A DNA stretch of 64,000 bases from Streptacidiphilus rugosus AM-16 (GTDB lineage: Bacteria > Actinomycetota > Actinomycetes > Streptomycetales > Streptomycetaceae). Made by a program: the position numbers and the translations under genes. Each line of letters opens with the position of its first letter. Position 1 is the first letter of the stretch. Location of the stretch: the NCBI RefSeq assembly GCF_000744655.1, contig NZ_JQMJ01000004.1, positions 1,426,001 through 1,490,000 of the forward strand. The letters run 5' to 3'. Shown piece by piece: positions 1 through 64,000 of the stretch. Under the pieces are notes generated by a model that searched no databases, was not told where the DNA came from, and saw only the letters and a list, made by a program, of their open reading frames with translations.

Positions 1-660
1 GAAGGGCGGGTGACCGAGCAGCAGTTCGTAGAGGACGCAGCCGAAGGAGTAGAGGTCGCTGCGCTCGTCGACCCCGGTGCCCTCGATCTGCTCCGGCGAC
101 ATGTAGTAGGGCGTGCCCACGGCGAAGGTACTGCCGCCGAGCCGCGCGGTGCAGTCCTGGTCGGTCCCGAGGCGGGCGATGCCGAAGTCGCAGATCTTCA
201 CCGTGCCGTCGGCGGTGCGGATGAGATTGCCCGGCTTGAGATCACGGTGGATCACCCCGCGCTCGTGCGTGTAGACGAGCGCGGTCGCTATCTGCCGGGC
301 GATCCCGATCGCCTCGGAGGGCCGCAGCCTGCGGCTGCGGGCGGCGTCCAGCAGCCGGCCCAGGTCCTCGCCGTCGAGGAGTTCCATGACCAGGAAGAGG
401 ATGCCCGACCACTCGCCGAAGTCGTGCACCACGGTGATCCCGGCGTGCTGCAACCCCGCAGCGAGCCGCGCCTCGCGGCGGAACCGCTCGCGCACCAGCT
501 CACCGCTGCTCTGACGGCCCTCCGGCATCAGGCACTTGACCGCGACCAGCCGCCCGAGCGCCTCGTCCTCGGCGCGCCAGACCTCTCCGGCGCCGCCCCG
601 ACCGATCCGACGCAGCAGCCGGTACCGACCCTGGACCAGCGTGTTCTCCTCCACCCCCAC
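1..660 (-). CDS. Serine/threonine protein kinase, N-terminal part (cut by window edge)
   Basis: Translating the minus strand from a GTG at 660 (or a second in-frame GTG at 654) gives a Hanks-type kinase domain that runs off the left edge. Visible in order are a glycine-rich loop (IGRGGAGEV), the ATP-binding lysine (VAVK), the catalytic loop HRDLKPGN, the DFG motif (CDFGIARL), the activation-segment end (GTPYYMSPEQ) and DLYSFGCVLYELL of subdomain IX. All catalytic residues are present, so the kinase should be active. Any juxtamembrane or extracellular sensor part lies outside the window, so its signal is unknown. The start is uncertain because the two GTG codons are six bases apart and neither has an ideal ribosome binding site. 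Confidence 0.9.
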   Translation of the reverse strand, partial: MGVEENTLVQGRYRLLRRIGRGGAGEVWRAEDEALGRLVAVKCLMPEGRQSSGELVRERFRREARLAAGLQHAGITVVHDFGEWSGILFLVMELLDGEDLGRLLDAARSRRLRPSEAIGIARQIATALVYTHERGVIHRDLKPGNLIRTADGTVKICDFGIARLGTDQDCTARLGGSTFAVGTPYYMSPEQIEGTGVDERSDLYSFGCVLYELLLGHPPF

Positions 661-722
661 AGTATGCGCGGTGCTCCCCGCTGCCGTGGACAAGTCGACG
701 GGGTGGACAAGCCAACATCAAC

Positions 723-741
723 TTAGGTTAGCCTTACCTTA
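723..741 (+). promoter_or_regulatory. Iron box (DmdR/IdeR type) overlapping the start codon of the CopD-like gene
   Basis: The 19-mer TTAGGTTAGCCTTACCTTA matches the actinobacterial iron-box consensus TTAGGTTAGGCTAACCTAA at 16 of 19 positions. Its last base is the A of the ATG at 741, so a bound repressor would sit on the translation start. There is no Shine-Dalgarno sequence between box and ATG, which suggests a leaderless or very short-leader mRNA. Confidence 0.7.
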
Positions 742-1919
742 TGAGCCTCCCTGCCTCTCTTCTCGCCGCCGCCGGCTACTCGCCCCCGCCCCTGTGGCGC
801 GTGCTCACCAAGTCCGGCTACTTCCTGGGTCTCTGCGGGGCCATCGGCGCCACCCTCACCTACGCGGCCGCCGTGCGCCCGGCTCTGCGCTCCGGAGTCG
901 GCGACGCCGCGGACGTCGACACGCTGCGCCGCCGCGCGGCCCGCTTCCTCGCCTGGTCCGGAGTCGTCCTGCTGGTGGCCGGCTACTTCCAGCTCGCCGC
1001 CCGGGTGGCGCGCGCGGGCAAGGGCATGCCCTTCGGCTCGGCCCTGGCGCCGGCCAGGATCGCGGACTACCTCAACGCCCCGGCCAAGCACGGCGCCTGG
1101 GTGGCGCAGGGGACGATCACCCTGGTGCAGAACCTCGTCCTGGTCGCGACCGCCGCCGTGCTGATCTCCCTGTTCGCCCCTCGCGCCGGGCGCCGCGTCG
1201 ACACCCTCGCGCTTATCGCCCTGCCGCTCTCCGTCGCGACGACCCTGGTCGGCGCCGTCCCGACGAAGGCCTTCGCGGACCTCGACGACCTGCTCGACAC
1301 CCTGCTGGTGCAGGTGCACATCGTCAGCGGCACGGTGTGGGTCGGCGGTCTGGCCCTGCTCGCCGCGCTGGCCACGGCCGGGCGCCGGCTCGGCGACGGC
1401 GCGGGCGTGCTCTGGGCGGACCTGTGGCGGCGCTTCGGACTGGTGGCGCTGATCTGCGTGGGCGCAGTCACGATCTCGGGACTCTGGCTGACCTGGAAGT
1501 CCGTCGGCTCGGTCCCGCAGCTGTGGACCACGACCTACGGAGTCTTCCTGCTCGTCAAGATCACGCTCGTGCTGGGCATGATCACCGCCGGCGGCTTCAA
1601 CCAGTTCTGGCTCATGCCGCGGATCGCCCGCGCCCGCCGCGCCGACGCGACCTCCACCCTGCTGCACCTGACCCTGCGGCACTTCCCCCGCGTCGTCTGG
1701 GTCGAGGTCGCCCTGGGCGCGGCGGTCCTCGGCGTGCTCCCCTTCCTCAGCGGCTCCGCCCGCAGCGAGGCCGCCCCCGACAGCCCCGCCCCGACGGCGA
1801 CCGGCGGCATCCTCGCCCTGGGCCTGGTCCTGGTGCTGACCCTGGCCGCCTCCCTGGTCGCGACGGCGAAGGTCTCCGACACCCTCGCCCGCCGCGAACC
1901 CGGGCTGGCGACCGCCTGA
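741..1919 (+). CDS. CopD-domain multi-pass membrane protein
   Basis: 392-residue polytopic membrane protein. Hydrophobic segments recur from residue 25 to the C-terminus, and the C-terminal half (about residues 180-330) has the spacing of the CopD copper-resistance domain, including an IVSGTVWVGGLALLAAL helix and a WLTWKSVG stretch. CopD proteins take part in copper handling at the membrane; no CopC-like periplasmic domain is fused here. The ATG at 741 overlaps an iron box, so expression is probably tied to iron status, unusual for this family. The metal actually handled is not shown by the sequence. It stands alone, divergent from the kinase gene upstream and convergent with the AhpD-like gene downstream. 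Confidence 0.75.
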   Translation: MSLPASLLAAAGYSPPPLWRVLTKSGYFLGLCGAIGATLTYAAAVRPALRSGVGDAADVDTLRRRAARFLAWSGVVLLVAGYFQLAARVARAGKGMPFGSALAPARIADYLNAPAKHGAWVAQGTITLVQNLVLVATAAVLISLFAPRAGRRVDTLALIALPLSVATTLVGAVPTKAFADLDDLLDTLLVQVHIVSGTVWVGGLALLAALATAGRRLGDGAGVLWADLWRRFGLVALICVGAVTISGLWLTWKSVGSVPQLWTTTYGVFLLVKITLVLGMITAGGFNQFWLMPRIARARRADATSTLLHLTLRHFPRVVWVEVALGAAVLGVLPFLSGSARSEAAPDSPAPTATGGILALGLVLVLTLAASLVATAKVSDTLARREPGLATA

Positions 1920-1931
1920 CGCGGTGGCGTC

Positions 1932-2426
1932 TCAGCCGACCGGCCAGGGGCGGGCGATCGCGCCCAGCCGGTTCCAGGCGTTGATCACGGTGATCGTCCA
2001 GATCAGTTCGGCCAGCTCCGTCTCGCCGAATTGGTCTGCCGCCCGTCCGAAGACCTCGTCGGTGACGGGCCCTTCGGTGAGCCGCGTTCCGGCCTCGGTC
2101 AGCTCCAGCGCCGCGCGCTCGCGGGCGGTGAAGAAGGGCATCTCCCGCCAGACCGCCACCCCGCTCACCCGCCGCTCGTCCTGCCCGGCCTCGCGCAGGT
2201 CCGTGGCGTGGGTGTCGACGCAGTAGGCGCAGCCGTTGAGCTGGGAGGCCCGCAGGCGGACCAGGTCCAGCAGCACCGGCTCCAGGGTGGTCTTGCGGGA
2301 GACGTTGTCGAGGTGGGCCATCGCCTTGTCGATGTGCGGGGCCAGCGCGCCGGTGTCGAGACGGACCGGCGGGACGACAGGGGTGTCGGCGGTCGGCGTG
2401 TCGGTCGTCGAGATGTCAGAGGTCAT
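1932..2426 (-). CDS. Carboxymuconolactone decarboxylase / AhpD-like protein
   Basis: 164-residue protein of the alkylhydroperoxidase AhpD fold. The redox motif is clear: NGCAYCVDTHATD, a CxxC followed by a histidine three residues later, as in AhpD-type proteins that act as thiol-disulfide peroxidases or adaptors. The ATG at 2426 is chosen because GAAGGG lies 8 bases upstream. The open frame extends to a GTG at 2531, but that stretch is low-complexity and has no ribosome binding site. Residues 1-25 are a Thr/Pro-rich tail. The real substrate (peroxide or carbon compound) cannot be told from sequence. Confidence 0.85.
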   Translation of the reverse strand: MTSDISTTDTPTADTPVVPPVRLDTGALAPHIDKAMAHLDNVSRKTTLEPVLLDLVRLRASQLNGCAYCVDTHATDLREAGQDERRVSGVAVWREMPFFTARERAALELTEAGTRLTEGPVTDEVFGRAADQFGETELAELIWTITVINAWNRLGAIARPWPVG

Positions 2427-2607
2427 GGCGTTCGCCCTTCGTGGTGGTCGGACCTGGAGCGCCGCCCGGACGGGTCTGGCAGTCGGTCGAGGCGGCTCGT
2501 CACCGAACCTATGGGCGCCCGAGCGGGCCACGACCGCCTCGGCGCGCCAGGAAGCGGGCCATTCGCGCCATGCGCCACCCGGTCGTCCGAGCGGACCGCC
2601 ACGCCGA

Positions 2608-3627
2608 TCAGGTCGGCGACTCGCGGCGAACGGCGGAGGGGGCCTGGCCGTGCCAGCGGTGGACCGCGCGGCGCAGCGTCCGGGCGTCGCGGTAGCCGAC
2701 CCTGGTGGCGATCGACTGCAGGCTGAGGTCGGTCTCCTCGAACAGCCGCATGGCGCGCTGCTCCCGCACCTCCTCCAGTTCCTGACGGAAGGTGGTGCCG
2801 CTCTCGTGCAGCCGGCGCTGGAGGGTGCGCGGGCTGAGCGCCAGACGTCGGGCCGTCGCCTCCACGGTCGGCGTCTCGGCCCGGTCCGCCGAGAGGATCG
2901 CCGCGCGGAACCTGTCCCGCCAGCCGAGCACGGGCCTGGTCGCGGCCAGCGTCATGTCCGCGTGCCGGCGCAGCACTTCGGGCAGCCCGGGACGGAAGCC
3001 GGACAGCGGTGTCGCCGCGTCGTCGGCGAGGAAGGTGATGGAGTTGGTCGCCGCCCCGAACTCGACGTTGCGGGTGCCGAGCAGCCGGATCAGCGACCCG
3101 TGGTCGCGCGGCGCACGATGGGCCAGCCCGACGTGGACCGGGACGACGAGCTCCCGCCTCGCCTCCCTGACCCGGTCCAGGAACAGCATCATCGCGAACT
3201 CCCGCACCGCGGCCACCACGTCGGGCTCCGCCGTCGCACAGCTGAACCGCAGGGTCGCCTGACTGCCGTTCTCCACGACCTCGAGCACGTCGATGTCGGG
3301 GTCGGTGACCGACCGGAAGTACCGCGCGGCGTCCCGCGCGCCGTCGAGGACGGTGGCGCCGGAGGTGAAGAGGTGATCCCAGACGCCGAGGCTGCCGACC
3401 GGCGCGTGCGCGATCAGCCGCCCGGTCAGGCAGGTGTCGCGGGCGGCCACCACGAGGTGCTCCCAGACAACGGCTCCGGTCGAGGTCGGCACCCTGGCCA
3501 GGTCGTCCGCCAGCGTCTCCGTCTCCAGGCCCGTCAGTCCGGCATACCGCACCGGACTGACACCCGCCGCGCCCAGCCCCTCCAGGCAGCGGCGCATCAG
3601 TGCCGTGGATATCGTCCCCTCGATCAT
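2608..3627 (-). CDS. AraC-family transcriptional regulator
   Basis: About 339 residues. The N-terminal two thirds resemble the ligand-binding domain of the OruR/ArgR-like AraC branch. The C-terminal 100 residues hold the double helix-turn-helix: TVEATARRLALSPRTLQRRL and LSLQSIATRVGYRDARTL. The start at 3627 (MIEGT) is a guess; a GTG at 3672 is also in frame and neither has a convincing ribosome binding site. The gene is divergent from the permease at 3726, with about 100 bases between them, a layout that often means the regulator controls the transporter; here that is inference. Confidence 0.85.
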   Translation of the reverse strand: MIEGTISTALMRRCLEGLGAAGVSPVRYAGLTGLETETLADDLARVPTSTGAVVWEHLVVAARDTCLTGRLIAHAPVGSLGVWDHLFTSGATVLDGARDAARYFRSVTDPDIDVLEVVENGSQATLRFSCATAEPDVVAAVREFAMMLFLDRVREARRELVVPVHVGLAHRAPRDHGSLIRLLGTRNVEFGAATNSITFLADDAATPLSGFRPGLPEVLRRHADMTLAATRPVLGWRDRFRAAILSADRAETPTVEATARRLALSPRTLQRRLHESGTTFRQELEEVREQRAMRLFEETDLSLQSIATRVGYRDARTLRRAVHRWHGQAPSAVRRESPT

Positions 3628-3725
3628 GAGAGGAAGATAGCCGTGCGGTCGGCCGTCCGGCCCAGGGAACACCTCGCACGGATATCGTGCGCCGGTATCG
3701 CAAGTCGTCCCCGAGAAGGCAGGTC

Positions 3726-4988
3726 ATGAGCACCTCGGCGCCCACCACCGGACCGGCGGAACTGCAGCGGAACCTGGGCGTCTTCGACGCGACCGTGGTC
3801 GGGCTCGGGTCGATGATCGGCGCGGGCGTCTTCGCCGCACTGGCCCCGGCCGCCTCGGCGGCGGGGTCCGGTCTGCTGCTGGGCCTGGCGCTGGCCGCCG
3901 TCGTGGCCTACTGCAACGCCACCTCCTCGGCTCGCCTGGCCGCCCGTTACCCGCAGTCCGGCGGCACCTACGTCTACGGCCGTGAGCGTCTCGGCGAGTT
4001 CTGGGGCTATCTGGCCGGCTGGGGCTTCGTGGTCGGCAAGACCGCGTCGTGCGCGGCGATGGCGCTCACCGTCGGTTCCTACCTGTGGCCCGCCCAGGCA
4101 CACGCCGTGGCGGTGGCCGCGGTCGTGGCGCTGACCGCGGTCGACTACGTCGGCCTGCAGAAGGCCGCCTGGCTCACGCGTGTCATCGTCGCCGTGGTCC
4201 TGGCCGTGCTGGCCGCCGTCGTCACCGCCTGCCTGAGCAGCACCGCCGCCGACACCGGCCACTGGGCCGTCGGCGCCGGCGCGGGTTGGCACGGCGTGCT
4301 GCAGGCCGCCGGGCTGCTGTTCTTCGCCTTCGCGGGCTACGCGCGCATCGCGACCCTCGGCGAGGAGGTCCGCGAGCCCGCGCGCACCATCCCCCGGGCC
4401 ATCTCGATCGCCCTGGGCATCACCCTGGTCGTCTACACCGCCGTCGCACTCGCCGCACTCGCGGTGCTCGGGCCGGAACAACTGGGCCACAGCGCCGCCC
4501 CACTGGCCGACGCCGTCCGCGCGGCGGGCGTGCCCGGCCTGGTCCCGTTCGTGCGCGCCGGGGCGGCGGTGGCCGCTCTCGGGTCACTGCTCGCGCTGAT
4601 CCTCGGCGTCTCCCGCACCACGCTGGCCATGGCCCGCGACCGGCATCTCCCCCACGCCCTCGCCGCCGTGCACCCCCGCTACGCCGTCCCGCACCGCGCC
4701 GAACTGGCCGTCGGCGCGGTGGTCGCGGTCCTGTCCGCCTTCGCGGACGTACGCGGCGCGATCGGCTTCTCCTCCTTCGGCGTGCTGGCCTACTACGCCA
4801 TCGCGAACGCCTCCGCCTGGACCCTCACCCCCGAGGAGGGACGCCCACCGCGGCTGGCGCCCCTCGCGGGAGCGGCGGGGTGCGTGGTCCTGGCGCTCGC
4901 CCTGCCCGCGGTCTCCGTGCTGTGGGGCGCGGTGGTGCTCGCGCTGGGCGCAGCCGTCTACGGCGCCCGCAGGGTCTTCGCCGGCTAA
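3726..4988 (+). CDS. APC-family amino acid permease
   Basis: 420-residue transporter with about 12 predicted membrane helices. The first helix carries the APC substrate-binding signature GLGSMIGAGVFAALAP, and TLGEEVREPARTIPRAI is the cytoplasmic loop typical of APA-type amino acid or polyamine permeases. The ATG at 3726 follows AAGGCAGG and gives the usual short cytoplasmic N-terminus; an upstream GTG at 3687 is less likely. Transcribed away from the AraC-type regulator. Substrate is not identifiable. A stem-loop sits directly after the stop codon. Confidence 0.88.
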   Translation: MSTSAPTTGPAELQRNLGVFDATVVGLGSMIGAGVFAALAPAASAAGSGLLLGLALAAVVAYCNATSSARLAARYPQSGGTYVYGRERLGEFWGYLAGWGFVVGKTASCAAMALTVGSYLWPAQAHAVAVAAVVALTAVDYVGLQKAAWLTRVIVAVVLAVLAAVVTACLSSTAADTGHWAVGAGAGWHGVLQAAGLLFFAFAGYARIATLGEEVREPARTIPRAISIALGITLVVYTAVALAALAVLGPEQLGHSAAPLADAVRAAGVPGLVPFVRAGAAVAALGSLLALILGVSRTTLAMARDRHLPHALAAVHPRYAVPHRAELAVGAVVAVLSAFADVRGAIGFSSFGVLAYYAIANASAWTLTPEEGRPPRLAPLAGAAGCVVLALALPAVSVLWGAVVLALGAAVYGARRVFAG

Positions 4989-5018
4989 GGGCACGTGGCC
5001 GTTCCCGTCCACGTGCCC
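4989..5018 (+). terminator. Stem-loop after the permease gene
   Basis: GGGCACGTGG and CCACGTGCCC form a perfect 10 bp stem around a 10-base loop beginning at the base after the TAA stop. There is no U-run, as usual in very GC-rich actinomycetes. It is a likely intrinsic terminator or 3-prime stabilising hairpin. Confidence 0.6.
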
Positions 5019-5170
5019 CTGCGGCTGCTCTCCCACCAAGGGACGGTCGGGGTGCCCTGCGGCCCCTCGCCGTCACCGGAAAGCGTCCCGGCCCGTCAGC
5101 TCCCCACGAGGTTCCGAGCCGGTCCCCCGGTCGACCAAGGTATCCCCGCCCGCCGACGGGGCGGAGCGCT

Positions 5171-5221
5171 CCTGACGCTCCCTTGGCGGCTGACGCGTGA
5201 ACCCTGACGCAGCCTTGACGC
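5171..5221 (-). promoter_or_regulatory. Four-part 11-21-11 operator, copy A
   Basis: Half-sites (plus strand) CCTGACGC at 5171, CTTGGCGG at 5182, CCTGACGC at 5203 and CTTGACGC at 5214 are spaced 11, 21 and 11 bases; on the minus strand they read GCGTCARG. No minus-strand gene follows to the left, so this copy has no obvious target except usp on the other side. The 447-base gap 4989-5435 holds the stem-loop, copy A and copy B and no convincing gene. Confidence 0.75.
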
Positions 5222-5293
5222 GGCGTCCGCCAGGACCGCAACCCCGCACCCCGCCCGGCGATCCAGAGGACCTCAGTGGCCGTCGTCACATCG

Positions 5294-5344
5294 GTCGTAA
5301 GAGCGCGTCAAGGCTGCGGGCCGCGCCGTACACGCGACGTCAAA
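5294..5344 (+). promoter_or_regulatory. Four-part 11-21-11 operator, copy B (usp)
   Basis: Half-sites GTCGTAAG at 5294, GCGTCAAG at 5305, CCGTACAC at 5326 and ACGTCAAA at 5337, spacing 11-21-11. Sites 2 and 4 are strong, 1 and 3 weak. The last half-site ends 91 bases before the usp start codon. Confidence 0.7.
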
Positions 5345-5435
5345 ACGGTCGGGACCTGCCCCGTTCCTGCGTTGGAATAGCCGGTGACGGTCCTCCGGGC
5401 CGCCCTTCCCCCGTCACAGGAGTAGTGAGTTCGCC

Positions 5436-5987
5436 ATGTCCCACTCGGGGCGCGTCGTCGTCGGAGTCAGCGGAACACCGACCAGCCTGCAGGCCCTGCG
5501 TGTGGCCGTGACCGAGGCCCGCAAGGCCGGGTCCCGGCTGAGCGCCGTACTGGCCTGGACGCCTCCGGGCGGTGAGCTGGGCTACCGGCGCGCGCCCTGC
5601 CCCCCGCTGCTGCGGATCTGGGAGGACACCGCCGAGTGGCCGTTGCGCAACAGCTTCGACGAGGCGCTGGGCGGAGTGCCGACGGACCTGCCGGTGGAGC
5701 TGGTGGTGATCCGCGGCGACGCCGCGGAGTCCCTCGTCGAGTTGGCCGACGGGGCGGACGACCTGCTGGTCGTCGGCGCGGGAGCGCGCGGCGCGTTCGC
5801 GCGCCTGGTCCACGGCGGGACGGCCCGGCGGTGCGTGGGCCGGGCTCACTGCCGGGTACTGACGGTCCCGGCCCCGGAACTGCTCGGCTCGCTGCCGTGG
5901 CGGCAGCGACACCGCGTCCCGAGCCCCCCGCACGAGCCCAGCCCGCCGACGGGTTCCCCGACGCCACGGGACCGCGCGCCGCACTGA
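5436..5987 (+). CDS. Universal stress protein (UspA family)
   Basis: 183-residue single-domain Usp. The first strand is GRVVVGVSGTPTSLQALRVA, and the nucleotide-binding loop near the C-terminus appears as VVGAGARGAFARLVHGGTARRC, a variant of the Gx2Gx9G(S/T) signature, so ATP binding is possible but not certain. The last 30 residues are Pro/Arg-rich and look unstructured. AGGAG lies 13 bases before the ATG, a long spacing. Copy B of the four-part operator lies 91 bases upstream, placing this gene in the proposed Kdp-linked regulon. Usp proteins commonly accompany osmotic or dormancy regulators in actinomycetes. Confidence 0.85.
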   Translation: MSHSGRVVVGVSGTPTSLQALRVAVTEARKAGSRLSAVLAWTPPGGELGYRRAPCPPLLRIWEDTAEWPLRNSFDEALGGVPTDLPVELVVIRGDAAESLVELADGADDLLVVGAGARGAFARLVHGGTARRCVGRAHCRVLTVPAPELLGSLPWRQRHRVPSPPHEPSPPTGSPTPRDRAPH

Positions 5988-6108
5988 CGCCGAACCGCAC
6001 GGGCCGGTGCCCGGAGTTGACGGCCGCGCTGCTGGGTGTGCTCGCGGCGGACCGGATCCTGGTACGCCGCTGGGCGCGCCGGGGACTGTACCGCCGGGCT
6101 GACGTCGA

Positions 6109-6240
6109 TCAGCCCGCGGATCGGACGGGGAGGACCAGCACCATGGTCAGGCCGCCGCCCGGGCTGTCCTCGGCCTCCAGCGTCAGGCCCATCGCCTCGG
6201 CGTACCCGCGTGCCAGGGCCAGATGCAGGCTGGGGCTCAC
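6109..6240 (-). pseudogene. KdpD C-terminal remnant fused to a kdpF-like start
   Basis: A 43-codon frame from GTG at 6240. Residues 6-37 (LHLALARGYAEAMG to GGGLTMVLVLPV) are the end of the KdpD histidine-kinase ATPase domain and align with the last residues of both intact KdpD proteins here (LARGLTEAMGG, DTPGGGLTMVL). The first codons, GTG AGC, sit where kdpF starts with GTG AGT in the intact operon, with the same 4-base GTGA overlap with the small upstream gene. The simplest reading is one deletion from just inside kdpF to near the end of kdpD. The fragment cannot be a working kinase. Confidence 0.85.
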
Positions 6241-6320
6241 AGGCGCATCACCCCACGGGCGATCAGCGCGAGCGCGCCGAAGACCGACACCGTGACGGCG
6301 ACGTAGACCACGTCGGCCAT
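6237..6320 (-). CDS. 27-residue membrane peptide, paralogue of the kdp leader peptide
   Basis: A single-helix peptide of 27 residues (MADVVYVAVTVSVFGALALI, then a basic RGV end). It aligns without gaps to the 27-residue peptide preceding kdpF at 16171-16254: same length, the VTV-VF core, ALALI/LALI and a final MRL/ERL. GGAG lies 6 bases before the ATG. It survives as the first gene of a decayed kdp locus and may be a passive leftover or still make a regulatory micropeptide. No four-part operator is found upstream of it. Confidence 0.7.
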   Translation of the reverse strand: MADVVYVAVTVSVFGALALIARGVMRL

Positions 6321-6457
6321 GAATCGCTCCGCTGGTGCGTGGCTCCCGGCTCAGGCGACCGGATCAGCCCCGATCCGTCACCCCACAAGCTCGTAGGCAA
6401 TCCGGCCCCGCCCCCCGGTCCCCCGGTCGGCGAGCAGGGCGGAGGGTCGACGTCCGG

Positions 6458-6532
6458 TCAGGAACCGTCGCGTTTGCCGTGATTGCCGGCCTTCTTGCGG
6501 CGGTCGTGCTTCCTGCGGGCGCGCTTGGACAT
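6458..6532 (-). CDS. Mini-ribosomal protein bL37
   Basis: 24 residues, strongly basic (MSKRARRKHDRRKKAGNHGK, then RDGS). It matches the actinobacterial large-subunit protein bL37 known from mycobacterial ribosome structures, sharing the KR-RK--DRR and NHGKR pattern and its length. GAGGGA lies 7 bases before the ATG. It lies 53 bases downstream of the SDR gene on the same strand and may be transcribed with it or from its own promoter. So short a gene is easily missed in annotation. Confidence 0.85.
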   Translation of the reverse strand: MSKRARRKHDRRKKAGNHGKRDGS

Positions 6533-6585
6533 GGTCGGGTCCCTCGGGTTCTGTGCGGGTGGTCGGAAGTCGGGGTGGTACACCG

Positions 6586-7431
6586 TCACGGGACGGGCAC
6601 GAGCTCGGAGGTGAGCCTCTCGCTGAGCTTGAGCAGGCGGTCCACCGAGCGCTTGTCGCTGACCTGCGGCCCGGCTGCGGTGACGGAGTCGCGCTCGTAG
6701 TAGCCGCCGTTGACGACCTCCGCACCCGGGTCGCACAGGTGCACGACCGTCTCGGCGACCTCGCCTGCCGGACGGCCGGTCGTGCCGTAGAGGGGACGGG
6801 TGGCGGTCTCGGCCACGCCCGGGTGGACGGTCAGCGCGGTGTGGCCTGCGGGCAGCCACTGGGCCAGCGCGGTGACGAACGTCGTCAGCGCCAGCTTGGA
6901 CTGACCGTAGGCGGCGATCCGCGAGTAGCGCTTGGCGCGGGTCAGGTCGGTCCAGTCGATGTTGGCGGTGCGGTGCAGGGTCGAGCCCAACGCGACGATG
7001 CGCGTGTCGGTGCCCCGGGCCAGCGGTCGCTCCAGCAGTCGGGTCAGCAGGTAGGGAGCGAGGTAGTTGACCTGGAAGGCCAGCTCGTTCCCCTCGTCGG
7101 TGAGGGTGCGCCGCTCGGGCGCGGAGATTCCCGCGTTGAGCACGAGCAGGTCGATCCGCCGGTGCTCCTCGGCCAGCCGGTCCGCGAGCGCGCGGACCGC
7201 GTCGAAGTGGCGGAAGTCGGCGACGGCCTGCTCCAGACGGCCGGTGGGCGCGCCCAGTTCGACCAGCGCCGCCGCGGCGGTGTCGGTGTTCTGCGCGGTC
7301 TGCCCGTGCACGATGACGCGGGCTCCGCCGCGGGCCAGGCGCAGCGCGGTCTGCAGACCGAGCCCGTTGGTGGCCCCGGTGACCAGGGCGGTGCGGTCGG
7401 CGAAGGGGTATCCGGACATGGCAGTGGACAC
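6586..7431 (-). CDS. Short-chain dehydrogenase/reductase (retinol-dehydrogenase-like)
   Basis: 281-residue classical/extended SDR. Cofactor loop is TGATNGLG (TGxxxGxG), the NNAG motif appears as LNAG, and the catalytic Ser-Tyr-Lys set is present (ALGST, YGQSKLAL). An Arg-rich region after the cofactor loop suggests NADP(H). The GTG at 7431 follows AAGGA by 5 bases; an ATG four codons in is also possible. The protein resembles WWOX/retinol dehydrogenase-like SDRs common in Streptomyces; substrate unknown. Operator copy I lies 271 bases upstream on the same strand. Confidence 0.88.
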   Translation of the reverse strand: MSTAMSGYPFADRTALVTGATNGLGLQTALRLARGGARVIVHGQTAQNTDTAAAALVELGAPTGRLEQAVADFRHFDAVRALADRLAEEHRRIDLLVLNAGISAPERRTLTDEGNELAFQVNYLAPYLLTRLLERPLARGTDTRIVALGSTLHRTANIDWTDLTRAKRYSRIAAYGQSKLALTTFVTALAQWLPAGHTALTVHPGVAETATRPLYGTTGRPAGEVAETVVHLCDPGAEVVNGGYYERDSVTAAGPQVSDKRSVDRLLKLSERLTSELVPVP

Positions 7432-7701
7432 AGTGATCCTTAGAAGGCGTGGTTCTGACGGGACGGCATGCGCAGTGCCGCCGCACCCGGCCGACGAGGC
7501 GAAGGGTGCGGGCGACGCGGAGTTGCGCGGGAGTACGGCGGTTCAGTCGCGCTGCGCGCGATGAGGCGGACGGTCGTCGTGCCGCGCCGGCGCGGCTGCG
7601 CAGCCCGGCGCGGGAACCGCGCGGACGTGGCTGCTGACGAGGAAGTCCATGCCGACCATCCCAGCCCCGGCGAGGTCCGGCCGCAAGTGCCGGGGCCCAA
7701 C

Positions 7702-7752
7702 CCTGACGCCAACGATATGTCCGCGATGCCGTTCTTGATCCCGGCTTAGCGC
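7702..7752 (-). promoter_or_regulatory. Four-part 11-21-11 operator, copy I (SDR)
   Basis: Half-sites (plus strand) CCTGACGC at 7702, CGATATGT at 7713 (weak), CTTGATCC at 7734 and CTTAGCGC at 7745. The last is identical to a half-site in the kdp promoter copy. It faces the SDR gene. The 476-base gap 7432-7907 contains copies I and D back to back; I see no convincing gene in the remainder. Confidence 0.65.
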
Positions 7753-7773
7753 CTGCCCGCGGCCACGACCGCG

Positions 7774-7824
7774 ACGCCAAGGCGACGTCAAGAGCCGACT
7801 CGTTCGCATATGAGCGCCGTCAGG
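7774..7824 (+). promoter_or_regulatory. Four-part 11-21-11 operator, copy D (orphan DNA-binding protein)
   Basis: Half-sites ACGCCAAG at 7774, ACGTCAAG at 7785, GCATATGA at 7806 (weak) and CCGTCAGG at 7817. It ends 83 bases before the GTG of the receiver-less regulator and lies only 21 bases from copy I, which points the other way. Confidence 0.7.
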
Positions 7825-7907
7825 ACCGGTCCGCAGGCGCTGACCTGGCTGTTCCCCCGGGTGTTGACTGATCGTGGTCCGTCCCGGACGACGAAAGGAC
7901 TACCCAC

Positions 7908-8312
7908 GTGTCGGTCAGCTACCCGCGTGCGGCGCGGCACTGCCAGCGCCCTGGCATCCGAGCCCTGCCGCTCACCCTGCCCTCCGGACCCCCGCCGCTT
8001 CCGCGGCCGGTCACGCCGCCGGACCCGACCGCGCTCGCGGTGGACCGCGAGCGACGCACCGCACGTGCCGGCGGCCGGCCCTTGCACCTCACCAAGGTGG
8101 AGTTCGACCTGCTGGCCCAGTTGCTCGATCACCCGCTGCGCGTCTTCACCCGGGGCCGGCTGCTGGAGAGCGTCTGGGGCGTACCGGCCTTCGGAGACGG
8201 CCGCACCGTCGATGTCCACGTCACCCGGGTTCGCCGCAAGCTCGGACCGGGCTACCGCGAACAGATCGTCACGGTCCGCGGCGTCGGCTACACCTACGAC
8301 CCGGCCAGGTAA
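7908..8312 (+). CDS. Stand-alone OmpR/PhoB-type winged-helix DNA-binding protein
   Basis: 134 residues. After about 40 Pro-rich residues the whole protein is a Trans_reg_C winged helix: LTKVEFDLLAQLLDHPLRVF, RLLESVWG, the recognition region TVDVHVTRVRRKLG and the wing VRGVGYTYDP. No receiver domain precedes it, so it cannot be phosphorylated like a response regulator. AAAGGA lies 8 bases before the GTG. It has its own four-part operator (copy D) and converges on kdpE1. Such a protein could bind the direct-repeat operators constitutively or compete with KdpE. Its recognition helix differs from that of the two KdpE proteins, so shared sites are inference. Confidence 0.8.
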   Translation: MSVSYPRAARHCQRPGIRALPLTLPSGPPPLPRPVTPPDPTALAVDRERRTARAGGRPLHLTKVEFDLLAQLLDHPLRVFTRGRLLESVWGVPAFGDGRTVDVHVTRVRRKLGPGYREQIVTVRGVGYTYDPAR

Positions 8313-8325
8313 CCGCGGCGGCGGG

Positions 8326-9009
8326 TCACGGCTCGAAGCGGTACCCCATGCCCGGCTCGGTGAGCAGGTGACGCGGGTGGGCCGGGTCCGGCTCCAGCTT
8401 GCGGCGGAGCCCGGCGAAGTACACCCGCAGGTAGTTGGTCTTCTGCTCGTGGCCCGGCCCCCACACCTGTTGCAGGATCTGGTGGCCTGTGACCAGCTTG
8501 CCCGGGTGCGCCAGCAGCACTCCGAGGATGCGCCACTCGGTCGGGGTGAGCCGCACCGCGGACGCGCCGCCGGCGGAGAGCACCTGGGCGCTGCCGACGT
8601 CCACGGTGAACTCACCGATCACGACCCTCGGGGCGAGAGCTTCGGTACGAGTGGGCCGGCGCAGCGCGGCCCGCAGTCGGGCGAGCAGCTCGTTCATGGC
8701 GAACGGCTTGGTGACGTAGTCGTCCGCGCCGGCGTCCAGAGCGGCGATCTTCTGGGCGAAGTCGGAGCGCCCGGACAGCACGATCACCGGCACGTCGCTC
8801 CACACCCGCAGTGCCTGGATCACCTGGACACCGTCGATGTGCGGCAGGCCCAGATCCAGGATGATCGCCTCCGGCGGCGTCCGTGTGGCCTCGAGTAACG
8901 CCTGTCTGCCGTCCAGGGCGACGGCCACCTGGTACTTCCGTGCCTGCAGGTTGATCTGAAGTGCCTTCAGCATCTGCGACTCGTCGTCGACGATCAGGAT
9001 TCGGGTCAC
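8326..9009 (-). CDS. kdpE: Response regulator KdpE (first copy)
   Basis: 227-residue OmpR-family response regulator. The receiver domain has the acidic pocket VDDE, the phospho-acceptor Asp in IILDLGLP, the Ser of VIVLSGRS and the Lys of DDYVTKPF. The winged helix ends RVYFAGLRRKLEPD and PGMGYRFEP, the KdpE type. The GTG start overlaps the kdpD stop by 4 bases (GTGA), so translation is coupled to the kinase. KdpE activates kdp transcription in K+ limitation or osmotic stress. It is about 60 percent similar to KdpE2 at 21041. Confidence 0.95.
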   Translation of the reverse strand: MTRILIVDDESQMLKALQINLQARKYQVAVALDGRQALLEATRTPPEAIILDLGLPHIDGVQVIQALRVWSDVPVIVLSGRSDFAQKIAALDAGADDYVTKPFAMNELLARLRAALRRPTRTEALAPRVVIGEFTVDVGSAQVLSAGGASAVRLTPTEWRILGVLLAHPGKLVTGHQILQQVWGPGHEQKTNYLRVYFAGLRRKLEPDPAHPRHLLTEPGMGYRFEP

Positions 9010-11573
9010 GCTGGTGCCGTTCCGTTCCTCACCGGATGGTGGTCGAGGGCGACGGGCAGGTCGAGGACCATGGTCAGTCCGCCGCCGGGGGTGTCCTCGG
9101 GGGTGAGCGTGCCGCCCATGGCCTCGGTCAAGCCCCTCGACAGGGCGAGGCCGAGGCCGACCCCGGTGGTGTTGTCGGTGTCGCCCAGCCGTTGGAACGG
9201 CTGGAAGATGCGCTCTCTGTCCGCCTCGCGGACCCCGGTGCCGCGGTCGACGATCCGGATCTCGACGCGGCCGGCCAACTCCCCCGCCGTGACCAGCACG
9301 GAACGGCCGCCTCCGTGCCGCAGGGCATTGGCGGTCAGATTGGCCAGCACCCGCTCCAGCAGGGGCGGGTCGACCAGCACCGGCGGCACGGCGTCCAAGC
9401 CGCGGCGGTCCACGGCCGGGTGCTCCTCGGTCAGGGAGTCGAGGGCGGCGCGCATCGCGTCGGCCACGCCGACGGGTTGCAGGTGCAGCGTGAGCGCTCC
9501 GGCCTGCAACCTGCTCATGTCGAGCAGGTTGTCCACCAGGGTGTTGAGCCGCAGCAGCGAACTCTGTGCGGTGCCGAGCAGTTCGTCGCGATCGTTCGCG
9601 GTGAACTCGACGTCGTGGCTGCGCAGTGAGGTGACGGAGGCGAGTGCGACGGCGAGCGGGGTGCGCAGGTCGTGGCTGACGGCGGCGAGCAGTGCGGCAC
9701 GCAGCCGGTCGGCGGCTCTGACAGGCTCCACCTCGGCGGCGGCCTCGGCCAGCCGGGCGCGTTCGACCGCACCCGCGACGTGCGCCGTGAAAGCGGCCAG
9801 GACACGTCGATCGGCCGCGGGGAGCGGTCGGCCGCGCAGCACGAGCACCGTGCCGGGCTCGATCGCGATCTCCTCCAGGGCGGTCTGCGCCTCCGTCTCC
9901 GCCGCGCCGTCAGCGGCTGGCCGGGCGCCCTCGGTGGTGGTCACCGCCCCGTCGTGGTGGAGCTCGACGGCGTCCATGCCGAACGTCTCCCGCAGGCGTT
10001 CGAGCAGCGCGGGCATGGCGTGCTCGCCGCGCAGCACGTTGCCGGCCAGCGCGGAGAGGGTCTCGGCCTCGGCTGTCGCCCGCGCCGCGCGGCGCGAGAA
10101 GCGGGTGCCGGTGTCCACCACGGCTGCCACCGTGACCCCGATCAGGACGAAGACCACCAGGGCCAGCACGTTGTTGGGATCGCTGACGGTGAGTTCGTCG
10201 ATCGGCGGGACGATGTAGTAGATCAGGAGCAGCGAGGCGACCAGGGAGGCCAGCAGCGCGGAGGTGATGCCGCCGAGCAGCGCCACCCCGACCACGACGG
10301 CCAGGTAGAGCAGGGCGTCACTGGTCAGGTTGACCGAGCCGCGCAGCAGGATGAGGATGCCGGTCAGCGCGGTGGGCAGCACCAGTCCCGAGACCGGCCC
10401 GGCGATGCGACGGGCCCGGGAGTGCAGTGCGCCGGGCAGTGCGAGCCTGCGCCCCCGCCCTGCGGCCTCGTGGGTGACCATGTGGACGTCGATGTCGCCG
10501 GAGAGCTCGACGATGGTCTCGCCGATGCCGCGCCCGGACAGGGCGCGCCGCAGAGCGCCGCGCCGGGAGGTCCCGAGGACGAGCTGGGTGGCGTTGGAGG
10601 CGCGGGCGAAGTCGAGCAGCGCGGTGGGGATGTCGTCGCCGACGACGGAGTGGTAGCTGCCGCCCAGCGATTCGACCAGCCGGCGCTGGGAGAGCAGGGC
10701 GGCCGGGTCGGCGTCGGCGAGGCCGTCGCTGCGGGCGACGTGGACGGCCAGCAGCGCGTCGCTGCCGGCCCGGTCCGCGATCCTGGCGGCGCGGCGGATC
10801 AGCGTCTCGCCCTCGGGGCCACCGGTCAGGGCGACGACCACCCGCTCGCGGGTCTCCCAGACCTTGGAGATCTCGTGCTCGGCCCGGTAACGCTGCAGCC
10901 CCTCGTCGACGCGCCCGGCCAGCCAGAGCAGCGCCAGCTCCCGCAGTGCGGTGAGGTTGCCGACGCGGAAGTAGTTCGACAGCGCCGCGTCGACCTTCTC
11001 CGCGGCGTAGACGTTGCCGTGCGCCATCCGGCGGCGCAGCCCCTCCGGGGCCATGTCGACCAGCTCGATCTGGTCCGCCCGGCGCACCACCTCGTCCGGC
11101 ACGGTCTCCCGCTGCGGCACCCCGGTGATCTTCTCGACGACGTCGTTCAACGACTCCAGATGCTGCACGTTCACGGCCGCCAGCACGTCGATGCCCGCCG
11201 CGAGGAGCTCCTCGACGTCCTGCCAGCGCTTGGCATGGCGACCACCGGGAACGTTGGTGTGCGCCAGCTCGTCCACCAGTGCGACCTCGGGGCGGCGGGC
11301 GATGACGGCGTCCACGTCCATCTCGGTGAACCCGACGCCGCGGTAGTCGCGTTCGAGACGCGGGACGGCCTCGATGTCCGCCAGCAGGGCCTCGGTGCGG
11401 GGGCGTCGGTGGCACTCGACGTAGCCGATCACCACGTCCTGGCCGCGGCTGAGGCGACGGTGCGCCTCGTCCAGCATCCGGTATGTCTTGCCGACACCCG
11501 GCGCGGAGCCGAGGAAGACCTTGAGCCGTCCCAGTGGCGACGGCGGCGACGGACCGTTCCATCGCACTGACAC
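9006..11573 (-). CDS. kdpD: Sensor histidine kinase KdpD (first copy)
   Basis: 855 residues, full KdpD architecture: N-terminal KdpD domain with Walker A GSAPGVGKT and Walker B VALVDELAHTN (about residues 20-230), a Usp-like domain (about 250-370), four membrane helices (about 395-500), a GAF-like linker, the H-box AVSHDLRTPLA, the N-box and the ATP-lid DTDNTTGVGLGLALS. AAGGGAG stands 5 bases before the GTG. It is last but one in kdpFABCDE and separated from kdpC by a perfect palindrome. About 690 bp (10573-11272) is nearly identical to kdpD2. Confidence 0.95.
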   Translation of the reverse strand: MSVRWNGPSPPSPLGRLKVFLGSAPGVGKTYRMLDEAHRRLSRGQDVVIGYVECHRRPRTEALLADIEAVPRLERDYRGVGFTEMDVDAVIARRPEVALVDELAHTNVPGGRHAKRWQDVEELLAAGIDVLAAVNVQHLESLNDVVEKITGVPQRETVPDEVVRRADQIELVDMAPEGLRRRMAHGNVYAAEKVDAALSNYFRVGNLTALRELALLWLAGRVDEGLQRYRAEHEISKVWETRERVVVALTGGPEGETLIRRAARIADRAGSDALLAVHVARSDGLADADPAALLSQRRLVESLGGSYHSVVGDDIPTALLDFARASNATQLVLGTSRRGALRRALSGRGIGETIVELSGDIDVHMVTHEAAGRGRRLALPGALHSRARRIAGPVSGLVLPTALTGILILLRGSVNLTSDALLYLAVVVGVALLGGITSALLASLVASLLLIYYIVPPIDELTVSDPNNVLALVVFVLIGVTVAAVVDTGTRFSRRAARATAEAETLSALAGNVLRGEHAMPALLERLRETFGMDAVELHHDGAVTTTEGARPAADGAAETEAQTALEEIAIEPGTVLVLRGRPLPAADRRVLAAFTAHVAGAVERARLAEAAAEVEPVRAADRLRAALLAAVSHDLRTPLAVALASVTSLRSHDVEFTANDRDELLGTAQSSLLRLNTLVDNLLDMSRLQAGALTLHLQPVGVADAMRAALDSLTEEHPAVDRRGLDAVPPVLVDPPLLERVLANLTANALRHGGGRSVLVTAGELAGRVEIRIVDRGTGVREADRERIFQPFQRLGDTDNTTGVGLGLALSRGLTEAMGGTLTPEDTPGGGLTMVLDLPVALDHHPVRNGTAPA
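10573..10820 (-). repeat. Identical 248 bp tract shared with kdpD2 (inverted copy 1)
   Basis: By direct comparison this stretch of kdpD is identical, base for base, to 19219-19466 in kdpD2, including third codon positions. High identity continues to about 11272. The copies are in opposite orientation, about 8.4 kb apart. Confidence 0.85.
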
Positions 11574-11603
11574 GCGAACTCCCTTGCGAATGGCGAAGAG
11601 TGC

Positions 11604-11638
11604 GGTCCGGCCGCACGGGAGTCCCGTGCGGCCGGACC
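11604..11638. promoter_or_regulatory. Perfect palindrome between kdpC and kdpD
   Basis: GGTCCGGCCGCACGGGA and its exact complement flank a single G, a 17 bp stem in the 70-base gap between the kdpC stop and the kdpD start. In the mRNA it forms a very stable hairpin. It could be a partial terminator, an RNA-processing stop or a stabiliser setting a lower level of kdpDE than kdpABC. Confidence 0.7.
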
Positions 11639-11643
11639 TGGTC

Positions 11644-12273
11644 TCAGCTGAGCTGCGTCAGCGCGAGGTTGAGCTCGAGGACGTTCACCCGGGGCTCGCC
11701 GAGGAAGCCGAGGGTGCGGTCCTGGGTGTACTGCTTCACCAGTGCCCGGACCTTGTCGGCACTCAGGCCGCGGGCCTGGGCGACGCGGTCCACCTGGACG
11801 GCGGCGTAGGCGGGGCTGATGTCCGGGTCCAGACCGGAGCCGGACGAGGTGATCGCATCGGCCGGGACCGCGCTCTCCGCCACGCCGTTGAACTTGGCGA
11901 TGTCGGACTTGAGCTGGGTGTAGTTCGTCACCAGGGTGGCCGAGTTGGTGCCTTGGTTGGTGCCGGCCGAAGCCGTCGGGTCGTAGCCGTCGGCGCCGGC
12001 CGCAGAGGGCCGGGACTGGAACAGCTTGGGGTCCGGCGACTGCGTCTTGCCGTCCTTGGACACGATCGTGAAGTTCTGCCCGATGAGCGAGGAGCCGACG
12101 AGGTTTCCGTGGGCGTCCTTGAGCAGCGAGCCGTTGGCCTGCTTCGAGAAGGCCACCTGCGAGATCCCGGTGATCGCCAGCGGGTAGGCGAGGCCGCACA
12201 GCACGGTGAAGATCAGCAGGATGCGCAGACCGGTGAGGTGGTTCCGCACCGAGGTCGGAAAGGGCTTAGCCAT
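11644..12273 (-). CDS. kdpC: K+-transporting ATPase subunit KdpC
   Basis: 209 residues. One N-terminal membrane helix (LRILLIFTVLCGLAYPLAIT) is followed by the KdpC extracytoplasmic domain, with GSSLIGQNF, FQSRPSAAG, SGSGLDPDISP and the C-terminal GEPRVNVLELNLAL, all family hallmarks. KdpC stabilises the KdpFABC complex. Starts 21 bases after kdpB ends. Confidence 0.97.
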   Translation of the reverse strand: MAKPFPTSVRNHLTGLRILLIFTVLCGLAYPLAITGISQVAFSKQANGSLLKDAHGNLVGSSLIGQNFTIVSKDGKTQSPDPKLFQSRPSAAGADGYDPTASAGTNQGTNSATLVTNYTQLKSDIAKFNGVAESAVPADAITSSGSGLDPDISPAYAAVQVDRVAQARGLSADKVRALVKQYTQDRTLGFLGEPRVNVLELNLALTQLS

Positions 12274-12294
12274 GGTTGGTCACATCACTTCTGG

Positions 12295-14421
12295 TCAGTG
12301 CAGGCCGGGGATGTACATCACGACGAGGTCGATCAGCTTGATCCCGACGAAGGGCAGGATCAGGCCGCCGATGCCGTAGACGCCCAGGTTGCGGCGGAGC
12401 AGCGACTGGGAGGAGGAGGGCTTGTAGCGCACGCCGCGCAGGGCGAGCGGGATGAGCCCGATGATGATCAGGGCGTTGAAGATGATCGCGGAGGTGATCG
12501 CCGACATCGGGCTGTGCAGGCCCATGATGTTGAGGTGCCGCAGGCCCGGGTACACGCTCGCGAACATCGCGGGGATGATCGCGAAGTACTTGGCGACGTC
12601 GTTGGCGATGGAGAAGGTGGTCAGCGCGCCTCGGGTGATCAGGAGCTGCTTGCCGATCTCGACGATCTCGATCAGCTTGGTCGGGTTGGAGTCCAGGTCC
12701 ACCATGTTTCCGGCCTCCTTGGCGGCCGAGGTGCCGGTGTTCATCGCCACCCCGACGTCCGCCTGCGCGAGCGCGGGGGCGTCGTTGGTGCCGTCACCGG
12801 TCATGGCGACGAGCCGGCCGCCCTCCTGCTCCTTCTTGATGAGCGCCATCTTGTCCTCGGGCGTGGCCTCCGCGAGGAAGTCGTCCACGCCCGCCTCCTC
12901 CGCGATGGCGGCGGCCGTCAGCGGGTTGTCACCCGTGATCATGACGGTCTTGATGCCCATCGCCCGCATCTCCGCGAAACGCTCGCGGATGCCGGGCTTG
13001 ACGACGTCCTTGAGGTAGATCACCCCGAGCACGCGGGCCGGCGCGTCGCCCTTCCTCTCGGCGACCACCAGCGGGGTGCCGCCCAGGTTGGAGATCCGCT
13101 CCACGGCCACGTCGAGCTCGTTGTCGCTCTCGCCACCGTTCTCCTTGACCCAGTTGGCGACGGCGGCCGCCGCGCCCTTGCGGGTCGAGGTGCCGTCCAC
13201 GTCCACGCCGGACATACGGGTCTGGGCGGTGAACTCGATCCAGGTGGCGTGCGCCAACTCGCCCTGCGCCCGCTCGCGCAGGCCGTACTTCTCCTTCGCC
13301 AGCACGACGATGGAGCGGCCCTCGGGCGTCTCGTCCGCCAGGGACGAGAGCTGCGCGGCATTCGCGAGCTGGTCCTGGTCGGCGCCGCCGACGGCGACGA
13401 ACTCGGCGGCCTGGCGGTTGCCGAAGGTGATCGTGCCCGTCTTGTCCAGCAGCAGCGTGGAGACGTCACCAGCGGCCTCGACCGCACGCCCGGACATGGC
13501 CAGCACGTTGCGCTGCACCAGCCGGTCCATGCCCGCGATGCCGATCGCCGAGAGCAGGGCGCCGATCGTGGTCGGAATGAGAGCCACGAGCAGCGAGACC
13601 AGCACGATGATGGTCTGCTCGGCGCCCGCGTACTTCGCCATCGGCTGCAGCGTCACCACGGCGAGCAGGAAGACGATCGTCAGGGACGCCAGCAGGATGT
13701 TGAGGGCGATCTCGTTCGGGGTCTTCTGCCGGGCCGCACCCTCGACCAGGGCGATCATGCGGTCGATGAAGGTCTTGCCGGGCTCCGAGGTGATCTTCAC
13801 GACGATCCGGTCGGACAGCACCTTCGTGCCACCCGTCACCGCACTGCGGTCACCGCCCGACTCACGGATCACCGGAGCGGACTCACCCGTGATCGCCGAC
13901 TCGTCGACGCTCGCGACGCCCTCGACCACATCGCCGTCGCCGGGGATCACCTGACCGGCCTCGACCACGACGAAGTCGCCGAGCGTGAGCTGGGTCGCCG
14001 AGACCTCCTCCTCCTGCACGCCGGTGGCACCCGGCGCCCAGTCGCCGCGCACCCGGCGGGCCATCGTGTCCGTGCGGGTCTTGCGCAGCGTGTCCGCCTG
14101 CGCCTTGCCGCGGCCCTCGGCCACGGCCTCCGCCAGGTTGGCGAACACGACCGTGAGCCACAGCCACACGGTGATCACCCAGGCGAAGACCGAGGGCTTC
14201 TCTATCGCGGAGACCGTGGTCAGCACCGAGCCGACCTCGACCACGAACATGACCGGGTTCTTGAACATCACCCGGGGATCGAGCTTCCTGCAAGCGTCGG
14301 GAAAGGACTTCAGCAGTTGCCTGGGGTCCAGCAGACCGCCGCCGATGCGGCGTTCTGCCGACTGCTCGACCTGGGGGGTCTCCGGCGCCTGCGCCGGGGA
14401 GTTGATGGTAGGAGTGGACAT
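12295..14421 (-). CDS. kdpB: K+-transporting P-type ATPase subunit KdpB
   Basis: 708 residues, the ATP-hydrolysing subunit. Motifs in order: TGES (AITGESAPV, the site of inhibitory serine phosphorylation in Escherichia coli KdpB), the phosphorylation motif [11 protein letters not shown], the nucleotide-binding region, [14 protein letters not shown] and the hinge [18 protein letters not shown]. Membrane helices flank these. The ATG overlaps the kdpA stop by one base (TGATG). Length and motifs are normal, so the pump should be functional. Confidence 0.97.
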
Positions 14422-16085
14422 CAGTGGAGGCCCTCCGCGAGCGGCCCGAGCGCGAGGGCCGGGAAGTAGGTGAGCCCGACGACGATGAGGATCACGCCCG
14501 AGAGCATGCCGACGAACAAGGGGCTGTGGGTCTTGAGGGTGCCGGTCGTCTCCGGCGTGAGCTGCTGCCTGGCCAGCGAGCCCGCCAGCGCCAGCACGAA
14601 CACCATGGGCAGGAAGCGGCCGAACAGCATCGCCAGGCCCAGTGCCTCCTGCCAGTGGTTACTGGTCACCGTGATGCCGGCGAAGGCCGAGCCGTTGTTG
14701 TTGGCGGCGGAGGTGAAGGCGTAGAGCACTTCGGAGAAGCCGTGCGGGCCGGTGTTGGCCATGCCGCCGCCGTGACCTGCCTTGAGCGACATCGCCAGGC
14801 CGGTGCCGACCAGGACGACCGTCGGGGTGGCCAGGATGTAGAGGGAGGCGAACTTCATCTCCCGCGCGCCCAGCTTCTTGCCCAGGTACTCCGGAGTACG
14901 GCCGACCATCAGGCCCGCGACGAACACGGTCACGATCGCCAGGACGAGGATGCCGTACAGGCCGGAACCGGTGCCGCCGGGCGCGATCTCGCCGAACATC
15001 ATGTTCAGGATCGCGGTCCCGCCGCCGAGCGGGGTGAACGAGTCGTGCATCGAGTTGACCGCACCCGTGGACGTCAGCGTCGTCGAGGCGGCGAACAGGG
15101 AGCTGCCCGGAATACCGAAGCGGACCTCCTTGCCCTCCATCGCCGCACCGGCGATCTGCGCGGCGGCGCCGGAATGCCGGCTCTCGAAGAACGTGATCAG
15201 CGCGGCGGAGGCCATCCAGTACAGGCCCATGACCGAGACGATCGCGTAGCCCTGCTTCTGCGACTTCACCATGGTGCCGAAGGTCCGGCACAGCGCGAAC
15301 GAGATCACCAGCAGCAGGTAGATCTCCAGCCAGTTGGTGAACGGGTTCGGGTTCTCGAAGGGGTGCGCGGAGTTGGCGTTGTAGAAGCCGCCGCCGTTGG
15401 TGCCCAGCTCCTTGATGACCTCCTGCGAGGCCACCGGACCGCCGGGAATCGACTGCGCGGAACCGCTGAGGGTGTGGACGGTCTGCGCCATGTGGAGGTT
15501 CTCCACGACGCCGCCGGCGACCAGGACCAGCGCGAAGACGATCGAGATCGGCAGCAGCACACGCAACGTGAGCCGGGTCAGGTCGACCCAGAAGTTCCCG
15601 AGCCGGTCGGTCTTGTGGCGGATGAAGCCGCGGATCAACGCCGTGACGACACAGATGCCGACCGCCGCCGACAGGAAGTTCTGCACCGCGAGACCGGCCA
15701 TCTGCACCAGGTGGCCCATCGTGGCCTCACCCGAGTACGACTGCCAGTTCGTGTTGGTCACGAACGACGCCGCCGTGTTCCACGCCATCGAAGGCGAGAC
15801 CGCGGGGAAGCCCAGCGACAGCCACAGATGGTCCTGCAGGCGCTGCAGGGCATAGAGGACGATCACCGAGACGAAGGAGAAGGCCAGCACCGAGCGGAGA
15901 TACGCCGCCCAGGTCTGCTCCGCCTCGCCGTCGACGCCGATCAGCTTGTAGATGCCGCGCTCGACCCGCAGGTGCTTGCGCGTGGTGAGCTCATAGGCCA
16001 TGTAGTCGCCCAGCGGGCGGTAGGACAGAGCCAGCGCCCCCACCAGGGCGAGGGCCTGCAGCAGGCCGGCAACAGTTGGGTTCAC
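14421..16085 (-). CDS. kdpA: K+-transporting ATPase subunit KdpA
   Basis: 554 residues, the K+ channel-like subunit with four pore repeats. Recognisable filter or loop segments include [31 protein letters not shown] and [15 protein letters not shown]. The GTG at 16085 is chosen because it overlaps the kdpF stop by one base and gives the normal KdpA N-terminus; the open frame extends upstream only because it crosses kdpF. Confidence 0.97.
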
Positions 16086-16174
16086 TAGAACTTCTCCGGA
16101 CGGATCAGAGCCGCGACGAGGTAGGCGATCAGGGCGATCGCGACGATCAGCCCGATGACGTTGTCGGCACTCAC
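16085..16174 (-). CDS. kdpF: KdpF small membrane subunit
   Basis: 29 residues from GTG 16174: a single membrane helix ([19 protein letters not shown]) ending RPEKF, the conserved KdpF tail. KdpF stabilises the Kdp complex. Its GTG overlaps the stop of the preceding 27-residue gene by 4 bases (GTGA), and its TAG overlaps the kdpA GTG by one base, so the three are translationally coupled. Confidence 0.93.
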
Positions 16175-16254
16175 AGCCGCTCAACCCCCTTGACGATCAG
16201 GGCGAGGATCGCGAACACGACGACCGTCACCCCCACGAAAAACAGGTCCTGCAT
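16171..16254 (-). CDS. 27-residue membrane peptide, first gene of the kdp operon
   Basis: ATG 16254 to [23 protein letters not shown] followed by VKGVERL, one hydrophobic helix with a basic C-terminal edge. It is not KdpF, which follows immediately, yet it has a clear paralogue at 6237-6320 with the same length and the same GTGA overlap to the next gene. Two copies keeping the same peptide argue that it is translated. It may be an extra Kdp subunit or a leader peptide controlling translation of kdpF. Confidence 0.75.
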
Positions 16255-16370
16255 GGGAATCGCACCCCAGACGAACGAGAGCTTCGACCCGGCCAGGGAA
16301 AGCCTCCCGACCGGTGCCGCCGTGGCGGCACGGGCTAGGTAAGCGCATCCGAGCAGGGACGTTGCGACTC

Positions 16371-16421
16371 CTTGACGGGCTCCATGCGCCGCCGCCGGGA
16401 ACCTGAGCGCGGTCTTAGCGC
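16371..16421 (-). promoter_or_regulatory. Four-part 11-21-11 operator, copy E (kdpFABCDE)
   Basis: Half-sites (plus strand) CTTGACGG at 16371, CCATGCGC at 16382 (weak), CTGAGCGC at 16403 and CTTAGCGC at 16414. It ends 116 bases upstream of the first gene of the operon. Copy F, for the divergent gene, lies 161 bases away. The 493-base gap 16255-16747 holds these two operators and no gene. Confidence 0.7.
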
Positions 16422-16582
16422 CACCGACGCCGGACGGTGACCACCGTGACCTGAGCGAGACCTCCGGCCGCCGCCGAGCCGCCCGTGGTGAGGGGTGCCG
16501 GCGTCCTCCTCACGCGGTCGCGACCTACCGCCCGCCGACTCCGCAGGTTTCCCGCCTCGGACATCCGCCCAGCTCAGCGCGG

Positions 16583-16633
16583 TGGCTAAGGAAGCGTCAA
16601 GATTTGCCGGCGGCGCGTCAGGACAGCATCAGG
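16583..16633 (+). promoter_or_regulatory. Four-part 11-21-11 operator, copy F (double-sensor protein)
   Basis: Half-sites TGGCTAAG at 16583, GCGTCAAG at 16594, GCGTCAGG at 16615 and GCATCAGG at 16626, exact 11-21-11 spacing. It ends 114 bases before the ATG of the membrane protein at 16748. Confidence 0.75.
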
Positions 16634-16747
16634 GACGCTGCCGTGAAGCCGACGGACCGAGCAGAGTGATCGTCCACAAGCCCGCAACGGCTCGGAATAA
16701 GGGGACGGGGTCGCGTGCTCGCGCCTCGCGGAAGGACAGTGCTCGGA

Positions 16748-18262
16748 ATGGCCGTTCTCAGCGAGGGGACGCACGCGACCCCCACCCAGGGCGAGCGCCC
16801 ACTGCGCGGCACGGACCCGGAGGAAGCGGGCCCGCGCCGGAGCGTGCGACACTCCGGCAGGTCGTGGCGGCCGCGTGCCTCGGTGCCCGCCCGCCTGCGC
16901 CAGGGCACGGCGTTGTGCCTGCTGCTCACCGTCGTCCTCGGTCTGCTCGGCCTGAGCGTCGCCGTCGGTGCGCAGTCCACCTGGACCGCGGTGGGATCGC
17001 AGCAGGCTCCGCAGGTGCTGGACGCCACGGGGCTCTACCAGGCCCTGACCGACCTGGACGCGCAGAGCGCCAACCTGATCATGTTCGGCGCCGACCCCGC
17101 CCTGGCCGCCAACCGCGCCGACGCGCTCAAGGCCTTCAGTGCCGACCGCACCGCCGCCGACCGGGACCTGCAGCAGGCCACCCTGGCCGCCGCGGGCAGC
17201 CCATCGGTGCAGCGTGCGCTCGCCGACGTGCTCGACGGCATGGGCCGCTACCAGGACCTCGACGGCCGCGCGCTGGCCCTCAACGACGCGGGGCACCGCC
17301 CCGCGGGACAGCCGAGCCCGGACGCGCTGACGGACTACCGTCAGGCCACCGACCTGATGCGGGGCACCCTGCTCCCTGCCGCCGACCGCCTGGTCACCGC
17401 CAACAACGACGCCTACAACCGCAGCTACGACGCGGAGCGCTCCGCGCTCGGCACCGGGCTGTGGTGGCTGCTCACGCTGGGGGCGGCCCTGCTCGCGGCG
17501 CTGATCGGACTCCAGGTCTGGCTCAGCGCCCGGTTCCGGCGGCGCGTCAACCCGGCCCTGGCCGCGGCGACGCTTCTGGCCGTCCTCTTTCTCGCCCTGG
17601 CCGGCAGCCTGTGCACCAGCCAGCGCGAGGACCTGCGGGCGGCGCGACGCGACGCCTTCGACTCGGTGGTGGCGCTGTCCCGCGCTCGAGCCGACGCCTA
17701 CGACGCCAATGCCGACGAGAGCCGATACCTGCTCGACTCAGGCCGCGCCGCCCAGTACCAGGACGCGTTCGAGACCGAGAGCCAGCTGATCGCGGCTCTT
17801 CCCGGCACGTCACTGCCGGACTACGACGCCCGGCTCGCCGACGCTGTGACCGCCTACCACGGGAACCACGGTGACATCCGCTTCGGCGGCTTCCTGGGCG
17901 CCGAGTTCCACAACGTCACCTTCCCCGGCGAACGCGCCGCGGCGGAGCGCACTCTGGCCGCCTACCAGCTCTACGAGCGTGACGACCGCACGATCCGCGC
18001 CCTGGCCGGCCGGGGCCGGCTGCACGACGCGATCGCCTACGGCACCAGCTACGCCCCTGGCGCCTCCAACGCCGCCTTCGCCGCACAGGACACCGCACTC
18101 CAGCAGGTCATCAGCATCAACACCACCGCCTTCGACCACAGCATCGACCAGGCCCGCGGTGAACTCTCGACCCGCGTCCCGCTGCTGGCGGCGGCAGCCG
18201 CGCTGATCCTGCTGCTCTGCCTCCTGGGCGTCCGTCCGCGCCTCGCCGAGTTCCGCCGTTGA
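16748..18262 (+). CDS. Membrane protein with two tandem sensor-like modules and no output domain
   Basis: About 504 residues. A basic cytoplasmic tail of about 50 residues, then membrane helix 1 (about 55-75), an outer helical region of about 170 residues, helices 2 and 3 separated by a short Arg-rich cytoplasmic turn (about 240-290), a second outer helical region of about 180 residues, and helix 4 near the C-terminus. The outer regions are rich in Ala, Asp and Gln with heptad-like spacing, resembling four-helix-bundle (MCP/4HB) sensor domains. No kinase, HAMP or GGDEF domain follows. I do not recognise a named family. Its position between the two kdpDE loci and its own operator (copy F) suggest it modulates one of the KdpD proteins. 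Start uncertain (GTG at 16739 possible). Confidence 0.7.
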   Translation: MAVLSEGTHATPTQGERPLRGTDPEEAGPRRSVRHSGRSWRPRASVPARLRQGTALCLLLTVVLGLLGLSVAVGAQSTWTAVGSQQAPQVLDATGLYQALTDLDAQSANLIMFGADPALAANRADALKAFSADRTAADRDLQQATLAAAGSPSVQRALADVLDGMGRYQDLDGRALALNDAGHRPAGQPSPDALTDYRQATDLMRGTLLPAADRLVTANNDAYNRSYDAERSALGTGLWWLLTLGAALLAALIGLQVWLSARFRRRVNPALAAATLLAVLFLALAGSLCTSQREDLRAARRDAFDSVVALSRARADAYDANADESRYLLDSGRAAQYQDAFETESQLIAALPGTSLPDYDARLADAVTAYHGNHGDIRFGGFLGAEFHNVTFPGERAAAERTLAAYQLYERDDRTIRALAGRGRLHDAIAYGTSYAPGASNAAFAAQDTALQQVISINTTAFDHSIDQARGELSTRVPLLAAAAALILLLCLLGVRPRLAEFRR

Positions 18263-18277
18263 CCGGGCTCCCGCCCT

Positions 18278-18328
18278 GCGTTAAGAGCACGTGAAGGATC
18301 GTTGCCCGGCCGCATGGAAGGCGTTAAG
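18278..18328 (+). promoter_or_regulatory. Four-part 11-21-11 operator, copy G (kdpD2-kdpE2)
   Basis: Half-sites GCGTTAAG at 18278, ACGTGAAG at 18289, CCGCATGG at 18310 (weak) and GCGTTAAG at 18321. It ends 122 bases before the likely kdpD2 start, implying autoregulation of the second pair or cross-regulation by the first. Confidence 0.7.
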
Positions 18329-18450
18329 AGAGGCGCCGCGGCATGCCCTCACGGGGTTTCCTTGACCGAGCCGCCGTAGGCGGCTGACCAGGCGCAACAA
18401 CACTCGTGAGCCGTCCCGTCGCACGGCGGTCCGGGAACGGAGACACTGTC

Positions 18451-21039
18451 GTGGCATCGCAAGCCCCCCGGTCCGCACCCCGCCTCAACGGCGGCGGCCG
18501 GGGCCGAGGCGTGCTGAAAGTCTTTCTGGGCTCCGCGCCCGGTGTCGGCAAGACCTACAAGATGCTGGACGAGGCGCACCGCCGGGCCGAGCGCGGCGCC
18601 GACGTGGTCGTCGCCTTCGTCGAGTGCCACGGCCGACGCCACACCGAGGAGATCCTGGACGGCCTGGAGGTGGTGCCCCGGCTCAGCCGGGAGTACCGGG
18701 GCACCGCGTTCGAGGAGCTCGACACGGACGCCGTCATCGCCCGCCGCCCGCAGGTCGCCGTCGTCGACGAGCTGGCGCACACCAACATTCCCGGCGGTCG
18801 CCATGCCAAGCGCTGGCAGGACGTCGAGGAGCTCCTCGCGGCGGGCATCGACGTGCTCACCACGGTCAACGTGCAGCATCTGGAGTCGCTCAACGACGTC
18901 GTCCGGAAGATCACCGGGGTGCCGCAGCGGGAGACCGTGCCGGACGAGGTGGTGCGCCGGGCGGACCAGATCGAGCTGGTCGACATGGCCCCGGAGGGGC
19001 TGCGCCGCCGGATGGCGCACGGCAACGTCTACGCCGCCGAGAAGGTCGACGCCGCGCTGTCGAACTACTTCCGCGTCGGCAACCTCACCGCACTGCGGGA
19101 GCTGGCGCTGCTCTGGCTGGCCGGGCGCGTCGACGAGGGCCTGCGCCGCTACCGGGCCGAGCACGAGATCTCCAAGGTCTGGGAGACCCGCGAGACCGTG
19201 GTCGTCGCCCTGACCGGCGGCCCCGAGGGCGAGACGCTGATCCGCCGCGCCGCCAGGATCGCGGACCGGGCCGGCAGCGACGCGCTGCTGGCCGTCCACG
19301 TCGCCCGCAGCGACGGCCTCGCCGACGCCGACCCGGCCGCCCTGCTCTCCCAGCGCCGGCTGGTCGAATCGCTGGGCGGCAGCTACCACTCCGTCGTCGG
19401 CGACGACATCCCCACCGCGCTGCTCGACTTCGCCCGCGCCTCCAACGCCACCCAGCTCGTCCTCGGCACCAGCCGGCGCGGCGCCCTGCGGCGGGCGCTC
19501 ACCGCGGGGCGCGGCATCGGCGAAGCCACGATCGAGCTCTCCGGCGACATCGACGTCCACATGGTCACCCACGAGAACGCCGGCCGCAGTCGGCTCCCCT
19601 TCGTGGCGAAGACCCGGCACCCCACCACCGAGGGACGTTCTACGCCACGGCGCTGGGCGGGCCTGATCAGCGGCCTGATCCTGCCGCCGCTGCTCACCCT
19701 GGTGCTCGCGCAGACCCGCGACGCGATCAACCTGACCAGCGACACCCTGCTCTTCCTCGCCCTCGTCGTGGGCATCTCGCTGCTCGGGGGCATGGCTTCG
19801 GCCCTGGTGGCCTCGGTGGTGGCCTCACTCCTGCTCAACTACTACTTCATCCCGCCCATCCACGAGTTCACCATCGCCTCCCCCAACAACGTGCTGGCGC
19901 TCGCGGTGTTCGCGACCGTCGCGATGGTGGTCGCGGGAATCGTGGACACCGCCAGGAAACTCGCGCAGCGCGCCGCCCGGGCCACCGCCGAGGCCGAGAC
20001 CCTCTCCGCGCTCGCCGGCAGCGTCCTGCGCGGGGACCAAGCGGTGCCTGCGCTGCTGGACCGGCTGCGCGAGACGTTCGGGATGGTCAGCGTGGACCTG
20101 GTCGACGGCGTCCCGCAGGCTCGGGTCGGTGAAGAGATCATGCCCGTCGGCGGCGACGCGGCGCTCGTCCTGCGCGGCCGCCCGCTGCCCGCCTCGGACC
20201 GGCGGGTGCTGGCCGCCTTCGCCGCGCACGTCCAGGTCGCCCTGGAACGCGACCGGCTGGCCGAGGTGGCGGCGGAGGTCGAACCCGTCAAGGCCGCCGA
20301 CCGGCTGCGCACCGCGTTGCTCGCCGCCGTCAGCCACGACCTGCGCACGCCCCTGGCCGTCGCGCTCGCCTCGGTGTCGTCGCTGCGCAGCGACGACGTC
20401 GAGTTCACCGCCGACCAGCGGGCCGACCTGCTGTTCGCGGCCGAGGAGTCACTGGGCCGGCTGTCCTCGCTGGTGGAGAACCTCCTCGACATGAGCCGTC
20501 TCCAGGCCGGCGCGCTCACCCTCGATCTCGGCCCGACCGCGCTGGAGGACGTCTGGTCCGCCGCCGTCGCCTCCCTGCCCGCTCCGACGGCTCCCGTGGA
20601 GGTGCGCGGGCTGGACGAGGTCCCGCCGGTCCACGCGGACGGGCCGCTGCTGGAGCGGGTGCTGGCCAACCTGGTGGCGAACGCGGTGCGGCACGCACCA
20701 GGCTCGCCGCTGCTGGTCTCCGCCAGCGTGCTGGGAGACGGCGTCCAGGTCCGCGTCGTGGACCGCGGTCCAGGCATTCCCGAGGGTGCTCGGGACCGGG
20801 TGTTCCAACCCTTCCAGCGGCTGGGCGACACCGACAACACCAACGGCGTCGGCCTCGGTCTGGCCCTCGCCCGCGGTCTGACCGAGGCGATGGGCGGCAC
20901 CCTCACCCCGGAGGACACCCCCGGCGGCGGACTGACCATGGTCCTCACCCTCCCCGCCCACCTCCTCGACGAGGAGGACGAGGTGCCCGAAACGGGCGAA
21001 CACCACCAGGCCGTCCCCACTCTGACCGAGAGGAACTGA
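18451..21039 (+). CDS. Sensor histidine kinase KdpD, second copy
   Basis: About 862 residues with all KdpD parts: Walker A GSAPGVGKT, Walker B VAVVDELAHTN, a Usp-like domain, four membrane helices (around 405-510), H-box AVSHDLRTPLA, and GVGLGLALARG. GGAG lies 8 bases before the GTG at 18451; an in-frame GTG at 18406 lacks such a site. It forms a two-gene unit with kdpE2 and is not linked to a second kdpFABC, so it probably controls other genes or the same operon. The middle third is nearly identical to kdpD1 while the N-terminal 90 residues and the kinase half are clearly diverged. Confidence 0.93.
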   Translation: MASQAPRSAPRLNGGGRGRGVLKVFLGSAPGVGKTYKMLDEAHRRAERGADVVVAFVECHGRRHTEEILDGLEVVPRLSREYRGTAFEELDTDAVIARRPQVAVVDELAHTNIPGGRHAKRWQDVEELLAAGIDVLTTVNVQHLESLNDVVRKITGVPQRETVPDEVVRRADQIELVDMAPEGLRRRMAHGNVYAAEKVDAALSNYFRVGNLTALRELALLWLAGRVDEGLRRYRAEHEISKVWETRETVVVALTGGPEGETLIRRAARIADRAGSDALLAVHVARSDGLADADPAALLSQRRLVESLGGSYHSVVGDDIPTALLDFARASNATQLVLGTSRRGALRRALTAGRGIGEATIELSGDIDVHMVTHENAGRSRLPFVAKTRHPTTEGRSTPRRWAGLISGLILPPLLTLVLAQTRDAINLTSDTLLFLALVVGISLLGGMASALVASVVASLLLNYYFIPPIHEFTIASPNNVLALAVFATVAMVVAGIVDTARKLAQRAARATAEAETLSALAGSVLRGDQAVPALLDRLRETFGMVSVDLVDGVPQARVGEEIMPVGGDAALVLRGRPLPASDRRVLAAFAAHVQVALERDRLAEVAAEVEPVKAADRLRTALLAAVSHDLRTPLAVALASVSSLRSDDVEFTADQRADLLFAAEESLGRLSSLVENLLDMSRLQAGALTLDLGPTALEDVWSAAVASLPAPTAPVEVRGLDEVPPVHADGPLLERVLANLVANAVRHAPGSPLLVSASVLGDGVQVRVVDRGPGIPEGARDRVFQPFQRLGDTDNTNGVGLGLALARGLTEAMGGTLTPEDTPGGGLTMVLTLPAHLLDEEDEVPETGEHHQAVPTLTERN
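19219..19466 (+). repeat. Identical 248 bp tract shared with kdpD1 (inverted copy 2)
   Basis: Base-for-base identical to the complement of 10573-10820, bounded by single mismatches at 19218 and 19467. High identity extends upstream to about 18769. Outside the tract the two genes differ at many third positions. Confidence 0.85.
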
Positions 21040-21040
21040 C

Positions 21041-21736
21041 GTGACCCAGGTCCTGGTCGTCGACGACGAACCGCAGATGCTGCGGGCACTGAAGATCAAC
21101 CTTCAGGCCCGGAAGTACGCCGTGAGCACCGCTGCCGACGGCGCCGAGGCCATCCGGGAAGCCACCCGGGCCATGCCTGATGCGATCATTCTCGATCTCG
21201 GGCTGCCCGACATGGACGGCGTCAAGGTGCTCGAACGGGTCCGCAGCTGGTCCAGCGTTCCGGTGATCGTGCTGTCCGGGCGCTCCGACTCCTCGGAGAA
21301 GGTGGCCGCGCTCGACGCGGGCGCCGACGACTACGTCACCAAGCCGTTCGCCATGAACGAACTGCTGGCCCGACTGCGGGCGGCGCTGCGCCGCCCGACG
21401 GCCGAGGGCACGGAAACCCTCACCAGCGTCATCGGATCGTGGACCGTCGACCTGCTCACGCACACCATCCGACGTACCTCCGACGACGGGACGGAGCCCG
21501 CTCTGCTGCGGCTCACTCCCACCGAGTGGAAGATCCTCATCGTCCTTCTCCAGCAACCCGGCCGACTCGTGACCGCCGGTCAACTGCTGACCAGCGTCTG
21601 GGGCCCCGGGTACGAGAAGAACAACAACTATCTCCGGGTCTACTTCACCGGCCTGCGCCGCAAGCTCGAACCCGATCCGTCGCACCCGCGGCACCTGGTG
21701 ACCGAACCGGGGCTGGGGTACCGCTACCAGCCCTGA
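21041..21736 (+). CDS. Response regulator KdpE, second copy
   Basis: 231-residue OmpR-family regulator. Receiver residues are intact (VDDE, IILDLGLPDMDG, VIVLSGRS, VTKPFAMNELL). The winged helix ends RVYFTGLRRKLEPD and PGLGYRYQP. The recognition helix (NNNYLRVYFTGLRRKLE) differs from KdpE1 (KTNYLRVYFAGLRRKLE) at only a few positions, so both could read the same direct-repeat operator. GAGAGGA precedes the GTG, one base after the kdpD2 stop. Confidence 0.95.
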   Translation: MTQVLVVDDEPQMLRALKINLQARKYAVSTAADGAEAIREATRAMPDAIILDLGLPDMDGVKVLERVRSWSSVPVIVLSGRSDSSEKVAALDAGADDYVTKPFAMNELLARLRAALRRPTAEGTETLTSVIGSWTVDLLTHTIRRTSDDGTEPALLRLTPTEWKILIVLLQQPGRLVTAGQLLTSVWGPGYEKNNNYLRVYFTGLRRKLEPDPSHPRHLVTEPGLGYRYQP

Positions 21737-21739
21737 GCT

Positions 21740-21912
21740 CGGGGCTACCCCGCCTACGACCGGATCACGGTGCTGATCCCCGAGGTCGAGCCGGAGCACT
21801 GGTGGACCTGGCCGCTGCACAACCAGCGCGGCGCGCTGATCTCCCGCGCGGTCCGGCGCGGCAGCGACGCCACCGTCTGCCGGCTCCGACTGCGCCTGGG
21901 CACCGCCGACTT
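21740..21912 (+). pseudogene. C-terminal remnant of a large APC-type permease
   Basis: Right after the kdpE2 stop and in the same frame, the sequence reads YDRITVLIPEVEPEHWWTWP, LHNQRGALISRAVRRGSDAT and VCRLRLRLG. This is the cytoplasmic end of the large actinobacterial APC-type permeases often found beside kdp genes (pattern LLIPEV--------L-NQRGA---R-VRR-TDA-VC). The membrane part is missing entirely, so only about 55 codons remain. The frame continues to 22150 without recognisable content. Confidence 0.6.
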
Positions 21913-22113
21913 TGGTTTCTTCGGCGAGATCCTCCCGCGACGGGTCCTCGGGCCGCGCGCCCCTCTCGTGCTCTCCCACCTGGACCGGTCGTCCGCCCTG
22001 CAAGGCTGGACCGGAGGAGGAGCCGGAACCGGCCCTGCGCTCCCCCACAGAGCTCTCCCCCAAAACCGTTCCCGTTGCAGAAACTACCCCGCCGGATCGC
22101 CCCTGGCCGCCGT

Positions 22114-22164
22114 CCTGACGCCGCCTTGGCGCTCCCGGCCGAAACTCTGACAGCGTCTTGACGC
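22114..22164 (-). promoter_or_regulatory. Four-part 11-21-11 operator, copy H
   Basis: Half-sites (plus strand) CCTGACGC at 22114, CTTGGCGC at 22125, TCTGACAG at 22146 (weak) and CTTGACGC at 22157. It lies between the permease remnant and the 3-prime end of the DUF3592 gene and faces leftward, where no intact minus-strand gene is present. Confidence 0.7.
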
Positions 22165-22180
22165 GGGACGTTCTCCCAGC

Positions 22181-22564
22181 TCAGCCGGGTATGGTGAGCA
22201 CCACAAGCGCGGCGAGCACCGCAGTGACGCCGAGGACGACGAAGAACCGCTCGCGTCGTCGCCCCTCGTGCTCCTCCACGAGCACCTCGCGCGGATCGGC
22301 CGGGTCGTAGCGCAGCCAGATGTCTGTCCCGTCCTGAAGACCGGAGGGCCCGAAGACCTCCATCACCTGCTCGCGCTCGTCCTCGGTGGTGAACTGCAGC
22401 AGCGGCCGGGTGGAGCCCGGGCGTGTCCGCACCAGCGCCCGCACGCGCCGTCCGTCCCGCCGCAGCCGCCGCACCTCACCGAGGCCGGACACTCCGCTGA
22501 GATAGGCGGCGAACCCGCCGATCCCCAGGAACGCCGCAGTCACGATCGCACCCGGACCACCCAT
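22181..22564 (-). CDS. DUF3592-family membrane protein
   Basis: 127 residues: N-terminal membrane helix (IVTAAFLGIGGFAAYL), a soluble beta-rich middle (RALVRTRPGSTRPLLQFTT, GTDIWLRYDPADPREVLVEE) and a second helix at the C-terminus (FFVVLGVTAVLAALVVLTI). This is the DUF3592 layout; the role of the family is unknown. Operators H and J lie on either side of it. Confidence 0.8.
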   Translation of the reverse strand: MGGPGAIVTAAFLGIGGFAAYLSGVSGLGEVRRLRRDGRRVRALVRTRPGSTRPLLQFTTEDEREQVMEVFGPSGLQDGTDIWLRYDPADPREVLVEEHEGRRRERFFVVLGVTAVLAALVVLTIPG

Positions 22565-22638
22565 GGCTCACCTTCCGCCCGCCTGTCGCCGCGCCTCCTT
22601 CCCAGTCTCCGCCGCCTTCGAACCGTCCGATCAGGACG

Positions 22639-22689
22639 GGGTCAAGGGAGCGTCAAGGACCAGGCCTTCGGCGTCAGAGCGGCATCAAG
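22639..22689 (+). promoter_or_regulatory. Four-part 11-21-11 operator, copy J (best conserved)
   Basis: Half-sites GGGTCAAG at 22639, GCGTCAAG at 22650, GCGTCAGA at 22671 and GCATCAAG at 22682; all four are strong and exactly 11-21-11. It lies about 75 bases upstream of the DUF3592 gene but points away from it. The 359-base gap 22565-22923 contains no other recognisable feature. Confidence 0.8.
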
Positions 22690-22923
22690 GCGGCTTCCGT
22701 CGCGGACGGGGTCGCCGCGCAATGGAGTTGGGCGGGCGCGCCCCACGGTGTCGCGCTCACCCACCGACGCCGACCGACTCGACCGGCCGGGGTCGGGTCA
22801 GCGCTGCGTGGCCGCCCCCACGCGCGTGGTCCCCGGCCGGCCGGTCGGCCCGGCTGCTGCCACGGGTGACATCACGAGTCCCGGAAACCCGCGGCGACGG
22901 TACTGCCGGGATCGGGCGGGCAC

Positions 22924-23091
22924 TCAATAATCCTGGACCGCGTCCAGTTGACGGATCATCGCCGCAGCCAGGCACACGCCGGCGTGGCGGATCTTCTCGA
23001 GGGCACACTGCGCCATCCGCTCGTACGACGCCTGAGAGGCGAGCGCCGCACGTAGCCCTCGACGTCCCCTGCACGCGTTGCGGGCGCCCAC
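22924..23091 (-). CDS. Small hypothetical protein or fragment, 55 residues
   Basis: From GTG 23091 the frame reads through a basic start (RNACRGRRGLRAAL) into ASYERMAQCALEKIRHAG and ends AAAMIRQLDAVQDY. The composition of the last 35 residues looks like a real helical protein rather than a shadow frame, but I recognise no family and there is no good ribosome binding site. The frame is open further upstream, so it may be the end of a decayed gene. Confidence 0.35.
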   Translation of the reverse strand: MGARNACRGRRGLRAALASQASYERMAQCALEKIRHAGVCLAAAMIRQLDAVQDY

Positions 23092-23141
23092 CGCTGCGCA
23101 CCGGAGCCGCCTGTGGTGCCCGGTCCAGGGCGCGGGTCCCT

Positions 23142-23780
23142 CTACCCCCGGGCGCGGCTCAGGATCCAGACACCGTAGGTGTCGTTCGCGGGGTGCAGTT
23201 CGTAGCTGCCCGCCCTGAGGTCGACGTGGAGTCCGACGGCGTCCAGATCCGCTTCGAACTCCGCCGCCGCGTAGAGGCGGGCGTGCGGCGGCGGGTCCTG
23301 GAGGTGGAAGCCGACCAGCATGCGGCCGTTCTCACCCAGCACGTCGCGCATCGCCGCCAACGCGGTCCGCTCTGTGCCCTCGGCCAGGTAGACGATCACG
23401 TTGCCCACGCAGACGACCAGGTCGAAGGGACCGTCCCCGGGGCGGAGGTCAAGGATGTCCCGCTCCTCGACCGGCAGTCCGGGGTAGGTCTCCCGGGCCT
23501 GGCGGACCAGTGCCCCGTCGGGCTCGATCGCGAGCACGTCGTGCCCTCGCGACAGGAGCGCCGCGGTCACCCGGCCCATGCCGGCGCCGGCGTCGAGCAC
23601 CCGGCCGCCACGGGGCAGGAGCGTGTCGGCGAGGCGGGCCTCGCCGTCGACGTCCTTGCCCGCGGCGATGAGCTCCGCGAACCTCTTGCCGAAGTTCCCG
23701 CTCGCCCCCGCCTCCTGCCAGCGGGTCGGCCGCTCCGTCATCGGCGTGCCGCCCACCCGCGGCGGCGTGACCTTGTCCAT
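23142..23780 (-). CDS. Class I SAM-dependent methyltransferase
   Basis: 212 residues. Motif I is VLDAGAGMGRVTAALL, motif II the acidic end IEPD, and FDLVVCVGNVIVYL is the motif IV region. N-terminal WQEAGASGNFGKRFAELIAAGKD resembles small Methyltransf_11/25 proteins. ATG 23780 is chosen because AGGA lies 8 bases upstream. Substrate unknown; no biosynthetic neighbours suggest one. Confidence 0.85.
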   Translation of the reverse strand: MDKVTPPRVGGTPMTERPTRWQEAGASGNFGKRFAELIAAGKDVDGEARLADTLLPRGGRVLDAGAGMGRVTAALLSRGHDVLAIEPDGALVRQARETYPGLPVEERDILDLRPGDGPFDLVVCVGNVIVYLAEGTERTALAAMRDVLGENGRMLVGFHLQDPPPHARLYAAAEFEADLDAVGLHVDLRAGSYELHPANDTYGVWILSRARG

Positions 23781-23954
23781 GCCTCGCATCCTAGAGCGGC
23801 CGCCGGGCGACAGTGGGTACGCGCGGGCCGGCCGGCCGTTGCCGTGCGGTCGGAAGGTTGCAGGTCGGCCCGGCACCGCCAGGGAAGGCTTCCCCAGCAG
23901 ATGCCGGCGCGGGGTGATCACGGCGGTGGCAGCCATCGGCTTCGCCACCAAGGG

Positions 23955-25133
23955 TCAGCGGCGGACGCGGGGCATGCCGAGGCCGATCCAGCTGATGATC
24001 TCGCGCTGGATCTCGTTGTTGCCGCCGCCGAAGGTGAAGATGACCGCGCTGCGGTAGCCGCGCTCCAGGTTGCTGCGCAGCACCTCGCCCGCGGAGCCCT
24101 CCTTGAGCGGGCCGGCCGCGCCGACGACCTCGAGCAGCCAGGCGTAGGCGTCGCGGCGCGCCTCGCTGCCGTAGACCTTGACGGCGGAGGCGTCCTGCGG
24201 GGTCAGCACGTTGCGCTGGACGGCGTCGACCATCTGCCAGTTGAGCAGCTTGACCGCGTCGAGGCGGCTGTGGGTGCGGGAGAGCCGCTGGCGTACCCAG
24301 GGCAGGTCGATGACGCGCTTACCGTGGGCGAGTTCGGTCTCCCTGGCCCACTGCTGGACCTCGGCGAGGGCGCGGTTGGCCATGGTGGCGTGCGCGGCGA
24401 GGGTGACCCGCTCGTGGTTGAGCTGGTTGGTGATCAGCCGCCAGCCGGAGTTCTCCTCGCCCACGCGCATGCCGACCGGGACCCGGATGTCCTGGTAGTA
24501 GCTGGCGGTGGTGTCGTGGCCGGCCAGGGTGCGGATGATGGTGGTGGAGTAGCCGGGGTCGGTGGTGTCGACCATCAGCATGGTGATGCCCTTGTGCGGG
24601 GGCGCGTCCGGGTCGGTGCGGGTGGCGAGCCAGACCCAGTCGGCGGTGTCGCCGTTGGTGGTCCAGATCTTCTGGCCGTTGACGACGTAGGCGTCGCCGT
24701 CGAGGACGGCCCGGGTCTTCAGCGCGGCGAGGTCCGTGCCGGCGTCGGGCTCGGAGTAGCCGATGGCGATGTCGATCTCGCCGGACAGGATCTTCGGCAG
24801 GAAGAAGGCCTTCTGCTCGGGGGTGCCGAACTTCATGATCGAGGGTCCGACCGTGTTCAGCGCCATGATCGGCAGCGGCACCCCGGCCTGGGCGGCCTCG
24901 TCGAAGAAGATGAACTGCTCGAACGCGCTCATGCCGCGCCCGCCGTACTCGACCGGCCAGCCCACGCCGAGCCACCCGTCCGCGCCGAGGCGGCGGTTGG
25001 TCTCGCGGTAGAACTTCTTCTGCTGACGCGGGTCGTTGAGGCGGCCGTGCGCCTCCGGCGGCATCAACCGGGTGAAGTAGGCGCGCAGTTCGGCGCGGAG
25101 CCGCTGCTGCTCCGGCGTGTAGTCCAGGTGCAC
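23955..25133 (-). CDS. Acyl-CoA dehydrogenase
   Basis: 392 residues. Typical acyl-CoA dehydrogenase order: N-terminal helical domain (DYTPEQQRLRAELRAYFTRL), GYSEPDAGTDLAALKTRA of the mid domain, and the C-terminal helical domain with FGGGNNEIQREIISWIGLG. The long form and the NNEIQ end resemble the FadE proteins of steroid or branched side-chain degradation. GGGAG lies 6 bases before the GTG at 25133. It is divergent from the flavoprotein dehydrogenase and shares its promoter region, which has a KstR-like palindrome. Confidence 0.9.
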   Translation of the reverse strand: MHLDYTPEQQRLRAELRAYFTRLMPPEAHGRLNDPRQQKKFYRETNRRLGADGWLGVGWPVEYGGRGMSAFEQFIFFDEAAQAGVPLPIMALNTVGPSIMKFGTPEQKAFFLPKILSGEIDIAIGYSEPDAGTDLAALKTRAVLDGDAYVVNGQKIWTTNGDTADWVWLATRTDPDAPPHKGITMLMVDTTDPGYSTTIIRTLAGHDTTASYYQDIRVPVGMRVGEENSGWRLITNQLNHERVTLAAHATMANRALAEVQQWARETELAHGKRVIDLPWVRQRLSRTHSRLDAVKLLNWQMVDAVQRNVLTPQDASAVKVYGSEARRDAYAWLLEVVGAAGPLKEGSAGEVLRSNLERGYRSAVIFTFGGGNNEIQREIISWIGLGMPRVRR

Positions 25134-25187
25134 GACGCTCTCCCTCTGCAAGTCCGGCGGCGGGTCCGGTGCCGTCGCTGTGCAGAC

Positions 25188-25201
25188 TAGAACGTGTTTC
25201 A
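25188..25201. promoter_or_regulatory. KstR-like operator in the divergent promoter
   Basis: TAGAACGTGTTTCA fits the 14-base KstR consensus TnnAACnnGTTnnA at every defined position. It lies between the acyl-CoA dehydrogenase (start 25133) and the flavoprotein dehydrogenase (start 25304), so one TetR-type repressor could control both. Confidence 0.6.
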
Positions 25202-25303
25202 CAAACTCGGAAGAGTCAGGGCGCCGCAGCGCCGGTAAGGTGCACTCACCCGCCCGAGATACTCGGCAGTAGCCAAGTGCACCCGCCAGGAGGAGTCACA
25301 GCC

Positions 25304-26956
25304 GTGGACGCGGACGTCATCGTCGTCGGGGCCGGCCTCGCCGGACTGACCGCCACCTGCGAACTGGTCGCCGCCGGGCGCCGGGTGCTGCTGGTCGACC
25401 AGGAGAACCAGGCCAACCTCGGCGGCCAGGCCTTCTGGTCCTTCGGAGGACTCTTCCTGGTCGACTCCCCCGAACAGCGCCGGATGGGCGTACGGGACTC
25501 CTTCGAGCTCGCCTGGCAGGACTGGGAGGGCACCGCCGGCTTCGACCGCGAGGACGAGGACTCCTGGGGCCGCCGCTGGGCCCGCGCCTATGTCGAGTTC
25601 GCGGCCGGCGAGAAGCGCGCCTGGCTGCGCGAGCGCGGCGTCAAGCTCTTCCCCGTGGTCGGCTGGGCCGAGCGCGGCGGCTACGACGCGCTCGGGCACG
25701 GCAACTCGGTGCCCCGCTTCCACATCACCTGGGGCACCGGCCCCGGCATCGTCGAGCCCTTCGCCCAGCGGGTCACCCGGGCGGCGGCGAGCGGACTGGT
25801 GACCTTCGCCTTCCGGCACCAGGTCGACGAACTGCTGACCGGCGCGAACGGGGTCGACGGCGTGCGCGGCACCGTCCTCGCGCCCAGCGCCACCGCGCGC
25901 GGCGAGGCGTCCGACCGGGAGGCGGTCGGCGAGTTCGAGTACCGCGCCCAGGCGGTGATCGTCACCTCCGGCGGGATCGGCGCCAACCACGACCTGGTCC
26001 GGGCCAACTGGCCGGACCGGCTCGGCACCCCGCCCGCGCACATGCTCACCGGCGTCCCCGCCTACGTCGACGGCCGGATGCTCGGCATCAGCGAGGCGGC
26101 CGGCGCACGGCTGGTCAACCGCGACCGGATGTGGCACTACGTCGAGGGCATCACCAACTACGCCCCCATCTGGCCGGGTCACGGCATCCGGATCCTGCCG
26201 GGCCCCTCCTCGCTCTGGCTCGACGCCACCGGCAAGCGGCTTCCGGTGCCGCTCTTCCCCGGCTTCGACACCCTGGGCACCCTGGAGTACCTGCGCACGA
26301 CCGGCCACGACCACTCCTGGTTCGTGCTCACCCAGAAGATCATCGAGAAGGAGTTCGCCCTCTCGGGGTCCGAGCAGAACCCCGATCTGACCAGCAAGGA
26401 GCTGCGGAAGGTCCTCGCCGCCCGGCTGGGCGGCGGCGCGCCCGCGCCGGTCGAGGCGTTCAAGCGGCAGGGCTCGGACTTCGTCGTCGCCGACACGCTG
26501 CCGGAGCTGGTCACCGCGATGAACCGGCTCACCGACGAGCCGCTGCTCTCCTTCGCGGACGTGGAGCGCCAGGTCGTCGCCAGGGACCGGGAGGTCGACA
26601 ACGCGTTCACCAAGGACCTGCAGATCGCGGCGCTCCGGTCGGCGCGGGCCTACCGGGGCGACAAGCTGATCCGCGTCGCCAAGCCGCACCGGCTGCTGGA
26701 CCCGAAGGCGGGTCCGCTGATCGCCGTCAAGCTGCACGTGCTGACCAGGAAGACCCTCGGCGGACTGCAGACCGACCTGTCCAGCCGGGTGCTGGGCCCC
26801 GACGGCGCGGCGGTGCCCGGCCTGTACGCGGCGGGCGAGGTGGCCGGCTTCGGCGGCGGCGGCATGCACGGCTACCGCGCCCTGGAGGGCACCTTCCTCG
26901 GCGGCTGCCTCTTCTCCGGCCGGGCGGCCGGGCGCGCGGCGGCGGAGGCGGTGTAG
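25304..26956 (+). CDS. FAD-binding dehydrogenase (3-ketosteroid-dehydrogenase / fumarate-reductase family)
   Basis: 550 residues. The N-terminal dinucleotide fold is DVIVVGAGLAGLTATCELVAAG, then GGQAFWSFGGLF. The C-terminus has the FAD-family closing motif (GLYAAGEVAGFGGGGMHGYR, ALEGTFLGGCLFSGR). The FAD_binding_2 family includes KstD enzymes, which remove hydrogens from steroid ring A. AGGAGG lies upstream of GTG 25304; the longer open frame is rejected. It is followed after 2 bases by a ketopantoate-reductase-like gene. Steroid or related ring substrates are inferred from the neighbour and operator only. Confidence 0.85.
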   Translation: MDADVIVVGAGLAGLTATCELVAAGRRVLLVDQENQANLGGQAFWSFGGLFLVDSPEQRRMGVRDSFELAWQDWEGTAGFDREDEDSWGRRWARAYVEFAAGEKRAWLRERGVKLFPVVGWAERGGYDALGHGNSVPRFHITWGTGPGIVEPFAQRVTRAAASGLVTFAFRHQVDELLTGANGVDGVRGTVLAPSATARGEASDREAVGEFEYRAQAVIVTSGGIGANHDLVRANWPDRLGTPPAHMLTGVPAYVDGRMLGISEAAGARLVNRDRMWHYVEGITNYAPIWPGHGIRILPGPSSLWLDATGKRLPVPLFPGFDTLGTLEYLRTTGHDHSWFVLTQKIIEKEFALSGSEQNPDLTSKELRKVLAARLGGGAPAPVEAFKRQGSDFVVADTLPELVTAMNRLTDEPLLSFADVERQVVARDREVDNAFTKDLQIAALRSARAYRGDKLIRVAKPHRLLDPKAGPLIAVKLHVLTRKTLGGLQTDLSSRVLGPDGAAVPGLYAAGEVAGFGGGGMHGYRALEGTFLGGCLFSGRAAGRAAAEAV

Positions 26957-26958
26957 CG

Positions 26959-27990
26959 ATGGCAAAGCTGCGGGTCGCGGTGATGGGCGCGGGCAGCATC
27001 GGCTGCCACCTGGGCGGGCATCTGGCCGCGCGCGAGGACGTCGAGGTGGTCCTGGTCGGCCGGGCGGCGGCGATGGCGGCGGTGGCGGAGCGCGGACTGA
27101 CCCTGACGAGCGGTCGGCGCGCCGAGGTCGCGGTGCCGGCCGCGGAACTGACGCTCGCCACCGACGCGTCGGCCGCCGCGGAGGCGGACGTGGTGCTGGT
27201 GACCGTGAAGTCCGACGGGACGCGGGAGGCGGCCAGGCAGCTGGCGCCGCACCTCGCGCCGGGGACGGTCGTGGTCAGCTTCCAGAACGGTCTGCACAAC
27301 GCCGAGGCGCTGCGCGAGGAACTGCCGGAGCAGACGGTGCTCACCGGCATGGTCCCCTACAACGTGCTGCAGACCGAGCCCGGCTCCTTCCACCAGGGCA
27401 CCGGCGGCGCGCTGATGCTGGACGACGCCCCGGCGGGCGCGCCGCTCGTCGCCGCGCTCACGGCGGCGGGGCTGTCGGTGCAGGCGCGGGGCGACATGCG
27501 CGAGGTGCAGTACGCCAAGCTGCTGATGAACCTGAACAACGCCGTCAACGCCCTCTCCGGACTGCCGCTGCGGGCCCAGCTCAGCGACCGCTCCTACCGC
27601 GGCTGCCTGGCCCTGTGCCAGACCGAGGCGCTGGCCGCCTTCCGCGCGGCGGGCGTGCGCCCGGCCCAGCTCGGCGCGGTACGGCCGACGCTGACGCCGG
27701 TGCTGCTGCGCCTGCCGGACGCGGTCTTCACCCGGGCGGCGGCGAAGATGCTGGCGATCGACGAGAAGGCCCGCTCGTCCATGTGGGAGGACCTCCAGCG
27801 CGGCCGGCCGACGGAGGTCGACTCGCTGCAGGGCGAGATCGTCGCGCTGGCCCGGCGCCACGGCCGCGACGCGCCCGCGTGCGCGCGCCTGGCGGCCCTG
27901 GTGCACGAGGCGGAGCAGGACGCGGCACGGACCTGGTCCGGCCCCGAGCTGCTCACGGAGCTGCGCCGGGCGGTGGCTCAGTCGGTGTAG
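26959..27990 (+). CDS. 2-dehydropantoate 2-reductase family protein
   Basis: 343 residues. N-terminal Rossmann motif VAVMGAGSIGCHLGGHL, then VKSDGTREAARQL and FQNGLHNAEAL, and in the C-terminal domain KLLMNLNNAVNALSGLPL and SSMWEDLQRGRPTEVDSLQG; these are hallmarks of the ApbA/PanE family (NADPH-dependent ketopantoate reductase). It lies in an operon with the FAD-binding dehydrogenase, so it may act on another 2-keto acid rather than in pantothenate synthesis. Confidence 0.88.
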   Translation: MAKLRVAVMGAGSIGCHLGGHLAAREDVEVVLVGRAAAMAAVAERGLTLTSGRRAEVAVPAAELTLATDASAAAEADVVLVTVKSDGTREAARQLAPHLAPGTVVVSFQNGLHNAEALREELPEQTVLTGMVPYNVLQTEPGSFHQGTGGALMLDDAPAGAPLVAALTAAGLSVQARGDMREVQYAKLLMNLNNAVNALSGLPLRAQLSDRSYRGCLALCQTEALAAFRAAGVRPAQLGAVRPTLTPVLLRLPDAVFTRAAAKMLAIDEKARSSMWEDLQRGRPTEVDSLQGEIVALARRHGRDAPACARLAALVHEAEQDAARTWSGPELLTELRRAVAQSV

Positions 27991-28192
27991 CGGAGGCCCG
28001 CCGGCGCCATGCAGATGGCGGTGCCGGGGCCCCGTCGTGCGTCGACCGTCCGGCCCGCACGGTGCTGGGCGAGGTGGTGACGGCACACAGGGTCAGCACA
28101 TTCCCGGGCGTCGTGGGGCCCCGTGCTGCCGGATCGCGGTGGTCGAACGGGACGGTCCGCCAGGGTGCTCCGCCGTCCGCCCCGCCTTTCAC
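27978..28192 (-). pseudogene. HNH endonuclease C-terminal remnant with a 2-base insertion
   Basis: Frame 1 reads WRTVPFDHRDPAARGPTTPG then NVLTL; a second frame continues CRHHLAQHRAGRTVD and ends LRYTD with a stop at 27978. Together these give the HNH order D-H ... N ... H-H. The frames are joined if one TG is removed from CTGTGTGCCG near 28085. The N-terminal part is missing. It overlaps the end of the reductase gene convergently. The assignment rests on the short motif. Confidence 0.45.
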
Positions 28193-28196
28193 ACCG

Positions 28197-29555
28197 TCAG
28201 TCCTGGTTCGGACGGTTGCGCCGCTGATAGTGAAAGTAGGCGGAGATCCGGTGGTCGTGGTCGAACCCGGGGCCGAGCGGGCCGACGCGGGCGTAGGCCT
28301 GGTCGGTGCGCGGGTCGTCGCGCCACGCGAGGCCGAAGGCGGCCTCCAGTCGCAGCCCCTGGTCGTGCTCGTCCAGCAGCGCGGCGAGGGCCTCGACGGT
28401 GACGGGCGTCCGGTCTGCAGAGCCGGCGAGGGAGGCAGCGGCGGCGGCGCGGACGCCGGGGTCGGAGTCCTGGAGCAGCGCGAGCAGGGTCTCCCTGGGA
28501 CCGGAGCCGAGCTCGCGCCCCGGAGCGGCGAAAACGTCGGCGACGACCCGCCGGACCTCGGCGGCCGGGTCGCGCGCGAGGACCAGCAGGGCGGCCGTGC
28601 CGGCCTCGGTCCGCGGCGTCTGGTAGCGGCTCAGGCAGTACGGCACCTCGCGGCGCACTCGGGGGTCGGGATGGTCGACGTACCGGAGGCCGACCGCCTC
28701 CCAGCCGGAGTACTCCCCTGCGGTGCAGGCATCGAGCACCCTGGCAAGCACCTCGCCGTTCGGCTCGTCGAGTGCCCAGGCGGCCAGCAGCTCGAAGTCC
28801 GGCCCGGCGTCCAGGCTGTCGTCCAAGCTCGCCAGGAAGTTCCGGGTCCGCAGGACGTCGGCGAGAAGACGGCGGTGGACGGGGGCCGGGTCGTGACGCA
28901 GGTCGGCCAGGGCGGACCAGTCCTCGGGGCCCCGTCGGTGGGCCAGGGCCCAGGCCGCCGCCGACCAGTTGGCGTGGGTCTCGTCCGGATGCACGGCAGC
29001 CCGGGCCAGCAGTTCCGCTACCGGCGGCAGCACGCCGAACGCCTGCTCCAGCGCGCTGAGCACGCCGCTGTGGCCCGCCCGCACGGTGAGCCCGCCGAGC
29101 GAGACCTCTTCGATGTCCGTGTACTGCTCCTCGATCGCTCGTCGGGTGGCCGGCCCCACGGCCCCGGTGCGGCGGCGCAGTTCCTCGGACGCGCCGGTCT
29201 CGTGCCAGTGCCGCGCCAGGTCGAGCAGCCGCCTCCGCTCCACCTCGGCGATCCGCAGCCGGGGGTCCTCGCCAAGCACGGCTCGGACCAGCGCCGGGGA
29301 GCCGCGGTCCACGGCGTGCAGGAGTGGTGTCGTCCCGTCCGGCAGCACACGGTCCGGGTCGGCGCCGCCTTCCGTCAGGGCCTCGGCGGTCTCGTGGTCG
29401 AATCCGGCCACAGCCGCGCAGAGCACCGGCAGGCCGTCGGGGCCGGGTGCGTTCGGGTCTGCGCCCTCGTTCAGGCACGCGCGTACCGCGTCGACGTCGC
29501 CCGTAGCCACGGCCACCACAAGCCGCCGGTCCGCGTCCTGCGCCGCCACCGCCAT
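28197..29555 (-). CDS. Ankyrin- and HEAT-repeat protein
   Basis: 452 residues. The N-terminus has two or three ankyrin-like repeats (VVAVATGDVDAVRACLNEGA, DPNAPGPDGLPVLCAAVAGF, GGADPDRVLPDGTTPLLHAV). After a helical middle, the C-terminal third has HEAT-like repeats (DPAAEVRRVVADVFAAPG, SDPGVRAAAAASLAGSADRT, LRLEAAFGLAWRDDPRTDQA). No signal peptide or catalytic motif. Both repeat types bind proteins, so a scaffold role is likely. ATG 29555 follows GGAGGGTGGGG; the upstream extension of the frame is rejected. Confidence 0.8.
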   Translation of the reverse strand: MAVAAQDADRRLVVAVATGDVDAVRACLNEGADPNAPGPDGLPVLCAAVAGFDHETAEALTEGGADPDRVLPDGTTPLLHAVDRGSPALVRAVLGEDPRLRIAEVERRRLLDLARHWHETGASEELRRRTGAVGPATRRAIEEQYTDIEEVSLGGLTVRAGHSGVLSALEQAFGVLPPVAELLARAAVHPDETHANWSAAAWALAHRRGPEDWSALADLRHDPAPVHRRLLADVLRTRNFLASLDDSLDAGPDFELLAAWALDEPNGEVLARVLDACTAGEYSGWEAVGLRYVDHPDPRVRREVPYCLSRYQTPRTEAGTAALLVLARDPAAEVRRVVADVFAAPGRELGSGPRETLLALLQDSDPGVRAAAAASLAGSADRTPVTVEALAALLDEHDQGLRLEAAFGLAWRDDPRTDQAYARVGPLGPGFDHDHRISAYFHYQRRNRPNQD

Positions 29556-29737
29556 CCGTTCCCCACCCTCCGCTCCTCCGCCGGACTGCACGGTATCGGA
29601 CTCACCTGCCGCCGGGTGGGCGCTGCTGCTGCGACTCCGATCGTCGCGATCACCACGGAGGTGACCTGAGAGTCGCGTGTCCCCGGCGGCATGGGGGGCG
29701 CCGGTGCCTACCCTGGGCGCGGAGGTGGAGATCCGAC

Positions 29738-30244
29738 GTGGATGAGAAAGCCGACGTGGTCCCGCTGCGGACGCCGGTGCGCGCACCGGCCCGCGCGCCG
29801 CTGCGGGTGCTGCCGCTGCCCGACCACGACCGGGTCGGCATCGTGCTGGTCTGCCGCAGCCGCACCCTCGCCCAGGCGACGCTGGACTTCAGCGTCCGGC
29901 TGCTGCCCACCGGCGACCCCGCCCCCGTGGCGGCGGTCGGCCCGGCGGCGGAGGGGGTGGTCGCCGCCGCGCGCCAGGTGGACCAGGGAGTCGGGGTCGC
30001 GGTGCTCTGCGACCTCCCCGACACGGCACGTTCCGTGCTCGCCCTCCTGGACCGGGCCGAGGAGTTGACGCTTCCCTTTCCGATCCGGTTCTGCGACGCC
30101 CCGATCGTGGAGGGCGCGGTCCCCGCCGTGGCCACCGCCGCCGCGGGCGGTGACCTGGCCGCCGTGGTCGAGGCCGCCGAGGACGCCTACCGGGTCCGCA
30201 AGCGCCCCGACCACCCCCACCCGCACGGCTCACCCCTCAGCTGA
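29738..30244 (+). CDS. DhaM-like PTS EIIA domain protein lacking the phospho-histidine
   Basis: 168 residues. DRVGIVLVCRSRTLAQATLD and FCDAPIVEGAVPAVATAAAG match the mannose-type EIIA domain of DhaM, the phosphoryl donor to bacterial dihydroxyacetone kinase. The active site normally reads VSHS; here it is VCRS, with Arg in place of the phosphorylated His. The GT(S) element after it is also altered. No dhaK or dhaL is nearby. So this is probably a non-catalytic, repurposed EIIA-like protein. GGAGG precedes the GTG at 29738. Confidence 0.6.
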   Translation: MDEKADVVPLRTPVRAPARAPLRVLPLPDHDRVGIVLVCRSRTLAQATLDFSVRLLPTGDPAPVAAVGPAAEGVVAAARQVDQGVGVAVLCDLPDTARSVLALLDRAEELTLPFPIRFCDAPIVEGAVPAVATAAAGGDLAAVVEAAEDAYRVRKRPDHPHPHGSPLS

Positions 30245-30751
30245 GCCCCCGTCCGCTCCGCCGGTCACGTCGCCCGCCGAGAGCGCGAACCAGGTCCGTT
30301 CCTCGTCCGTCAGCGCCTGCTCCAGCCGTTCCAGCTCGAACGGACGCAGGCCGGCGGGCAGGTGCTCCGGTGGGAACCAACCCACCTCCAGCGACTCGTC
30401 GTCGTTGACCCTGGCCTCGCCGCCGGTCAGGCGGCAGCGGAAGGTCAGGGCCAGGTACTGCGCGTGGTCGCCGTTGGCGTGGACGATCGGGGGGTCGACG
30501 GAGACGCTGACCAGTCGTTCGGGGACGACATGGACGCCCGCCTCCTCCCAGGCCTCCCGCACCACGGTGTCGGCCGGTTCCTCCCCCGGTTCGACGATGC
30601 CGCCGAGCAGGGCCCAACGGCCGCTGTCGGCGCGGCGGGTGAGCAGGACGCGGCCGTCGTCGTCGAGGATCACCGCGTTGATCCCGCTCATCCAGAGGGG
30701 GCGGGTCCCGATGTGGCTGCGCAGGTCGCGGACGAAGTCAGGGATGGGCAT
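30230..30751 (-). CDS. Nudix hydrolase
   Basis: 173 residues. Perfect Nudix box GIVEPGEEPADTVVREAWEE followed by AGV (GX5EX7REUXEEXGU), so Mg2+-dependent hydrolysis of a nucleoside diphosphate derivative is expected. N-terminal MPIPDFVRDLRSHIGTRPLW resembles the ADP-ribose pyrophosphatase-like Nudix proteins of Streptomyces. Overlaps the DhaM-like gene by 15 bases at the 3-prime ends (convergent). Start ATG 30751 lacks a good ribosome binding site; a GTG three codons upstream is possible. Confidence 0.9.
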   Translation of the reverse strand: MPIPDFVRDLRSHIGTRPLWMSGINAVILDDDGRVLLTRRADSGRWALLGGIVEPGEEPADTVVREAWEEAGVHVVPERLVSVSVDPPIVHANGDHAQYLALTFRCRLTGGEARVNDDESLEVGWFPPEHLPAGLRPFELERLEQALTDEERTWFALSAGDVTGGADGGSAEG

Positions 30752-30853
30752 GGGGACCACACTATGCGGGGTCCCGACCGGTGACATCCGGCCAAGTCCG
30801 GGTCTACGGTGGACCGGACCGGCAGGTGGGGGACGGGCGAGCGGGGGACGCCG

Positions 30854-31768
30854 ATGTCGGACGACACCGCCGTGCCCTCCCGGGACGGCGCGCGCTGCGA
30901 CATGGTCGGCCTGCTGCTGCTGGCCGCCTGCGCCGCCTGGACCGTCCTCAGCGCCGAGGGGCGCCAGGCCCGCCCCGAAGGCGTGCTGCTCGGGCTGCTG
31001 GCCGTCACCACCGGCTACGCCATGGGCCGCATCGCCGGGGCCTCGCTGCCGGTGACCGGTCTGCTGGCGCCCGCCGTCGGCGTCGCCGTGTTCGTGCCGG
31101 CCTTCGGACGACCCGTGCTGGGCGAGGACGCGCAGGCCGCGCTGCTCGCGCTCTCCGTCGGCGCGGCCTGCTGTGCGGGCTACTCGGCGACCGGCCGGGT
31201 GCTGCCGCGGGCCTGCGGGGCGCTGGCGCTGGTCCTGGCCGCCGAGTCGCTGCTCACGTACTCCCTCGTGGGCGCGCTGGCCTGCGGGGGCACCCTGCTG
31301 GTGGCCGGATCCGTGCACCGGACGCACGGACGGGCCCGCGCCTCGGCGCTGCTGGCGATCTGCGCCCTGGCGGCCGTCGGGACGACGGTGGTGCTGGCCC
31401 GCACCGGCGCGGGCGGCGCCCCCGTACCCGCTGACCGGCTGACGCTGTGGCGGGAGGCCCTGACCGACCTCGGCGAGCAGCCGCTGCGCGGCGTCGGACC
31501 GGGCGACTTCGGGAGCGGCAACGCGTCTTCGGCGGCGCTGCAGGCGGCCGCCGAGCAGGGCTGGCCCGGGGTGGCGCTGCTGGGCTGCGCCTTCGCCTGG
31601 ACGCTGTGGGCCCTGGCTCGCTCCCCCCGGCCGACCCCCGCCGCGCTCAGCGCGGCGGGCGCGCTCACCTCGCTGGCCGTCCTCGCCTCGGTCACTCCCG
31701 TGCTCGGCGCACCCGCTGTCGCCGTCGGCGCAGGCCTGCTGCTCGGCCTGGGCGCGGCGCGCCCGTAG
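30854..31768 (+). CDS. O-antigen-ligase-like membrane protein (Wzy_C type)
   Basis: 304 residues with about nine or ten hydrophobic segments. The region RLTLWREALTDLGEQPLRGV, GPGDFGSGN and LQAAAEQGWPGVALL follows the pattern of WaaL/Wzy ligases and polymerases (R-W-al-----p--G-G-g-f, then Q---E-G--G). The protein is shorter than typical WaaL (about 400), and the usual His in the loop before the Q..E motif is not seen, so the activity is uncertain. GGGGGA precedes ATG 30854. It ends 12 bases before the IS insertion site. Confidence 0.6.
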   Translation: MSDDTAVPSRDGARCDMVGLLLLAACAAWTVLSAEGRQARPEGVLLGLLAVTTGYAMGRIAGASLPVTGLLAPAVGVAVFVPAFGRPVLGEDAQAALLALSVGAACCAGYSATGRVLPRACGALALVLAAESLLTYSLVGALACGGTLLVAGSVHRTHGRARASALLAICALAAVGTTVVLARTGAGGAPVPADRLTLWREALTDLGEQPLRGVGPGDFGSGNASSAALQAAAEQGWPGVALLGCAFAWTLWALARSPRPTPAALSAAGALTSLAVLASVTPVLGAPAVAVGAGLLLGLGAARP

Positions 31769-31780
31769 GGCCGGCCGGGC

Positions 31781-31784
31781 CTAG
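31781..31784. repeat. CTAG target copy, left of the IS pair
   Basis: CTAG at 31781, 33368 and 34462 flank and separate the two insertion sequences. Removing both elements and two CTAG copies leaves a 12-base gap between the converging genes at 31768 and 34462. Confidence 0.8.
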
Positions 31785-31924
31785 TACTCCAGCAGGACTT
31801 TGCTATCTGACCTGGGGCGATGCAGGCGGAGTGGAGTGTAGTCAGGGTGCCAGGCGTCAGGGGCGGCTTCGTGTGGGCTGCCCCTCGATCGTGTGACTGC
31901 GCCGTCGGTAGTGGCTGCGGCGGG
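31785..31924 (+). repeat. Left terminal inverted repeat of the IS701 element
   Basis: 140 bp, perfect complement of 33228-33367. It carries a second copy of the transposase start region facing inward (GTG at 31893), so any promoter within the repeat would also produce a transcript antisense to the transposase. Confidence 0.9.
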
Positions 31925-33259
31925 CGACGGCCTGGCGTCGTCGACGCCAGGCGGACCAGCTCAGCGCGTGAGTGCGGGGCGAGCGCCGTGGCGGACACGG
32001 GCCACCGCCGCCGCCAACTGCCAGGAGCCTGCGGATCTCCGCCACGGTGAGGTCGACCAGGGTGCCGGAACCGTTTCTGCAGCCCCTTTTGACGCCGCGG
32101 CGGCCGCCATCGCGGCCAAGAACGCGTGCGCGAGCATGGCGAGCGTGATGTGCCGCATCCAGCCGGTGTAACGGCGGACTTCGTACTGATCCAGACCGCA
32201 TTCGTTCTTCGCGGCCTGGAAGCACTCCTCGATCGCCCACCGCATCCCCGCGATCCGCACCAACTCCGTCACGGTGGTCTCCGGCGGCGCGTAGGCGAGG
32301 TAGTAGGCGATCTCGTCCGGCTTGGCGATGCTGCGGCGGGCCATCGCCCAGCGTGCTCGGACCAGGACCTCGCCCTGGTAGTCGTACTCCGCCACGGCCC
32401 GCAGCCGGATCGCCGCCCAGTCGTAGACGCGCGGGCCCTTGGCGCCGTCACCGCACGACATCCGCTCCCAGGCCTCGTCCGGGGCCTGCGCGAACAGCCA
32501 GTCGATGCGGGGACCGCCCAGGCTGAACTGGGACTTGGGCACCGCCAGGACGTAGCCGACACCGGATTCCTCCAGCAGCCGGCGGAAGCGTCCCTCCTGC
32601 CCATAGGCCGAGTCCGCGGTGACCCAGGCGATGGGCAGATCGGAGCCCAGCGCCCGCAGCACCAGCCGCTTCGCCAGCTCGCCCTTGGTGCAGAACTCCC
32701 GCTCGTCGGGGATCCTCGCCGCACGGCAGCGATCGCGGTCTTCGGTCCATGACTTGGGCAGGTAGAGCTCACGGTCGACCAGGGCCCGGCCCCGGACGGA
32801 GGCATAGGCGGCGAACACTCCGATCTGGCAGTTCTCGGTCCGGCCGGCGGTGCCGGAGTACTGGCGCTGCACCCCGGCGGAGGTGGTGCCCTTCTTCACG
32901 AAGCCGGTGTCGTCGAGGATCAGTACCCCGTCAGGCTCGCCCAACCGCTCGGCGACAAATGCCTGCAGGTCATCGCGGATCTCGTCCGGGTCCCACGCGG
33001 CCCCGGCGAGCAGATGCTGCAAGCCGTCGGGGGTGCGGTGACCGGCCTGCTCGGCCAGCTGCCAGCTGTTCTTCCTGGCGACTGGAGCCAGCAGGCCGCG
33101 CACGTAGTCCCGCATCCGGCGCCGCGCTTCGACGCGACGGAAGCGGTGTCCCACGGTCAAGAAGAGTTCGTCCAGTTCGCGGTCCCACGTCTCGGCGACG
33201 GTCTCGGTGATCACATCGAGAGGCTGCCCCGCCGCAGCCACTACCGACGGCGCAGTCAC
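31857..33259 (-). CDS. IS701-family transposase, frameshifted near the C-terminus
   Basis: The main frame runs from GTG 33259 to 31961 (432 codons). DDE residues appear in GVLILDDTGFVKKG, WVTADSAYGQEGRF and RWAIEECFQAAKNE. After AASKGAAETVPA the frame loses family similarity, while the -1 frame continues with LVDLTVAEIRRLLA and ALSWSAWRRRRQAVARR, the normal family C-terminus, to a stop at 31857. A short slippery-looking run (AAAAGGGG) lies just upstream of the switch. This is either a disabling indel or a -1 frameshift; the conserved residues before the switch favour an indel. Confidence 0.8.
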
Positions 33260-33367
33260 ACGATCGAGGGGCAGCCCACACGAAGCCGCCCCTGACGCCT
33301 GGCACCCTGACTACACTCCACTCCGCCTGCATCGCCCCAGGTCAGATAGCAAAGTCCTGCTGGAGTA
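33228..33367 (-). repeat. Right terminal inverted repeat of the IS701 element
   Basis: Complement of 31785-31924 over 140 bp without mismatch. Contains the transposase start codon (GTG, 33259) and its first residues TAPSVVAAAG. Confidence 0.9.
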
Positions 33368-33444
33368 CTAGGGCCTGTCTGGAGTTGTGATCAGTCTTGC
33401 CCGGTTCGCCCTCGCGAGCTGGGCCGGGCTGGTAGAACGCTCCT

Positions 33445-33864
33445 GTGACGCGACGCGAACTGAGCGACAGCGAGTGGGAGTTGGTCGAGCCGTTCCTGCC
33501 CATCGGCCGGTTCGGCCCGTATCCGCAGCGGCTTCGTGACCAGTTCGAGGGCGTCATCTGGAAGTTCCGCAGCGGTGGCCAGTGGCGGGAGATGCCGACT
33601 GAGTTCGGTGCTTGGCAGACGGTCTACGACCGCTTCGCCCAGTGGCGTGACGCGGGTGTGTTCGCCGCGCTGATGGAGGCGATGATCACGGAGGCCGCTC
33701 GGCGCGGTCAGGCGGACATGTCGCTGGTCAGCGTGGATTCGACCGTGGCTCGCGCGCATCACGACGCGGCGGGGATGGTGGTCGACCCCGAGGTGCTGGC
33801 GGCGTTGGAAGAGGCCGCAGCGGAGGAAAAGGGGCATCGGAAACCGGGCAAACCGCCCCGGTGA
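33445..33864 (+). CDS. IS5-family transposase, first frame (OrfA)
   Basis: 139 residues. ELSDSEWELVEPFLP and GVIWKFRSGGQWREMPTEFG are the N-terminal DUF4096-type region of IS5/IS427 transposases; LVSVDSTVARAHHDAAG has the first catalytic Asp. It ends where the second frame begins (overlap of 4 bases at 33861-33864), so a complete DDE enzyme needs -1 frameshifting. GAAAAGGGG (from about 33827) is a plausible slip site upstream of the overlap. Confidence 0.88.
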   Translation: MTRRELSDSEWELVEPFLPIGRFGPYPQRLRDQFEGVIWKFRSGGQWREMPTEFGAWQTVYDRFAQWRDAGVFAALMEAMITEAARRGQADMSLVSVDSTVARAHHDAAGMVVDPEVLAALEEAAAEEKGHRKPGKPPR

Positions 33865-34442
33865 CCACGACATCAGCAGAGCTGGAGACGAAGCGGGCTG
33901 AGCGCCGGAAGTTACGTCGGCGCCGCCGTGCCCGACTCAAGGCAGCGGCGCTCGGGCGTTCTCGTGGCGGACTGACCAGCAAGGTTCATCTTGCGGCAGA
34001 CCTGCGCTGTCGCCCGTTGGCCTTCGTGCTGACGCCCGGGCAGGCCGCTGACAGCCCTCGGTTCGTTGCCGTTTTGGAGGGGATCAGGGTGTGCGGGCCC
34101 GTCGGTCGTCCGCGGACCAGACCCGATGCGGTGGCCGCCGATAAGGCGTATTCGTCGCGGGCCAACCGGGCCTACCTGCGCAGACGCGGTATCAAGGCAG
34201 TGATCCCGGAAAAGGCTGACCAGGCGGCGAACCGCAAGAAGCGCGGAAGCGCCGGCGGGCGACCGGTCTCGCACGACGCCGACCAGTACAAGGACCGCAA
34301 CACGGTGGAGCGCTGCATCAACAAGATCCGGGCTTGGCGAGGCTTGGCAACCCGCTACGACAAGACGCCCGAGAGCTACATGGCGGGGCTTCAACTCCGC
34401 GGATCCATCATCTGGATGCGCAGTCTCGACCCCGCCACGTGA
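33861..34442 (+). CDS. IS5-family transposase, second frame (OrfB)
   Basis: 193 residues. LGRSRGGLTSKVHLAAD, VAADKAYSSRANRAYLRRRG (second catalytic Asp) and NTVERCINKIRAWRGLATRY (catalytic Glu) are classic IS5-family signatures. It has a formal GTG start, but in this group it is normally made as a fusion with OrfA by frameshifting. No premature stops, so the element may still be mobile. Confidence 0.88.
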   Translation: MTTTSAELETKRAERRKLRRRRRARLKAAALGRSRGGLTSKVHLAADLRCRPLAFVLTPGQAADSPRFVAVLEGIRVCGPVGRPRTRPDAVAADKAYSSRANRAYLRRRGIKAVIPEKADQAANRKKRGSAGGRPVSHDADQYKDRNTVERCINKIRAWRGLATRYDKTPESYMAGLQLRGSIIWMRSLDPAT

Positions 34443-34461
34443 TCACGACTCCAAACAGGCC

Positions 34462-35709
34462 CTAGTCCGAGGCGCCGGGGCCCAGGCCGCGCATGCGGCC
34501 GTAGGCGTAGACGCATCCGGCGAGGGCGAGGTCGGAGAGGAGCATGAAGCCGATGGCGTAGGACTGCTTGGCGTTGTAGACCGCGCCCATCACCAGCGGC
34601 GGGACGAAGCCGCCGAGGCCGCCCATCGCGCCGACGATGCCGGTGACGCTGCCGATCTGGGCCTGCGGTGTCACCCGGGACACCAGGGTGAACACCGAGC
34701 CGCTGGCCGCACCGAGGCCGGCCGCGGTCAGCAGCAGGCAGATCGTCGCGCCCGGGGTCAGCGGCGGCTCGAAGGCCTGGACGACCGCGAGCAGCGCGAC
34801 GGCGCCGAGCGCCCAGGCGGTGACGACGGCGGGGTGGATCCGGTCCGCCAGCCATCCGCCGATGGGGCGGAAGATGACGGTGACGACCGCGAAGCCCGCC
34901 GCTTTGGTGCCCGCGTCGGTGGCGCTGAGCCCGTACCAGGTCTTCAGGTAGGTGGGCAGATAGACGCCGAACGCGACGACCCCGCCGAAGGCGAGGGCGT
35001 AGAGCGCGGACAGCTCCCAGGTGACCCGGAGCCGCGCGGCCTTGCCGAGGCGGGCGGTCAGCGGGGCCGAGGGCACCGGCCGGTCGGGCCGGTCCCGCAG
35101 CAGGGCGGCGGCGAGCAGGGCGTAGGCGCCGAGGGCGATCGCGAGGAGGACGAAGGGCAGGCTCTGCCCGTGGTGGTAGAGCCTGGGCGTGAAGTAGCCG
35201 GAGAGCGCGACGCCGCCGGTGCCCATGCCGAAGACGCCCAGCGCCGCGCCCCGACGGGCGGGCGCGAACCAGGAGTTGACGAGCGGGACGCCGATGGCGA
35301 AGGTCGTGCCGCCCAGGCCCAGGAAGAACCCGACGGCGATCAGCGCCGGATAGGACCCCTTGGCCGGGATCAGCAGCAGCACCGGCACGATGGTCAACGC
35401 GCTCACCAACGGGAACATCAGCCGCGCGCCGTAACGGTCGGTCAGCGCCCCCACCGGCACCCGCCCGATCGAGCCGACCAGCACCGGCACCGCGACCAGC
35501 ACGGACTGCGCGAACGAGGTCATGTGCAGCTTGCTGTCGAAGCTGCCGGCTAGCGGGGCGATCAGGTTCCAGGCCCAGAAGTTCAGGGCGAAGCCGAGCG
35601 TGGCCACGGCGAGGTTGAGCCACGCGGTGCCCGAGGGTGCGGCGTTGCCCGTCGACGTGCCGTTGCGTCGCTCGACGTTCCGGTCGGACCCGGTCAGAGG
35701 CTCAGTCAC
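34462..35709 (-). CDS. narK: NarK-type nitrate/nitrite transporter (MFS)
   Basis: 415 residues, 12 predicted helices. VGSIGRVPVGALTDRYGARL is the helix 2-3 loop, and FLGLGGTTFAIGVPLVNSWF and GVFGMGTGGVALS are nitrate-signature-like Gly-rich helices of NarK. The stop codon TAG lies within the CTAG used as IS target, so both insertions left the protein intact. GTG 35709 has GGGA two bases upstream, a tight spacing. No nitrate reductase genes are in the window, so direction and substrate are inferred from family only. Confidence 0.85.
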   Translation of the reverse strand: MTEPLTGSDRNVERRNGTSTGNAAPSGTAWLNLAVATLGFALNFWAWNLIAPLAGSFDSKLHMTSFAQSVLVAVPVLVGSIGRVPVGALTDRYGARLMFPLVSALTIVPVLLLIPAKGSYPALIAVGFFLGLGGTTFAIGVPLVNSWFAPARRGAALGVFGMGTGGVALSGYFTPRLYHHGQSLPFVLLAIALGAYALLAAALLRDRPDRPVPSAPLTARLGKAARLRVTWELSALYALAFGGVVAFGVYLPTYLKTWYGLSATDAGTKAAGFAVVTVIFRPIGGWLADRIHPAVVTAWALGAVALLAVVQAFEPPLTPGATICLLLTAAGLGAASGSVFTLVSRVTPQAQIGSVTGIVGAMGGLGGFVPPLVMGAVYNAKQSYAIGFMLLSDLALAGCVYAYGRMRGLGPGASD

Positions 35710-35761
35710 ATTCCCGATGATCAGCTGGGGGTCGGGTCACCGCATCCCGGGGTGCGGCGCG

Positions 35762-36457
35762 CTACGCCATCCCGAGCGCGTCGGCCATCTCCTCCACGGT
35801 GTGCGCGAAGAACTCGTCCGCCGGTTCGAGGGTGCCGACCAGGTGACCGAACAGCTCGAAGCTGATCATTCCGAAGAGCTGGGCCCAGGCCGCCAGGCCG
35901 CGGGTCAGCAGACCGGCGCCGACCTCGGGCGCCCAGGCCGAGACCACGGCGGCGATCTGCTCGGCCAGCACGCCGCGCAGCGGGCGGACCGGGGCGGTGG
36001 GTCGCGCCTCGCCGGCGCCGGAGCGGAGCACGGAGATCAGCGCGAGCGCCACCCTGGCCGCCGGCCCGACCGTCTCCGCGGGGGCGGCGTAGCCGGGGAC
36101 CGGGGTGCCATAGAGCAGGGCGTACTCGTGCGGGTGCTCCTTGGCCCAGGTCCGGACGCTGGAGCACAGGGCGCGCCAGCGGTCGCGGGTGGCGTCGGCC
36201 GGGCAGGCGGCGACAGCCTGTTCGGCGCGCTCGCCGACCGCGTTGTAGGCGTCGACGATCAACGCCGTGAGCAGGTCGTCACGGCTCGGGAAGTAGCGGT
36301 ACAGCGCGGAGGAGGCCATGCCGAGCTCGCGGGCGACGGCGCGCAGGGAGAGGCGCTGGGCGCCCTCCTCGGCGAGCTGGCGGCGGGCCTCCTTCTTGAT
36401 CTCGAGAGTCAGCTCCTCACGGGCTCGCTCCCGGGCGGTTCGGATCACAGGTGGCAT
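35762..36457 (-). CDS. TetR-family repressor of the divergent nitroreductase gene
   Basis: 231 residues. The N-terminal HTH is LSLRAVARELGMASSALYRYFPSRDDLLTAL; the C-terminal part has the TetR_C_13-like WAQLFGMISFELFGHLVGT. ATG 36457 is chosen as the last start before the HTH region. Divergent from 36625 with a 167-base gap that contains two near-perfect palindromes and a half copy of the same sequence around a strong promoter, so autoregulation and repression of the neighbour are very likely. Confidence 0.9.
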   Translation of the reverse strand: MPPVIRTARERAREELTLEIKKEARRQLAEEGAQRLSLRAVARELGMASSALYRYFPSRDDLLTALIVDAYNAVGERAEQAVAACPADATRDRWRALCSSVRTWAKEHPHEYALLYGTPVPGYAAPAETVGPAARVALALISVLRSGAGEARPTAPVRPLRGVLAEQIAAVVSAWAPEVGAGLLTRGLAAWAQLFGMISFELFGHLVGTLEPADEFFAHTVEEMADALGMA

Positions 36458-36473
36458 GGCCCAAGCATGCCAC

Positions 36474-36488
36474 AAACGAGAGCATCGC
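36474..36488. promoter_or_regulatory. Partial TetR operator near the repressor start
   Basis: AAACGAGAGCATCGC repeats the left half (AACGAGAGCA) of the two full palindromes but not the right half. It lies about 17 bases upstream of the repressor start codon. Confidence 0.5.
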
Positions 36489-36513
36489 CCCCATAGTGGG
36501 GCGCCGCACCAAA

Positions 36514-36530
36514 ACGAGAGCACTGCTCTT
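36514..36530. promoter_or_regulatory. TetR operator overlapping the -35 box
   Basis: ACGAGAGCACTGCTCTT, a palindrome of the form GAGAGCA-N-TGCTCTY. Its right end overlaps the TTGACA box at 36529-36534. Confidence 0.75.
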
Positions 36531-36557
36531 GACAGCGCACAGCGCACGCGCCATAGT
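36529..36557 (+). promoter_or_regulatory. Sigma-70-type promoter of the nitroreductase gene
   Basis: TTGACA (36529-36534), a 17-base spacer and CATAGT (36552-36557): a near-consensus housekeeping promoter. Flanked by two copies of the TetR palindrome. Confidence 0.75.
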
Positions 36558-36568
36558 CGTACCAGGCA

Positions 36569-36587
36569 AACGAGAGCACTGCTCTCG
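36569..36587. promoter_or_regulatory. TetR operator just downstream of the promoter
   Basis: AACGAGAGCACTGCTCTCG contains GAGAGCA-C-TGCTCTC, a palindrome with a single central base, 12 bases after the -10 box. Identical core to the operator at 36514. Confidence 0.8.
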
Positions 36588-36624
36588 AAGCAGAACTCCG
36601 ATCTCTCACTCCGAGGAGTCCACC

Positions 36625-37125
36625 ATGAGCGCCACCACCGCCGCCGCGGCCGCTGCCGTCCCCGCCACCGCCCCCCGCCTCGTCAAGCCGCAGGGCCGCA
36701 TGATGATCGCGATCGACCGCCTCACCCGCCGCGCCATGATCTGGCTGACCTACCGCGGCATCAGCGTGCTCGACTCCCGCGTCCTGGCCGTCCGCGGCCG
36801 CAAGAGCGGCGAGTGGCGCACCACCCCGGTCAACCTGCTCACCGTCGACGGCGAGCGCTACCTGGTCGCACCGCGCGGCCACACCCAGTGGGTCCGCAAC
36901 ATGCGCGCCGTCGGCGGCGGCGAACTCCGGCTCGGCCGGAAGGCGGAGAGCTTCACCGCCGTCGAGCTCGCCGACACCGACAAGCCGCTGATCCTGCGCG
37001 CCTACCTGCGCCGCTGGGCCTGGGAGGTCGGCTACTTCTTCGGCGACCTCACCGCCGACTCCCCCGCCGAGGAACTGGACCGCGTGGCCCCCGGCTTCCC
37101 CGTCTTCCGCATCACCCCGGCGTGA
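36625..37125 (+). CDS. F420-dependent nitroreductase-family protein (DDN-like)
   Basis: 166 residues. RVLAVRGRKSGEWRTTPVNL, VDGERYLVAPRGHTQWVRNM and GRKAESFTAVELAD match the deazaflavin(F420)-dependent nitroreductase (DUF385) family, split beta-barrel proteins that bind F420 and reduce quinones or nitro compounds. GAGGAG precedes ATG 36625. Under the TetR-controlled promoter at 36529; inducer probably the enzyme substrate. Confidence 0.9.
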   Translation: MSATTAAAAAAVPATAPRLVKPQGRMMIAIDRLTRRAMIWLTYRGISVLDSRVLAVRGRKSGEWRTTPVNLLTVDGERYLVAPRGHTQWVRNMRAVGGGELRLGRKAESFTAVELADTDKPLILRAYLRRWAWEVGYFFGDLTADSPAEELDRVAPGFPVFRITPA

Positions 37126-37143
37126 CGCGCGACGCGTGACGCG

Positions 37144-37716
37144 TCAGAGGTTCTCGCGCACCCAGCGCGCCAGCTCCACCGCGCAGCCGTCGACCGACTC
37201 GCGCCAGGCCTGCGCCGCCCCCTCGCCCGCGTCGTCGCTGACATGCTTCACCAGCCGTACCGGCAGCCCCGTCTGACGCACCGCCTGGGCCACCGCGTAG
37301 CCCTCCATGTCCACCAGGTCCGCCTGTTCGGCGAGACGCGCCCTGGCCGACTCCTCCGCCACGAAGAGGTCGCCGGTGGCGAGCACGGGCCCGCGCCCGG
37401 TCAGACCGATCGGCGCACCGTAGGTGACGCCGGTCAGCGAGGCCAGGACCTCGGAGGCCAGATCGTGCTGGATGACCGCGCTCACCTCGTGCGTCGTCCC
37501 CGCGAAACCGGACTTGAGCGCCCCCGCCGTGCCCAGGTTCACCACCGCGGTCGGACGCGGACCCCGCGCCAGGACCGTCGCGACCGCGGTCGCCGCGTTC
37601 ACCTTGCCCATGCCGGTGAGCAGCACCGGCAGGTCGGTGGTCAGGTGGGCCGCCTCCTCGGCGACGGCGAGGACGAGCAGCGGACGGGTGGGGTCGATCT
37701 CTCCGATGAGGCGCAT
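37144..37716 (-). CDS. Purine nucleosidase family protein (MTA/SAH or futalosine nucleosidase-like)
   Basis: 190 residues of the PNP/UDP phosphorylase fold. LLTGMGKVNAATAVATVLA is the N-terminal Gly-rich element, VVNLGTAGAL the second, and VDMEGYAVAQAV is the conserved ME(S/G) motif that binds ribose hydroxyls. GGDLFV-type motif appears as ATGDLFV. The short length fits nucleosidases acting on methylthioadenosine, S-adenosylhomocysteine or futalosine. Its neighbour is a SAM methyltransferase on the other strand, which would produce S-adenosylhomocysteine. Confidence 0.8.
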   Translation of the reverse strand: MRLIGEIDPTRPLLVLAVAEEAAHLTTDLPVLLTGMGKVNAATAVATVLARGPRPTAVVNLGTAGALKSGFAGTTHEVSAVIQHDLASEVLASLTGVTYGAPIGLTGRGPVLATGDLFVAEESARARLAEQADLVDMEGYAVAQAVRQTGLPVRLVKHVSDDAGEGAAQAWRESVDGCAVELARWVRENL

Positions 37717-37802
37717 GGAGCCATGCTAACCAGCGCGGCGACCGCCCCGGCGAGCACCGAAATGCCCTCGTCCGCAGCCTCCGAGCGGTTAGGTTGGCAG
37801 TC

Positions 37803-38471
37803 ATGAGCACCCAAGAGACCTGGACAGCTGTCGACGACTACCTGACCGCCACACTGGGCCTGCGGGACCCGGCACTCGAGAACGCGCTCAAGGCCAGCGA
37901 GGCCGCCGGACTCCCGAAGATCGAGGTGTCCCAGCCCGCCGGCCGGCTGCTGAACCTGCTCGCCCAGATCCAGGGCGCGCGCCGGATCCTGGAGATCGGC
38001 ACCCTGGGCGGCTACTCGACGATCTGCCTCGCCCGCGGCCTCGCCGAGGGCGGACGGGTGGTCACCCTGGAGTACGACCCCCGCCACGCCGAGGTGGCCG
38101 CCGCCAACATCGCCGCCGCGGGCCTCGCCGACCTGGTCGAGATCCGCATCGGCAAGGCCCTGGACACGCTGCCGCAACTGGAGTTGGAGGGCCGCGAGCC
38201 CTTCGACCTGGTGTTCGTCGACGCTGACAAGGAGAACAACCCGCAGTACGTCCGCTGGGCGCTGCGGCTGGCCCGGCCCGGTGCGCTGATCGTCGTGGAC
38301 AACGTGGTCCGCGACGGCGCCGTGCTCGACCCGAACGGCAACGAGGCCATCCAGGGCACCCGCGGGGCGCTGGAACTGATCGCCAGTGAGCCGCGTCTGT
38401 CGGGCACCGCGATCCAGACCGTCAGCACCAAGGGCTACGACGGCTTCGCCCTCGCGCGCGTGCTCTCCTGA
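37803..38471 (+). CDS. O-methyltransferase (catechol-O-methyltransferase-like)
   Basis: 222 residues. Motif I ILEIGTLGGYSTICLARGL, then VVTLEYDPRHAEVAAANI and FDLVFVDADKENNPQYVRWA, followed by IVVDNVVRDGAV: the Methyltransf_3 family (CCoAOMT/COMT-like) with its metal-binding Asp residues. ATG 37803 has AGG 11 bases upstream; GTG-like upstream codons are less convincing. Divergent from the nucleosidase with about 86 bases between. Confidence 0.92.
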   Translation: MSTQETWTAVDDYLTATLGLRDPALENALKASEAAGLPKIEVSQPAGRLLNLLAQIQGARRILEIGTLGGYSTICLARGLAEGGRVVTLEYDPRHAEVAAANIAAAGLADLVEIRIGKALDTLPQLELEGREPFDLVFVDADKENNPQYVRWALRLARPGALIVVDNVVRDGAVLDPNGNEAIQGTRGALELIASEPRLSGTAIQTVSTKGYDGFALARVLS

Positions 38472-38492
38472 GCCGCGGCGGCGCCAGGCCGC

Positions 38493-39368
38493 TCAGACCG
38501 CGAACGCGCCGTCCGGCGGCGGCGGGGAGGGGACGGCCGTCGCGTCGGTGACCGGGTCCGCGCCCGAGGCGAAGGCCGTCAGCCGTTCCCCCGCCACCAC
38601 CCGGGCGGGGAACGGGTCCCCGGCGGTCCGCCGGGTGAGCGCCTCGAGCGGCAGCGGAGCCGCCGAGGCGACCAGCACCAGATTCCCGTAGCGCCGCCCG
38701 CGCAGCACCGACGCCTCGGCCACCAGGGCCCGCTCGGGGAAGACCGCGCCGACGGTGGCCAGCTGTCCGCGGACGAAGTCGAGCGGCGCGCCGTCGGCCA
38801 GGTTCGCGGCGTAGAGCCCGCCGGGACGCAGCGCCCGGCGGACCGCGTGGACGAACTCGAACGAGGTCAGCGCCGCGGGGATGGTGTGTCCGCCGAAGAC
38901 GTCGGCGACGACGAGATCGGCCCCGGCCGCGGGCGCGCGCCCCAGTGCCTCGCGCGCGTCGGCCGCCTCCACCTCCAGCGCGAGGCCGGCGTCCCAGGGC
39001 AGCCGCTCCCGCACCAGGTCGATCAGTGCCGCGTCCAGCTCGGCGACCCGCTGCCGCGAGCCGGGACGGGTCGCGGCGAGATAGCGGGGCAGGGTGAGCG
39101 CGCCGCCGCCGAGGTGCAGCGCGTCCACCGGAACGCCGGGTTCCGCGCACAGGTCCACCACATGGGCCAGCCGCTGCGTGTACTCGAACTCCAGGTGGAG
39201 CGGGTCGTCCAGGTCGACGTAGGACTGCGGTGTGCCGTCCATGGTGAGCAGCCAGCCGCGCGGCCGGTCCAGGTCGGGGAGCAGACGGGCGGTGCCCAGG
39301 TCGACCTTCCTGACGATGGGGGTACTGTTCGACTCGTCGTCCGGACGATCGGTCCACTGCTCGCTCAT
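38493..39368 (-). CDS. Spermidine-synthase-like protein
   Basis: 291 residues. LHLGGGALTLPRYLAATRPG is the SAM-binding motif of spermine/spermidine synthases and ADLVVADVFGG the D-containing motif, with VAELDAALIDLV between. The canonical DG(E/D) polyamine pocket around YHE is not seen, as in many actinobacterial fused or stand-alone homologues, so polyamine synthesis is not certain. The C-terminal 25 residues are Pro-rich. Confidence 0.8.
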   Translation of the reverse strand: MSEQWTDRPDDESNSTPIVRKVDLGTARLLPDLDRPRGWLLTMDGTPQSYVDLDDPLHLEFEYTQRLAHVVDLCAEPGVPVDALHLGGGALTLPRYLAATRPGSRQRVAELDAALIDLVRERLPWDAGLALEVEAADAREALGRAPAAGADLVVADVFGGHTIPAALTSFEFVHAVRRALRPGGLYAANLADGAPLDFVRGQLATVGAVFPERALVAEASVLRGRRYGNLVLVASAAPLPLEALTRRTAGDPFPARVVAGERLTAFASGADPVTDATAVPSPPPPDGAFAV

Positions 39369-39432
39369 GCGGACATTCTGGGCCGTCCCGACACCTCACG
39401 GAAAACTGTCCGCAAAAAACTCGGACCGCGTA

Positions 39433-39459
39433 CAACCTTCACGTCGAGGCGGGTGTCTT
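39433..39459 (+). promoter_or_regulatory. Possible ECF sigma factor promoter
   Basis: CAACC (39433-39437), 17 bases, then GTCTT (39455-39459), the layout of many extracytoplasmic-function promoters. It lies 34 bases before the likely start of the deacetylase-like gene. Only two short boxes support it. Confidence 0.35.
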
Positions 39460-39493
39460 CCTTGTGTCCGGTGCCGCGACCGAAAGGAAGCCC

Positions 39494-40408
39494 GTGCGAC
39501 AGCCGACCCTCGCCACCACGGTGCCGCTGCTGCGTGCCCGCACCTCCCGCAGGCTCGCGGTGCTGACCTTCCGCGACATCCCCGACCGAACGGTCTTCGC
39601 CGCGCAGCTCGAACGGCTGCAGCGCACGGCCAACCCGGTCTCGGTGGCCCAGGTCGAGCGGGCGATGACGGGCGGCGCGCCGCTCCCCCCGCACAGCGTG
39701 CTGATCACCTTCGAGCACGGACACCGCGACGTCGTCGCCAAGGCCCTGCCGCTGCTGGCCGAGCGCGCGGTGCCGGCGCTGGTCTTCGTCGTCGCGGGCC
39801 TGGTCGACACGGACCAGCCCTACTGGTGGGACGAGGCCGAGTACCTGGTCGGCGAGGGCGGCTGGGCACGCTGCCTGTCCGGCCGCGCCGGCGGTTCGGT
39901 CGCGGCGGCGCTGGCCGCCATGCCGGATCCCGACCGCCGCCGCACCCTGGCCGAGCTCAGAGTCACCGCACGCCACCGCGCGCCGTCCGCCCCGCAGCCG
40001 ACCAGCGCCGATCTGGCGTCCCTGCTGGACGCGGGCATGGCCATCGGCAGCCACGGTCTCGACCACGCCCGCCTGGACCGCTGCGACGACTACGCGCTGC
40101 GCGAGGAGATCTCCGGCGCGCACGACCGCCTCACCAAGCTGACGGGCGGCCCCGTCAGCTCCTTCGCCTACCCGGACGACGTGCACGACCTGCGCGCGGT
40201 CGCCCTGCTGCGCGAGCTGGGCTACCGCAGCGCCTTCCTCAACGACGGCCTGCTGGTCGATCCGCGCGGCGGTCTGCCGGACCTGCTCTGCGTCAGCCGC
40301 CTCCGGGTCGACGCCCGCACCACCCGCACCCGCCTGGACGCGGCCCTGGCCGCCTGGTCCCCCTCCGGCGCCCGCGCCGGACGCCGCCTGCCCGCGCTCA
40401 GCCGCTGA
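39494..40408 (+). CDS. Polysaccharide-deacetylase-like protein with altered catalytic motif
   Basis: 304 residues with a NodB-like fold: LAVLTFRDI, VLITFEHGHRDVVAKALPLL, SHGLDHARLDRCDDYALREE and SSFAYPDDVHDLRAVALLRE. Motif 1 is normally TFDDG, with the catalytic base and a metal-binding Asp; here it reads TFEHG. Motif 2 (H-x3-H) is kept as SHGLDH. The change would disturb catalysis, so it may be a pseudo-enzyme or use another metal set. GTG 39494 follows AAGGA by 5 bases. It ends 11 bases inside the convergent racemase gene. Confidence 0.8.
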   Translation: MRQPTLATTVPLLRARTSRRLAVLTFRDIPDRTVFAAQLERLQRTANPVSVAQVERAMTGGAPLPPHSVLITFEHGHRDVVAKALPLLAERAVPALVFVVAGLVDTDQPYWWDEAEYLVGEGGWARCLSGRAGGSVAAALAAMPDPDRRRTLAELRVTARHRAPSAPQPTSADLASLLDAGMAIGSHGLDHARLDRCDDYALREEISGAHDRLTKLTGGPVSSFAYPDDVHDLRAVALLRELGYRSAFLNDGLLVDPRGGLPDLLCVSRLRVDARTTRTRLDAALAAWSPSGARAGRRLPALSR

Positions 40409-41165
40409 GGCCGAGCAGCCCCCGGCCCTCGGGGTAGGCCAGCGCCGCCGCGGGCAGCGCCTCCTCGCGCCCGCTGCGCAGCACCGTGAGGCTGCCCTCG
40501 CCCCGCTCGCGCAGCGGCCGGGCCCGGCGCAGCGCCTGCTCGGCGACGGCCCGGGCGGAGCCGAAGAAGACCAGGTCCGGGCAGGCGTCCGCCAGCGCGG
40601 CGCGGATCTCGGCGGCGACCAGTTCGTAGTGGGTGCAGCCGAGGACCAGCGCGCGGGTCCCCTCCGGGGTGAGCGCGGCGGCCGCGGCGACGCTGGTGGC
40701 GATCTCGTCCGGCCTGGCGTACTCGACGGCGTCGGCCAGTCCGGGGCAGGGGATCTCGGTGACCTCCGCGCCGCCAGCGAAGTCGCGGATCAGGCCGCGC
40801 TGGTAGGCGCTGCCGGTGGTCGCCGGGGTGGCCCAGATCGCGACGCTGCCGCCGGACGCCGCGGCGGGCTTGATCGCCGGCACCGTGCCGATCACCGGGA
40901 TGTCCGGCTCCAGCTCCGCGCGGATCGCCTCCAGCGCGTGCACGGAGGCGGTGTTGCAGGCGACGACCAGCGCGTCCGGCTTCTGCTCCGCCGCCGCCCT
41001 GGCGACCGCGAGCGCGTGCGCCGTGATGTCCTCGGGCGTCCGCGGGCCCCACGGCATGCCGTCGGGGTCCTGCGAGACCACGAGGTCGGCGTCGGGGCGC
41101 AGCGCCCGCAGCGCGGCGGCCGCGGGGAGCAGGCCGATCCCGGAATCCATCAGTGCGATCTTCAC
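40398..41165 (-). CDS. Aspartate/glutamate racemase (MurI-like)
   Basis: 255 residues. IALMDSGIGLLPAAAALRAL, the first catalytic Cys in VVACNTASVHAL and the second in LVLGCTHYEL are all in place, so it should be active as a cofactor-independent racemase giving D-glutamate for peptidoglycan or another D-amino acid. GTG 41165 gives the standard N-terminus. The actinobacterial murI usually sits elsewhere with other genes, so this may be an additional racemase. Confidence 0.88.
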   Translation of the reverse strand: MKIALMDSGIGLLPAAAALRALRPDADLVVSQDPDGMPWGPRTPEDITAHALAVARAAAEQKPDALVVACNTASVHALEAIRAELEPDIPVIGTVPAIKPAAASGGSVAIWATPATTGSAYQRGLIRDFAGGAEVTEIPCPGLADAVEYARPDEIATSVAAAAALTPEGTRALVLGCTHYELVAAEIRAALADACPDLVFFGSARAVAEQALRRARPLRERGEGSLTVLRSGREEALPAAALAYPEGRGLLGLSG

Positions 41166-41242
41166 GGGGCGCAGTCTACGTGTGGCCGAACACATGGCCC
41201 ACGGATCTGTCGCCCGCGCGCCCGGATCCGTATCGTGCCGCC

Positions 41243-41710
41243 ATGACGCCCGACTCACCCTGGTTGCGGCTGGAGCAGGTCACGGCCGCGAACGTGGACG
41301 CCGCCTGCGGTCTGACGGTGCGCCCCGAACAGAGCGCCTTCGTCGCCCCGGTGGCACGCTCGCTCGCCGAGGCGTACGCCCACGGTTCCCACGCCTGGCC
41401 CCGGCTGGTCTTCGACCGCGATCTGCTGGTCGGCTTCGTGATGGGCAGCTTCGATCCCCGCAGCCCCGTGGAGGCGTTCCGCTGCGGCGTCTGGCGGCTG
41501 AACATCGCCGCCGAGTACCAGGGCCGCGGCTACGGCCGCTTCGCGGTCGCCGCGATATGCGCCGAGGCCCGCAGCCGGGGCGAGCGACGGGTCAGCGTGC
41601 TGTGGCTCCCCGGCCGGCACGGCCCGGAGTACTTCTACCAGCGCCTGGGCTTCCGCCCGACCGGCGAGCTGTTCTACGGCCAGGTGGCCGCCGAACTGCG
41701 CCTCGCCTGA
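41243..41710 (+). CDS. GNAT-family N-acetyltransferase
   Basis: 155 residues. The acetyl-CoA loop is NIAAEYQGRGYGRFAVAAIC (QGRGYG matches R/Q-x2-G-x-G), with PEYFYQRLGFRPTGELFYG at the C-terminus. Similar in size to spermidine/diamine acetyltransferases. Divergent from the racemase gene with 77 bases between. Confidence 0.88.
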   Translation: MTPDSPWLRLEQVTAANVDAACGLTVRPEQSAFVAPVARSLAEAYAHGSHAWPRLVFDRDLLVGFVMGSFDPRSPVEAFRCGVWRLNIAAEYQGRGYGRFAVAAICAEARSRGERRVSVLWLPGRHGPEYFYQRLGFRPTGELFYGQVAAELRLA

Positions 41711-41855
41711 CAGACCGGCGCGGCCTGGAGGCGCCGAGGCGCCTGACGCGCCGAGGCGGCAGATCACGGAGACGCTGTGGAGCTCGCGCGAAGCTGTTCG
41801 GTTCCGTCGGTCGGCCTGACCCCGCCTCGGGGCCGGGTGCGGCATACTCGCGCGG

Positions 41856-43073
41856 GTGACCGTGCTGAGCTTGATCGCCTGCGTGTCCCTGCTGGCCTGG
41901 CTGTGGCTGACCTTCTGCCAGGGCGACTTCTGGCGCACCGACCTGCGGCTGCCGCCGCGCGGCGCGGACGAAGGGACCCCGCGGCCTTCGGTGGCGATCG
42001 TGGTGCCGGCCCGCGACGAGGCCGAGGTGCTGCCGGAGAGCCTCCCCTCGCTGCTGGCCCAGCGCTACGCGGGCGACGCCCGGGTGATCCTGGTCGACGA
42101 CGGCAGCACCGACGGGACCGGCGACCTGGCCAGGGAGCTCGGCGGGCGGCCGGACGCGCTGCTGCCGCTGACGGTGACCTCGCCGGGCGAGCCGCCCGCG
42201 GGGTGGACCGGCAAGCTGTGGGCGCTGCGCCACGGCGTGGAGATCGCCGGGGACGTGGAGTACCTGCTGCTCACCGACGCGGACATCGCGCACACCCCGG
42301 ACTCGCTCGACGCGCTGGTGGCCTCCGCAGAGGGCGGCTCCGACGGGGGCTACGACCTGGTCTCGCAGATGGCCAGGCTCAGCGTGCGGACCCGCTGGGA
42401 ACAGCTGATCGTCCCGGCCTTCGTCTACTTCTTCGCCCAGCTCTACCCCTTCCGCTGGAGCAACAAGCCGGGTTCGCGGACCGCCGCCGCGGCCGGCGGC
42501 TGCACGCTGGTGCGCCGCGAGGCGCTGGCCCGGGTGGGCGGCGTGGCCGCGATCAGGGGCGCGGTGATCGACGACGTGAACCTGGCCCGGCTGGTGAAGC
42601 GCGGCGGCGGACGCACCTGGCTGGGCCTCGCCGACCGCGTGGACAGCGTCCGCCCCTATCCGGAGCTGGCGCAGCTGTGGCGGATGGTCTCCCGCAGCGC
42701 CTACGCGCAGCTGCGGCACAACGTGCTGTTGCTGATCGGCACGGTGCTCGGGCTGACGCTGGTGTACCTGGTGCCGCCGGTCCTGCTGCTGACCGGCCTG
42801 GTCCTGGCCACGCCCGGCGTCGCCGCGCCCGCGTTCGCCGCCTGGCTGCTGATGGCCGCGACCTTCCGGCCGATGCTGGCCTACTACGGCCGTCCGGCCT
42901 GGGAGGCGCTGCTGCTGCCGTTCACCGCCGCGCTCTACCTGCTGATGACGGTGGACTCCGCCGTCCAGCACTGGCGCGGCCGCGGCGCGGCCTGGAAGGG
43001 CCGCACCTACCCCGCGCCGGACCGGCAGCAGTCCCGGAACGGGCGGAGGCCGGATCTGTCACGGAATCCGTGA
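41856..43073 (+). CDS. hpnB: Hopanoid-associated glycosyltransferase HpnB
   Basis: 405 residues. An N-terminal membrane helix is followed by a GT2 domain: VAIVVPARDEAEVLPESL, VDDGSTDGTGDLA, LLLTDADIAHTPDSL (the DAD metal motif) and NKPGSRTAAAAGGCTLVRRE. Two or three membrane helices near the C-terminus. The NKPGSRTAAAAGGC region is characteristic of HpnB. No other hopanoid gene (shc, hpnA) is in the window, so it is detached from its usual cluster. Its stop codon lies within a large palindrome. Confidence 0.85.
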   Translation: MTVLSLIACVSLLAWLWLTFCQGDFWRTDLRLPPRGADEGTPRPSVAIVVPARDEAEVLPESLPSLLAQRYAGDARVILVDDGSTDGTGDLARELGGRPDALLPLTVTSPGEPPAGWTGKLWALRHGVEIAGDVEYLLLTDADIAHTPDSLDALVASAEGGSDGGYDLVSQMARLSVRTRWEQLIVPAFVYFFAQLYPFRWSNKPGSRTAAAAGGCTLVRREALARVGGVAAIRGAVIDDVNLARLVKRGGGRTWLGLADRVDSVRPYPELAQLWRMVSRSAYAQLRHNVLLLIGTVLGLTLVYLVPPVLLLTGLVLATPGVAAPAFAAWLLMAATFRPMLAYYGRPAWEALLLPFTAALYLLMTVDSAVQHWRGRGAAWKGRTYPAPDRQQSRNGRRPDLSRNP

Positions 43074-43090
43074 CAGATCCGGCCTCCGCC
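43042..43090. terminator. 49-base perfect palindrome between hpnB and mshC
   Basis: GGCGGAGGCCGGATCTGTCA plus CGGA, a single central A (43066) and the exact complement: a 24 bp stem containing the hpnB stop codon. It lies between convergent genes and would form the same hairpin in both transcripts, so a bidirectional terminator is likely. Confidence 0.8.
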
Positions 43091-43110
43091 GGGCCTGTGG
43101 GCCGGTGTGG

Positions 43111-44337
43111 CTACAGCGCGACGCCCATCAGGGCGTCGACCGTGCGGGAGACGAGGCCCGGGGCGCCGGTGTCCTCGCCGCCCTCGGCCTCCTGCCGGGC
43201 CGCCCAGGCGTCGACCGCCGCGAGCGCGCTCGGCGTGTCGAGGTCCTCGGCGAGCGCCGCCCGCACCTGGGCGAGCAGCTCGGCCGCGTCGGGGCCGTCG
43301 GGCCGGGAGACCGCGGCACGCCAGCGGGCCAGGCGCTGCTGCGCGGTGTGCAGGTCGGCCTCGGTCCACTCCCAGTCGCTGCGGTAGTGGTGGGCGAGCA
43401 GCGCCAGCCGGATGGCCGCCGGGTCCACGCCCTCGCGCCGCAGCGCGGAGACGAAGACGAGGTTGCCGCGGGACTTGGACATCTTCTCGCCGTTGAGCGC
43501 GACCATGCCGGCGTGCATGTAGTGGCGGGCGTAGGGGTGGCTGTCGGTGGCGACGTGGGCGTGCGAGGCGCCCATCTCGTGGTGCGGGAAGACGAGGTCG
43601 CTGCCGCCGCCCTGGAGGTCGAAGCTCATGCCCAGGTACTGCAGCGCGATGGCGACGCACTCGATGTGCCAGCCGGGCCGGCCGTGGCCGAGCTCGGTGT
43701 CCCAGGCGGGTTCGCCGGGGCGGGCCGCGAGCCAGAGCACCGGGTCGAGCCGGTTCTTCTTGCCCGGACGCTCCGGGTCACCGCCGCGCTCGCCGAAGAA
43801 GCGCAGCATCTGCTCGGCGTCGTAGCCGGAGACCTCGCCGAAGTGCGGGTCGGAGGCGACCGAGAAGTAGATGTCACCGTCGAGCTCGTAGGCGGCGCCC
43901 TTGGCCAGCAGGTCCTGGACCAGCGGGACGATCAGCGGGATCGACTCGACCGCGCCGATGTAGTGGGCGGGCGGCAGCATCCGAAGTGCCGTCATGTCCT
44001 CGCGGAACAGCGCGGTCTCGCGCTCGGCCAGCGCCACCCAGTCCTCGCCGGTGGCCACGGCGCGTTCGAGCAGCGGGTCGTCGACATCGGTGACGTTCTG
44101 CACGTAGACAACCTGGTGGCCCGCGTCCAACCAGATGCGCTGCACCAGGTCGAAGGCGTTGTAGGTGGCGGCGTGGCCGAGGTGGGTGGCGTCGTACGGC
44201 GTGATCCCGCAGACGTAGAGCCGGGCGGTCGGCCCGGGGTGCGTCGTCTGCAGACCGCCGCTCGCGGTGTCGTGAATGCGCAGGGGGTGCCCCGTGCCGG
44301 GAAGCAGGGGAACCTCGGAGGCGGGCCAAGCATGCAT
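43111..44337 (-). CDS. mshC: Cysteine:1D-myo-inositol 2-amino-2-deoxy-alpha-D-glucopyranoside ligase MshC
   Basis: 408 residues, the mycothiol ligase that joins cysteine to GlcN-Ins with ATP. Related to Cys[20 protein letters not shown] holds the zinc Cys and the HIGH-like motif, [12 protein letters not shown] the second zinc Cys, [12 protein letters not shown] the zinc His region, and [10 protein letters not shown] the KMSKS loop. Length is typical of MshC and shorter than CysS. The SCO1664, DUF3090 and phosphatase genes upstream form its conserved actinobacterial neighbourhood. Confidence 0.95.
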
Positions 44338-44513
44338 AGCCCGACTCTAACCGGCTGATCATTCGATCCGCTAACGACATTGTGCCCGGAGCGTCGTCCC
44401 GGCGGGGGCGGACGCGCGGGCGCCCGAAACGCTTGGGACGGTCTCCGCCAGGGAAATGGCCCACCAGCGCGCCCTCCCGCGGCGGATCGTACGGATCTTT
44501 GAGGCGGTCGCCC

Positions 44514-45233
44514 GTGACGGACACCATCCTGGTCGTGCAGCACGAGGACGGCACCGGCCCTGGCCTGGTCGGCGCGGCGCTGGCGGCGGACGGCTTCGGG
44601 CTCGACCTGCGCCACGCCTGGGCGGGCGAGGCCCTGCCCGCCTCACTGGCCGCCCACGCGGGCCTGCTGGTCCTCGGCGGCGCGCCGAACTGCGAGGACG
44701 ACGTCGCCGCGCCCTGGCTGCCGGCGGTGCGCACGCTGGTGCGCGAGGCGGTGGCGGACGAGGTCCCGCTGCTGGGGATCTGTCTGGGCGGGCAGATCGT
44801 CGCGGCCGCCCTGGGCGGGAAGGTCGCCCCGCGCACCGCCGCCCCCGAGGTCGGCGCGGTCCCGCTGCGGCGGTTGCCCGGCGCCTGGGGCGATCCGCTG
44901 TTCGACGCGGTGCCCGAGGGCGCGCGCGCCGCGCAGTGGCACTGGGACGACATCGTCGCCCTGCCGGCTGGCGGGGTGCCGCTGCTGACCGGCGACGACT
45001 GCCTGCACCAGGCGTTCAGGCTGGGCAGGGCGGCGTGGGGCGTGCAGTTCCATCCGGAGGTGCTCTCGGCCCAGGTCTCCGACTGGTCGCTCTCGGACGG
45101 CCCCGCCGTCCGCGCGGCGGGCGGCGATCCCGACGCGGCGGTCACCACGGTCCGGGCCGCCGAGGCGCAGCTGCGCACGGTCTGGTCGGCGATGGCCCAC
45201 GCCTGGGGCAGGGTGGTGACAACCAGGGGTTGA
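44514..45233 (+). CDS. Type 1 glutamine amidotransferase
   Basis: 239 residues, class I GATase fold. Nucleophile Cys in LLGICLGGQIVAAALGG, catalytic His in GVQFHPEVLSAQ with the Glu two residues on: the triad is complete. Stand-alone GATases of this type (GuaA N-domain-like) often act on glutamine or gamma-glutamyl compounds. GTG 44514 is chosen as giving the normal N-terminal strand (TILVVQHEDGTGPGLV). Divergent from mshC, followed by a small HTH gene. Confidence 0.88.
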   Translation: MTDTILVVQHEDGTGPGLVGAALAADGFGLDLRHAWAGEALPASLAAHAGLLVLGGAPNCEDDVAAPWLPAVRTLVREAVADEVPLLGICLGGQIVAAALGGKVAPRTAAPEVGAVPLRRLPGAWGDPLFDAVPEGARAAQWHWDDIVALPAGGVPLLTGDDCLHQAFRLGRAAWGVQFHPEVLSAQVSDWSLSDGPAVRAAGGDPDAAVTTVRAAEAQLRTVWSAMAHAWGRVVTTRG

Positions 45234-45258
45234 CAGCGTCAATCAGGGGTTGTCGAAT
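45230..45258 (+). promoter_or_regulatory. Promoter of the small HTH gene with CAGGGGTTG repeats
   Basis: TTGACA (45230-45235), 17 bases, TCGAAT (45253-45258). Two copies of CAGGGGTTG (45224 and 45244) lie on the -35 box and in the spacer, and TTGACAGCGTCAA is a small palindrome on the -35 box. With this -10 box, transcription would start almost at the ATG (45266). Confidence 0.45.
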
Positions 45259-45265
45259 GGGAGCC

Positions 45266-45484
45266 ATGACAGCCGAGAGCGACGTACCCGGGTACCGGTC
45301 GACCATCGAGCAGATCAGGGAGGCGCGGGCCCAGGCGATCCACCACACCCGCCTGGCCCGCCAGTTCGCCGTCCAGCGGCGCGACCTGATGCAGAGCCTG
45401 CTGGCCCGGGGCGTCTCCCAGGCCGACATCGCCCGCGAGTTGGGCGTCTCCCGCCAGGCGATCCAGAAGATGCTGGCCTGCTGA
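45266..45484 (+). CDS. Small helix-turn-helix protein
   Basis: 72 residues: a helical Arg/Gln-rich N-terminal half (IEQIREARAQAIHHTRLARQ) and a C-terminal HTH (GVSQADIARELGVSRQAIQK). No other domain. GGGAG precedes the ATG. HTHs of this kind bind DNA as small regulators; repeats over its own promoter suggest autoregulation. Same strand as the GATase, 32 bases downstream. Confidence 0.8.
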   Translation: MTAESDVPGYRSTIEQIREARAQAIHHTRLARQFAVQRRDLMQSLLARGVSQADIARELGVSRQAIQKMLAC

Positions 45485-45495
45485 GCCCCGCGCGC

Positions 45496-45600
45496 TCAGC
45501 TGCCGCCGATCGCCTGCCCGACCCCGACCGCCACGCCGACGGCCAGCACCGCCAGCGCCACCACGGCCGTGCTGCGTCGCATCCTCGCGAAGTACTTCAT
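45496..45600 (-). CDS. Small single-helix membrane peptide, 34 residues
   Basis: ATG 45600 to TGA: basic start MKYFARMRRST, one hydrophobic helix (AVVALAVLAVGVAVGVGQ) and a short Gly/Ser end. GAGGGGGGA stands 2-3 bases before the ATG, a very strong ribosome binding site for such a small frame, which is why I call it real. Function unknown; a positive-inside single-pass topology is predicted. Confidence 0.6.
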   Translation of the reverse strand: MKYFARMRRSTAVVALAVLAVGVAVGVGQAIGGS

Positions 45601-45737
45601 GATCCCCCCTCAGGAACGGTGTGCGGAACCAGTCTTCACCGCCCGACCCGCCGGAGGAAACGGCTCCGCGTAGCCGCTGGGAGGCTGCGCGGACAGCGGC
45701 GGAACCCCAGGAAGCTTGCGCGGTGCTTTCTCACAGT

Positions 45738-46100
45738 TCAGGACCGGCTTTCGGGAGCGGCCTGAGTCTTGGCCGCGGCACCGGCCCGGGAGACCCCGTC
45801 CACCGCGACGCAGATGCCGAAGACGCGGTCGTGGCTCGTCCAGCCGTTGACCCGGCCCCGGTTGTTGCTGATCTGCACCCGTCTCCTGGTCGGGTCAAGG
45901 GACGACACCAGGTGCAGGTACACGGATCCGGCGACGCGGGCGAGGACGATGTCGCCGAGCTCGAGCTTCGACGGGTCGACCGGGGCGACGACCACCAGCT
46001 GCCTACTGCGTATCAGCGGGACCATCGAAGACCCGCTCGGCCGGAATTCGACCACGGCTCCACCGGCGACCCTGGCCGCCACCCCGTCCAACGCACCCAT
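45738..46100 (-). CDS. S24/S26-like (signal-peptidase/LexA fold) protein
   Basis: 120 residues. VEFRPSGSSMVPLIRSRQLV contains the SGSSM serine motif of LexA/signal peptidase folds, and LELGDIVLARVAGSVYLHLV the following strand pair; ISNNRGRVNGWTSHDRVFGI is the end. The lysine that would activate the serine is not seen (His/Leu in its place), as in a known actinobacterial subfamily, so proteolysis is doubtful. Start ATG 46100 is preferred to the longer frame. Confidence 0.65.
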   Translation of the reverse strand: MGALDGVAARVAGGAVVEFRPSGSSMVPLIRSRQLVVVAPVDPSKLELGDIVLARVAGSVYLHLVSSLDPTRRRVQISNNRGRVNGWTSHDRVFGICVAVDGVSRAGAAAKTQAAPESRS

Positions 46101-46181
46101 CCGGTGATGGTCGCAGATGCGCCTCGGCCGGCCCACGGATTATGCCGCTCCCCACGCCACCGATCTGGCGCACGTCGCCTG

Positions 46182-46414
46182 ATGCGGCGCCAGGCCCTGT
46201 CCGGGGAATCGCTCCTGTCCTGCCCCCACGGCCGGGCACGCATCGTCGGAGTCTTCGTCCGCCCCGAGGCCCGTGGAGGCGGCGTGATCGACGACCTCTT
46301 CGAGGCGGCGTAGTCGAACGCGTCTACCGGCGGCACGGATTCGCGCCCTCCGGGGAGGCAGCCCCGATGGAGGGAGACGGCTCAAAGGTGGAGCGAGAGA
46401 CGTTGGCGCACTAG
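46182..46414 (+). pseudogene. GNAT acetyltransferase remnant with deletion and frame change
   Basis: Frame 1 (46182-46313) reads ARIVGVFVRPEARGGGVIDD then LFEAA and stops; the next frame carries VERVYRRHGFAPSGEAAPME to a stop at 46414. These are the acetyl-CoA loop and C-terminal strand of a GNAT enzyme. About 40 residues that should lie between them are missing, and the N-terminus is absent too. Confidence 0.7.
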
Positions 46415-47256
46415 ATCGGCGGCCAGGGCACCGAGGGCCACTCCTGGGAGGGAAGCGGGTGGTGGCCCTCCTTGAGGAGGAGGTACACGCGGGTGCGGGT
46501 CGCGGCGATCTCCCGCGGCGTCAGGAGCGGGGCCAGGGAGGCGCCGAGGGAGCCAGGGGCGTCGTCGAGGTCGGCGCGGAGACGGGTGAGGACGGCCGTG
46601 GCCTCCTCGTCCAGGGGCTCGCCGGCCCAGCCCCACAGGAGGGTGCGCAGCTTCCCCTGGACGGCGAAGGTCACCCCGTGGTCGATGCCGTAGAGGCGGC
46701 CGTCCGCGGCGGAGAGGAAGTGGCCGCCCTTGCGGTCGGCGTTGTTCAGGACGGCGTCCAGGACGGCGAGGCGGCGCAGGCGCGGGTCGTCGGCGTGGAC
46801 GAAGAGCGCGGTACGGCCAGGACCGACCTCGGCCAGCCCGATGGCGTGCCAGCCGGGCTCGGGCGTGTCGCCGGGCTGCAGGCTGAGCAGCTCGGGCGCG
46901 TCCGGGTCCTCCTCGATCCATATCTGGCACATGCCCTGGCCGAACGGCCCCTCACGCAGCACCGTCGGCGGGATCAGGTGCCAGCCGCTGGCCGCGGAGA
47001 CCAGGTAGGCGGCGGTCTCCCGGCCGGCCAGGGTGCCGTCGGGGAAGTCCCACAGCGGGCGCTCGCCCCGCACCGGCTTGTAGACGCAGACGGCACTGCG
47101 GCCGTCCGCCTCGACCGTGCAGTAGAAGGCCGCGTTGGAGGCTTCCGTCAGCCGGCCGTGGACGGTCAGCTCGCCGTCCCGCAGCAGCGGGAGCGCGGTC
47201 GCGGGGTCGGCGGCGAGCGCCGCGCTCGCGGCGGCGTCGGCCTCGGGGACCGGCAC
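46411..47256 (-). CDS. SCO1664-family protein (PI3/4-kinase-like fold)
   Basis: About 281 residues. AVCVYKPVRGERPLWDFPDG carries the ATP-binding Lys, AVLNNADRKGGHFLSAADGR matches the catalytic-loop region (N-x-D/R-x-GH) and LYGIDHGVTFAVQGKLRTLL the DHG metal motif: the SCO1664 family, a distant PI3/4-kinase-like group with unknown substrate, conserved beside mshC. Start uncertain: GTG 47256 lies 9 bases after the upstream stop and gives a normal length; the frame runs on to 47337 inside DUF3090. Confidence 0.82.
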   Translation of the reverse strand: MPVPEADAAASAALAADPATALPLLRDGELTVHGRLTEASNAAFYCTVEADGRSAVCVYKPVRGERPLWDFPDGTLAGRETAAYLVSAASGWHLIPPTVLREGPFGQGMCQIWIEEDPDAPELLSLQPGDTPEPGWHAIGLAEVGPGRTALFVHADDPRLRRLAVLDAVLNNADRKGGHFLSAADGRLYGIDHGVTFAVQGKLRTLLWGWAGEPLDEEATAVLTRLRADLDDAPGSLGASLAPLLTPREIAATRTRVYLLLKEGHHPLPSQEWPSVPWPPI

Positions 47257-47264
47257 GGGCGCGC

Positions 47265-47831
47265 TCAGCGCCGGTAACCGTTCTGGCGCGGGCACACGTG
47301 GCCCTCCGGGTCCAGCGGCAGGCTGCAGAACGGGCACGGCGGGCGGCCGGCCGAGACCAGGTCGAGCGCGCGCTTGGCGAAGACGCGGGCCATCGCGCCG
47401 CTGAGGCGGACCCGCAGCAGCGAGGGGCCGTTCTCCTCGTCCTCGAAGAGCTCGGTCTCCTCGCCCTCCTCCTCGCCCTCGACCACGGCCTGCGCCTCGA
47501 CCACCAGCAGCTGCACCGATTCGTCCCAGGCCAGAGCCATGGTGCCGACGCGGAACTCCTCCTCGACCGGCTGGTCGAGCGGCGCGCTGTCCATCATCTC
47601 CGGGGGCGCGAGCGCGGGCACCGTGGTGCTGCCGCCGCTGCGCCGCACGACCTCGTCGAGCAGCTCGTCGACCCGCTCGGCGAGCGCGGCGACCTGACCC
47701 TTCTCCAGCAGCACGGTGGTGATCCGGCCGCGGGCGCTGGCCTGCAGGTAGAAGGCGCGCTGGCCCGGCTCGCCGACCGTACCGGCCACGAAGCGCTCGG
47801 GAGGGTCGTAGAAGAACACCTGGCGGGGCAC
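47265..47831 (-). CDS. DUF3090 family protein
   Basis: 188 residues. VFFYDPPERFVAGTVGEPGQ at the N-terminus and the zinc-ribbon-like end PPCPFCSLPLDPEGHVCPRQ (CxxC ... C) identify DUF3090, an actinobacterial family of unknown role always near the SCO1664-type gene. An acidic loop (EGEEEGEETELFEDEEN) lies in the middle. GGAG stands 8 bases before GTG 47831. Confidence 0.88.
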   Translation of the reverse strand: MPRQVFFYDPPERFVAGTVGEPGQRAFYLQASARGRITTVLLEKGQVAALAERVDELLDEVVRRSGGSTTVPALAPPEMMDSAPLDQPVEEEFRVGTMALAWDESVQLLVVEAQAVVEGEEEGEETELFEDEENGPSLLRVRLSGAMARVFAKRALDLVSAGRPPCPFCSLPLDPEGHVCPRQNGYRR

Positions 47832-47909
47832 GATGCTGGCTCCACGGGATCGAGAGGCTGACGCGGGCTTGACGGGCTGACTGTCGTGGTGTTCCACCCT
47901 ACCTACAGG

Positions 47910-48602
47910 TCAGCGGGTTCCGGTGTCGCCCCCGACCACGGCGTCGTCGCCCTCCTTGCGCGGATGCGGGGCGAAACCGCCGAGGTCGCCCGTGTCGCCG
48001 AGCCGGAGCAGGTAGGGGCGGGTCGGGGTGTAGCGGATGGCGGTGACCGAGGCCGGCTCGACCGAGATGCGCTGGAAGAGGTCCAGGTGCAGCCCGAGCG
48101 CGTCGGCCACGATCGCCTTGATCACGTCGCCGTGGCTGCAGGCCAGCCAGAGCGCGTCATGGCCGTGCTCGCGCTCGACCTCGGCGTCCCACTCGCGGAT
48201 GCTGTCCACCGCGCGGTGGCTGAGTTCGCGCATCGACTCGCCCTCGGGGCCGGGGAAGGTCACCGCGGAGGGCTGTGCCTGCACCGTCGCCCAGAGCGGC
48301 TCCTTCGCGAGCTCGGCCAGCGGGCGGCCGGTCCAGTCGCCGTAGCGGCACTCGCCGAGCCGCTCGTCGAGCCGCAGCGCCTGGCCGGGGCGGGCGGCGA
48401 GCAGCGGCGCGACGGTCTGCCGGCAGCGGTCCAGCGGGCTGGAGAGCACGACGCTCAGCGGCAGTCCGGCCAGCCGCTCGGCCAGGTCCTTGGCCTGTTG
48501 CTCCCCGTGCTCGTCCAGCGACACGCCGGGGCTCCAGCCCGCCAGGATCCCCGAGGAGTTGGCGGTGGAACGGCCATGGCGGACGAGCAGCAGGGTGGGC
48601 AT
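47910..48602 (-). CDS. Histidine phosphatase (MSMEG_4193-type phosphomutase-like)
   Basis: 230 residues. LLLVRHGRSTANSSG has the RHG nucleophile motif; LSSPLDRCRQT the second Arg; WLACSHGDVIKAIV the C-terminal catalytic His. This is the MSMEG_4193 branch found with DUF3090 and the SCO1664-type gene, suggesting that the three act together on one phosphorylated molecule, perhaps a phosphoinositol in mycothiol synthesis (inference: MshA makes GlcNAc-Ins-3-phosphate, which needs a phosphatase). Confidence 0.9.
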   Translation of the reverse strand: MPTLLLVRHGRSTANSSGILAGWSPGVSLDEHGEQQAKDLAERLAGLPLSVVLSSPLDRCRQTVAPLLAARPGQALRLDERLGECRYGDWTGRPLAELAKEPLWATVQAQPSAVTFPGPEGESMRELSHRAVDSIREWDAEVEREHGHDALWLACSHGDVIKAIVADALGLHLDLFQRISVEPASVTAIRYTPTRPYLLRLGDTGDLGGFAPHPRKEGDDAVVGGDTGTR

Positions 48603-48668
48603 GGATCCCAGCGTAGATCAGGGCCCGATCGGGCGCGGGCTGTCGGTGGCCGCTGCTACGTTCGGCCC

Positions 48669-49199
48669 ATGACGACGACGCCGAACGTCCCGCACACGCA
48701 TGTCGCCCCCCGCGACGAGAAGGCCATCCTGCTGCGCAGCATGGAGCGCCACCGCGACGCGGTGCTGTGGAAGCTGGAGGGTCTGGACGACGAGGCGCTG
48801 CGCCGCCCCATGGTGCCCTCGGGCACGAACCTGCTGGGGCTGGTCAAGCACCTGGCCGCGGTGGAGTACGGCTGGTTCTGCCAGACCTTCGGGGTCGAGA
48901 CGGAGGAGCTCCCCTTCGACGAGGAGGACGAGAACGCGGATCTGCGGGCGGCGGAGGGCGAGTCCACCGCGGACGTGATCGCCTTCTACGACCGCGCCCG
49001 CGCGGCCTCCAACGCGGTGATCGAGACGACCGAGCTGGACGCCATGGGCACCTCCTGGGCCGGATCCCCGGTCTCGCTGCGGTGGGTCCTGGTCCACATG
49101 ATCGAGGAGACCGCGCGCCACGCCGGACACGCGGACATCCTGCGGGAACTGCTCGACGGCAGCACCGGCGACCACAACCGTGGGACGCTTCCCTCATGA
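48669..49199 (+). CDS. DinB-family (DUF664) thiol-transferase-like protein
   Basis: 176 residues, four-helix DinB fold. Metal-binding His residues are seen in LLGLVKHLAAVEYGWF and MIEETARHAGHADILRELLD, the usual H...HxxxH set. Actinobacterial DinB proteins include mycothiol-dependent enzymes, fitting the nearby mshC. The stop overlaps the peroxidase start by 4 bases (ATGA). Confidence 0.9.
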   Translation: MTTTPNVPHTHVAPRDEKAILLRSMERHRDAVLWKLEGLDDEALRRPMVPSGTNLLGLVKHLAAVEYGWFCQTFGVETEELPFDEEDENADLRAAEGESTADVIAFYDRARAASNAVIETTELDAMGTSWAGSPVSLRWVLVHMIEETARHAGHADILRELLDGSTGDHNRGTLPS

Positions 49200-49714
49200 C
49201 GGAGCGAACGGGCGAGGCCTTCGAGCTGGACGAGCACCTGACGGTCCTCGGCGACCGGCTGAAGGTGGGGGACGCCGCGCCGGCGTTCCTGCTGGACCTG
49301 ATGGACGCGTCGGACGGCGCGATCCGCGGGGTCAGCCTGGCGGACTCGGCCGGTACCACCCGGCTGCTGAACGTGATCAACTCGATCGACACACCGGTCT
49401 GCCAGGTGGAGACCAGATCCTGGGAGCGCTCGCTGCCGGTCGACGACGGCCGGGTGCGGGTCTACACCGTGAGCATGGACCTGCCCTTCGCCCTGGACCG
49501 CTGGCGGCAGGCGGAGGACGCCGGTCACGTGCTGCTCTCCGCGCACCGGGACGAGGCCTTCGGCCGCGACTACGGGGTGCTCATCAAGGAGTGGCGCCTC
49601 CTCCAACGCGCCGTCTTCGTCATCGGCCCCGACGACAGGCTCCGCCACGTCGAGTACGTCGCCGACCAGATGCGCGAGCCGGACTACGCCGCGGCGCTGG
49701 CAGCGCTGCGGTAG
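49196..49714 (+). CDS. tpx: Thiol peroxidase (Tpx/Prx5-like) without resolving cysteine
   Basis: 172 residues. NVINSIDTPVCQVETRSWER contains the peroxidatic motif T-x2-C, as in Tpx (TPVC). The resolving Cys of Tpx lies in a segment like LPFAQSRFCGAEG; the same place here is LPFALDRWRQAEDAG, with no Cys, and the protein has no other cysteine. It should be a 1-Cys peroxidase reduced by an external thiol; mycothiol is the likely partner in this organism. Translationally coupled to the DinB gene. Confidence 0.88.
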   Translation: MTERTGEAFELDEHLTVLGDRLKVGDAAPAFLLDLMDASDGAIRGVSLADSAGTTRLLNVINSIDTPVCQVETRSWERSLPVDDGRVRVYTVSMDLPFALDRWRQAEDAGHVLLSAHRDEAFGRDYGVLIKEWRLLQRAVFVIGPDDRLRHVEYVADQMREPDYAAALAALR

Positions 49715-49726
49715 TCGCAACTGTCA

Positions 49727-49786
49727 GGGGCGCGAGGTTCTGCCCGCGAGACCAGGCAGTGCCTGAGGGCGCGAGGAACTGCGCGA
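49727..49786 (+). repeat. Two copies of a GCGCGAGGWWCTGC intergenic repeat
   Basis: GGGGCGCGAGGTTCTGC at 49727 and AGGGCGCGAGGAACTGCGCG at 49767. Repeats of this wording (GCGCGAGGAACTGCGCGA) are, to my knowledge, widespread between genes in Streptomyces. The rest of the 253-base gap up to 49967 shows only a small palindrome (CCTTTGCTCAAAGG, 49899). Confidence 0.55.
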
Positions 49787-49967
49787 GAACCCACCCGTGC
49801 GGATGGCCCTGCGCGTCGAGGACTATCTGCTCATCGATGGCTTGTCGCGCACGCAGTTGATCAAGCAGAGCCTCGCGCCCCTGGACAGTGCAATCCGCCC
49901 TTTGCTCAAAGGCTCGCGTCCGCCGCAGCAGAGGCGCACCTCAGCAAAGCCGCGCGCGGCCTGCCGG

Positions 49968-50285
49968 CTACGCCGGCGGAGCCGCGGGTGGGGCGCCGCC
50001 GCGGAGGGCGGCGAGGCGGCGGTGGTAGTCGTCGACTTCGATCTCACCGCGGGCCAGCCGCTCCGCGAGCAGCTGTTCCGCGCTGGGCGGAGCCTGCGGC
50101 GGTGGCATCGCGCCGCCCGCCTTGGCCGCCCAGCGGCCCCGCGTGCGGCCGGTCACCACGCGCCAGAGCAACACGATCACGATGACCAGCAGCACCCAGA
50201 AGAGAATCATCGTGATGCCCGGGAAGATCCAGAACCAGCCGCCGTGATGGCCGGCTCCGCCGTGTCCGTACGGTCGCATCGTCAT
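49968..50285 (-). CDS. SHOCT-domain membrane protein
   Basis: 105 residues. His/Gly-rich start (GHGGAGHHGGWF), one membrane helix (ITMILFWVLLVIVIVLLW), and a C-terminal SHOCT motif (EQLLAERLARGEIEVDDYHR RLAALR). SHOCT is a short domain thought to mediate oligomerisation. Common small membrane protein of unknown role. Confidence 0.88.
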   Translation of the reverse strand: MTMRPYGHGGAGHHGGWFWIFPGITMILFWVLLVIVIVLLWRVVTGRTRGRWAAKAGGAMPPPQAPPSAEQLLAERLARGEIEVDDYHRRLAALRGGAPPAAPPA

Positions 50286-50376
50286 TCGCCTCGTCCAGAG
50301 GGCCGGGCTCGCCGCCCGGGTCTGCCCGGGTGATACCCACGCCGGGCGGGACCCCTATCTGAACGTCCGATGAGAA

Positions 50377-50889
50377 TCAGGCCTGCGCGCGGCGCGGCAG
50401 CTTCCATCCGGGGCGGATGAAGTGGCAGGTGTAGCCGTTGGGGTAGCGCTCCAGGTAGTCCTGGTGCTCCGGCTCGGCCTCCCAGAAGGGCCCGGCCGGG
50501 GCGACCTCGGTGACGACCTTGCCAGGCCAGAGGCCTGAGGCATCCACGTCGGCGATGGTGTCCTCGGCGATCCGCTTCTGCTCGTCGTCCTGGTAGAAGA
50601 TCGCGGAGCGGTAGCTCGTGCCGACGTCGTTGCCCTGGCGGTTCCTGGTGCTCGGGTCGTGGATCTGGAAGAAGAACTCCAGCACCGTGCGGAAGTCGGT
50701 CACCGCCGGGTCGAAGGTGATCTCGATCGACTCCGCGTGCGTCCCGTGGTTGCGGTACGTCGCGTTCGGCACGTCGCCACCCGCATAGCCGACCCGGGTG
50801 CTCACCACGCCGGGCTGCCGGCGGATGAGGTCCTGCATCCCCCAGAAGCAACCGCCCGCGAGTACGGCTGTCTGCGTCTCTCCGGCCAC
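50377..50889 (-). CDS. msrA: Peptide methionine sulfoxide reductase MsrA
   Basis: 170 residues. Catalytic motif [13 protein letters not shown], then [20 protein letters not shown] and [15 protein letters not shown]. The GTG at 50889 is favoured by a perfect GAGGAGG 5 bases upstream and gives a normal length; an ATG at 50913 lies upstream. Repairs oxidised methionine. No C-terminal recycling cysteine pair is evident, so recycling may depend on an external thiol. Confidence 0.93.
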
Positions 50890-50984
50890 CAGATCCTCCT
50901 CGTTCCGTGTCATCCGACGTGACATGGGGTGCAACGCGAAACCACCCGACGCTCATTCCGCGGGCAGTGGACAGCGGCGCCCCG

Positions 50985-51016
50985 CTCCTGCAAGATCTTT
51001 CCGAAACTTGCAGGAG
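50985..51016. promoter_or_regulatory. Inverted repeat CTCCTGCAAG ... CTTGCAGGAG upstream of the sugar kinase
   Basis: Perfect 10 bp arms separated by 12 bases that themselves contain TTTCCGAAA. The right arm includes CTTGCAG, the element described for MalR control of maltose genes in Streptomyces. It lies 19 bases before the kinase start. Confidence 0.55.
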
Positions 51017-51035
51017 AGAGCGAGGGAGGGGCAGC

Positions 51036-51944
51036 GTGACCACCGGTCAGGAGATTCTCGTGCTCGGCGGCTCGGGCGTCGACACCATCGTCCGGGTCGA
51101 CGAACTCACCGTCCCGGCAGGCGACTCCGTCGCCGTACCGGCCATCAGGGACTACGTCGCCCACACCGGGACCGGGGTGGCCCTCGGGTTCCACGTGCTG
51201 GGGCGGTCGACCGCCTTCCTCGACCTGATCGGCGAGGACGAGCAGGGCGAGCTGGTCCGGGCCCGCTACCGTGCCGCAGGGCTGGACTTCGCCTGGCTCC
51301 CCGCGCCCGCAGGGACCCCGCGCAGCGTCAACCTCGTGGACCGCCAGGGCCGTCGCTTCTCCTTCTACGACGGCCGCCATCCGGAGGACGTCCGGCTGCC
51401 CGCCGACTTCTGCCGTCCGCGGCTGGCCCGCGCCGCCCATGTCCACGTCTCCGGCCTGGGAATCTGCCGGGACCTGCTCGGCGAGATCCAGCGGTCGCCG
51501 GCCACGCTGTCCACCGACGTCCACGCCTGGGACGGCCACGCCGCCTGGGCCGAGAACTACGCCTACGGCTCGGACCTGGTCTTCATGAGCGCCGCCACGG
51601 TCGGCGACCGCGCCCCCGACGTGCTGCGGCGGATCCTGACCCGGGGCCGGGCCCGCGTCGCCGTGGCCACCGACGGCGCGAACGGCTGCTGGACGGCCAC
51701 CCGCGAGCGGCCCGAGGCCGTGCACCGTCCGGCGGTCGCCCCGCCCGGTCCGGTCGTCGACAGCAACGGCGCGGGCGACGCCTTCGTCACCGCCTTCGTC
51801 GACGTCTGGCTGCGCGGCGGCGATGTCGAGGCGGCGGTCCTGGCCGGCTCCGCGTCGGGGGCCTTCGCCTGCACCCGGGCAGGGACCCACGAACGGCTGA
51901 TCACCCGGGCCGAGCTCGACGAGGCGGTCGCCGCGCTGCGCTGA
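51036..51944 (+). CDS. PfkB-family carbohydrate kinase
   Basis: 302 residues. GGSGVDTIVRVDELTVPAGD at the N-terminus and the PfkB signature VVDSNGAGDAFVTAFVDVWL (anion hole and catalytic Asp in GAGDAF). GGAGGGG lies just before GTG 51036; the open frame extends upstream but is rejected. Sugar specificity not evident. The promoter region has a MalR-like inverted repeat. Confidence 0.9.
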   Translation: MTTGQEILVLGGSGVDTIVRVDELTVPAGDSVAVPAIRDYVAHTGTGVALGFHVLGRSTAFLDLIGEDEQGELVRARYRAAGLDFAWLPAPAGTPRSVNLVDRQGRRFSFYDGRHPEDVRLPADFCRPRLARAAHVHVSGLGICRDLLGEIQRSPATLSTDVHAWDGHAAWAENYAYGSDLVFMSAATVGDRAPDVLRRILTRGRARVAVATDGANGCWTATRERPEAVHRPAVAPPGPVVDSNGAGDAFVTAFVDVWLRGGDVEAAVLAGSASGAFACTRAGTHERLITRAELDEAVAALR

Positions 51945-52057
51945 ACGGGTCGCGTGTCATCGCCGTCGTTCCGGCTCCCGGGCGGCCGAGGCGGTAGTCA
52001 GGTAGGTGCCCCACCGACCAGGCGCCGTCCACGCCGCCCAGGAAGCCACGGAGAACC

Positions 52058-53323
52058 ATGCCCGACGCCGCACCCCAGGCCCGCGCGACGGCGCTGCTGC
52101 GCAGCCCCAAGCTGTGGCTGATGCCCACGATCCTGACCGGTCTGCTCGCCCTGCTGCTGTCGCTCCTCTACATGGGCGGCATCGTGAACCCCAACCACGA
52201 CCTGCACGCCCTGCCCATCGCGATCGTCGACGGCGACCAGGGACGTCCGCTCCCCGGACAGCAGCAGAACCTGGGCGCGCAGATCACCGCGGCCGTCACC
52301 GCCGACACCAGCGGCAAGGCCGAATGGCGCACGCTGACCCGGGCCGAGGCCCAGGACCAGCTCGACTCGGGCAAGGTCTACGGCGCCCTGGTCATCCCGG
52401 CCGACTTCACCGCATCCGTGGCCGCGCTGACCACCGCCCGCGCCACGGTCCGCCCCACGCTGACGGTGCTGACCAACCCCGGCAAGGGCAGCCTCGGCTC
52501 CTCGCTGGCCTCCCAGATCACCACCCTGGCCGCGCACCAGGCCTCGCAGACCATCGGCCGGCGGCTCACCGCGGCCGCCGGACAGGCCGACTCCACGACG
52601 AGACTGCTGCTCGCCGACCCGGTGAACGTGGTCACCCAGGTGGGACACCCGATCGGCGCCCACAGCGGACTCGGCCTGAGCGCCTTCTACTACACGCTGC
52701 TGCTCGTACTGGCGGGCTTTCTCGGCGGCAACATCATCAGTACCGGTGTGGACACCGCGCTCGGCTACGCGGACAGCGAGATCGGCCCCTGGCACACCCG
52801 GTTTCCCACCGTGCCGATCGACCGCACCCAGACCCTGCTGCTGAAGATGGTGATGACCGCGGCCATCACCGTGCTCAGCGTCAGCCTGGTGATGGCTGCG
52901 ACCATCGGCATCCTGGACATGGACGCCTCGCACCTGCCGCTGCTGTGGCTCTACTCCTACTGCGCCTCGCTCGCGGTCGGCCTGGGCGTCCAGGCGATCA
53001 ACGCCGCCTTCGGCGGGATCGGCCAGCTGGTGTCCATGTTCGTCTTCATCGTGCTGGGGCTGCCCTCCTCCGGCGCGACGGTGCCGCTGCAGGCCGTCCC
53101 CGGCTTCTACCGCTTCCTGTCGGTCTTCGAGCCGATGCGGCAGCTCAGCGACGGGGTCCGGGCCATCCTCTACTTCGACGCCCGCGCGGACGCGGGTCTG
53201 TCCCGCGCCTGGATCATGATCGCCGTCGGCACCGCCCTCGCCCTGCTGTTCGGCTTCGGGATGACCCGCTACTACGACCGCAAGGGCCTCGAGCGCCTGG
53301 CCCCGCAGCCGGTGCAGGCCTGA
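52058..53323 (+). CDS. YhgE/Pip-like (DUF3533) membrane protein
   Basis: 421 residues. One membrane helix near the N-terminus (LWLMPTILTGLLALLLSLLY), an outer domain of about 190 residues with LPIAIVDGDQGRPLPGQQQN, and five or six helices in the C-terminal half: the ABC-2/YhgE-Pip architecture. Members span export of small molecules to phage receptors. No ATPase is adjacent, so it is not a standard ABC transporter. Confidence 0.85.
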   Translation: MPDAAPQARATALLRSPKLWLMPTILTGLLALLLSLLYMGGIVNPNHDLHALPIAIVDGDQGRPLPGQQQNLGAQITAAVTADTSGKAEWRTLTRAEAQDQLDSGKVYGALVIPADFTASVAALTTARATVRPTLTVLTNPGKGSLGSSLASQITTLAAHQASQTIGRRLTAAAGQADSTTRLLLADPVNVVTQVGHPIGAHSGLGLSAFYYTLLLVLAGFLGGNIISTGVDTALGYADSEIGPWHTRFPTVPIDRTQTLLLKMVMTAAITVLSVSLVMAATIGILDMDASHLPLLWLYSYCASLAVGLGVQAINAAFGGIGQLVSMFVFIVLGLPSSGATVPLQAVPGFYRFLSVFEPMRQLSDGVRAILYFDARADAGLSRAWIMIAVGTALALLFGFGMTRYYDRKGLERLAPQPVQA

Positions 53324-53333
53324 TCGGCGGCTG

Positions 53334-54227
53334 TCACACGACCAGCGCGAGGCGGCGGTCCGCCGCGCCGATGCGGACGGTCTGGCCCCACTCCAGGGCC
53401 AGGCAGTCCGCCTCGATGCCGTCGCCGAACACCACCAGGCCCTCGCTCTCGACCCGCAGTTCGAGCCCGGCTCCGGAGTCCAGCAACCCCGCCGTCAGGT
53501 CCGCGCCGGTGACCGGGGAGGGCCAGGCCTCGCGGACGAACCAGCTGAGTGCGGGGTCGGTCGGGCCCGGCAGGGTCGGCGGCGCGACGCGCTGGCGGGC
53601 GGCGGACAGGCACCAGCCGGTCGCGCCGGTGCCGGTGCCGACCAGCAGGCCGGAGGAGGACTGGCGTTCCGAGCGGCCGTCGGGGAGCGAGAGCCGGTAG
53701 CGGGCCGACTGGTGGCTGCGGTGGCCCAGGTACACCTCGTTGAGCGCGATGAGCCGGTCGCCCTCCCCCGTCGCCGCGGACACCATGGTGCGCTGCTCGG
53801 TGCGGGCGCGCCCCTCGGCCACCGCGGGCAGCAGCGCGGCCAGGTCGCGCGCGGCGTGCCGGACCAGCACGCCCCAGCCCGCCCGTGGATCGGGGTTGAC
53901 CCCGATCACCGGCTGCCCGTCCAGGTACTTGGCGGTGTTGGCGACCAGCCCGTCCTGACCGATGACCACGACCACGTCGTCCGGCTCGAAGAGGAACCGG
54001 TCGAGGTCGTCGCGGAGCACGCTGCCGCGCCGCCAGTGCTTCGGCACGGCCGCCGAGGCGAGGTGCATCGCCTCGGTGAACCGGTCGTGCCGCTGCTGCA
54101 CCTCGTCCAGGGAGACCCCGCGCATCCCCTGGACGAACTCCGCCTGGCCCCAGGTGCCCTGCTCGGCGACGATCGTCTCGCGTTCGGTCCGCCGGTGGAC
54201 CAGGACCGCCCGGGGGGCCGTCGCCAT
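53334..54227 (-). CDS. NAD-kinase-like protein with altered GGDG motif
   Basis: 297 residues. DVVVVIGQDGLVANTAKYLD and QPVIGVNPDP follow the order of NAD/sphingosine kinases (VVxxGGDGT ... xPxxGVN), and SSGLLVGTGTGATGW the second motif (TPTGSTAY). The first motif reads GQDGL instead of GGDGT, so activity is in doubt. It starts one base after the SPFH gene ends; the two are surely one operon. Confidence 0.7.
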   Translation of the reverse strand: MATAPRAVLVHRRTERETIVAEQGTWGQAEFVQGMRGVSLDEVQQRHDRFTEAMHLASAAVPKHWRRGSVLRDDLDRFLFEPDDVVVVIGQDGLVANTAKYLDGQPVIGVNPDPRAGWGVLVRHAARDLAALLPAVAEGRARTEQRTMVSAATGEGDRLIALNEVYLGHRSHQSARYRLSLPDGRSERQSSSGLLVGTGTGATGWCLSAARQRVAPPTLPGPTDPALSWFVREAWPSPVTGADLTAGLLDSGAGLELRVESEGLVVFGDGIEADCLALEWGQTVRIGAADRRLALVV

Positions 54228-54228
54228 C

Positions 54229-55233
54229 TCAGCCCCCGTTCGGCCCGGCCAGGCGCGCCAGCGCGCTCGTCACCAGGTCAGGGGTGAGGTTGACGGTGCC
54301 GATCTCCGGCAGTTGGCCGGCCAGTTCGCGCAGGGCCAGGGCCAGCAGCAGACGCGGTTCGACGCCGGCGTAGGTGGCGAACCTGGCCGCCTCCGTCTCG
54401 GCCTCCGCCGCGCCGACCGCGCGGATGCCCGCCGCCTCGGCGTCACGCGTGGTCCGGGTGCGCTCCGCCTCGGCCTCGGTGGCGATCCTCGCGGCCTCCG
54501 CCGCCTCCTGGGCGCGACGCCGCTCGTTGGCGCCCTGCTGGGTGACCAACTGCTCCTCGCGGATGGCCAGTTCGATGCGGCTCTGCAGCTCGTTCTCGCT
54601 GATGGCGCGCTCCCGCTCGACGGCCAGGGCGCGGCGCTCGAAGCCGGCCCGGTCCGCCTCCTGGGCGATGAGCTCCCTCGCGGGGGTGCGCAATGCCCGC
54701 TCGACCTCGGCCTCGGGCTTGACCGCGACGACCCGGACGCCGACGACGCCGATGCCGGTCTCCGCCAGCCTGCTGTCGGCGGCCAGGCCCTCGCTGATCC
54801 TGGCCTGGATCGCGGCGGTTCCGGTGGCCAGGGCGGCGTTCAGGTCGAGGGTCGCCACCAGCCCGATCGCCTGCTGCTGGGCCAGCTCTGTCAGCAGCGT
54901 CGCCACCTGCTCCAGCGGCGCGCCGCGCCAACGGCCGCTGGCCGGGTCGATGGCGAAGTCCAGTCGGGTGGTCGCCAGCCCCGGGTCGGTGAACCGGTAG
55001 GTGACGCTGGCCTGGACGGTGACGTCCTGGAAGTCCGAGGTGCGGGTGTGGAAGAGCAGCGGCAGTTCGCGGTCGTCGATCGGCACCTCGGCGAGCACCG
55101 CGGTGAGCGGCCGGAACCAGAAGGCCTGACCAGGCCCCTGATGCACCATCCGGCCGCGCCGCAGGTGCACCACGTGGTCGGTCGGGCTGCCACGGAAGTG
55201 GCTGACGAACGGTCGTCTGACGATGTCGGCCAT
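54229..55233 (-). CDS. SPFH/Band 7 domain protein
   Basis: 334 residues. SPFH domain (about 20-190: DHVVHLRRGRMVHQGPGQAF, VTVQASVTYRFTDPGLATTR), then a long Ala/Glu/Arg-rich coiled coil (about 195-290), as in flotillins. No membrane helix or signal peptide at the N-terminus, so it is probably a soluble or peripherally bound scaffold. Paired with a NAD-kinase-like gene. Confidence 0.88.
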   Translation of the reverse strand: MADIVRRPFVSHFRGSPTDHVVHLRRGRMVHQGPGQAFWFRPLTAVLAEVPIDDRELPLLFHTRTSDFQDVTVQASVTYRFTDPGLATTRLDFAIDPASGRWRGAPLEQVATLLTELAQQQAIGLVATLDLNAALATGTAAIQARISEGLAADSRLAETGIGVVGVRVVAVKPEAEVERALRTPARELIAQEADRAGFERRALAVERERAISENELQSRIELAIREEQLVTQQGANERRRAQEAAEAARIATEAEAERTRTTRDAEAAGIRAVGAAEAETEAARFATYAGVEPRLLLALALRELAGQLPEIGTVNLTPDLVTSALARLAGPNGG

Positions 55234-55335
55234 GGCGGCCCCCCTGGTCTCGGCCCTGCTGTCGGCGCTCGGCGGTGCGCGCGCGCAGTGGCACCGTAGA
55301 GCCCCGGGGCAGATATCGTCAATATGACGAGATGG

Positions 55336-55899
55336 TCAGCCCTCGCGCTGATGCCCGCGCCTGGCGTCACGGTCGAAGATGCCGAGGATCTCGCAGGGGC
55401 CGCCCTCGGCGCCGACGGCGTGGGGCAGCATCGTGGGGAACTCGGCGGCCTGGTCGGTCTCCACGCGGTACCGCCGGTTGCCCAGCAGCAGGATCGCGGT
55501 GCCGGACAGCACGACGAGCCACTCACGGCCAGGATGCGCCCGCAGGCGCGCGGGGTTGTCCGGCGGAGGTTCGGTGAAGCGCTGCCGCACCACCGTCACC
55601 CCCGGGTCGCTCCTGACGGACCAGCGCTTCATCCGGTGCACGGCGTCGATCACCGGGCTGCTGACCACGTCGTCGGAGGCGGTCTCCACCAGCTGGTCCA
55701 GCGAGGTGTCCAAGGCGCGGGCGAGGGTGACCAACTGGTCCAGTGCGAGACGACGCTGCCCGTTCTCGATCCGGGAGAGCGTCGACTGGCTGAGCCTGGC
55801 GCGCGTGGCCAGTTCCTCCAGTGACCAGCCCTGGGCGACCCGCAGGGCACGGACGCGCTTGCGCACCAGGCTGTCCAGATCGGCGTCTTCTTGCTCCAT
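55336..55899 (-). CDS. XRE-family regulator with C-terminal cupin
   Basis: 187 residues. HTH: WSLEELATRARLSQSTLSRI then ENGQRRLALDQLV (residues 25-60). Cupin: AHPGREWLVVLSGTAILLLG and AAEFPTMLPHAVGAEGGPCE (about 125-180). ATG 55899. Divergent from the thioredoxin-reductase-like gene 49 bases away; the gap has CATAC-N8-GTATG, a candidate operator. Such XRE-cupin proteins usually control the neighbouring gene. Confidence 0.9.
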   Translation of the reverse strand: MEQEDADLDSLVRKRVRALRVAQGWSLEELATRARLSQSTLSRIENGQRRLALDQLVTLARALDTSLDQLVETASDDVVSSPVIDAVHRMKRWSVRSDPGVTVVRQRFTEPPPDNPARLRAHPGREWLVVLSGTAILLLGNRRYRVETDQAAEFPTMLPHAVGAEGGPCEILGIFDRDARRGHQREG

Positions 55900-55947
55900 A
55901 CGCAAGATGGTATGCGCTTCTCGCAAGGCGCGGTTAGCGTCGGGAGC

Positions 55948-56958
55948 ATGAACGCTTCGAACGATCGGGGTCACGGCATGGCTGCCGGTATCGGAACCTA
56001 CGCGAGCGACGAGCTGCCCGGCGGGACCGTCGACGCCGTGGTGATCGGCGGCGGCGCCGCCGGTCTCAACGGTGCGCTGATGCTCGCGCGCTCGCGGCGC
56101 AGTGTCGTCGTCATCGACAGCGGGACTCCCCGCAACGCGCCCGCCGCGGCGATGCACGGACTCATCGGCCTGGACGGCACCCCGCCCGCGGAGATCCTGG
56201 CGCGCGGCCGGGCGCAGGTGCGCGGCTACGGCGGCTTGGTCGTCCGCGGCGAGGTCGCCGCGAGCGCGCCGGCCGCGCCGGCCGCCGACGGGGACCTGCG
56301 ATTCACCGTGGCCCTGGCCGACGGCCGGGCGGTCTCCGCGCGCCGGGTGCTGGTGGCCACCGGGCTGCGGGACGTGCTCCCCGACATCCCCGGCCTGGCC
56401 CGGCACTGGGGCCGCAGTGTGGTCCACTGCCCGTACTGCCACGGCTGGGAGGTGCGGGACCAGCCCATCGGCGTCCTCGCCGTCGGCCCCGCCTCGGTCC
56501 ACCACGCCCTGTTGTTCCGCCAGCTCTCCGACGACCTGGTCTACTTCAGCTGCGGCACCGAGCCCGACCGGGAGACCAGGGCGCGCTTCGCGGCCCGCGG
56601 CGTCCGCGTCGTCGACACGCCGGTCGAGGAGGTCGTCCCCGCCGCGGACGGCGGCGTCGCGGGCGTGCGGCTGACGGACGGGCGGGTCGTGGCACGCCGC
56701 GTGCTGGCGGTGGCCACCCGGATGCGGGCCCGCACCGAGGGCCTCGAGGGGCTGGGGCTGCCGATGGAGAACCTGCCCGACGGCATGGGCCGCCGCTTCG
56801 TCTCCGGCACGGCCGGCAGCACCGAGGTGCCCGGCGTGTGGGTGGCCGGCAACGCCACCGATCCGACCGCCCAGGTCGGCGCCTCGGCCGCGGCGGGGGC
56901 CCTGGCCGGCGCCCACATCAACGCCGTGCTGGTCGCGGCCGGGCCCCCGCTCGCATGA
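55948..56958 (+). CDS. Thioredoxin-reductase-like flavoprotein
   Basis: 336 residues. VDAVVIGGGAAGLNGALMLA (FAD), the redox pair in VVHCPYCHGWEVRDQPIGVL, a degenerate NADPH loop (VLAVGPASVHHA, lacking the usual GGGDSA) and GVWVAGNATDPTAQVGASAA at the C-terminus. The altered NADPH loop suggests another electron donor, as in the ferredoxin- or FAD-dependent subfamily or holomycin/gliotoxin-type dithiol oxidases. Controlled probably by the XRE-cupin neighbour. Confidence 0.85.
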   Translation: MNASNDRGHGMAAGIGTYASDELPGGTVDAVVIGGGAAGLNGALMLARSRRSVVVIDSGTPRNAPAAAMHGLIGLDGTPPAEILARGRAQVRGYGGLVVRGEVAASAPAAPAADGDLRFTVALADGRAVSARRVLVATGLRDVLPDIPGLARHWGRSVVHCPYCHGWEVRDQPIGVLAVGPASVHHALLFRQLSDDLVYFSCGTEPDRETRARFAARGVRVVDTPVEEVVPAADGGVAGVRLTDGRVVARRVLAVATRMRARTEGLEGLGLPMENLPDGMGRRFVSGTAGSTEVPGVWVAGNATDPTAQVGASAAAGALAGAHINAVLVAAGPPLA

Positions 56959-56967
56959 GACGGCGCG

Positions 56968-57402
56968 TCAGAGCGGGCCGTGCTCCTTGATGACCCGCCG
57001 GGTCTGCGCGAACAGCATGCCGACGTTCACGGTCTTGCGGCAGACCACGACCGACACCAGGTCGTCCTCGCTCTGCATCCGGATGAACAGGTGGGCCAGG
57101 TTGTCGCTGTTGACCAGGATCTCCTGGAAGTAGTGCCGGTCGGTGCTGACCCCGCGCCGCTCCTTGAAGATGTTCTCGATCATCACCACGTTGCGGCCCT
57201 GGAACAGTTCGAAGGTCGCGGCGGCCAGCAGGTCGAGCACCTCCGCCGGGTGCGTGTCGACGGTCTCGACGGTGATCAGCATTCCGGTCGACAGGTCGAT
57301 CACACCGGCCGCGAGGCAGTCGGGGACATCCTCGCGCAGGTGCTTCACGAGTTCGTTGACACGGTCGGACATGCTGGACGAAGCATTCATGACTTTCCCC
57401 AT
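56968..57402 (-). CDS. Roadblock/LC7 domain protein 1
   Basis: 144 residues: VNELVKHLREDVPDCLAAGV, the Roadblock strand IDLSTGMLITVETV, ENIFKERRGVSTDRHYFQEI and LVSVVVCRKTVNVGMLFAQT. Roadblock/LC7 proteins act with small GTPases in Streptomyces conservons; no GTPase is in this operon. AAGGA lies 9 bases before ATG 57402. Third gene of a three-gene operon. Confidence 0.82.
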   Translation of the reverse strand: MGKVMNASSSMSDRVNELVKHLREDVPDCLAAGVIDLSTGMLITVETVDTHPAEVLDLLAAATFELFQGRNVVMIENIFKERRGVSTDRHYFQEILVNSDNLAHLFIRMQSEDDLVSVVVCRKTVNVGMLFAQTRRVIKEHGPL

Positions 57403-57419
57403 GGGTCGGTTTCCTTCGG

Positions 57420-57875
57420 TCATTTCCCGGAGCCGTGCAGGACCTGCTCCATCCGCGCGATCAGCGCGCCGCTCTCCAGATGCAGCCGTTCGAGGTCGAG
57501 ACCCTCGTCGCCCAGCACCAGCAACAGCGCGGTGTCGCCGATCGCGTAGACGACGGCGCACCCGCCGCTGCAGTGGATGACGGCGCGGCGCAGCGCGCCG
57601 CGTCCGGTCATCGCCGCGGTGCGTCGGGCCAGGCCCAGGGTGGTGGCTCCCAGCGCGGCCAGCGTCTCCAGGTCCCGCTCGGGGACGGCGTCGGCGGCCA
57701 CCAGCAGCCCGTCGACGGCCGCGACGGCGGTGTCGGTCACCCCGGCCGTCCGCTCCCGCAGCAGCCTCAGTTCGCCGGCCATCGCTTCCCTGCCCGCCGC
57801 GTCCCTGCTCAGCGTGTCCCTGCTCACTGCATCCCCGCTCACTGCCGCTCCCTTGCGGTGAAGGCCCGCCCTCAT
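57420..57875 (-). CDS. Roadblock/LC7 domain protein 2
   Basis: 151 residues. The N-terminus has four short SGDAVSRDTLSRDAAGREA-like pseudo-repeats, then a Roadblock fold (VTDTAVAAVDGLLVAADAVP, IHCSGGCAVVYAIGDTALLL). Start overlaps the previous stop by 4 bases (ATGA), so it is coupled to the upstream gene. Confidence 0.78.
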   Translation of the reverse strand: MRAGLHRKGAAVSGDAVSRDTLSRDAAGREAMAGELRLLRERTAGVTDTAVAAVDGLLVAADAVPERDLETLAALGATTLGLARRTAAMTGRGALRRAVIHCSGGCAVVYAIGDTALLLVLGDEGLDLERLHLESGALIARMEQVLHGSGK

Positions 57876-58699
57876 GTCCCGCTCGCACGGGCGTGGCGGC
57901 GCGGCAGGCGCAGCGGCCCGTCGGGGGCCGGCGCGTTGGGCGCCGAGCGGCGGGGCGCCAGCAGGGCGCGGACGCCGGAGTGCTCCTGGGCGGGCGGTTC
58001 GATGCGGAGCATCCCCTGGGCGAGCAGCCTGACCGCCTCCACCATGACCGGGTAGACCCCGCGGCCGACCTGGAAGGCGATGTCACGGGCGGTGCGCCGA
58101 CCGTCGGCGAGGCGGAGGATGTCCGCTCTCAGTCCGTCGGGGCGGCGGACCTGCGGCTGTCCGTAGTCCACCGCAGAGAGCCGGTCGCGCCCCGGACTGA
58201 GGGGGGCGGACGAGCGGGCGAAGGCGGCGAGCCGCCGTTCCGCCTCCATGCGCAGCACCTCGGCGTCGACCGCGGTCACGGTCCGGGTCCAGCAGCGCGG
58301 CGGCGGGCCTCCCGGGGCCCAGGCGCACTGCTCCACCTCGCCCGCGGCGATGGCGTAGGTCGCGTCGTAGAGCGCCAGCAGGCAGACCGCCTGCAACTCG
58401 ACGGCCCCGACCAGCCCGCGCCGGACCAGTTCGAACGCGATGTCGCCGTGCGCCGCACCGGCCTGCTGCGCGGCCACCCAGGAGGTTTCGAGCACCCGGC
58501 CCGAGCGCAGCAGCAGCCCCTCGACGCTGGGCGCTCCCGGGCTCTCCACCCCGACGACTCTGCCGCCCTCCAGATGCACCGCACCGCCCGGATCCCCGGC
58601 CACCAACAGGGAGCCGTTGACCCCGAGTTGACTCTGCCGGCTGAGCGCGACGGCGACGCCGCCGGGTAATTCGCAGATCACTCGATCTCGCTCGGACAT
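57872..58699 (-). CDS. PATAN/DUF4388-like protein, first gene of the Roadblock operon
   Basis: 275 residues. Repeated G-x-V-x-G segments (GGRVVGVESPGAPSVEGLLL, RSGRVLETSWVAAQQAGAAH, GDIAFELVRRGLVGAVELQA) follow the PATAN/DUF4388 pattern. The C-terminal part (LRADILRLADGRRTARDIAF) looks like a wing or HTH. Might sense a signal for the two Roadblock proteins. No family is certain. Start ATG 58699 with AGG three bases upstream. Confidence 0.55.
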   Translation of the reverse strand: MSERDRVICELPGGVAVALSRQSQLGVNGSLLVAGDPGGAVHLEGGRVVGVESPGAPSVEGLLLRSGRVLETSWVAAQQAGAAHGDIAFELVRRGLVGAVELQAVCLLALYDATYAIAAGEVEQCAWAPGGPPPRCWTRTVTAVDAEVLRMEAERRLAAFARSSAPLSPGRDRLSAVDYGQPQVRRPDGLRADILRLADGRRTARDIAFQVGRGVYPVMVEAVRLLAQGMLRIEPPAQEHSGVRALLAPRRSAPNAPAPDGPLRLPRRHARASGT

Positions 58700-59049
58700 C
58701 TACCTATCATTTTCGATCAGATTTACCCTGACGGGAATGAGGATGCAGAAAAACTGGCACGCCGAAGAGGCCTGCCGCATGCAGAGGACTGGCCGGGTGA
58801 ATATGCCCGCCTATTCCGGCGGCCCAATTTCACCCTTGTGGGGGATCACGCGTCAAGTGCTTCGTGACGATTGGTGATTCCTGCGTGACGACCCGCCACT
58901 GACCAGGACGGATGACAGAGAGTGTCGATCAGAAACGGGCAGGTTCCGTCGGATTCGACGGATAATCAGCAAACAGGCATATGTCGTTCCGCTGCCTGCT
59001 CAAATGACAGGTCCTCGGGCGGGAGCGGGAGCGACTAAGGCGGCGGCGA
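58700..59049. promoter_or_regulatory. Low-GC divergent promoter region
   Basis: 350 bases without a gene between the Roadblock operon and the phosphatase. It is visibly less GC-rich than its surroundings. TCGATCAGA occurs twice (58713 and 58925). I see no confident -35/-10 pair. Confidence 0.4.
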
Positions 59050-60549
59050 GTGCGAACAACACGCGAGAAGACCTTTCGGGCACTGCTGGAGGCGGCGCCC
59101 GACGCCATGGTCATCTGCGACCGGGAGGGAGTCATCGTCCTGGTCAACGCGCAGACCGAGGCGCTCTTCGGCTATCGGCGCGCGGAACTTCTGGGCCAGT
59201 CCGTGGAGTTGCTGGTGCCGCAGCGATTCCGCCACGCACATGTGGGCCATCGCAGCGCCTACGTCGCCGACCGCAGGGTCCGGCCCATGGGGGCCGGACT
59301 CGATCTATTCGGGCTGCGCAAGGACGGCGTCGAGTTCCCCGTCGAGATCAGCCTCAGCCCGCTGGAGACCAGCGAGGGCACGCTGCTGTCCGCCGCCATC
59401 CGCGACGTGAGCGAGCGGAAGGCCGAACAGGCGGTGCTGGCCCGCCTGTACGAGGAGCAGCGCGAGGTCGCCCTGACCCTGCAGCGCTCGCTGATGGGCT
59501 CGCCGCCGCCGGTGCCCGAGGTGCTGACCGCCGCCCGCTGGCTGCCGGGCGGACGCGGCACCGGGGTCGGCGGCGACTGGTTCGACCTGGTGCCGCTCGG
59601 CGTCGGCCGCGTGGGCGTGCTGATCGGCGACGTGATGGGCCGCGGCCTGGAGGCCGCCGCCGTGATGGGCCAACTGCGCAGCGCCGCCCACGCGCTGGCC
59701 AAGACCGGGATGCCACCCTGGCAGCTGATGCAGGCGCTCGACGCGGTCGTGGAGGAGCTCCCCGACCAGCTGGTCACCTGCTGCTACCTGGTCCTGGACA
59801 CCGACGCGCAGGAGCTGACGCTCTGTTCGGCCGGCCACCTGCCGGTGCTGCTGCTGGAGCCCGGCGGTCGCGCCCAGGTCCTGCCGGTGCCCGTCAGCGT
59901 TCCCCTCGGGGTCGGCGAGGTGCCGCATCAGCAGACCACGCTGCCGGTCGCCGCGGGCTCGGTGCTGGCCCTCTACACCGACGGCCTGGTCGAGACCCCG
60001 GACGGCGACCTGCAGGCGGAGATCGACGGCCTCGCGCTGACCCTGGAGAAGTTCCTGCCGTCGGCGCGGGACCTGGAACAGGTCGCCGACGACATCCTCG
60101 CCACCATGCTCCCCGCGCCGGGCGACAACGACGACGACGTCACCCTGCTGCTGGCCCGCGTCCCCGGACCGGCCCGCACCGCCGTCTCCTCCGACCTCCC
60201 CGCCGACGTGGGCGCCCCGGCGGCGGCCCGGCGGTTCCTGCGCACGGTGCTCGCCGACCTGCCGTGCACCGGCGACCAGGCGGACCAGGTGACCCTGCTC
60301 GCCTCCGAGCTGGTCACCAACGCCGTCAGGCACGCCTGCGGGCCGATCAGGCTCAGACTGCGGGTGGCCGACGGCGAGCTCGGCCTGGAGGTCACCGACG
60401 GCAGCCCGGTCCCGCCCCGGGCGCGCCGCGCCCGCAGCGACGAGGGCTCCGGGCGCGGCCTGCGCCTGGTCGACGCGCTCGCCACCTCATGGGGCTCCCG
60501 CGCCAACCAGGACGGCAAGACCGTCTGGCTCACCCTCCCCCACGCCTGA
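59050..60549 (+). CDS. PAS - SpoIIE phosphatase - HATPase protein
   Basis: 499 residues. PAS domain (about 8-120: [20 protein letters not shown]), a short coiled linker ([19 protein letters not shown]), PP2C SpoIIE domain (about 150-345: [47 protein letters not shown]) and an RsbW/SpoIIAB-like ATPase (about 390-495: [23 protein letters not shown]). A self-contained switch of anti-sigma/anti-anti-sigma control, probably cytoplasmic. GTG start; ribosome binding site weak. Confidence 0.9.
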
Positions 60550-60570
60550 GCCCACGCCTGAGCCGCGGCG

Positions 60571-61710
60571 TCAGCCGCGGCGGCACCGCTCGCGCAGCTC
60601 GGCGATGACGGCCTTCTCGGCCGCGCTGACGGCTCCGTCCACGGCGGCGACCCGGCCGGCCGCGTCGAGGAGGTCGCTCAGATCGCCCGGCTCGGCGTCC
60701 AGGCGTCGCCACACCTCGGCGGGGTCGATGTCGACGAGCTGGGCGAGTTCGGCGTCGACCACCTGGTGATCGCTCCGGACCAGCCTCACCAGGTGCCGCA
60801 TCAACAGCGCCTCCTCGTCCGCGATCCCGTCGTCCGCCCTGATCACCAGCCAGGCGACCCAGAGCATCGACCGGGGGTGCAGGCTCGCCCTGCTCAGTCC
60901 CTCCGCGAGCTCGATCACCCGCGCCTCGTTCCGGAAGACGGCCTGCGCGTGCCGTCCGGCGAGCAGCGTCGTGTAGCGGTTCAGCACCACCGCGAGGGGG
61001 ACGCCGACCAACGGGATACCGATCTTGATGACATTGCGCTGGAGGAGGAACTTCCCGACGAACGGAAGACCCTTGGCGGCGTTCAGCACCGCCTTGGAGT
61101 AGAAGCGCTTGATCAACGGCCGGACCAGCGCAGGGACCGCCTTGACCACGCCCTCCCTGACCATCTCGCCGCTCTTGATCGTGAAGGCCACCCGGATGAG
61201 CTTCCACATGTCGTCCGGGTCGGAGAGGTCCAGCGGGACCCGGTAGAGGACCGCGATGTCGTAGGCCAGGCGCAGCTGGAGCCGGGTGACGAAGGCGACG
61301 TCGACCATCATCGTGACGATCGCGGCCGGGACGGTCGCCGGCGAGGCGCCGCCGAGGCTGCCGAGGGTGGCGACGACGGCCGCCGTGTAGGCCCCGGCGG
61401 AGAGGCCGCCCTCCAGCGCGGCGTACCGGGACGCCATCCTGATCCGCTGCTCGACCACGGCGTCCGCGGGAACGCCCTCGTACCGCTCCTGGAAGTACTG
61501 CCAGTCGACCTTCTTCGTGTAGGAGTTCAGCGCGTGCGCGAGGAGCTCCGTGAACCAGTTCCCCGACTTGATGTCGTCGGCGCTCAACCCCTGGATGAAC
61601 TCCCGCAGTTCGGCCCGCTCGCGTTCCACGGCCTCCCGGTCGGCCGCACCGTCGGCGTCGCCGTCGGCAGGGACGTCGACGGGGACGGCGTCGGTCGGAG
61701 CTTCGGTCAT
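60571..61710 (-). CDS. EcsC-like protein with TerB-like C-terminus
   Basis: 379 residues. Acidic N-terminal tail, then EcsC-like middle (LRLAYDIAVLYRVPLDLSDP, IRVAFTIKSGEMVREGVVKA) with one or two hydrophobic segments (IKIGIPLVGVPLAVVLNRYT). C-terminal 80 residues resemble a TerB-type helical domain (DGIADEEALLMRHLVRLVRS). ATG 61710 starts the acidic tail. Function unknown. Confidence 0.65.
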   Translation of the reverse strand: MTEAPTDAVPVDVPADGDADGAADREAVERERAELREFIQGLSADDIKSGNWFTELLAHALNSYTKKVDWQYFQERYEGVPADAVVEQRIRMASRYAALEGGLSAGAYTAAVVATLGSLGGASPATVPAAIVTMMVDVAFVTRLQLRLAYDIAVLYRVPLDLSDPDDMWKLIRVAFTIKSGEMVREGVVKAVPALVRPLIKRFYSKAVLNAAKGLPFVGKFLLQRNVIKIGIPLVGVPLAVVLNRYTTLLAGRHAQAVFRNEARVIELAEGLSRASLHPRSMLWVAWLVIRADDGIADEEALLMRHLVRLVRSDHQVVDAELAQLVDIDPAEVWRRLDAEPGDLSDLLDAAGRVAAVDGAVSAAEKAVIAELRERCRRG

Positions 61711-61756
61711 GTCTGGTTCCCCCCAGGCGGTTCGACGCACGGTCAGGGCTGGCACC

Positions 61757-62344
61757 CTAGCGGGTCAGCAGGCCGGTGACGGCGTCGACCAGACAGGTGG
61801 TGTACGGCTCGGGGTCGCCCGGGGCGGTCTGCTGCTCGGCCTCCAGGTCGGCGAGGGCGGAGATGATCAGTCGCCCGGCCCATCGGGCGCGGGCGGCGGC
61901 CAGAGGCCCGGTCAGCCGCGGCAGGCGTTCCACGACGATCCTGGCGGTGGCGAAGGCCTGTTCGAAGCCGCCGATCCGGGCCAGGGCGGTCACCTCGTGG
62001 TCCAGATGGGCGAAGAGGCGGTCCAGGAACCGGACGTAGTGGCTGCCGGGCTCGACGGCCTGCGCGGCGAGGGGCAGCACCAGGGCCTCCACCAGCGGCC
62101 GCACGTCGTCGCCCGGCTCCGCGGGCACCGCCGCCAGCAGTTCACGGCGTCGCGCGTCGACGGTGTCGAGGCGAGCGCGCAGGACCTCCCGCAGCAGGGT
62201 CTGCTTGTCGCCGAAGTGGTAGTGCGCGGCGGCGGTGTTGCGCTGCCCCGCGTCCGCGCCGATCTGCCGCAGCGAGACCTCGGCGATGCCGTGCACGGCG
62301 AACAACCGCTCGGCACTGCGCAGAAGTTGGAGGCGAGTGGACAT
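61757..62344 (-). CDS. TetR-family regulator of the divergent sulfatase gene
   Basis: 195 residues. HTH: EVSLRQIGADAGQRNTAAAH then YHFGDKQTLL. ATG 62344. Separated from the sulfatase start (62380) by 35 bases containing a perfect 16-base palindrome, so it probably represses both genes. Confidence 0.88.
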   Translation of the reverse strand: MSTRLQLLRSAERLFAVHGIAEVSLRQIGADAGQRNTAAAHYHFGDKQTLLREVLRARLDTVDARRRELLAAVPAEPGDDVRPLVEALVLPLAAQAVEPGSHYVRFLDRLFAHLDHEVTALARIGGFEQAFATARIVVERLPRLTGPLAAARARWAGRLIISALADLEAEQQTAPGDPEPYTTCLVDAVTGLLTR

Positions 62345-62354
62345 GGACCCATCG

Positions 62355-62370
62355 TAAAGCACGTGCTTTA
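62355..62370. promoter_or_regulatory. TetR operator palindrome
   Basis: TAAAGCACGTGCTTTA, a perfect 16-base palindrome with central CACGTG, midway between divergent start codons at 62344 and 62380. Confidence 0.75.
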
Positions 62371-62379
62371 CTCGCCCCC

Positions 62380-64000
62380 ATGTCGCGCCCTGCCACCCCT
62401 CGTGAGCTGACCGAGGCCGTCCGCAGCCACCCGGACGATCCGCGCCCCGCCGCCGACGCCCCCAACGTGGTCGTGATCCTGCTCGACGATCTCGGCTTCG
62501 CCCAGTCCGGCGCCTTCGGCTCGGACATCGCCACCCCACACATCGACCGGCTCGCCGCCGACGGCCTGCGCTTCAACCGCTTCCACGTGACCGCGATGTG
62601 CTCGCCCAGCCGCGCGAGCCTGCTGACCGGCCGCAACCACCACGCCGTCGGCATGGGCTTCCTGGTCGACCTGCCGCTCGCGTTCCCCGGCTACAACGCC
62701 CGGGTCCCCCGCTCGGCGGCGCCGCTGCCCCGGATCCTGCGCGACGCCGGGTACTCCACGATGGCCGTCGGCAAATGGCATCTGACGCCGCGCTGGGAGC
62801 GGTCGGCCGCCGGCCCCTTCGACCGCTGGCCGCTCGGCTACGGCTTCGAGCGCTTCTACGGCTTCCTCCAGGGCGACGCCAACCACTGGGCGCCCTCGCT
62901 GGTCCGCGACAACCACCACACCGAGCCGCCGCGCGGCCCGGACGAGGGCTACCACCTCAGCGAGGACCTGGTGGACACCGCGCGGCGGATGATCCTGGAC
63001 CAGACCCAGGCCGCCCCCGGCAAGCCGTTCTTCCTCTACCTGCCCTTCGGCGCGATGCACTCGCCGCACCACGTCGCCCCGGAGTGGGTCGCTCCCTACC
63101 GCGGCCGTTTCGACCAGGGCTGGGAGCGCTGGCGCGAGGAGGTGTTCGCCCGTCAGATCGCTTCCGGCGTGGTGCCGGAGGGCACCGAGCTGCCGCCGCG
63201 GCCGCCGTGGATCCCCGACTGGCGCGCCCTCTCCGCCGACGAGCGCCGCGTCTTCGCCCGGATGCAGGAGGTGTACGCGGGCTTCCTCACCCACACCGAC
63301 GCCCAGATCGGGCGGCTGCTGGACTTCCTGCGCGAGATCGGCCGCCTGGACGACACGCTGGTGCTGTTCCTCTCCGACAACGGCGCCAGCGCCGAGGGAG
63401 GGCAGCTCGGCACGCCCAACGAGCACCGGTTCTCCTCCCGCATGGAGGACACCACCGAGCGCAATCTCGCCGAGCTCGACGGGTGGGGCGGACCCGACAC
63501 CTATCCCCACTACGCCTGGGGCTGGGCCTGGGCCGGCAACACCCCGCTACGGCTGTGGAAGCGCTACACCTGGCTCGGCGGCACCCGCGCGCCGCTGATC
63601 GTCCACTGGCCCCGCCGCATCACCGCGCGCGGCGGGATCCGGCAGCAGCTGACCCATGTGGTCGACCTGATGCCGACCGTGCTCGAGGCCTGCGGCGTCC
63701 CGGTGCCCGAGGTCGTGGACGGCGTGGTCCAGCAGCCGATGGACGGCCGCAGTCTGCTCCCCGTGTTCGACGACCCCGACGCGCCGGACCCGCGCCGAAC
63801 CCAGTACTTCGAGATGCTCGGCTCCCGCTCGATCATCCACGACGGCTGGAAGGCCACCACCGACCACGTCTCCCGGGGCGTCCAGGACGAGGAGCGCCTG
63901 CTGCTGGGCAGCAGGGACTTCGCCACCGACCACTGGTCGCTGTTCCTGCTGGACGAGGACTTCGCCGAGGCCCGCGACGTCTCGGCCGAACACCCCGACG
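62380..64000 (+). CDS. Arylsulfatase, N-terminal 540 residues (cut by window edge)
   Basis: Open frame from ATG 62380 to the window end. NVVVILLDDLGFAQSGAFGS has the metal-binding Asp pair, and MCSPSRASLLTGRNHHA is the CxPSR sulfatase signature whose Cys becomes formylglycine. VGKWHLTP and LFLSDNGASAEGGQLG supply further active-site residues. The length fits the long arylsulfatases (about 770 residues) of actinomycetes. The Cys type needs a formylglycine-generating enzyme, not seen in the window. Confidence 0.93.
   Translation, partial: MSRPATPRELTEAVRSHPDDPRPAADAPNVVVILLDDLGFAQSGAFGSDIATPHIDRLAADGLRFNRFHVTAMCSPSRASLLTGRNHHAVGMGFLVDLPLAFPGYNARVPRSAAPLPRILRDAGYSTMAVGKWHLTPRWERSAAGPFDRWPLGYGFERFYGFLQGDANHWAPSLVRDNHHTEPPRGPDEGYHLSEDLVDTARRMILDQTQAAPGKPFFLYLPFGAMHSPHHVAPEWVAPYRGRFDQGWERWREEVFARQIASGVVPEGTELPPRPPWIPDWRALSADERRVFARMQEVYAGFLTHTDAQIGRLLDFLREIGRLDDTLVLFLSDNGASAEGGQLGTPNEHRFSSRMEDTTERNLAELDGWGGPDTYPHYAWGWAWAGNTPLRLWKRYTWLGGTRAPLIVHWPRRITARGGIRQQLTHVVDLMPTVLEACGVPVPEVVDGVVQQPMDGRSLLPVFDDPDAPDPRRTQYFEMLGSRSIIHDGWKATTDHVSRGVQDEERLLLGSRDFATDHWSLFLLDEDFAEARDVSAEHPD

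Follow-up and report, generated by a model that had tools for sequence, protein, structure and literature searches.

The DNA analyzed here, a 64,000-nt window of the genome of the acid-loving soil bacterium Streptacidiphilus rugosus AM-16, carries an island of kdp genes and their neighbors (Table 1). The kdpFABC pump operon shares its strand with genes for KdpD1 and KdpE1, and a second pair, kdpD2-kdpE2, lies on the opposite strand. The island also encodes a universal stress protein (Usp), a short-chain dehydrogenase (SDR), a receiver-less OmpR-type DNA-binding protein, and a membrane protein that the initial annotation had called a double-sensor protein; this last protein falls narrowly within the GlnX family (252.0 bits against NF058618, cut-off 250). 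Distributed among these genes are nine 51-bp sites, each made of four direct half-sites, which we refer to as tetrads.

Table 1. Genes, predicted operators, and candidate RNAs of the kdp island, in window positions; hexamer positions are counted in nt downstream of the operator.
Feature	Positions	Strand	Remarks
Candidate KdpE-controlled small RNA	4980..5134	-	about 155 nt, strong hairpin at end
Tetrad operator	5171..5221	-	-10-like TACCTT from nt 28; precedes candidate small RNA
Tetrad operator, before usp	5294..5344	+	-10-like TGGAAT from nt 28
Usp	5436..5987	+	Pfam PF00582
SDR	6586..7431	-	Pfam PF00106
Tetrad operator, facing SDR gene	7702..7752	-	weakest under broad matrix; no clear -10 at 27-28 nt
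Tetrad operator, facing gene for receiver-less protein	7774..7824	+	no clear -10 at 27-28 nt
Receiver-less OmpR-type DNA-binding protein	7908..8312	+	Pfam PF00486 only; recognition helix unlike KdpE
KdpE1	8326..9009	-	
KdpD1	9006..11573	-	
kdpF-kdpA-kdpB-kdpC	11644..16254	-	kdpF about 16175-16254, by eye
Tetrad operator of kdpFABCDE1	16371..16421	-	-10-like TTACCT from nt 28
Tetrad operator, before GlnX-family gene	16583..16633	+	CAGAGT from nt 28
GlnX-family signal transduction membrane protein	16715..18262	+	NCBIfam NF058618
Tetrad operator, before kdpD2-kdpE2	18278..18328	+	-10-like TTTCCT from nt 28
KdpD2	18406..21039	+	
KdpE2	21041..21736	+	
Second RNA copy	21922..22077	-	terminal hairpin broken
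Tetrad operator	22114..22164	-	-10-like TAGTTT from nt 27; ahead of the decayed second copy of the candidate RNA
Tetrad operator, no product assigned	22639..22689	+	CGCAAT from nt 28

Direct repeats with an eleven-base unit are a general feature of OmpR-family regulator sites. The initial annotation had described nine such tetrads, with half-sites resembling GCGTCAAG at offsets 0, 11, 32, and 43, and a script recovered every start and offset as well as its hand count of 27 of 36 half-sites matching at 6 or more of 8 bases. Four sites are on the minus strand and five on the plus strand. Many operator copies have a weak half-site 1 or 3, and in five of the nine operators the third half-site (in site orientation) agrees with the consensus at just 3-4 of 8 bases. 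Outside the nine sites, no position in the 64-kb window reached 22 of 32 matches; 21 of 32 was reached at three positions, each overlapping an operator in another register. When each site was scored with a matrix built on the other eight, the sites yielded 16.1-41.5 bits, and the best of 126,140 non-site positions yielded -0.3 to 3.9 bits.

A scan of the 9.0-Mb genome with the nine-site matrix placed the nine operators at ranks 1-9 (32.3-39.1 bits, E 7e-9 to 1e-6), followed by an off-island site at 26.9 bits and a next match at 17.1 bits. The ten best matches in the genome are the nine island sites and the single off-island one. As this matrix was trained on the very sites that it ranks first, the leave-one-out test and the sites of other genera carry the weight. 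With a broader matrix, built from an alignment of 40 of the 53 kdpA loci described below plus 13 Streptacidiphilus sites, the off-island site came first and eight of the nine island operators followed; the site at 7702 dropped into the background (17.0 bits, E 0.06).

The tetrad also fronts kdp genes in other genera. Among 67 non-Streptacidiphilus loci, 14 were left out for a missing kdpA or upstream region. In the remaining 53, many of them close relatives, the nine-site matrix scored above 9 bits upstream of kdpA in 51, three of these with the register displaced by one pair, and the upstream site ranked first of all positions in its locus in 48. The two kdpA loci lacking a clear site belong to Georgenia (L116) and Serinicoccus (L160); genera with a tetrad include Nocardioides, Cellulomonas, Oerskovia, Isoptericola, Promicromonospora, Sanguibacter, and Enemella, among others. 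The placement in S. rugosus is the same, with the site at 16371 upstream of kdpF and in its orientation. Of 700 spacings tried at the kdpA loci of other genera, 11-21-11 was the best (33.0 versus 22.5). With the proximal pair anchored in the 51 promoters, the second pair scored 11.9 at 32 bp upstream and at most 0.4 elsewhere, against a background mean of -19.4. Across the class, 59 of 296 genomes had operator matches at E<=1e-4, and 48 of these 59 have KdpD (Fisher p 1.6e-6). Under the same strict filters, 113 of 161 KdpD-bearing genomes had no match, and the motif is therefore either not universal or divergent.

We also examined what lies downstream of the operators. A -10-like hexamer occurs 27-28 nt past the fourth half-site, and a conserved -35 element is absent. 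Of 111 distinct sites (from 122 table rows, 11 being duplicate, low-scoring, or short), 51 carry T-N4-T at nt 28/33 past the operator, compared with a mean of 3.7 at other positions; of the nine window operators, only five have it at 27/28. A gene on the opposite strand is faced by 30 of the 111 sites, and 20 lie within a called frame, counts that are rough because they rest on a crude GC3-based gene caller. Within the island, the assignment of sites to the genes they face held for six, and the remaining three (5171-, 22114-, and 22639+) have no same-strand protein gene ahead. The proposal that two sites serve the DUF3592 gene between them lacks support; both point away from it, and the DUF3592 label itself is a sub-threshold match (E 0.011).

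Two of these apparently geneless operators, 5171- and 22114-, precede conserved, probably non-coding candidate RNAs, one of them decayed. Counterparts of the intact candidate are conserved in five further Streptacidiphilus genomes, and a sixth holds a related copy. An RNA model run over 14 genomes of the genus was strong only at its own eight training copies, in seven genomes, and the next matches reached at most 37.3 bits and were hairpin-only or weak. At gathering scores, Rfam returned only tRNAs in the window and four loci, with no match for the candidate RNA. Loosening the thresholds on the homologous regions of L083 and L050 brought up nothing but matches well short of those scores, and the idea that the conserved leader contains a riboswitch or a known RNA was rejected. 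The copies are GC-rich, and each can be read in one frame or more without meeting a stop, which would allow a small peptide. This reading is not favored, because mismatches between copies (28 pairs of 8) show little preference for any of the three phases, and most indels are one to three bases long.

Beyond the island, the off-island operator precedes a gene (L046 7173-7601) whose product is Usp-like only, scoring 17.4 bits against PF00582, below the gathering score of 24 (E 0.0067). A third KdpDE pair, out of view of the initial annotation, is also encoded elsewhere in the genome. Its KdpE3 is 58-60% identical to KdpE1 and KdpE2 with a similar recognition helix, making it a further candidate reader of the operators; neither an operator nor a kdpFABC match was found in the 15-kb stretch around it. 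All three KdpE proteins retain arginines aligning with R193 and R200 of E. coli KdpE, and the DNA-contacting residues of the E. coli protein (R193, R200, T215) are present in the genome's KdpE, with positions read from the alignment by eye.

Several other explanations of the tetrads were weighed. Although the consensus was originally drawn from the sites themselves, the leave-one-out, genome-wide, and cross-genus results refute chance, or an artifact of base composition in a high-GC genome selected by eye, and we give that origin practically no credence. It is also very improbable that the reader is the receiver-less protein or another OmpR-family regulator (PhoP, MtrA). The receiver-less protein is encoded inside the island and has an OmpR-type DNA-binding domain, and direct repeats are used across the family (PMC3264566). 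Its recognition helix disfavors it, however, with RTVDVHVTRVRRKL where KdpE has NYLRVY..LRRKLE and an Asp at the R193 position (alignment by eye), and its best NCBIfam profiles, PhoB and MtrA, are all far below cut-offs. Against any reader other than KdpE, the tetrad accompanies kdpFABC and KdpE in other genera, and ten of the 11 operator-bearing genomes without a KdpD domain have KdpE and/or a KdpD-like kinase adjoining the site, in three of the ten only as contig-end fragments. One locus, L220, has a strong operator, but KdpDE is absent from its contig stretch.

Whether both pairs of each tetrad would act is a closer matter. The distal pair could be a remnant, or a separate second site, with no role in activation, as M. 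smegmatis KdpE needs 22 bp in vitro and leaves an 18-bp footprint within one pair (PMC5401905), E. coli KdpE uses one pair (PMC3264566), and half-site 1 is poor in six promoters bearing a near M. smegmatis motif. Against this, the 51 anchored promoters show a fixed 32-bp spacing for the distal pair, and half-site 2 (9.8 bits) holds more information than half-site 3 (7.1 bits). We regard a functional proximal pair alone as a minority possibility, and the single pair bound in vitro suggests that the distal pair may be auxiliary. Still less probable, in our estimate, is a mixed role in which the tetrad activates kdp but represses or insulates at divergent or geneless sites. Three sites have no same-strand gene ahead, and 7702 and 7774 have no -10 at the usual place; geneless 5171- and 22114-, however, have both a -10 and conserved sequence downstream.

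We return to KdpE, with the tetrads most likely its docking sites because the same arrangement fronts the pump genes in many related bacteria. With a probability of about 0.9, the nine sites are KdpE operators that serve activator-dependent promoters, a control that has here been extended to a local regulon. The spacing, the conservation across genera, the match of one pair to a bound motif, and the -10 position over many sites are features of the sequence; from them, we infer binding by the genome's KdpE proteins, dimer stoichiometry, activation, and signal. The initial annotation had proposed an OmpR-family operator of an island regulon, with KdpE as the likely reader, and conservation before kdpFABC in other genera supports this, with the amendment that the pattern is not peculiar to the island. 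Its suggestion of two tandem pairs on one helical face likewise fits the conserved spacing.

Phosphorylated KdpE, of the OmpR/PhoB family, would read each operator, with two dimers on one face of the helix across the four half-sites and the operator ending about 40 bp before the predicted transcription start. Since the -10-like hexamer stands at 27-28 nt and no -35 is conserved, bound KdpE most likely substitutes for -35 recognition and recruits RNA polymerase. Under potassium limitation, KdpD1 and KdpD2, perhaps also KdpD3, would phosphorylate KdpE, which would then induce expression of the pump operon, its own genes, the second kdpDE pair, and the GlnX-family protein, and also Usp, the Usp-like protein, the SDR, the receiver-less regulator, and the small RNA. 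On balance, we lean towards a wider proposal, in which actinobacterial KdpE acts through a four-half-site operator replacing the -35 element, and Streptacidiphilus has built on it a multi-promoter potassium regulon, one that joins as many as three KdpDE pairs at a single kind of operator and takes in a new KdpE-activated small-RNA family. The tetrad would offer a precise, searchable signature of KdpE control in actinobacteria, and the predicted promoter layout is open to base-by-base testing. Predicted targets beyond the pump include KimA-like transporters, Usp, GlnX-family proteins, a diaminopimelate-decarboxylase-like enzyme, and the small RNA. A 2023 review states that KdpDE had not been analyzed in any Streptomyces model (PMC10117811).

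Among known systems, the E. coli KdpE site is a single pair, TTTATA/TTTACA at -72 to -50, with a sequence unlike GCGTCAAG (PMC3264566); the window sites do not follow this AT-rich form (TTTATA-N5-TTTACA) and consist of four GCGTCAAG-like half-sites. In C. acnes, the kdp promoter has a mapped start site and reads rose about 100-fold after a potassium downshift (PMC3848588). Direct repeats overlapping its -35 region were predicted as the KdpE site, similar to the window operators; unlike the tetrad, the excerpted text describes a direct repeat and does not mention four half-sites. The claim of the initial annotation that no described regulon has this exact pattern can be kept for the tetrad only, as one pair matches the motif bound by M. 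smegmatis KdpE. In the literature searched, we did not find the tetrad, the fixed -10, the wider regulon, or the RNA; KdpE and the pair were already known. The PHO boxes of Streptomyces PhoP likewise have 11-nt direct repeat units for an OmpR-family regulator, with a different core and different targets. In M. smegmatis, KdpE activates kdpFABC when potassium is low and binds CCGTAAAG-AAA-CCATCAAG in PkdpF, with a 22-bp minimal probe (PMC5401905). The available portion of that report names SigF-type -10/-35 regions and mentions neither a second pair nor a fixed -10 spacing (PMC5401905). The motif resembles one operator pair, with an 11-bp period and similar half-sites (6/8 each), and the 22-mer corresponds to half-sites 3-4, the promoter-proximal pair of the window tetrad. 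Of 198 genomes of one genus, only six carry a near copy of it (<=2 mismatches), in every case before kdpA and in the position of the proximal pair.

Four direct half-sites resembling GCGTCAAG, at offsets 0, 11, 32 and 43, had been described by hand in nine gaps between 5.1 and 22.7 kb. Our script recovered every start; of these 51-bp tetrads, four are on the minus strand and five on the plus. It also reproduced the hand count of 27 of 36 half-sites with at least 6 of 8 matches. Consensus scoring gave no further place with at least 22 of 32 matches in the whole window. When each site was scored by a matrix of the other eight, the nine scored 16.1–41.5 bits, against 3.9 bits for the top non-site position (n = 126,140 positions). 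The genome-wide matrix search that the initial annotation had proposed bore it out: with a sequence-only model of the nine sites, they took ranks 1–9 in the 9.0-Mb genome, followed by an off-island site at 26.9 bits and then a drop to 17.1 bits. Under a later model of 53 sites, 40 of them from other genera, the off-island site came top, followed by eight of the nine window sites, while 7702(-) sank into the background. The off-island site lies upstream of a 142-aa Usp-like gene (17.4 bits for Pfam Usp, short of the 24-bit cut-off). By its KdpE1 relatives, the window belongs to Streptacidiphilus, and all 14 genomes of this genus that we scanned carry sites, 2–12 per genome (E ≤ 0.01).

Both the geometry of the operator and its conservation are plain in other genera. 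We scanned 80 KdpE loci with a matrix built from the window only; 13 were from Streptacidiphilus, and 14 of the other 67 were left out because kdpA or its upstream region was missing, leaving 53 (Nocardioides, Cellulomonas, Oerskovia, Isoptericola, Promicromonospora, Sanguibacter, Enemella, and others). The top place upstream of kdpA exceeded 9 bits in 51, with the best register displaced by one pair in three of these (L108, L111, and L128); no such place was found upstream of kdpA in L116 (Georgenia) or L160 (Serinicoccus). In 48 of the 53, the 600 nt preceding kdpA contained the highest-scoring position of the whole locus. Among 700 spacings tried, none fixed beforehand, 11-21-11 came top (33.0 versus 22.5 for the runner-up). 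With the promoter-proximal pair alone anchored in 51 of the 53 promoters, the second pair lay 32 bp upstream (mean 11.9), compared with at most 0.4 at other offsets up to 70 and a background mean of −19.4; no half-site outside the four stood out in these 51. Together, the kdpA-upstream matches, the winning spacing, and the distal pair at 32 bp argue that actinobacterial kdp promoters have long carried the tetrad, which was not invented in this island. In the Georgenia loci L116, L123, and L131, tetrad-like sites occur at other places of the KdpE locus rather than upstream of kdpA.

The likely reader is KdpE. Mycobacterium smegmatis KdpE protects 18 bp and requires the 22-bp probe CCGTAAAGAAACCATCAAGGCC, which, like one tetrad pair, comprises two half-sites with an 11-bp period (PMC5401905). 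Among 198 genomes of one genus, six have near-copies of CCGTAAAGAAACCATCAAGGCC (≤2 mismatches), all before kdpA where half-sites 3 and 4 of the tetrad would stand; five of these promoters also show a discernible half-site 2, and half-site 1 is weak. Across the class, 59 of 296 genomes had matches at E ≤ 1e-4, and a KdpD domain was present in 48 of the 59 versus 161 of 296 overall (Fisher p 1.6e-6). By reading, a site lay within 10 kb of KdpD in 30 of 41 genomes with both coordinates, among the matches listed. Counting against KdpE, 113 KdpD-bearing genomes of the class had no match at this threshold. In 10 of the 11 matching genomes without a KdpD domain, KdpE, a partial-KdpD-like kinase, or both adjoin the site, though in L221, L225, and L226 as fragments at a contig end only; the eleventh, L220, has neither beside it. 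Arginines aligning with Escherichia coli R193 and R200 are kept in KdpE1, KdpE2, and the third genomic KdpE; at the R193 position, the receiver-less protein carries Asp instead. A third KdpDE pair, in the S. rugosus genome (G000:C4:5797000-5812000, L227), lacks kdpFABC and any tetrad in its 15-kb stretch. Five of the genomes without the KdpD sensor domain (L217, L218, L219, L221, and L223) have an APC-family transporter of 651–668 aa directly behind the operator, then a KdpD-like kinase; KdpE comes next in four, and L221 stops at the contig edge.

We then considered promoter layout in 111 distinct sites picked by operator score alone. Two T residues five bases apart followed the operator at nt 28/33 in 51 sites (mean at other positions, 3.7), and the pair began at 27 or 28 in 75; no conserved −35 was found over the 111. 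Within the window, the hexamer is present at five of nine sites, at 28 for 5171(-), 5294(+), 16371(-), and 18278(+) and at 27 for 22114(-); 16583(+) and 22639(+) keep only its last T, and 7702(-) and 7774(+) only its first. From this layout, we infer that KdpE binds and activates at tetrads, where two dimers at about −90 to −40 would bring in polymerase and stand in for the −35.

Predicted targets in the window, judged by position, are Usp, an SDR, the receiver-less regulator, kdpFABCDE1, a GlnX-family protein (NF058618, 252.0 bits versus a cut-off of 250), and kdpDE2. A same-strand gene lay within 400 nt of 64 of the 111 sites, as called by a crude gene caller. Outside the window, predicted targets include SseB-like and cation-efflux proteins and APC-family transporters (L200 and L207), called KimA-like here from their size and PMC10117811. 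DUF2254 genes are more loosely tied to tetrads, at 342–584 nt. Behind a tetrad in L204 is a diaminopimelate-decarboxylase-like enzyme (TIGR01048, above cut-off), with Pfam-related proteins behind tetrads in L050, L210, and L212; these diaminopimelate/ornithine-type decarboxylase genes belong to different genera. The two minus-strand remnants in the table, the longer of which had no Pfam match, are apparently what is left of another kdp operon whose kdpABC and most of kdpD are gone.

Remnants and candidate RNA copies in the window
Feature	Position	Strand	Remark
C-terminal remnant, APC-family KimA-like transporter	21770-22150	+	Behind kdpE2; full-length relatives L200 and L207 with a tetrad in front
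KdpF-like peptide	6237-6320	-	By eye
KdpD-like C-terminal stretch	6109-6240	-	Directly after the KdpF-like peptide; by eye
Candidate RNA after 5171(-)	4980-5134	-	
Candidate RNA after 22114(-)	21922-22077	-	

Some sites face no evident gene. Downstream of 5171(-), about 155 nt starting at the −10 are conserved in five other genomes and closed by a strong hairpin with paired changes; a related copy, common to L050, follows 22114(-), its terminal hairpin broken in the window. A protein-coding stretch is disfavored because mismatches between copies hit all three codon phases at roughly the same rate and most indels span one to three bases, although every copy retains a stop-free frame. Rfam gave no match to the stretch, and the genes that follow it are only partly the same from genome to genome. 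We take it as a candidate KdpE-controlled small RNA. It is present in 7 of 14 Streptacidiphilus genomes as eight copies, all located through the operator, so this count is not an independent test of their tie. In L055, L061, and L083, the operator preceding the candidate RNA is itself preceded by a tRNA gene, at a distance of ~100 to 750 bases. No product was found downstream of 22639(+). In its distant flank, 22939-23089 resembles a DUF2254 gene of L051 read on the antisense strand (79% similarity) and is perhaps a relic; in relatives, the DUF2254 gene lies among tetrad sites.

For comparison with known systems, we drew on PMC5401905, PMC3264566, PMC9739842, PMC10117811, and PMC3848588. KdpE, its pair motif, and its control of kdp are already known. 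In the open-licence literature searched, we found no description of the tetrad, the fixed −10, the wider actinobacterial regulon, or the RNA.
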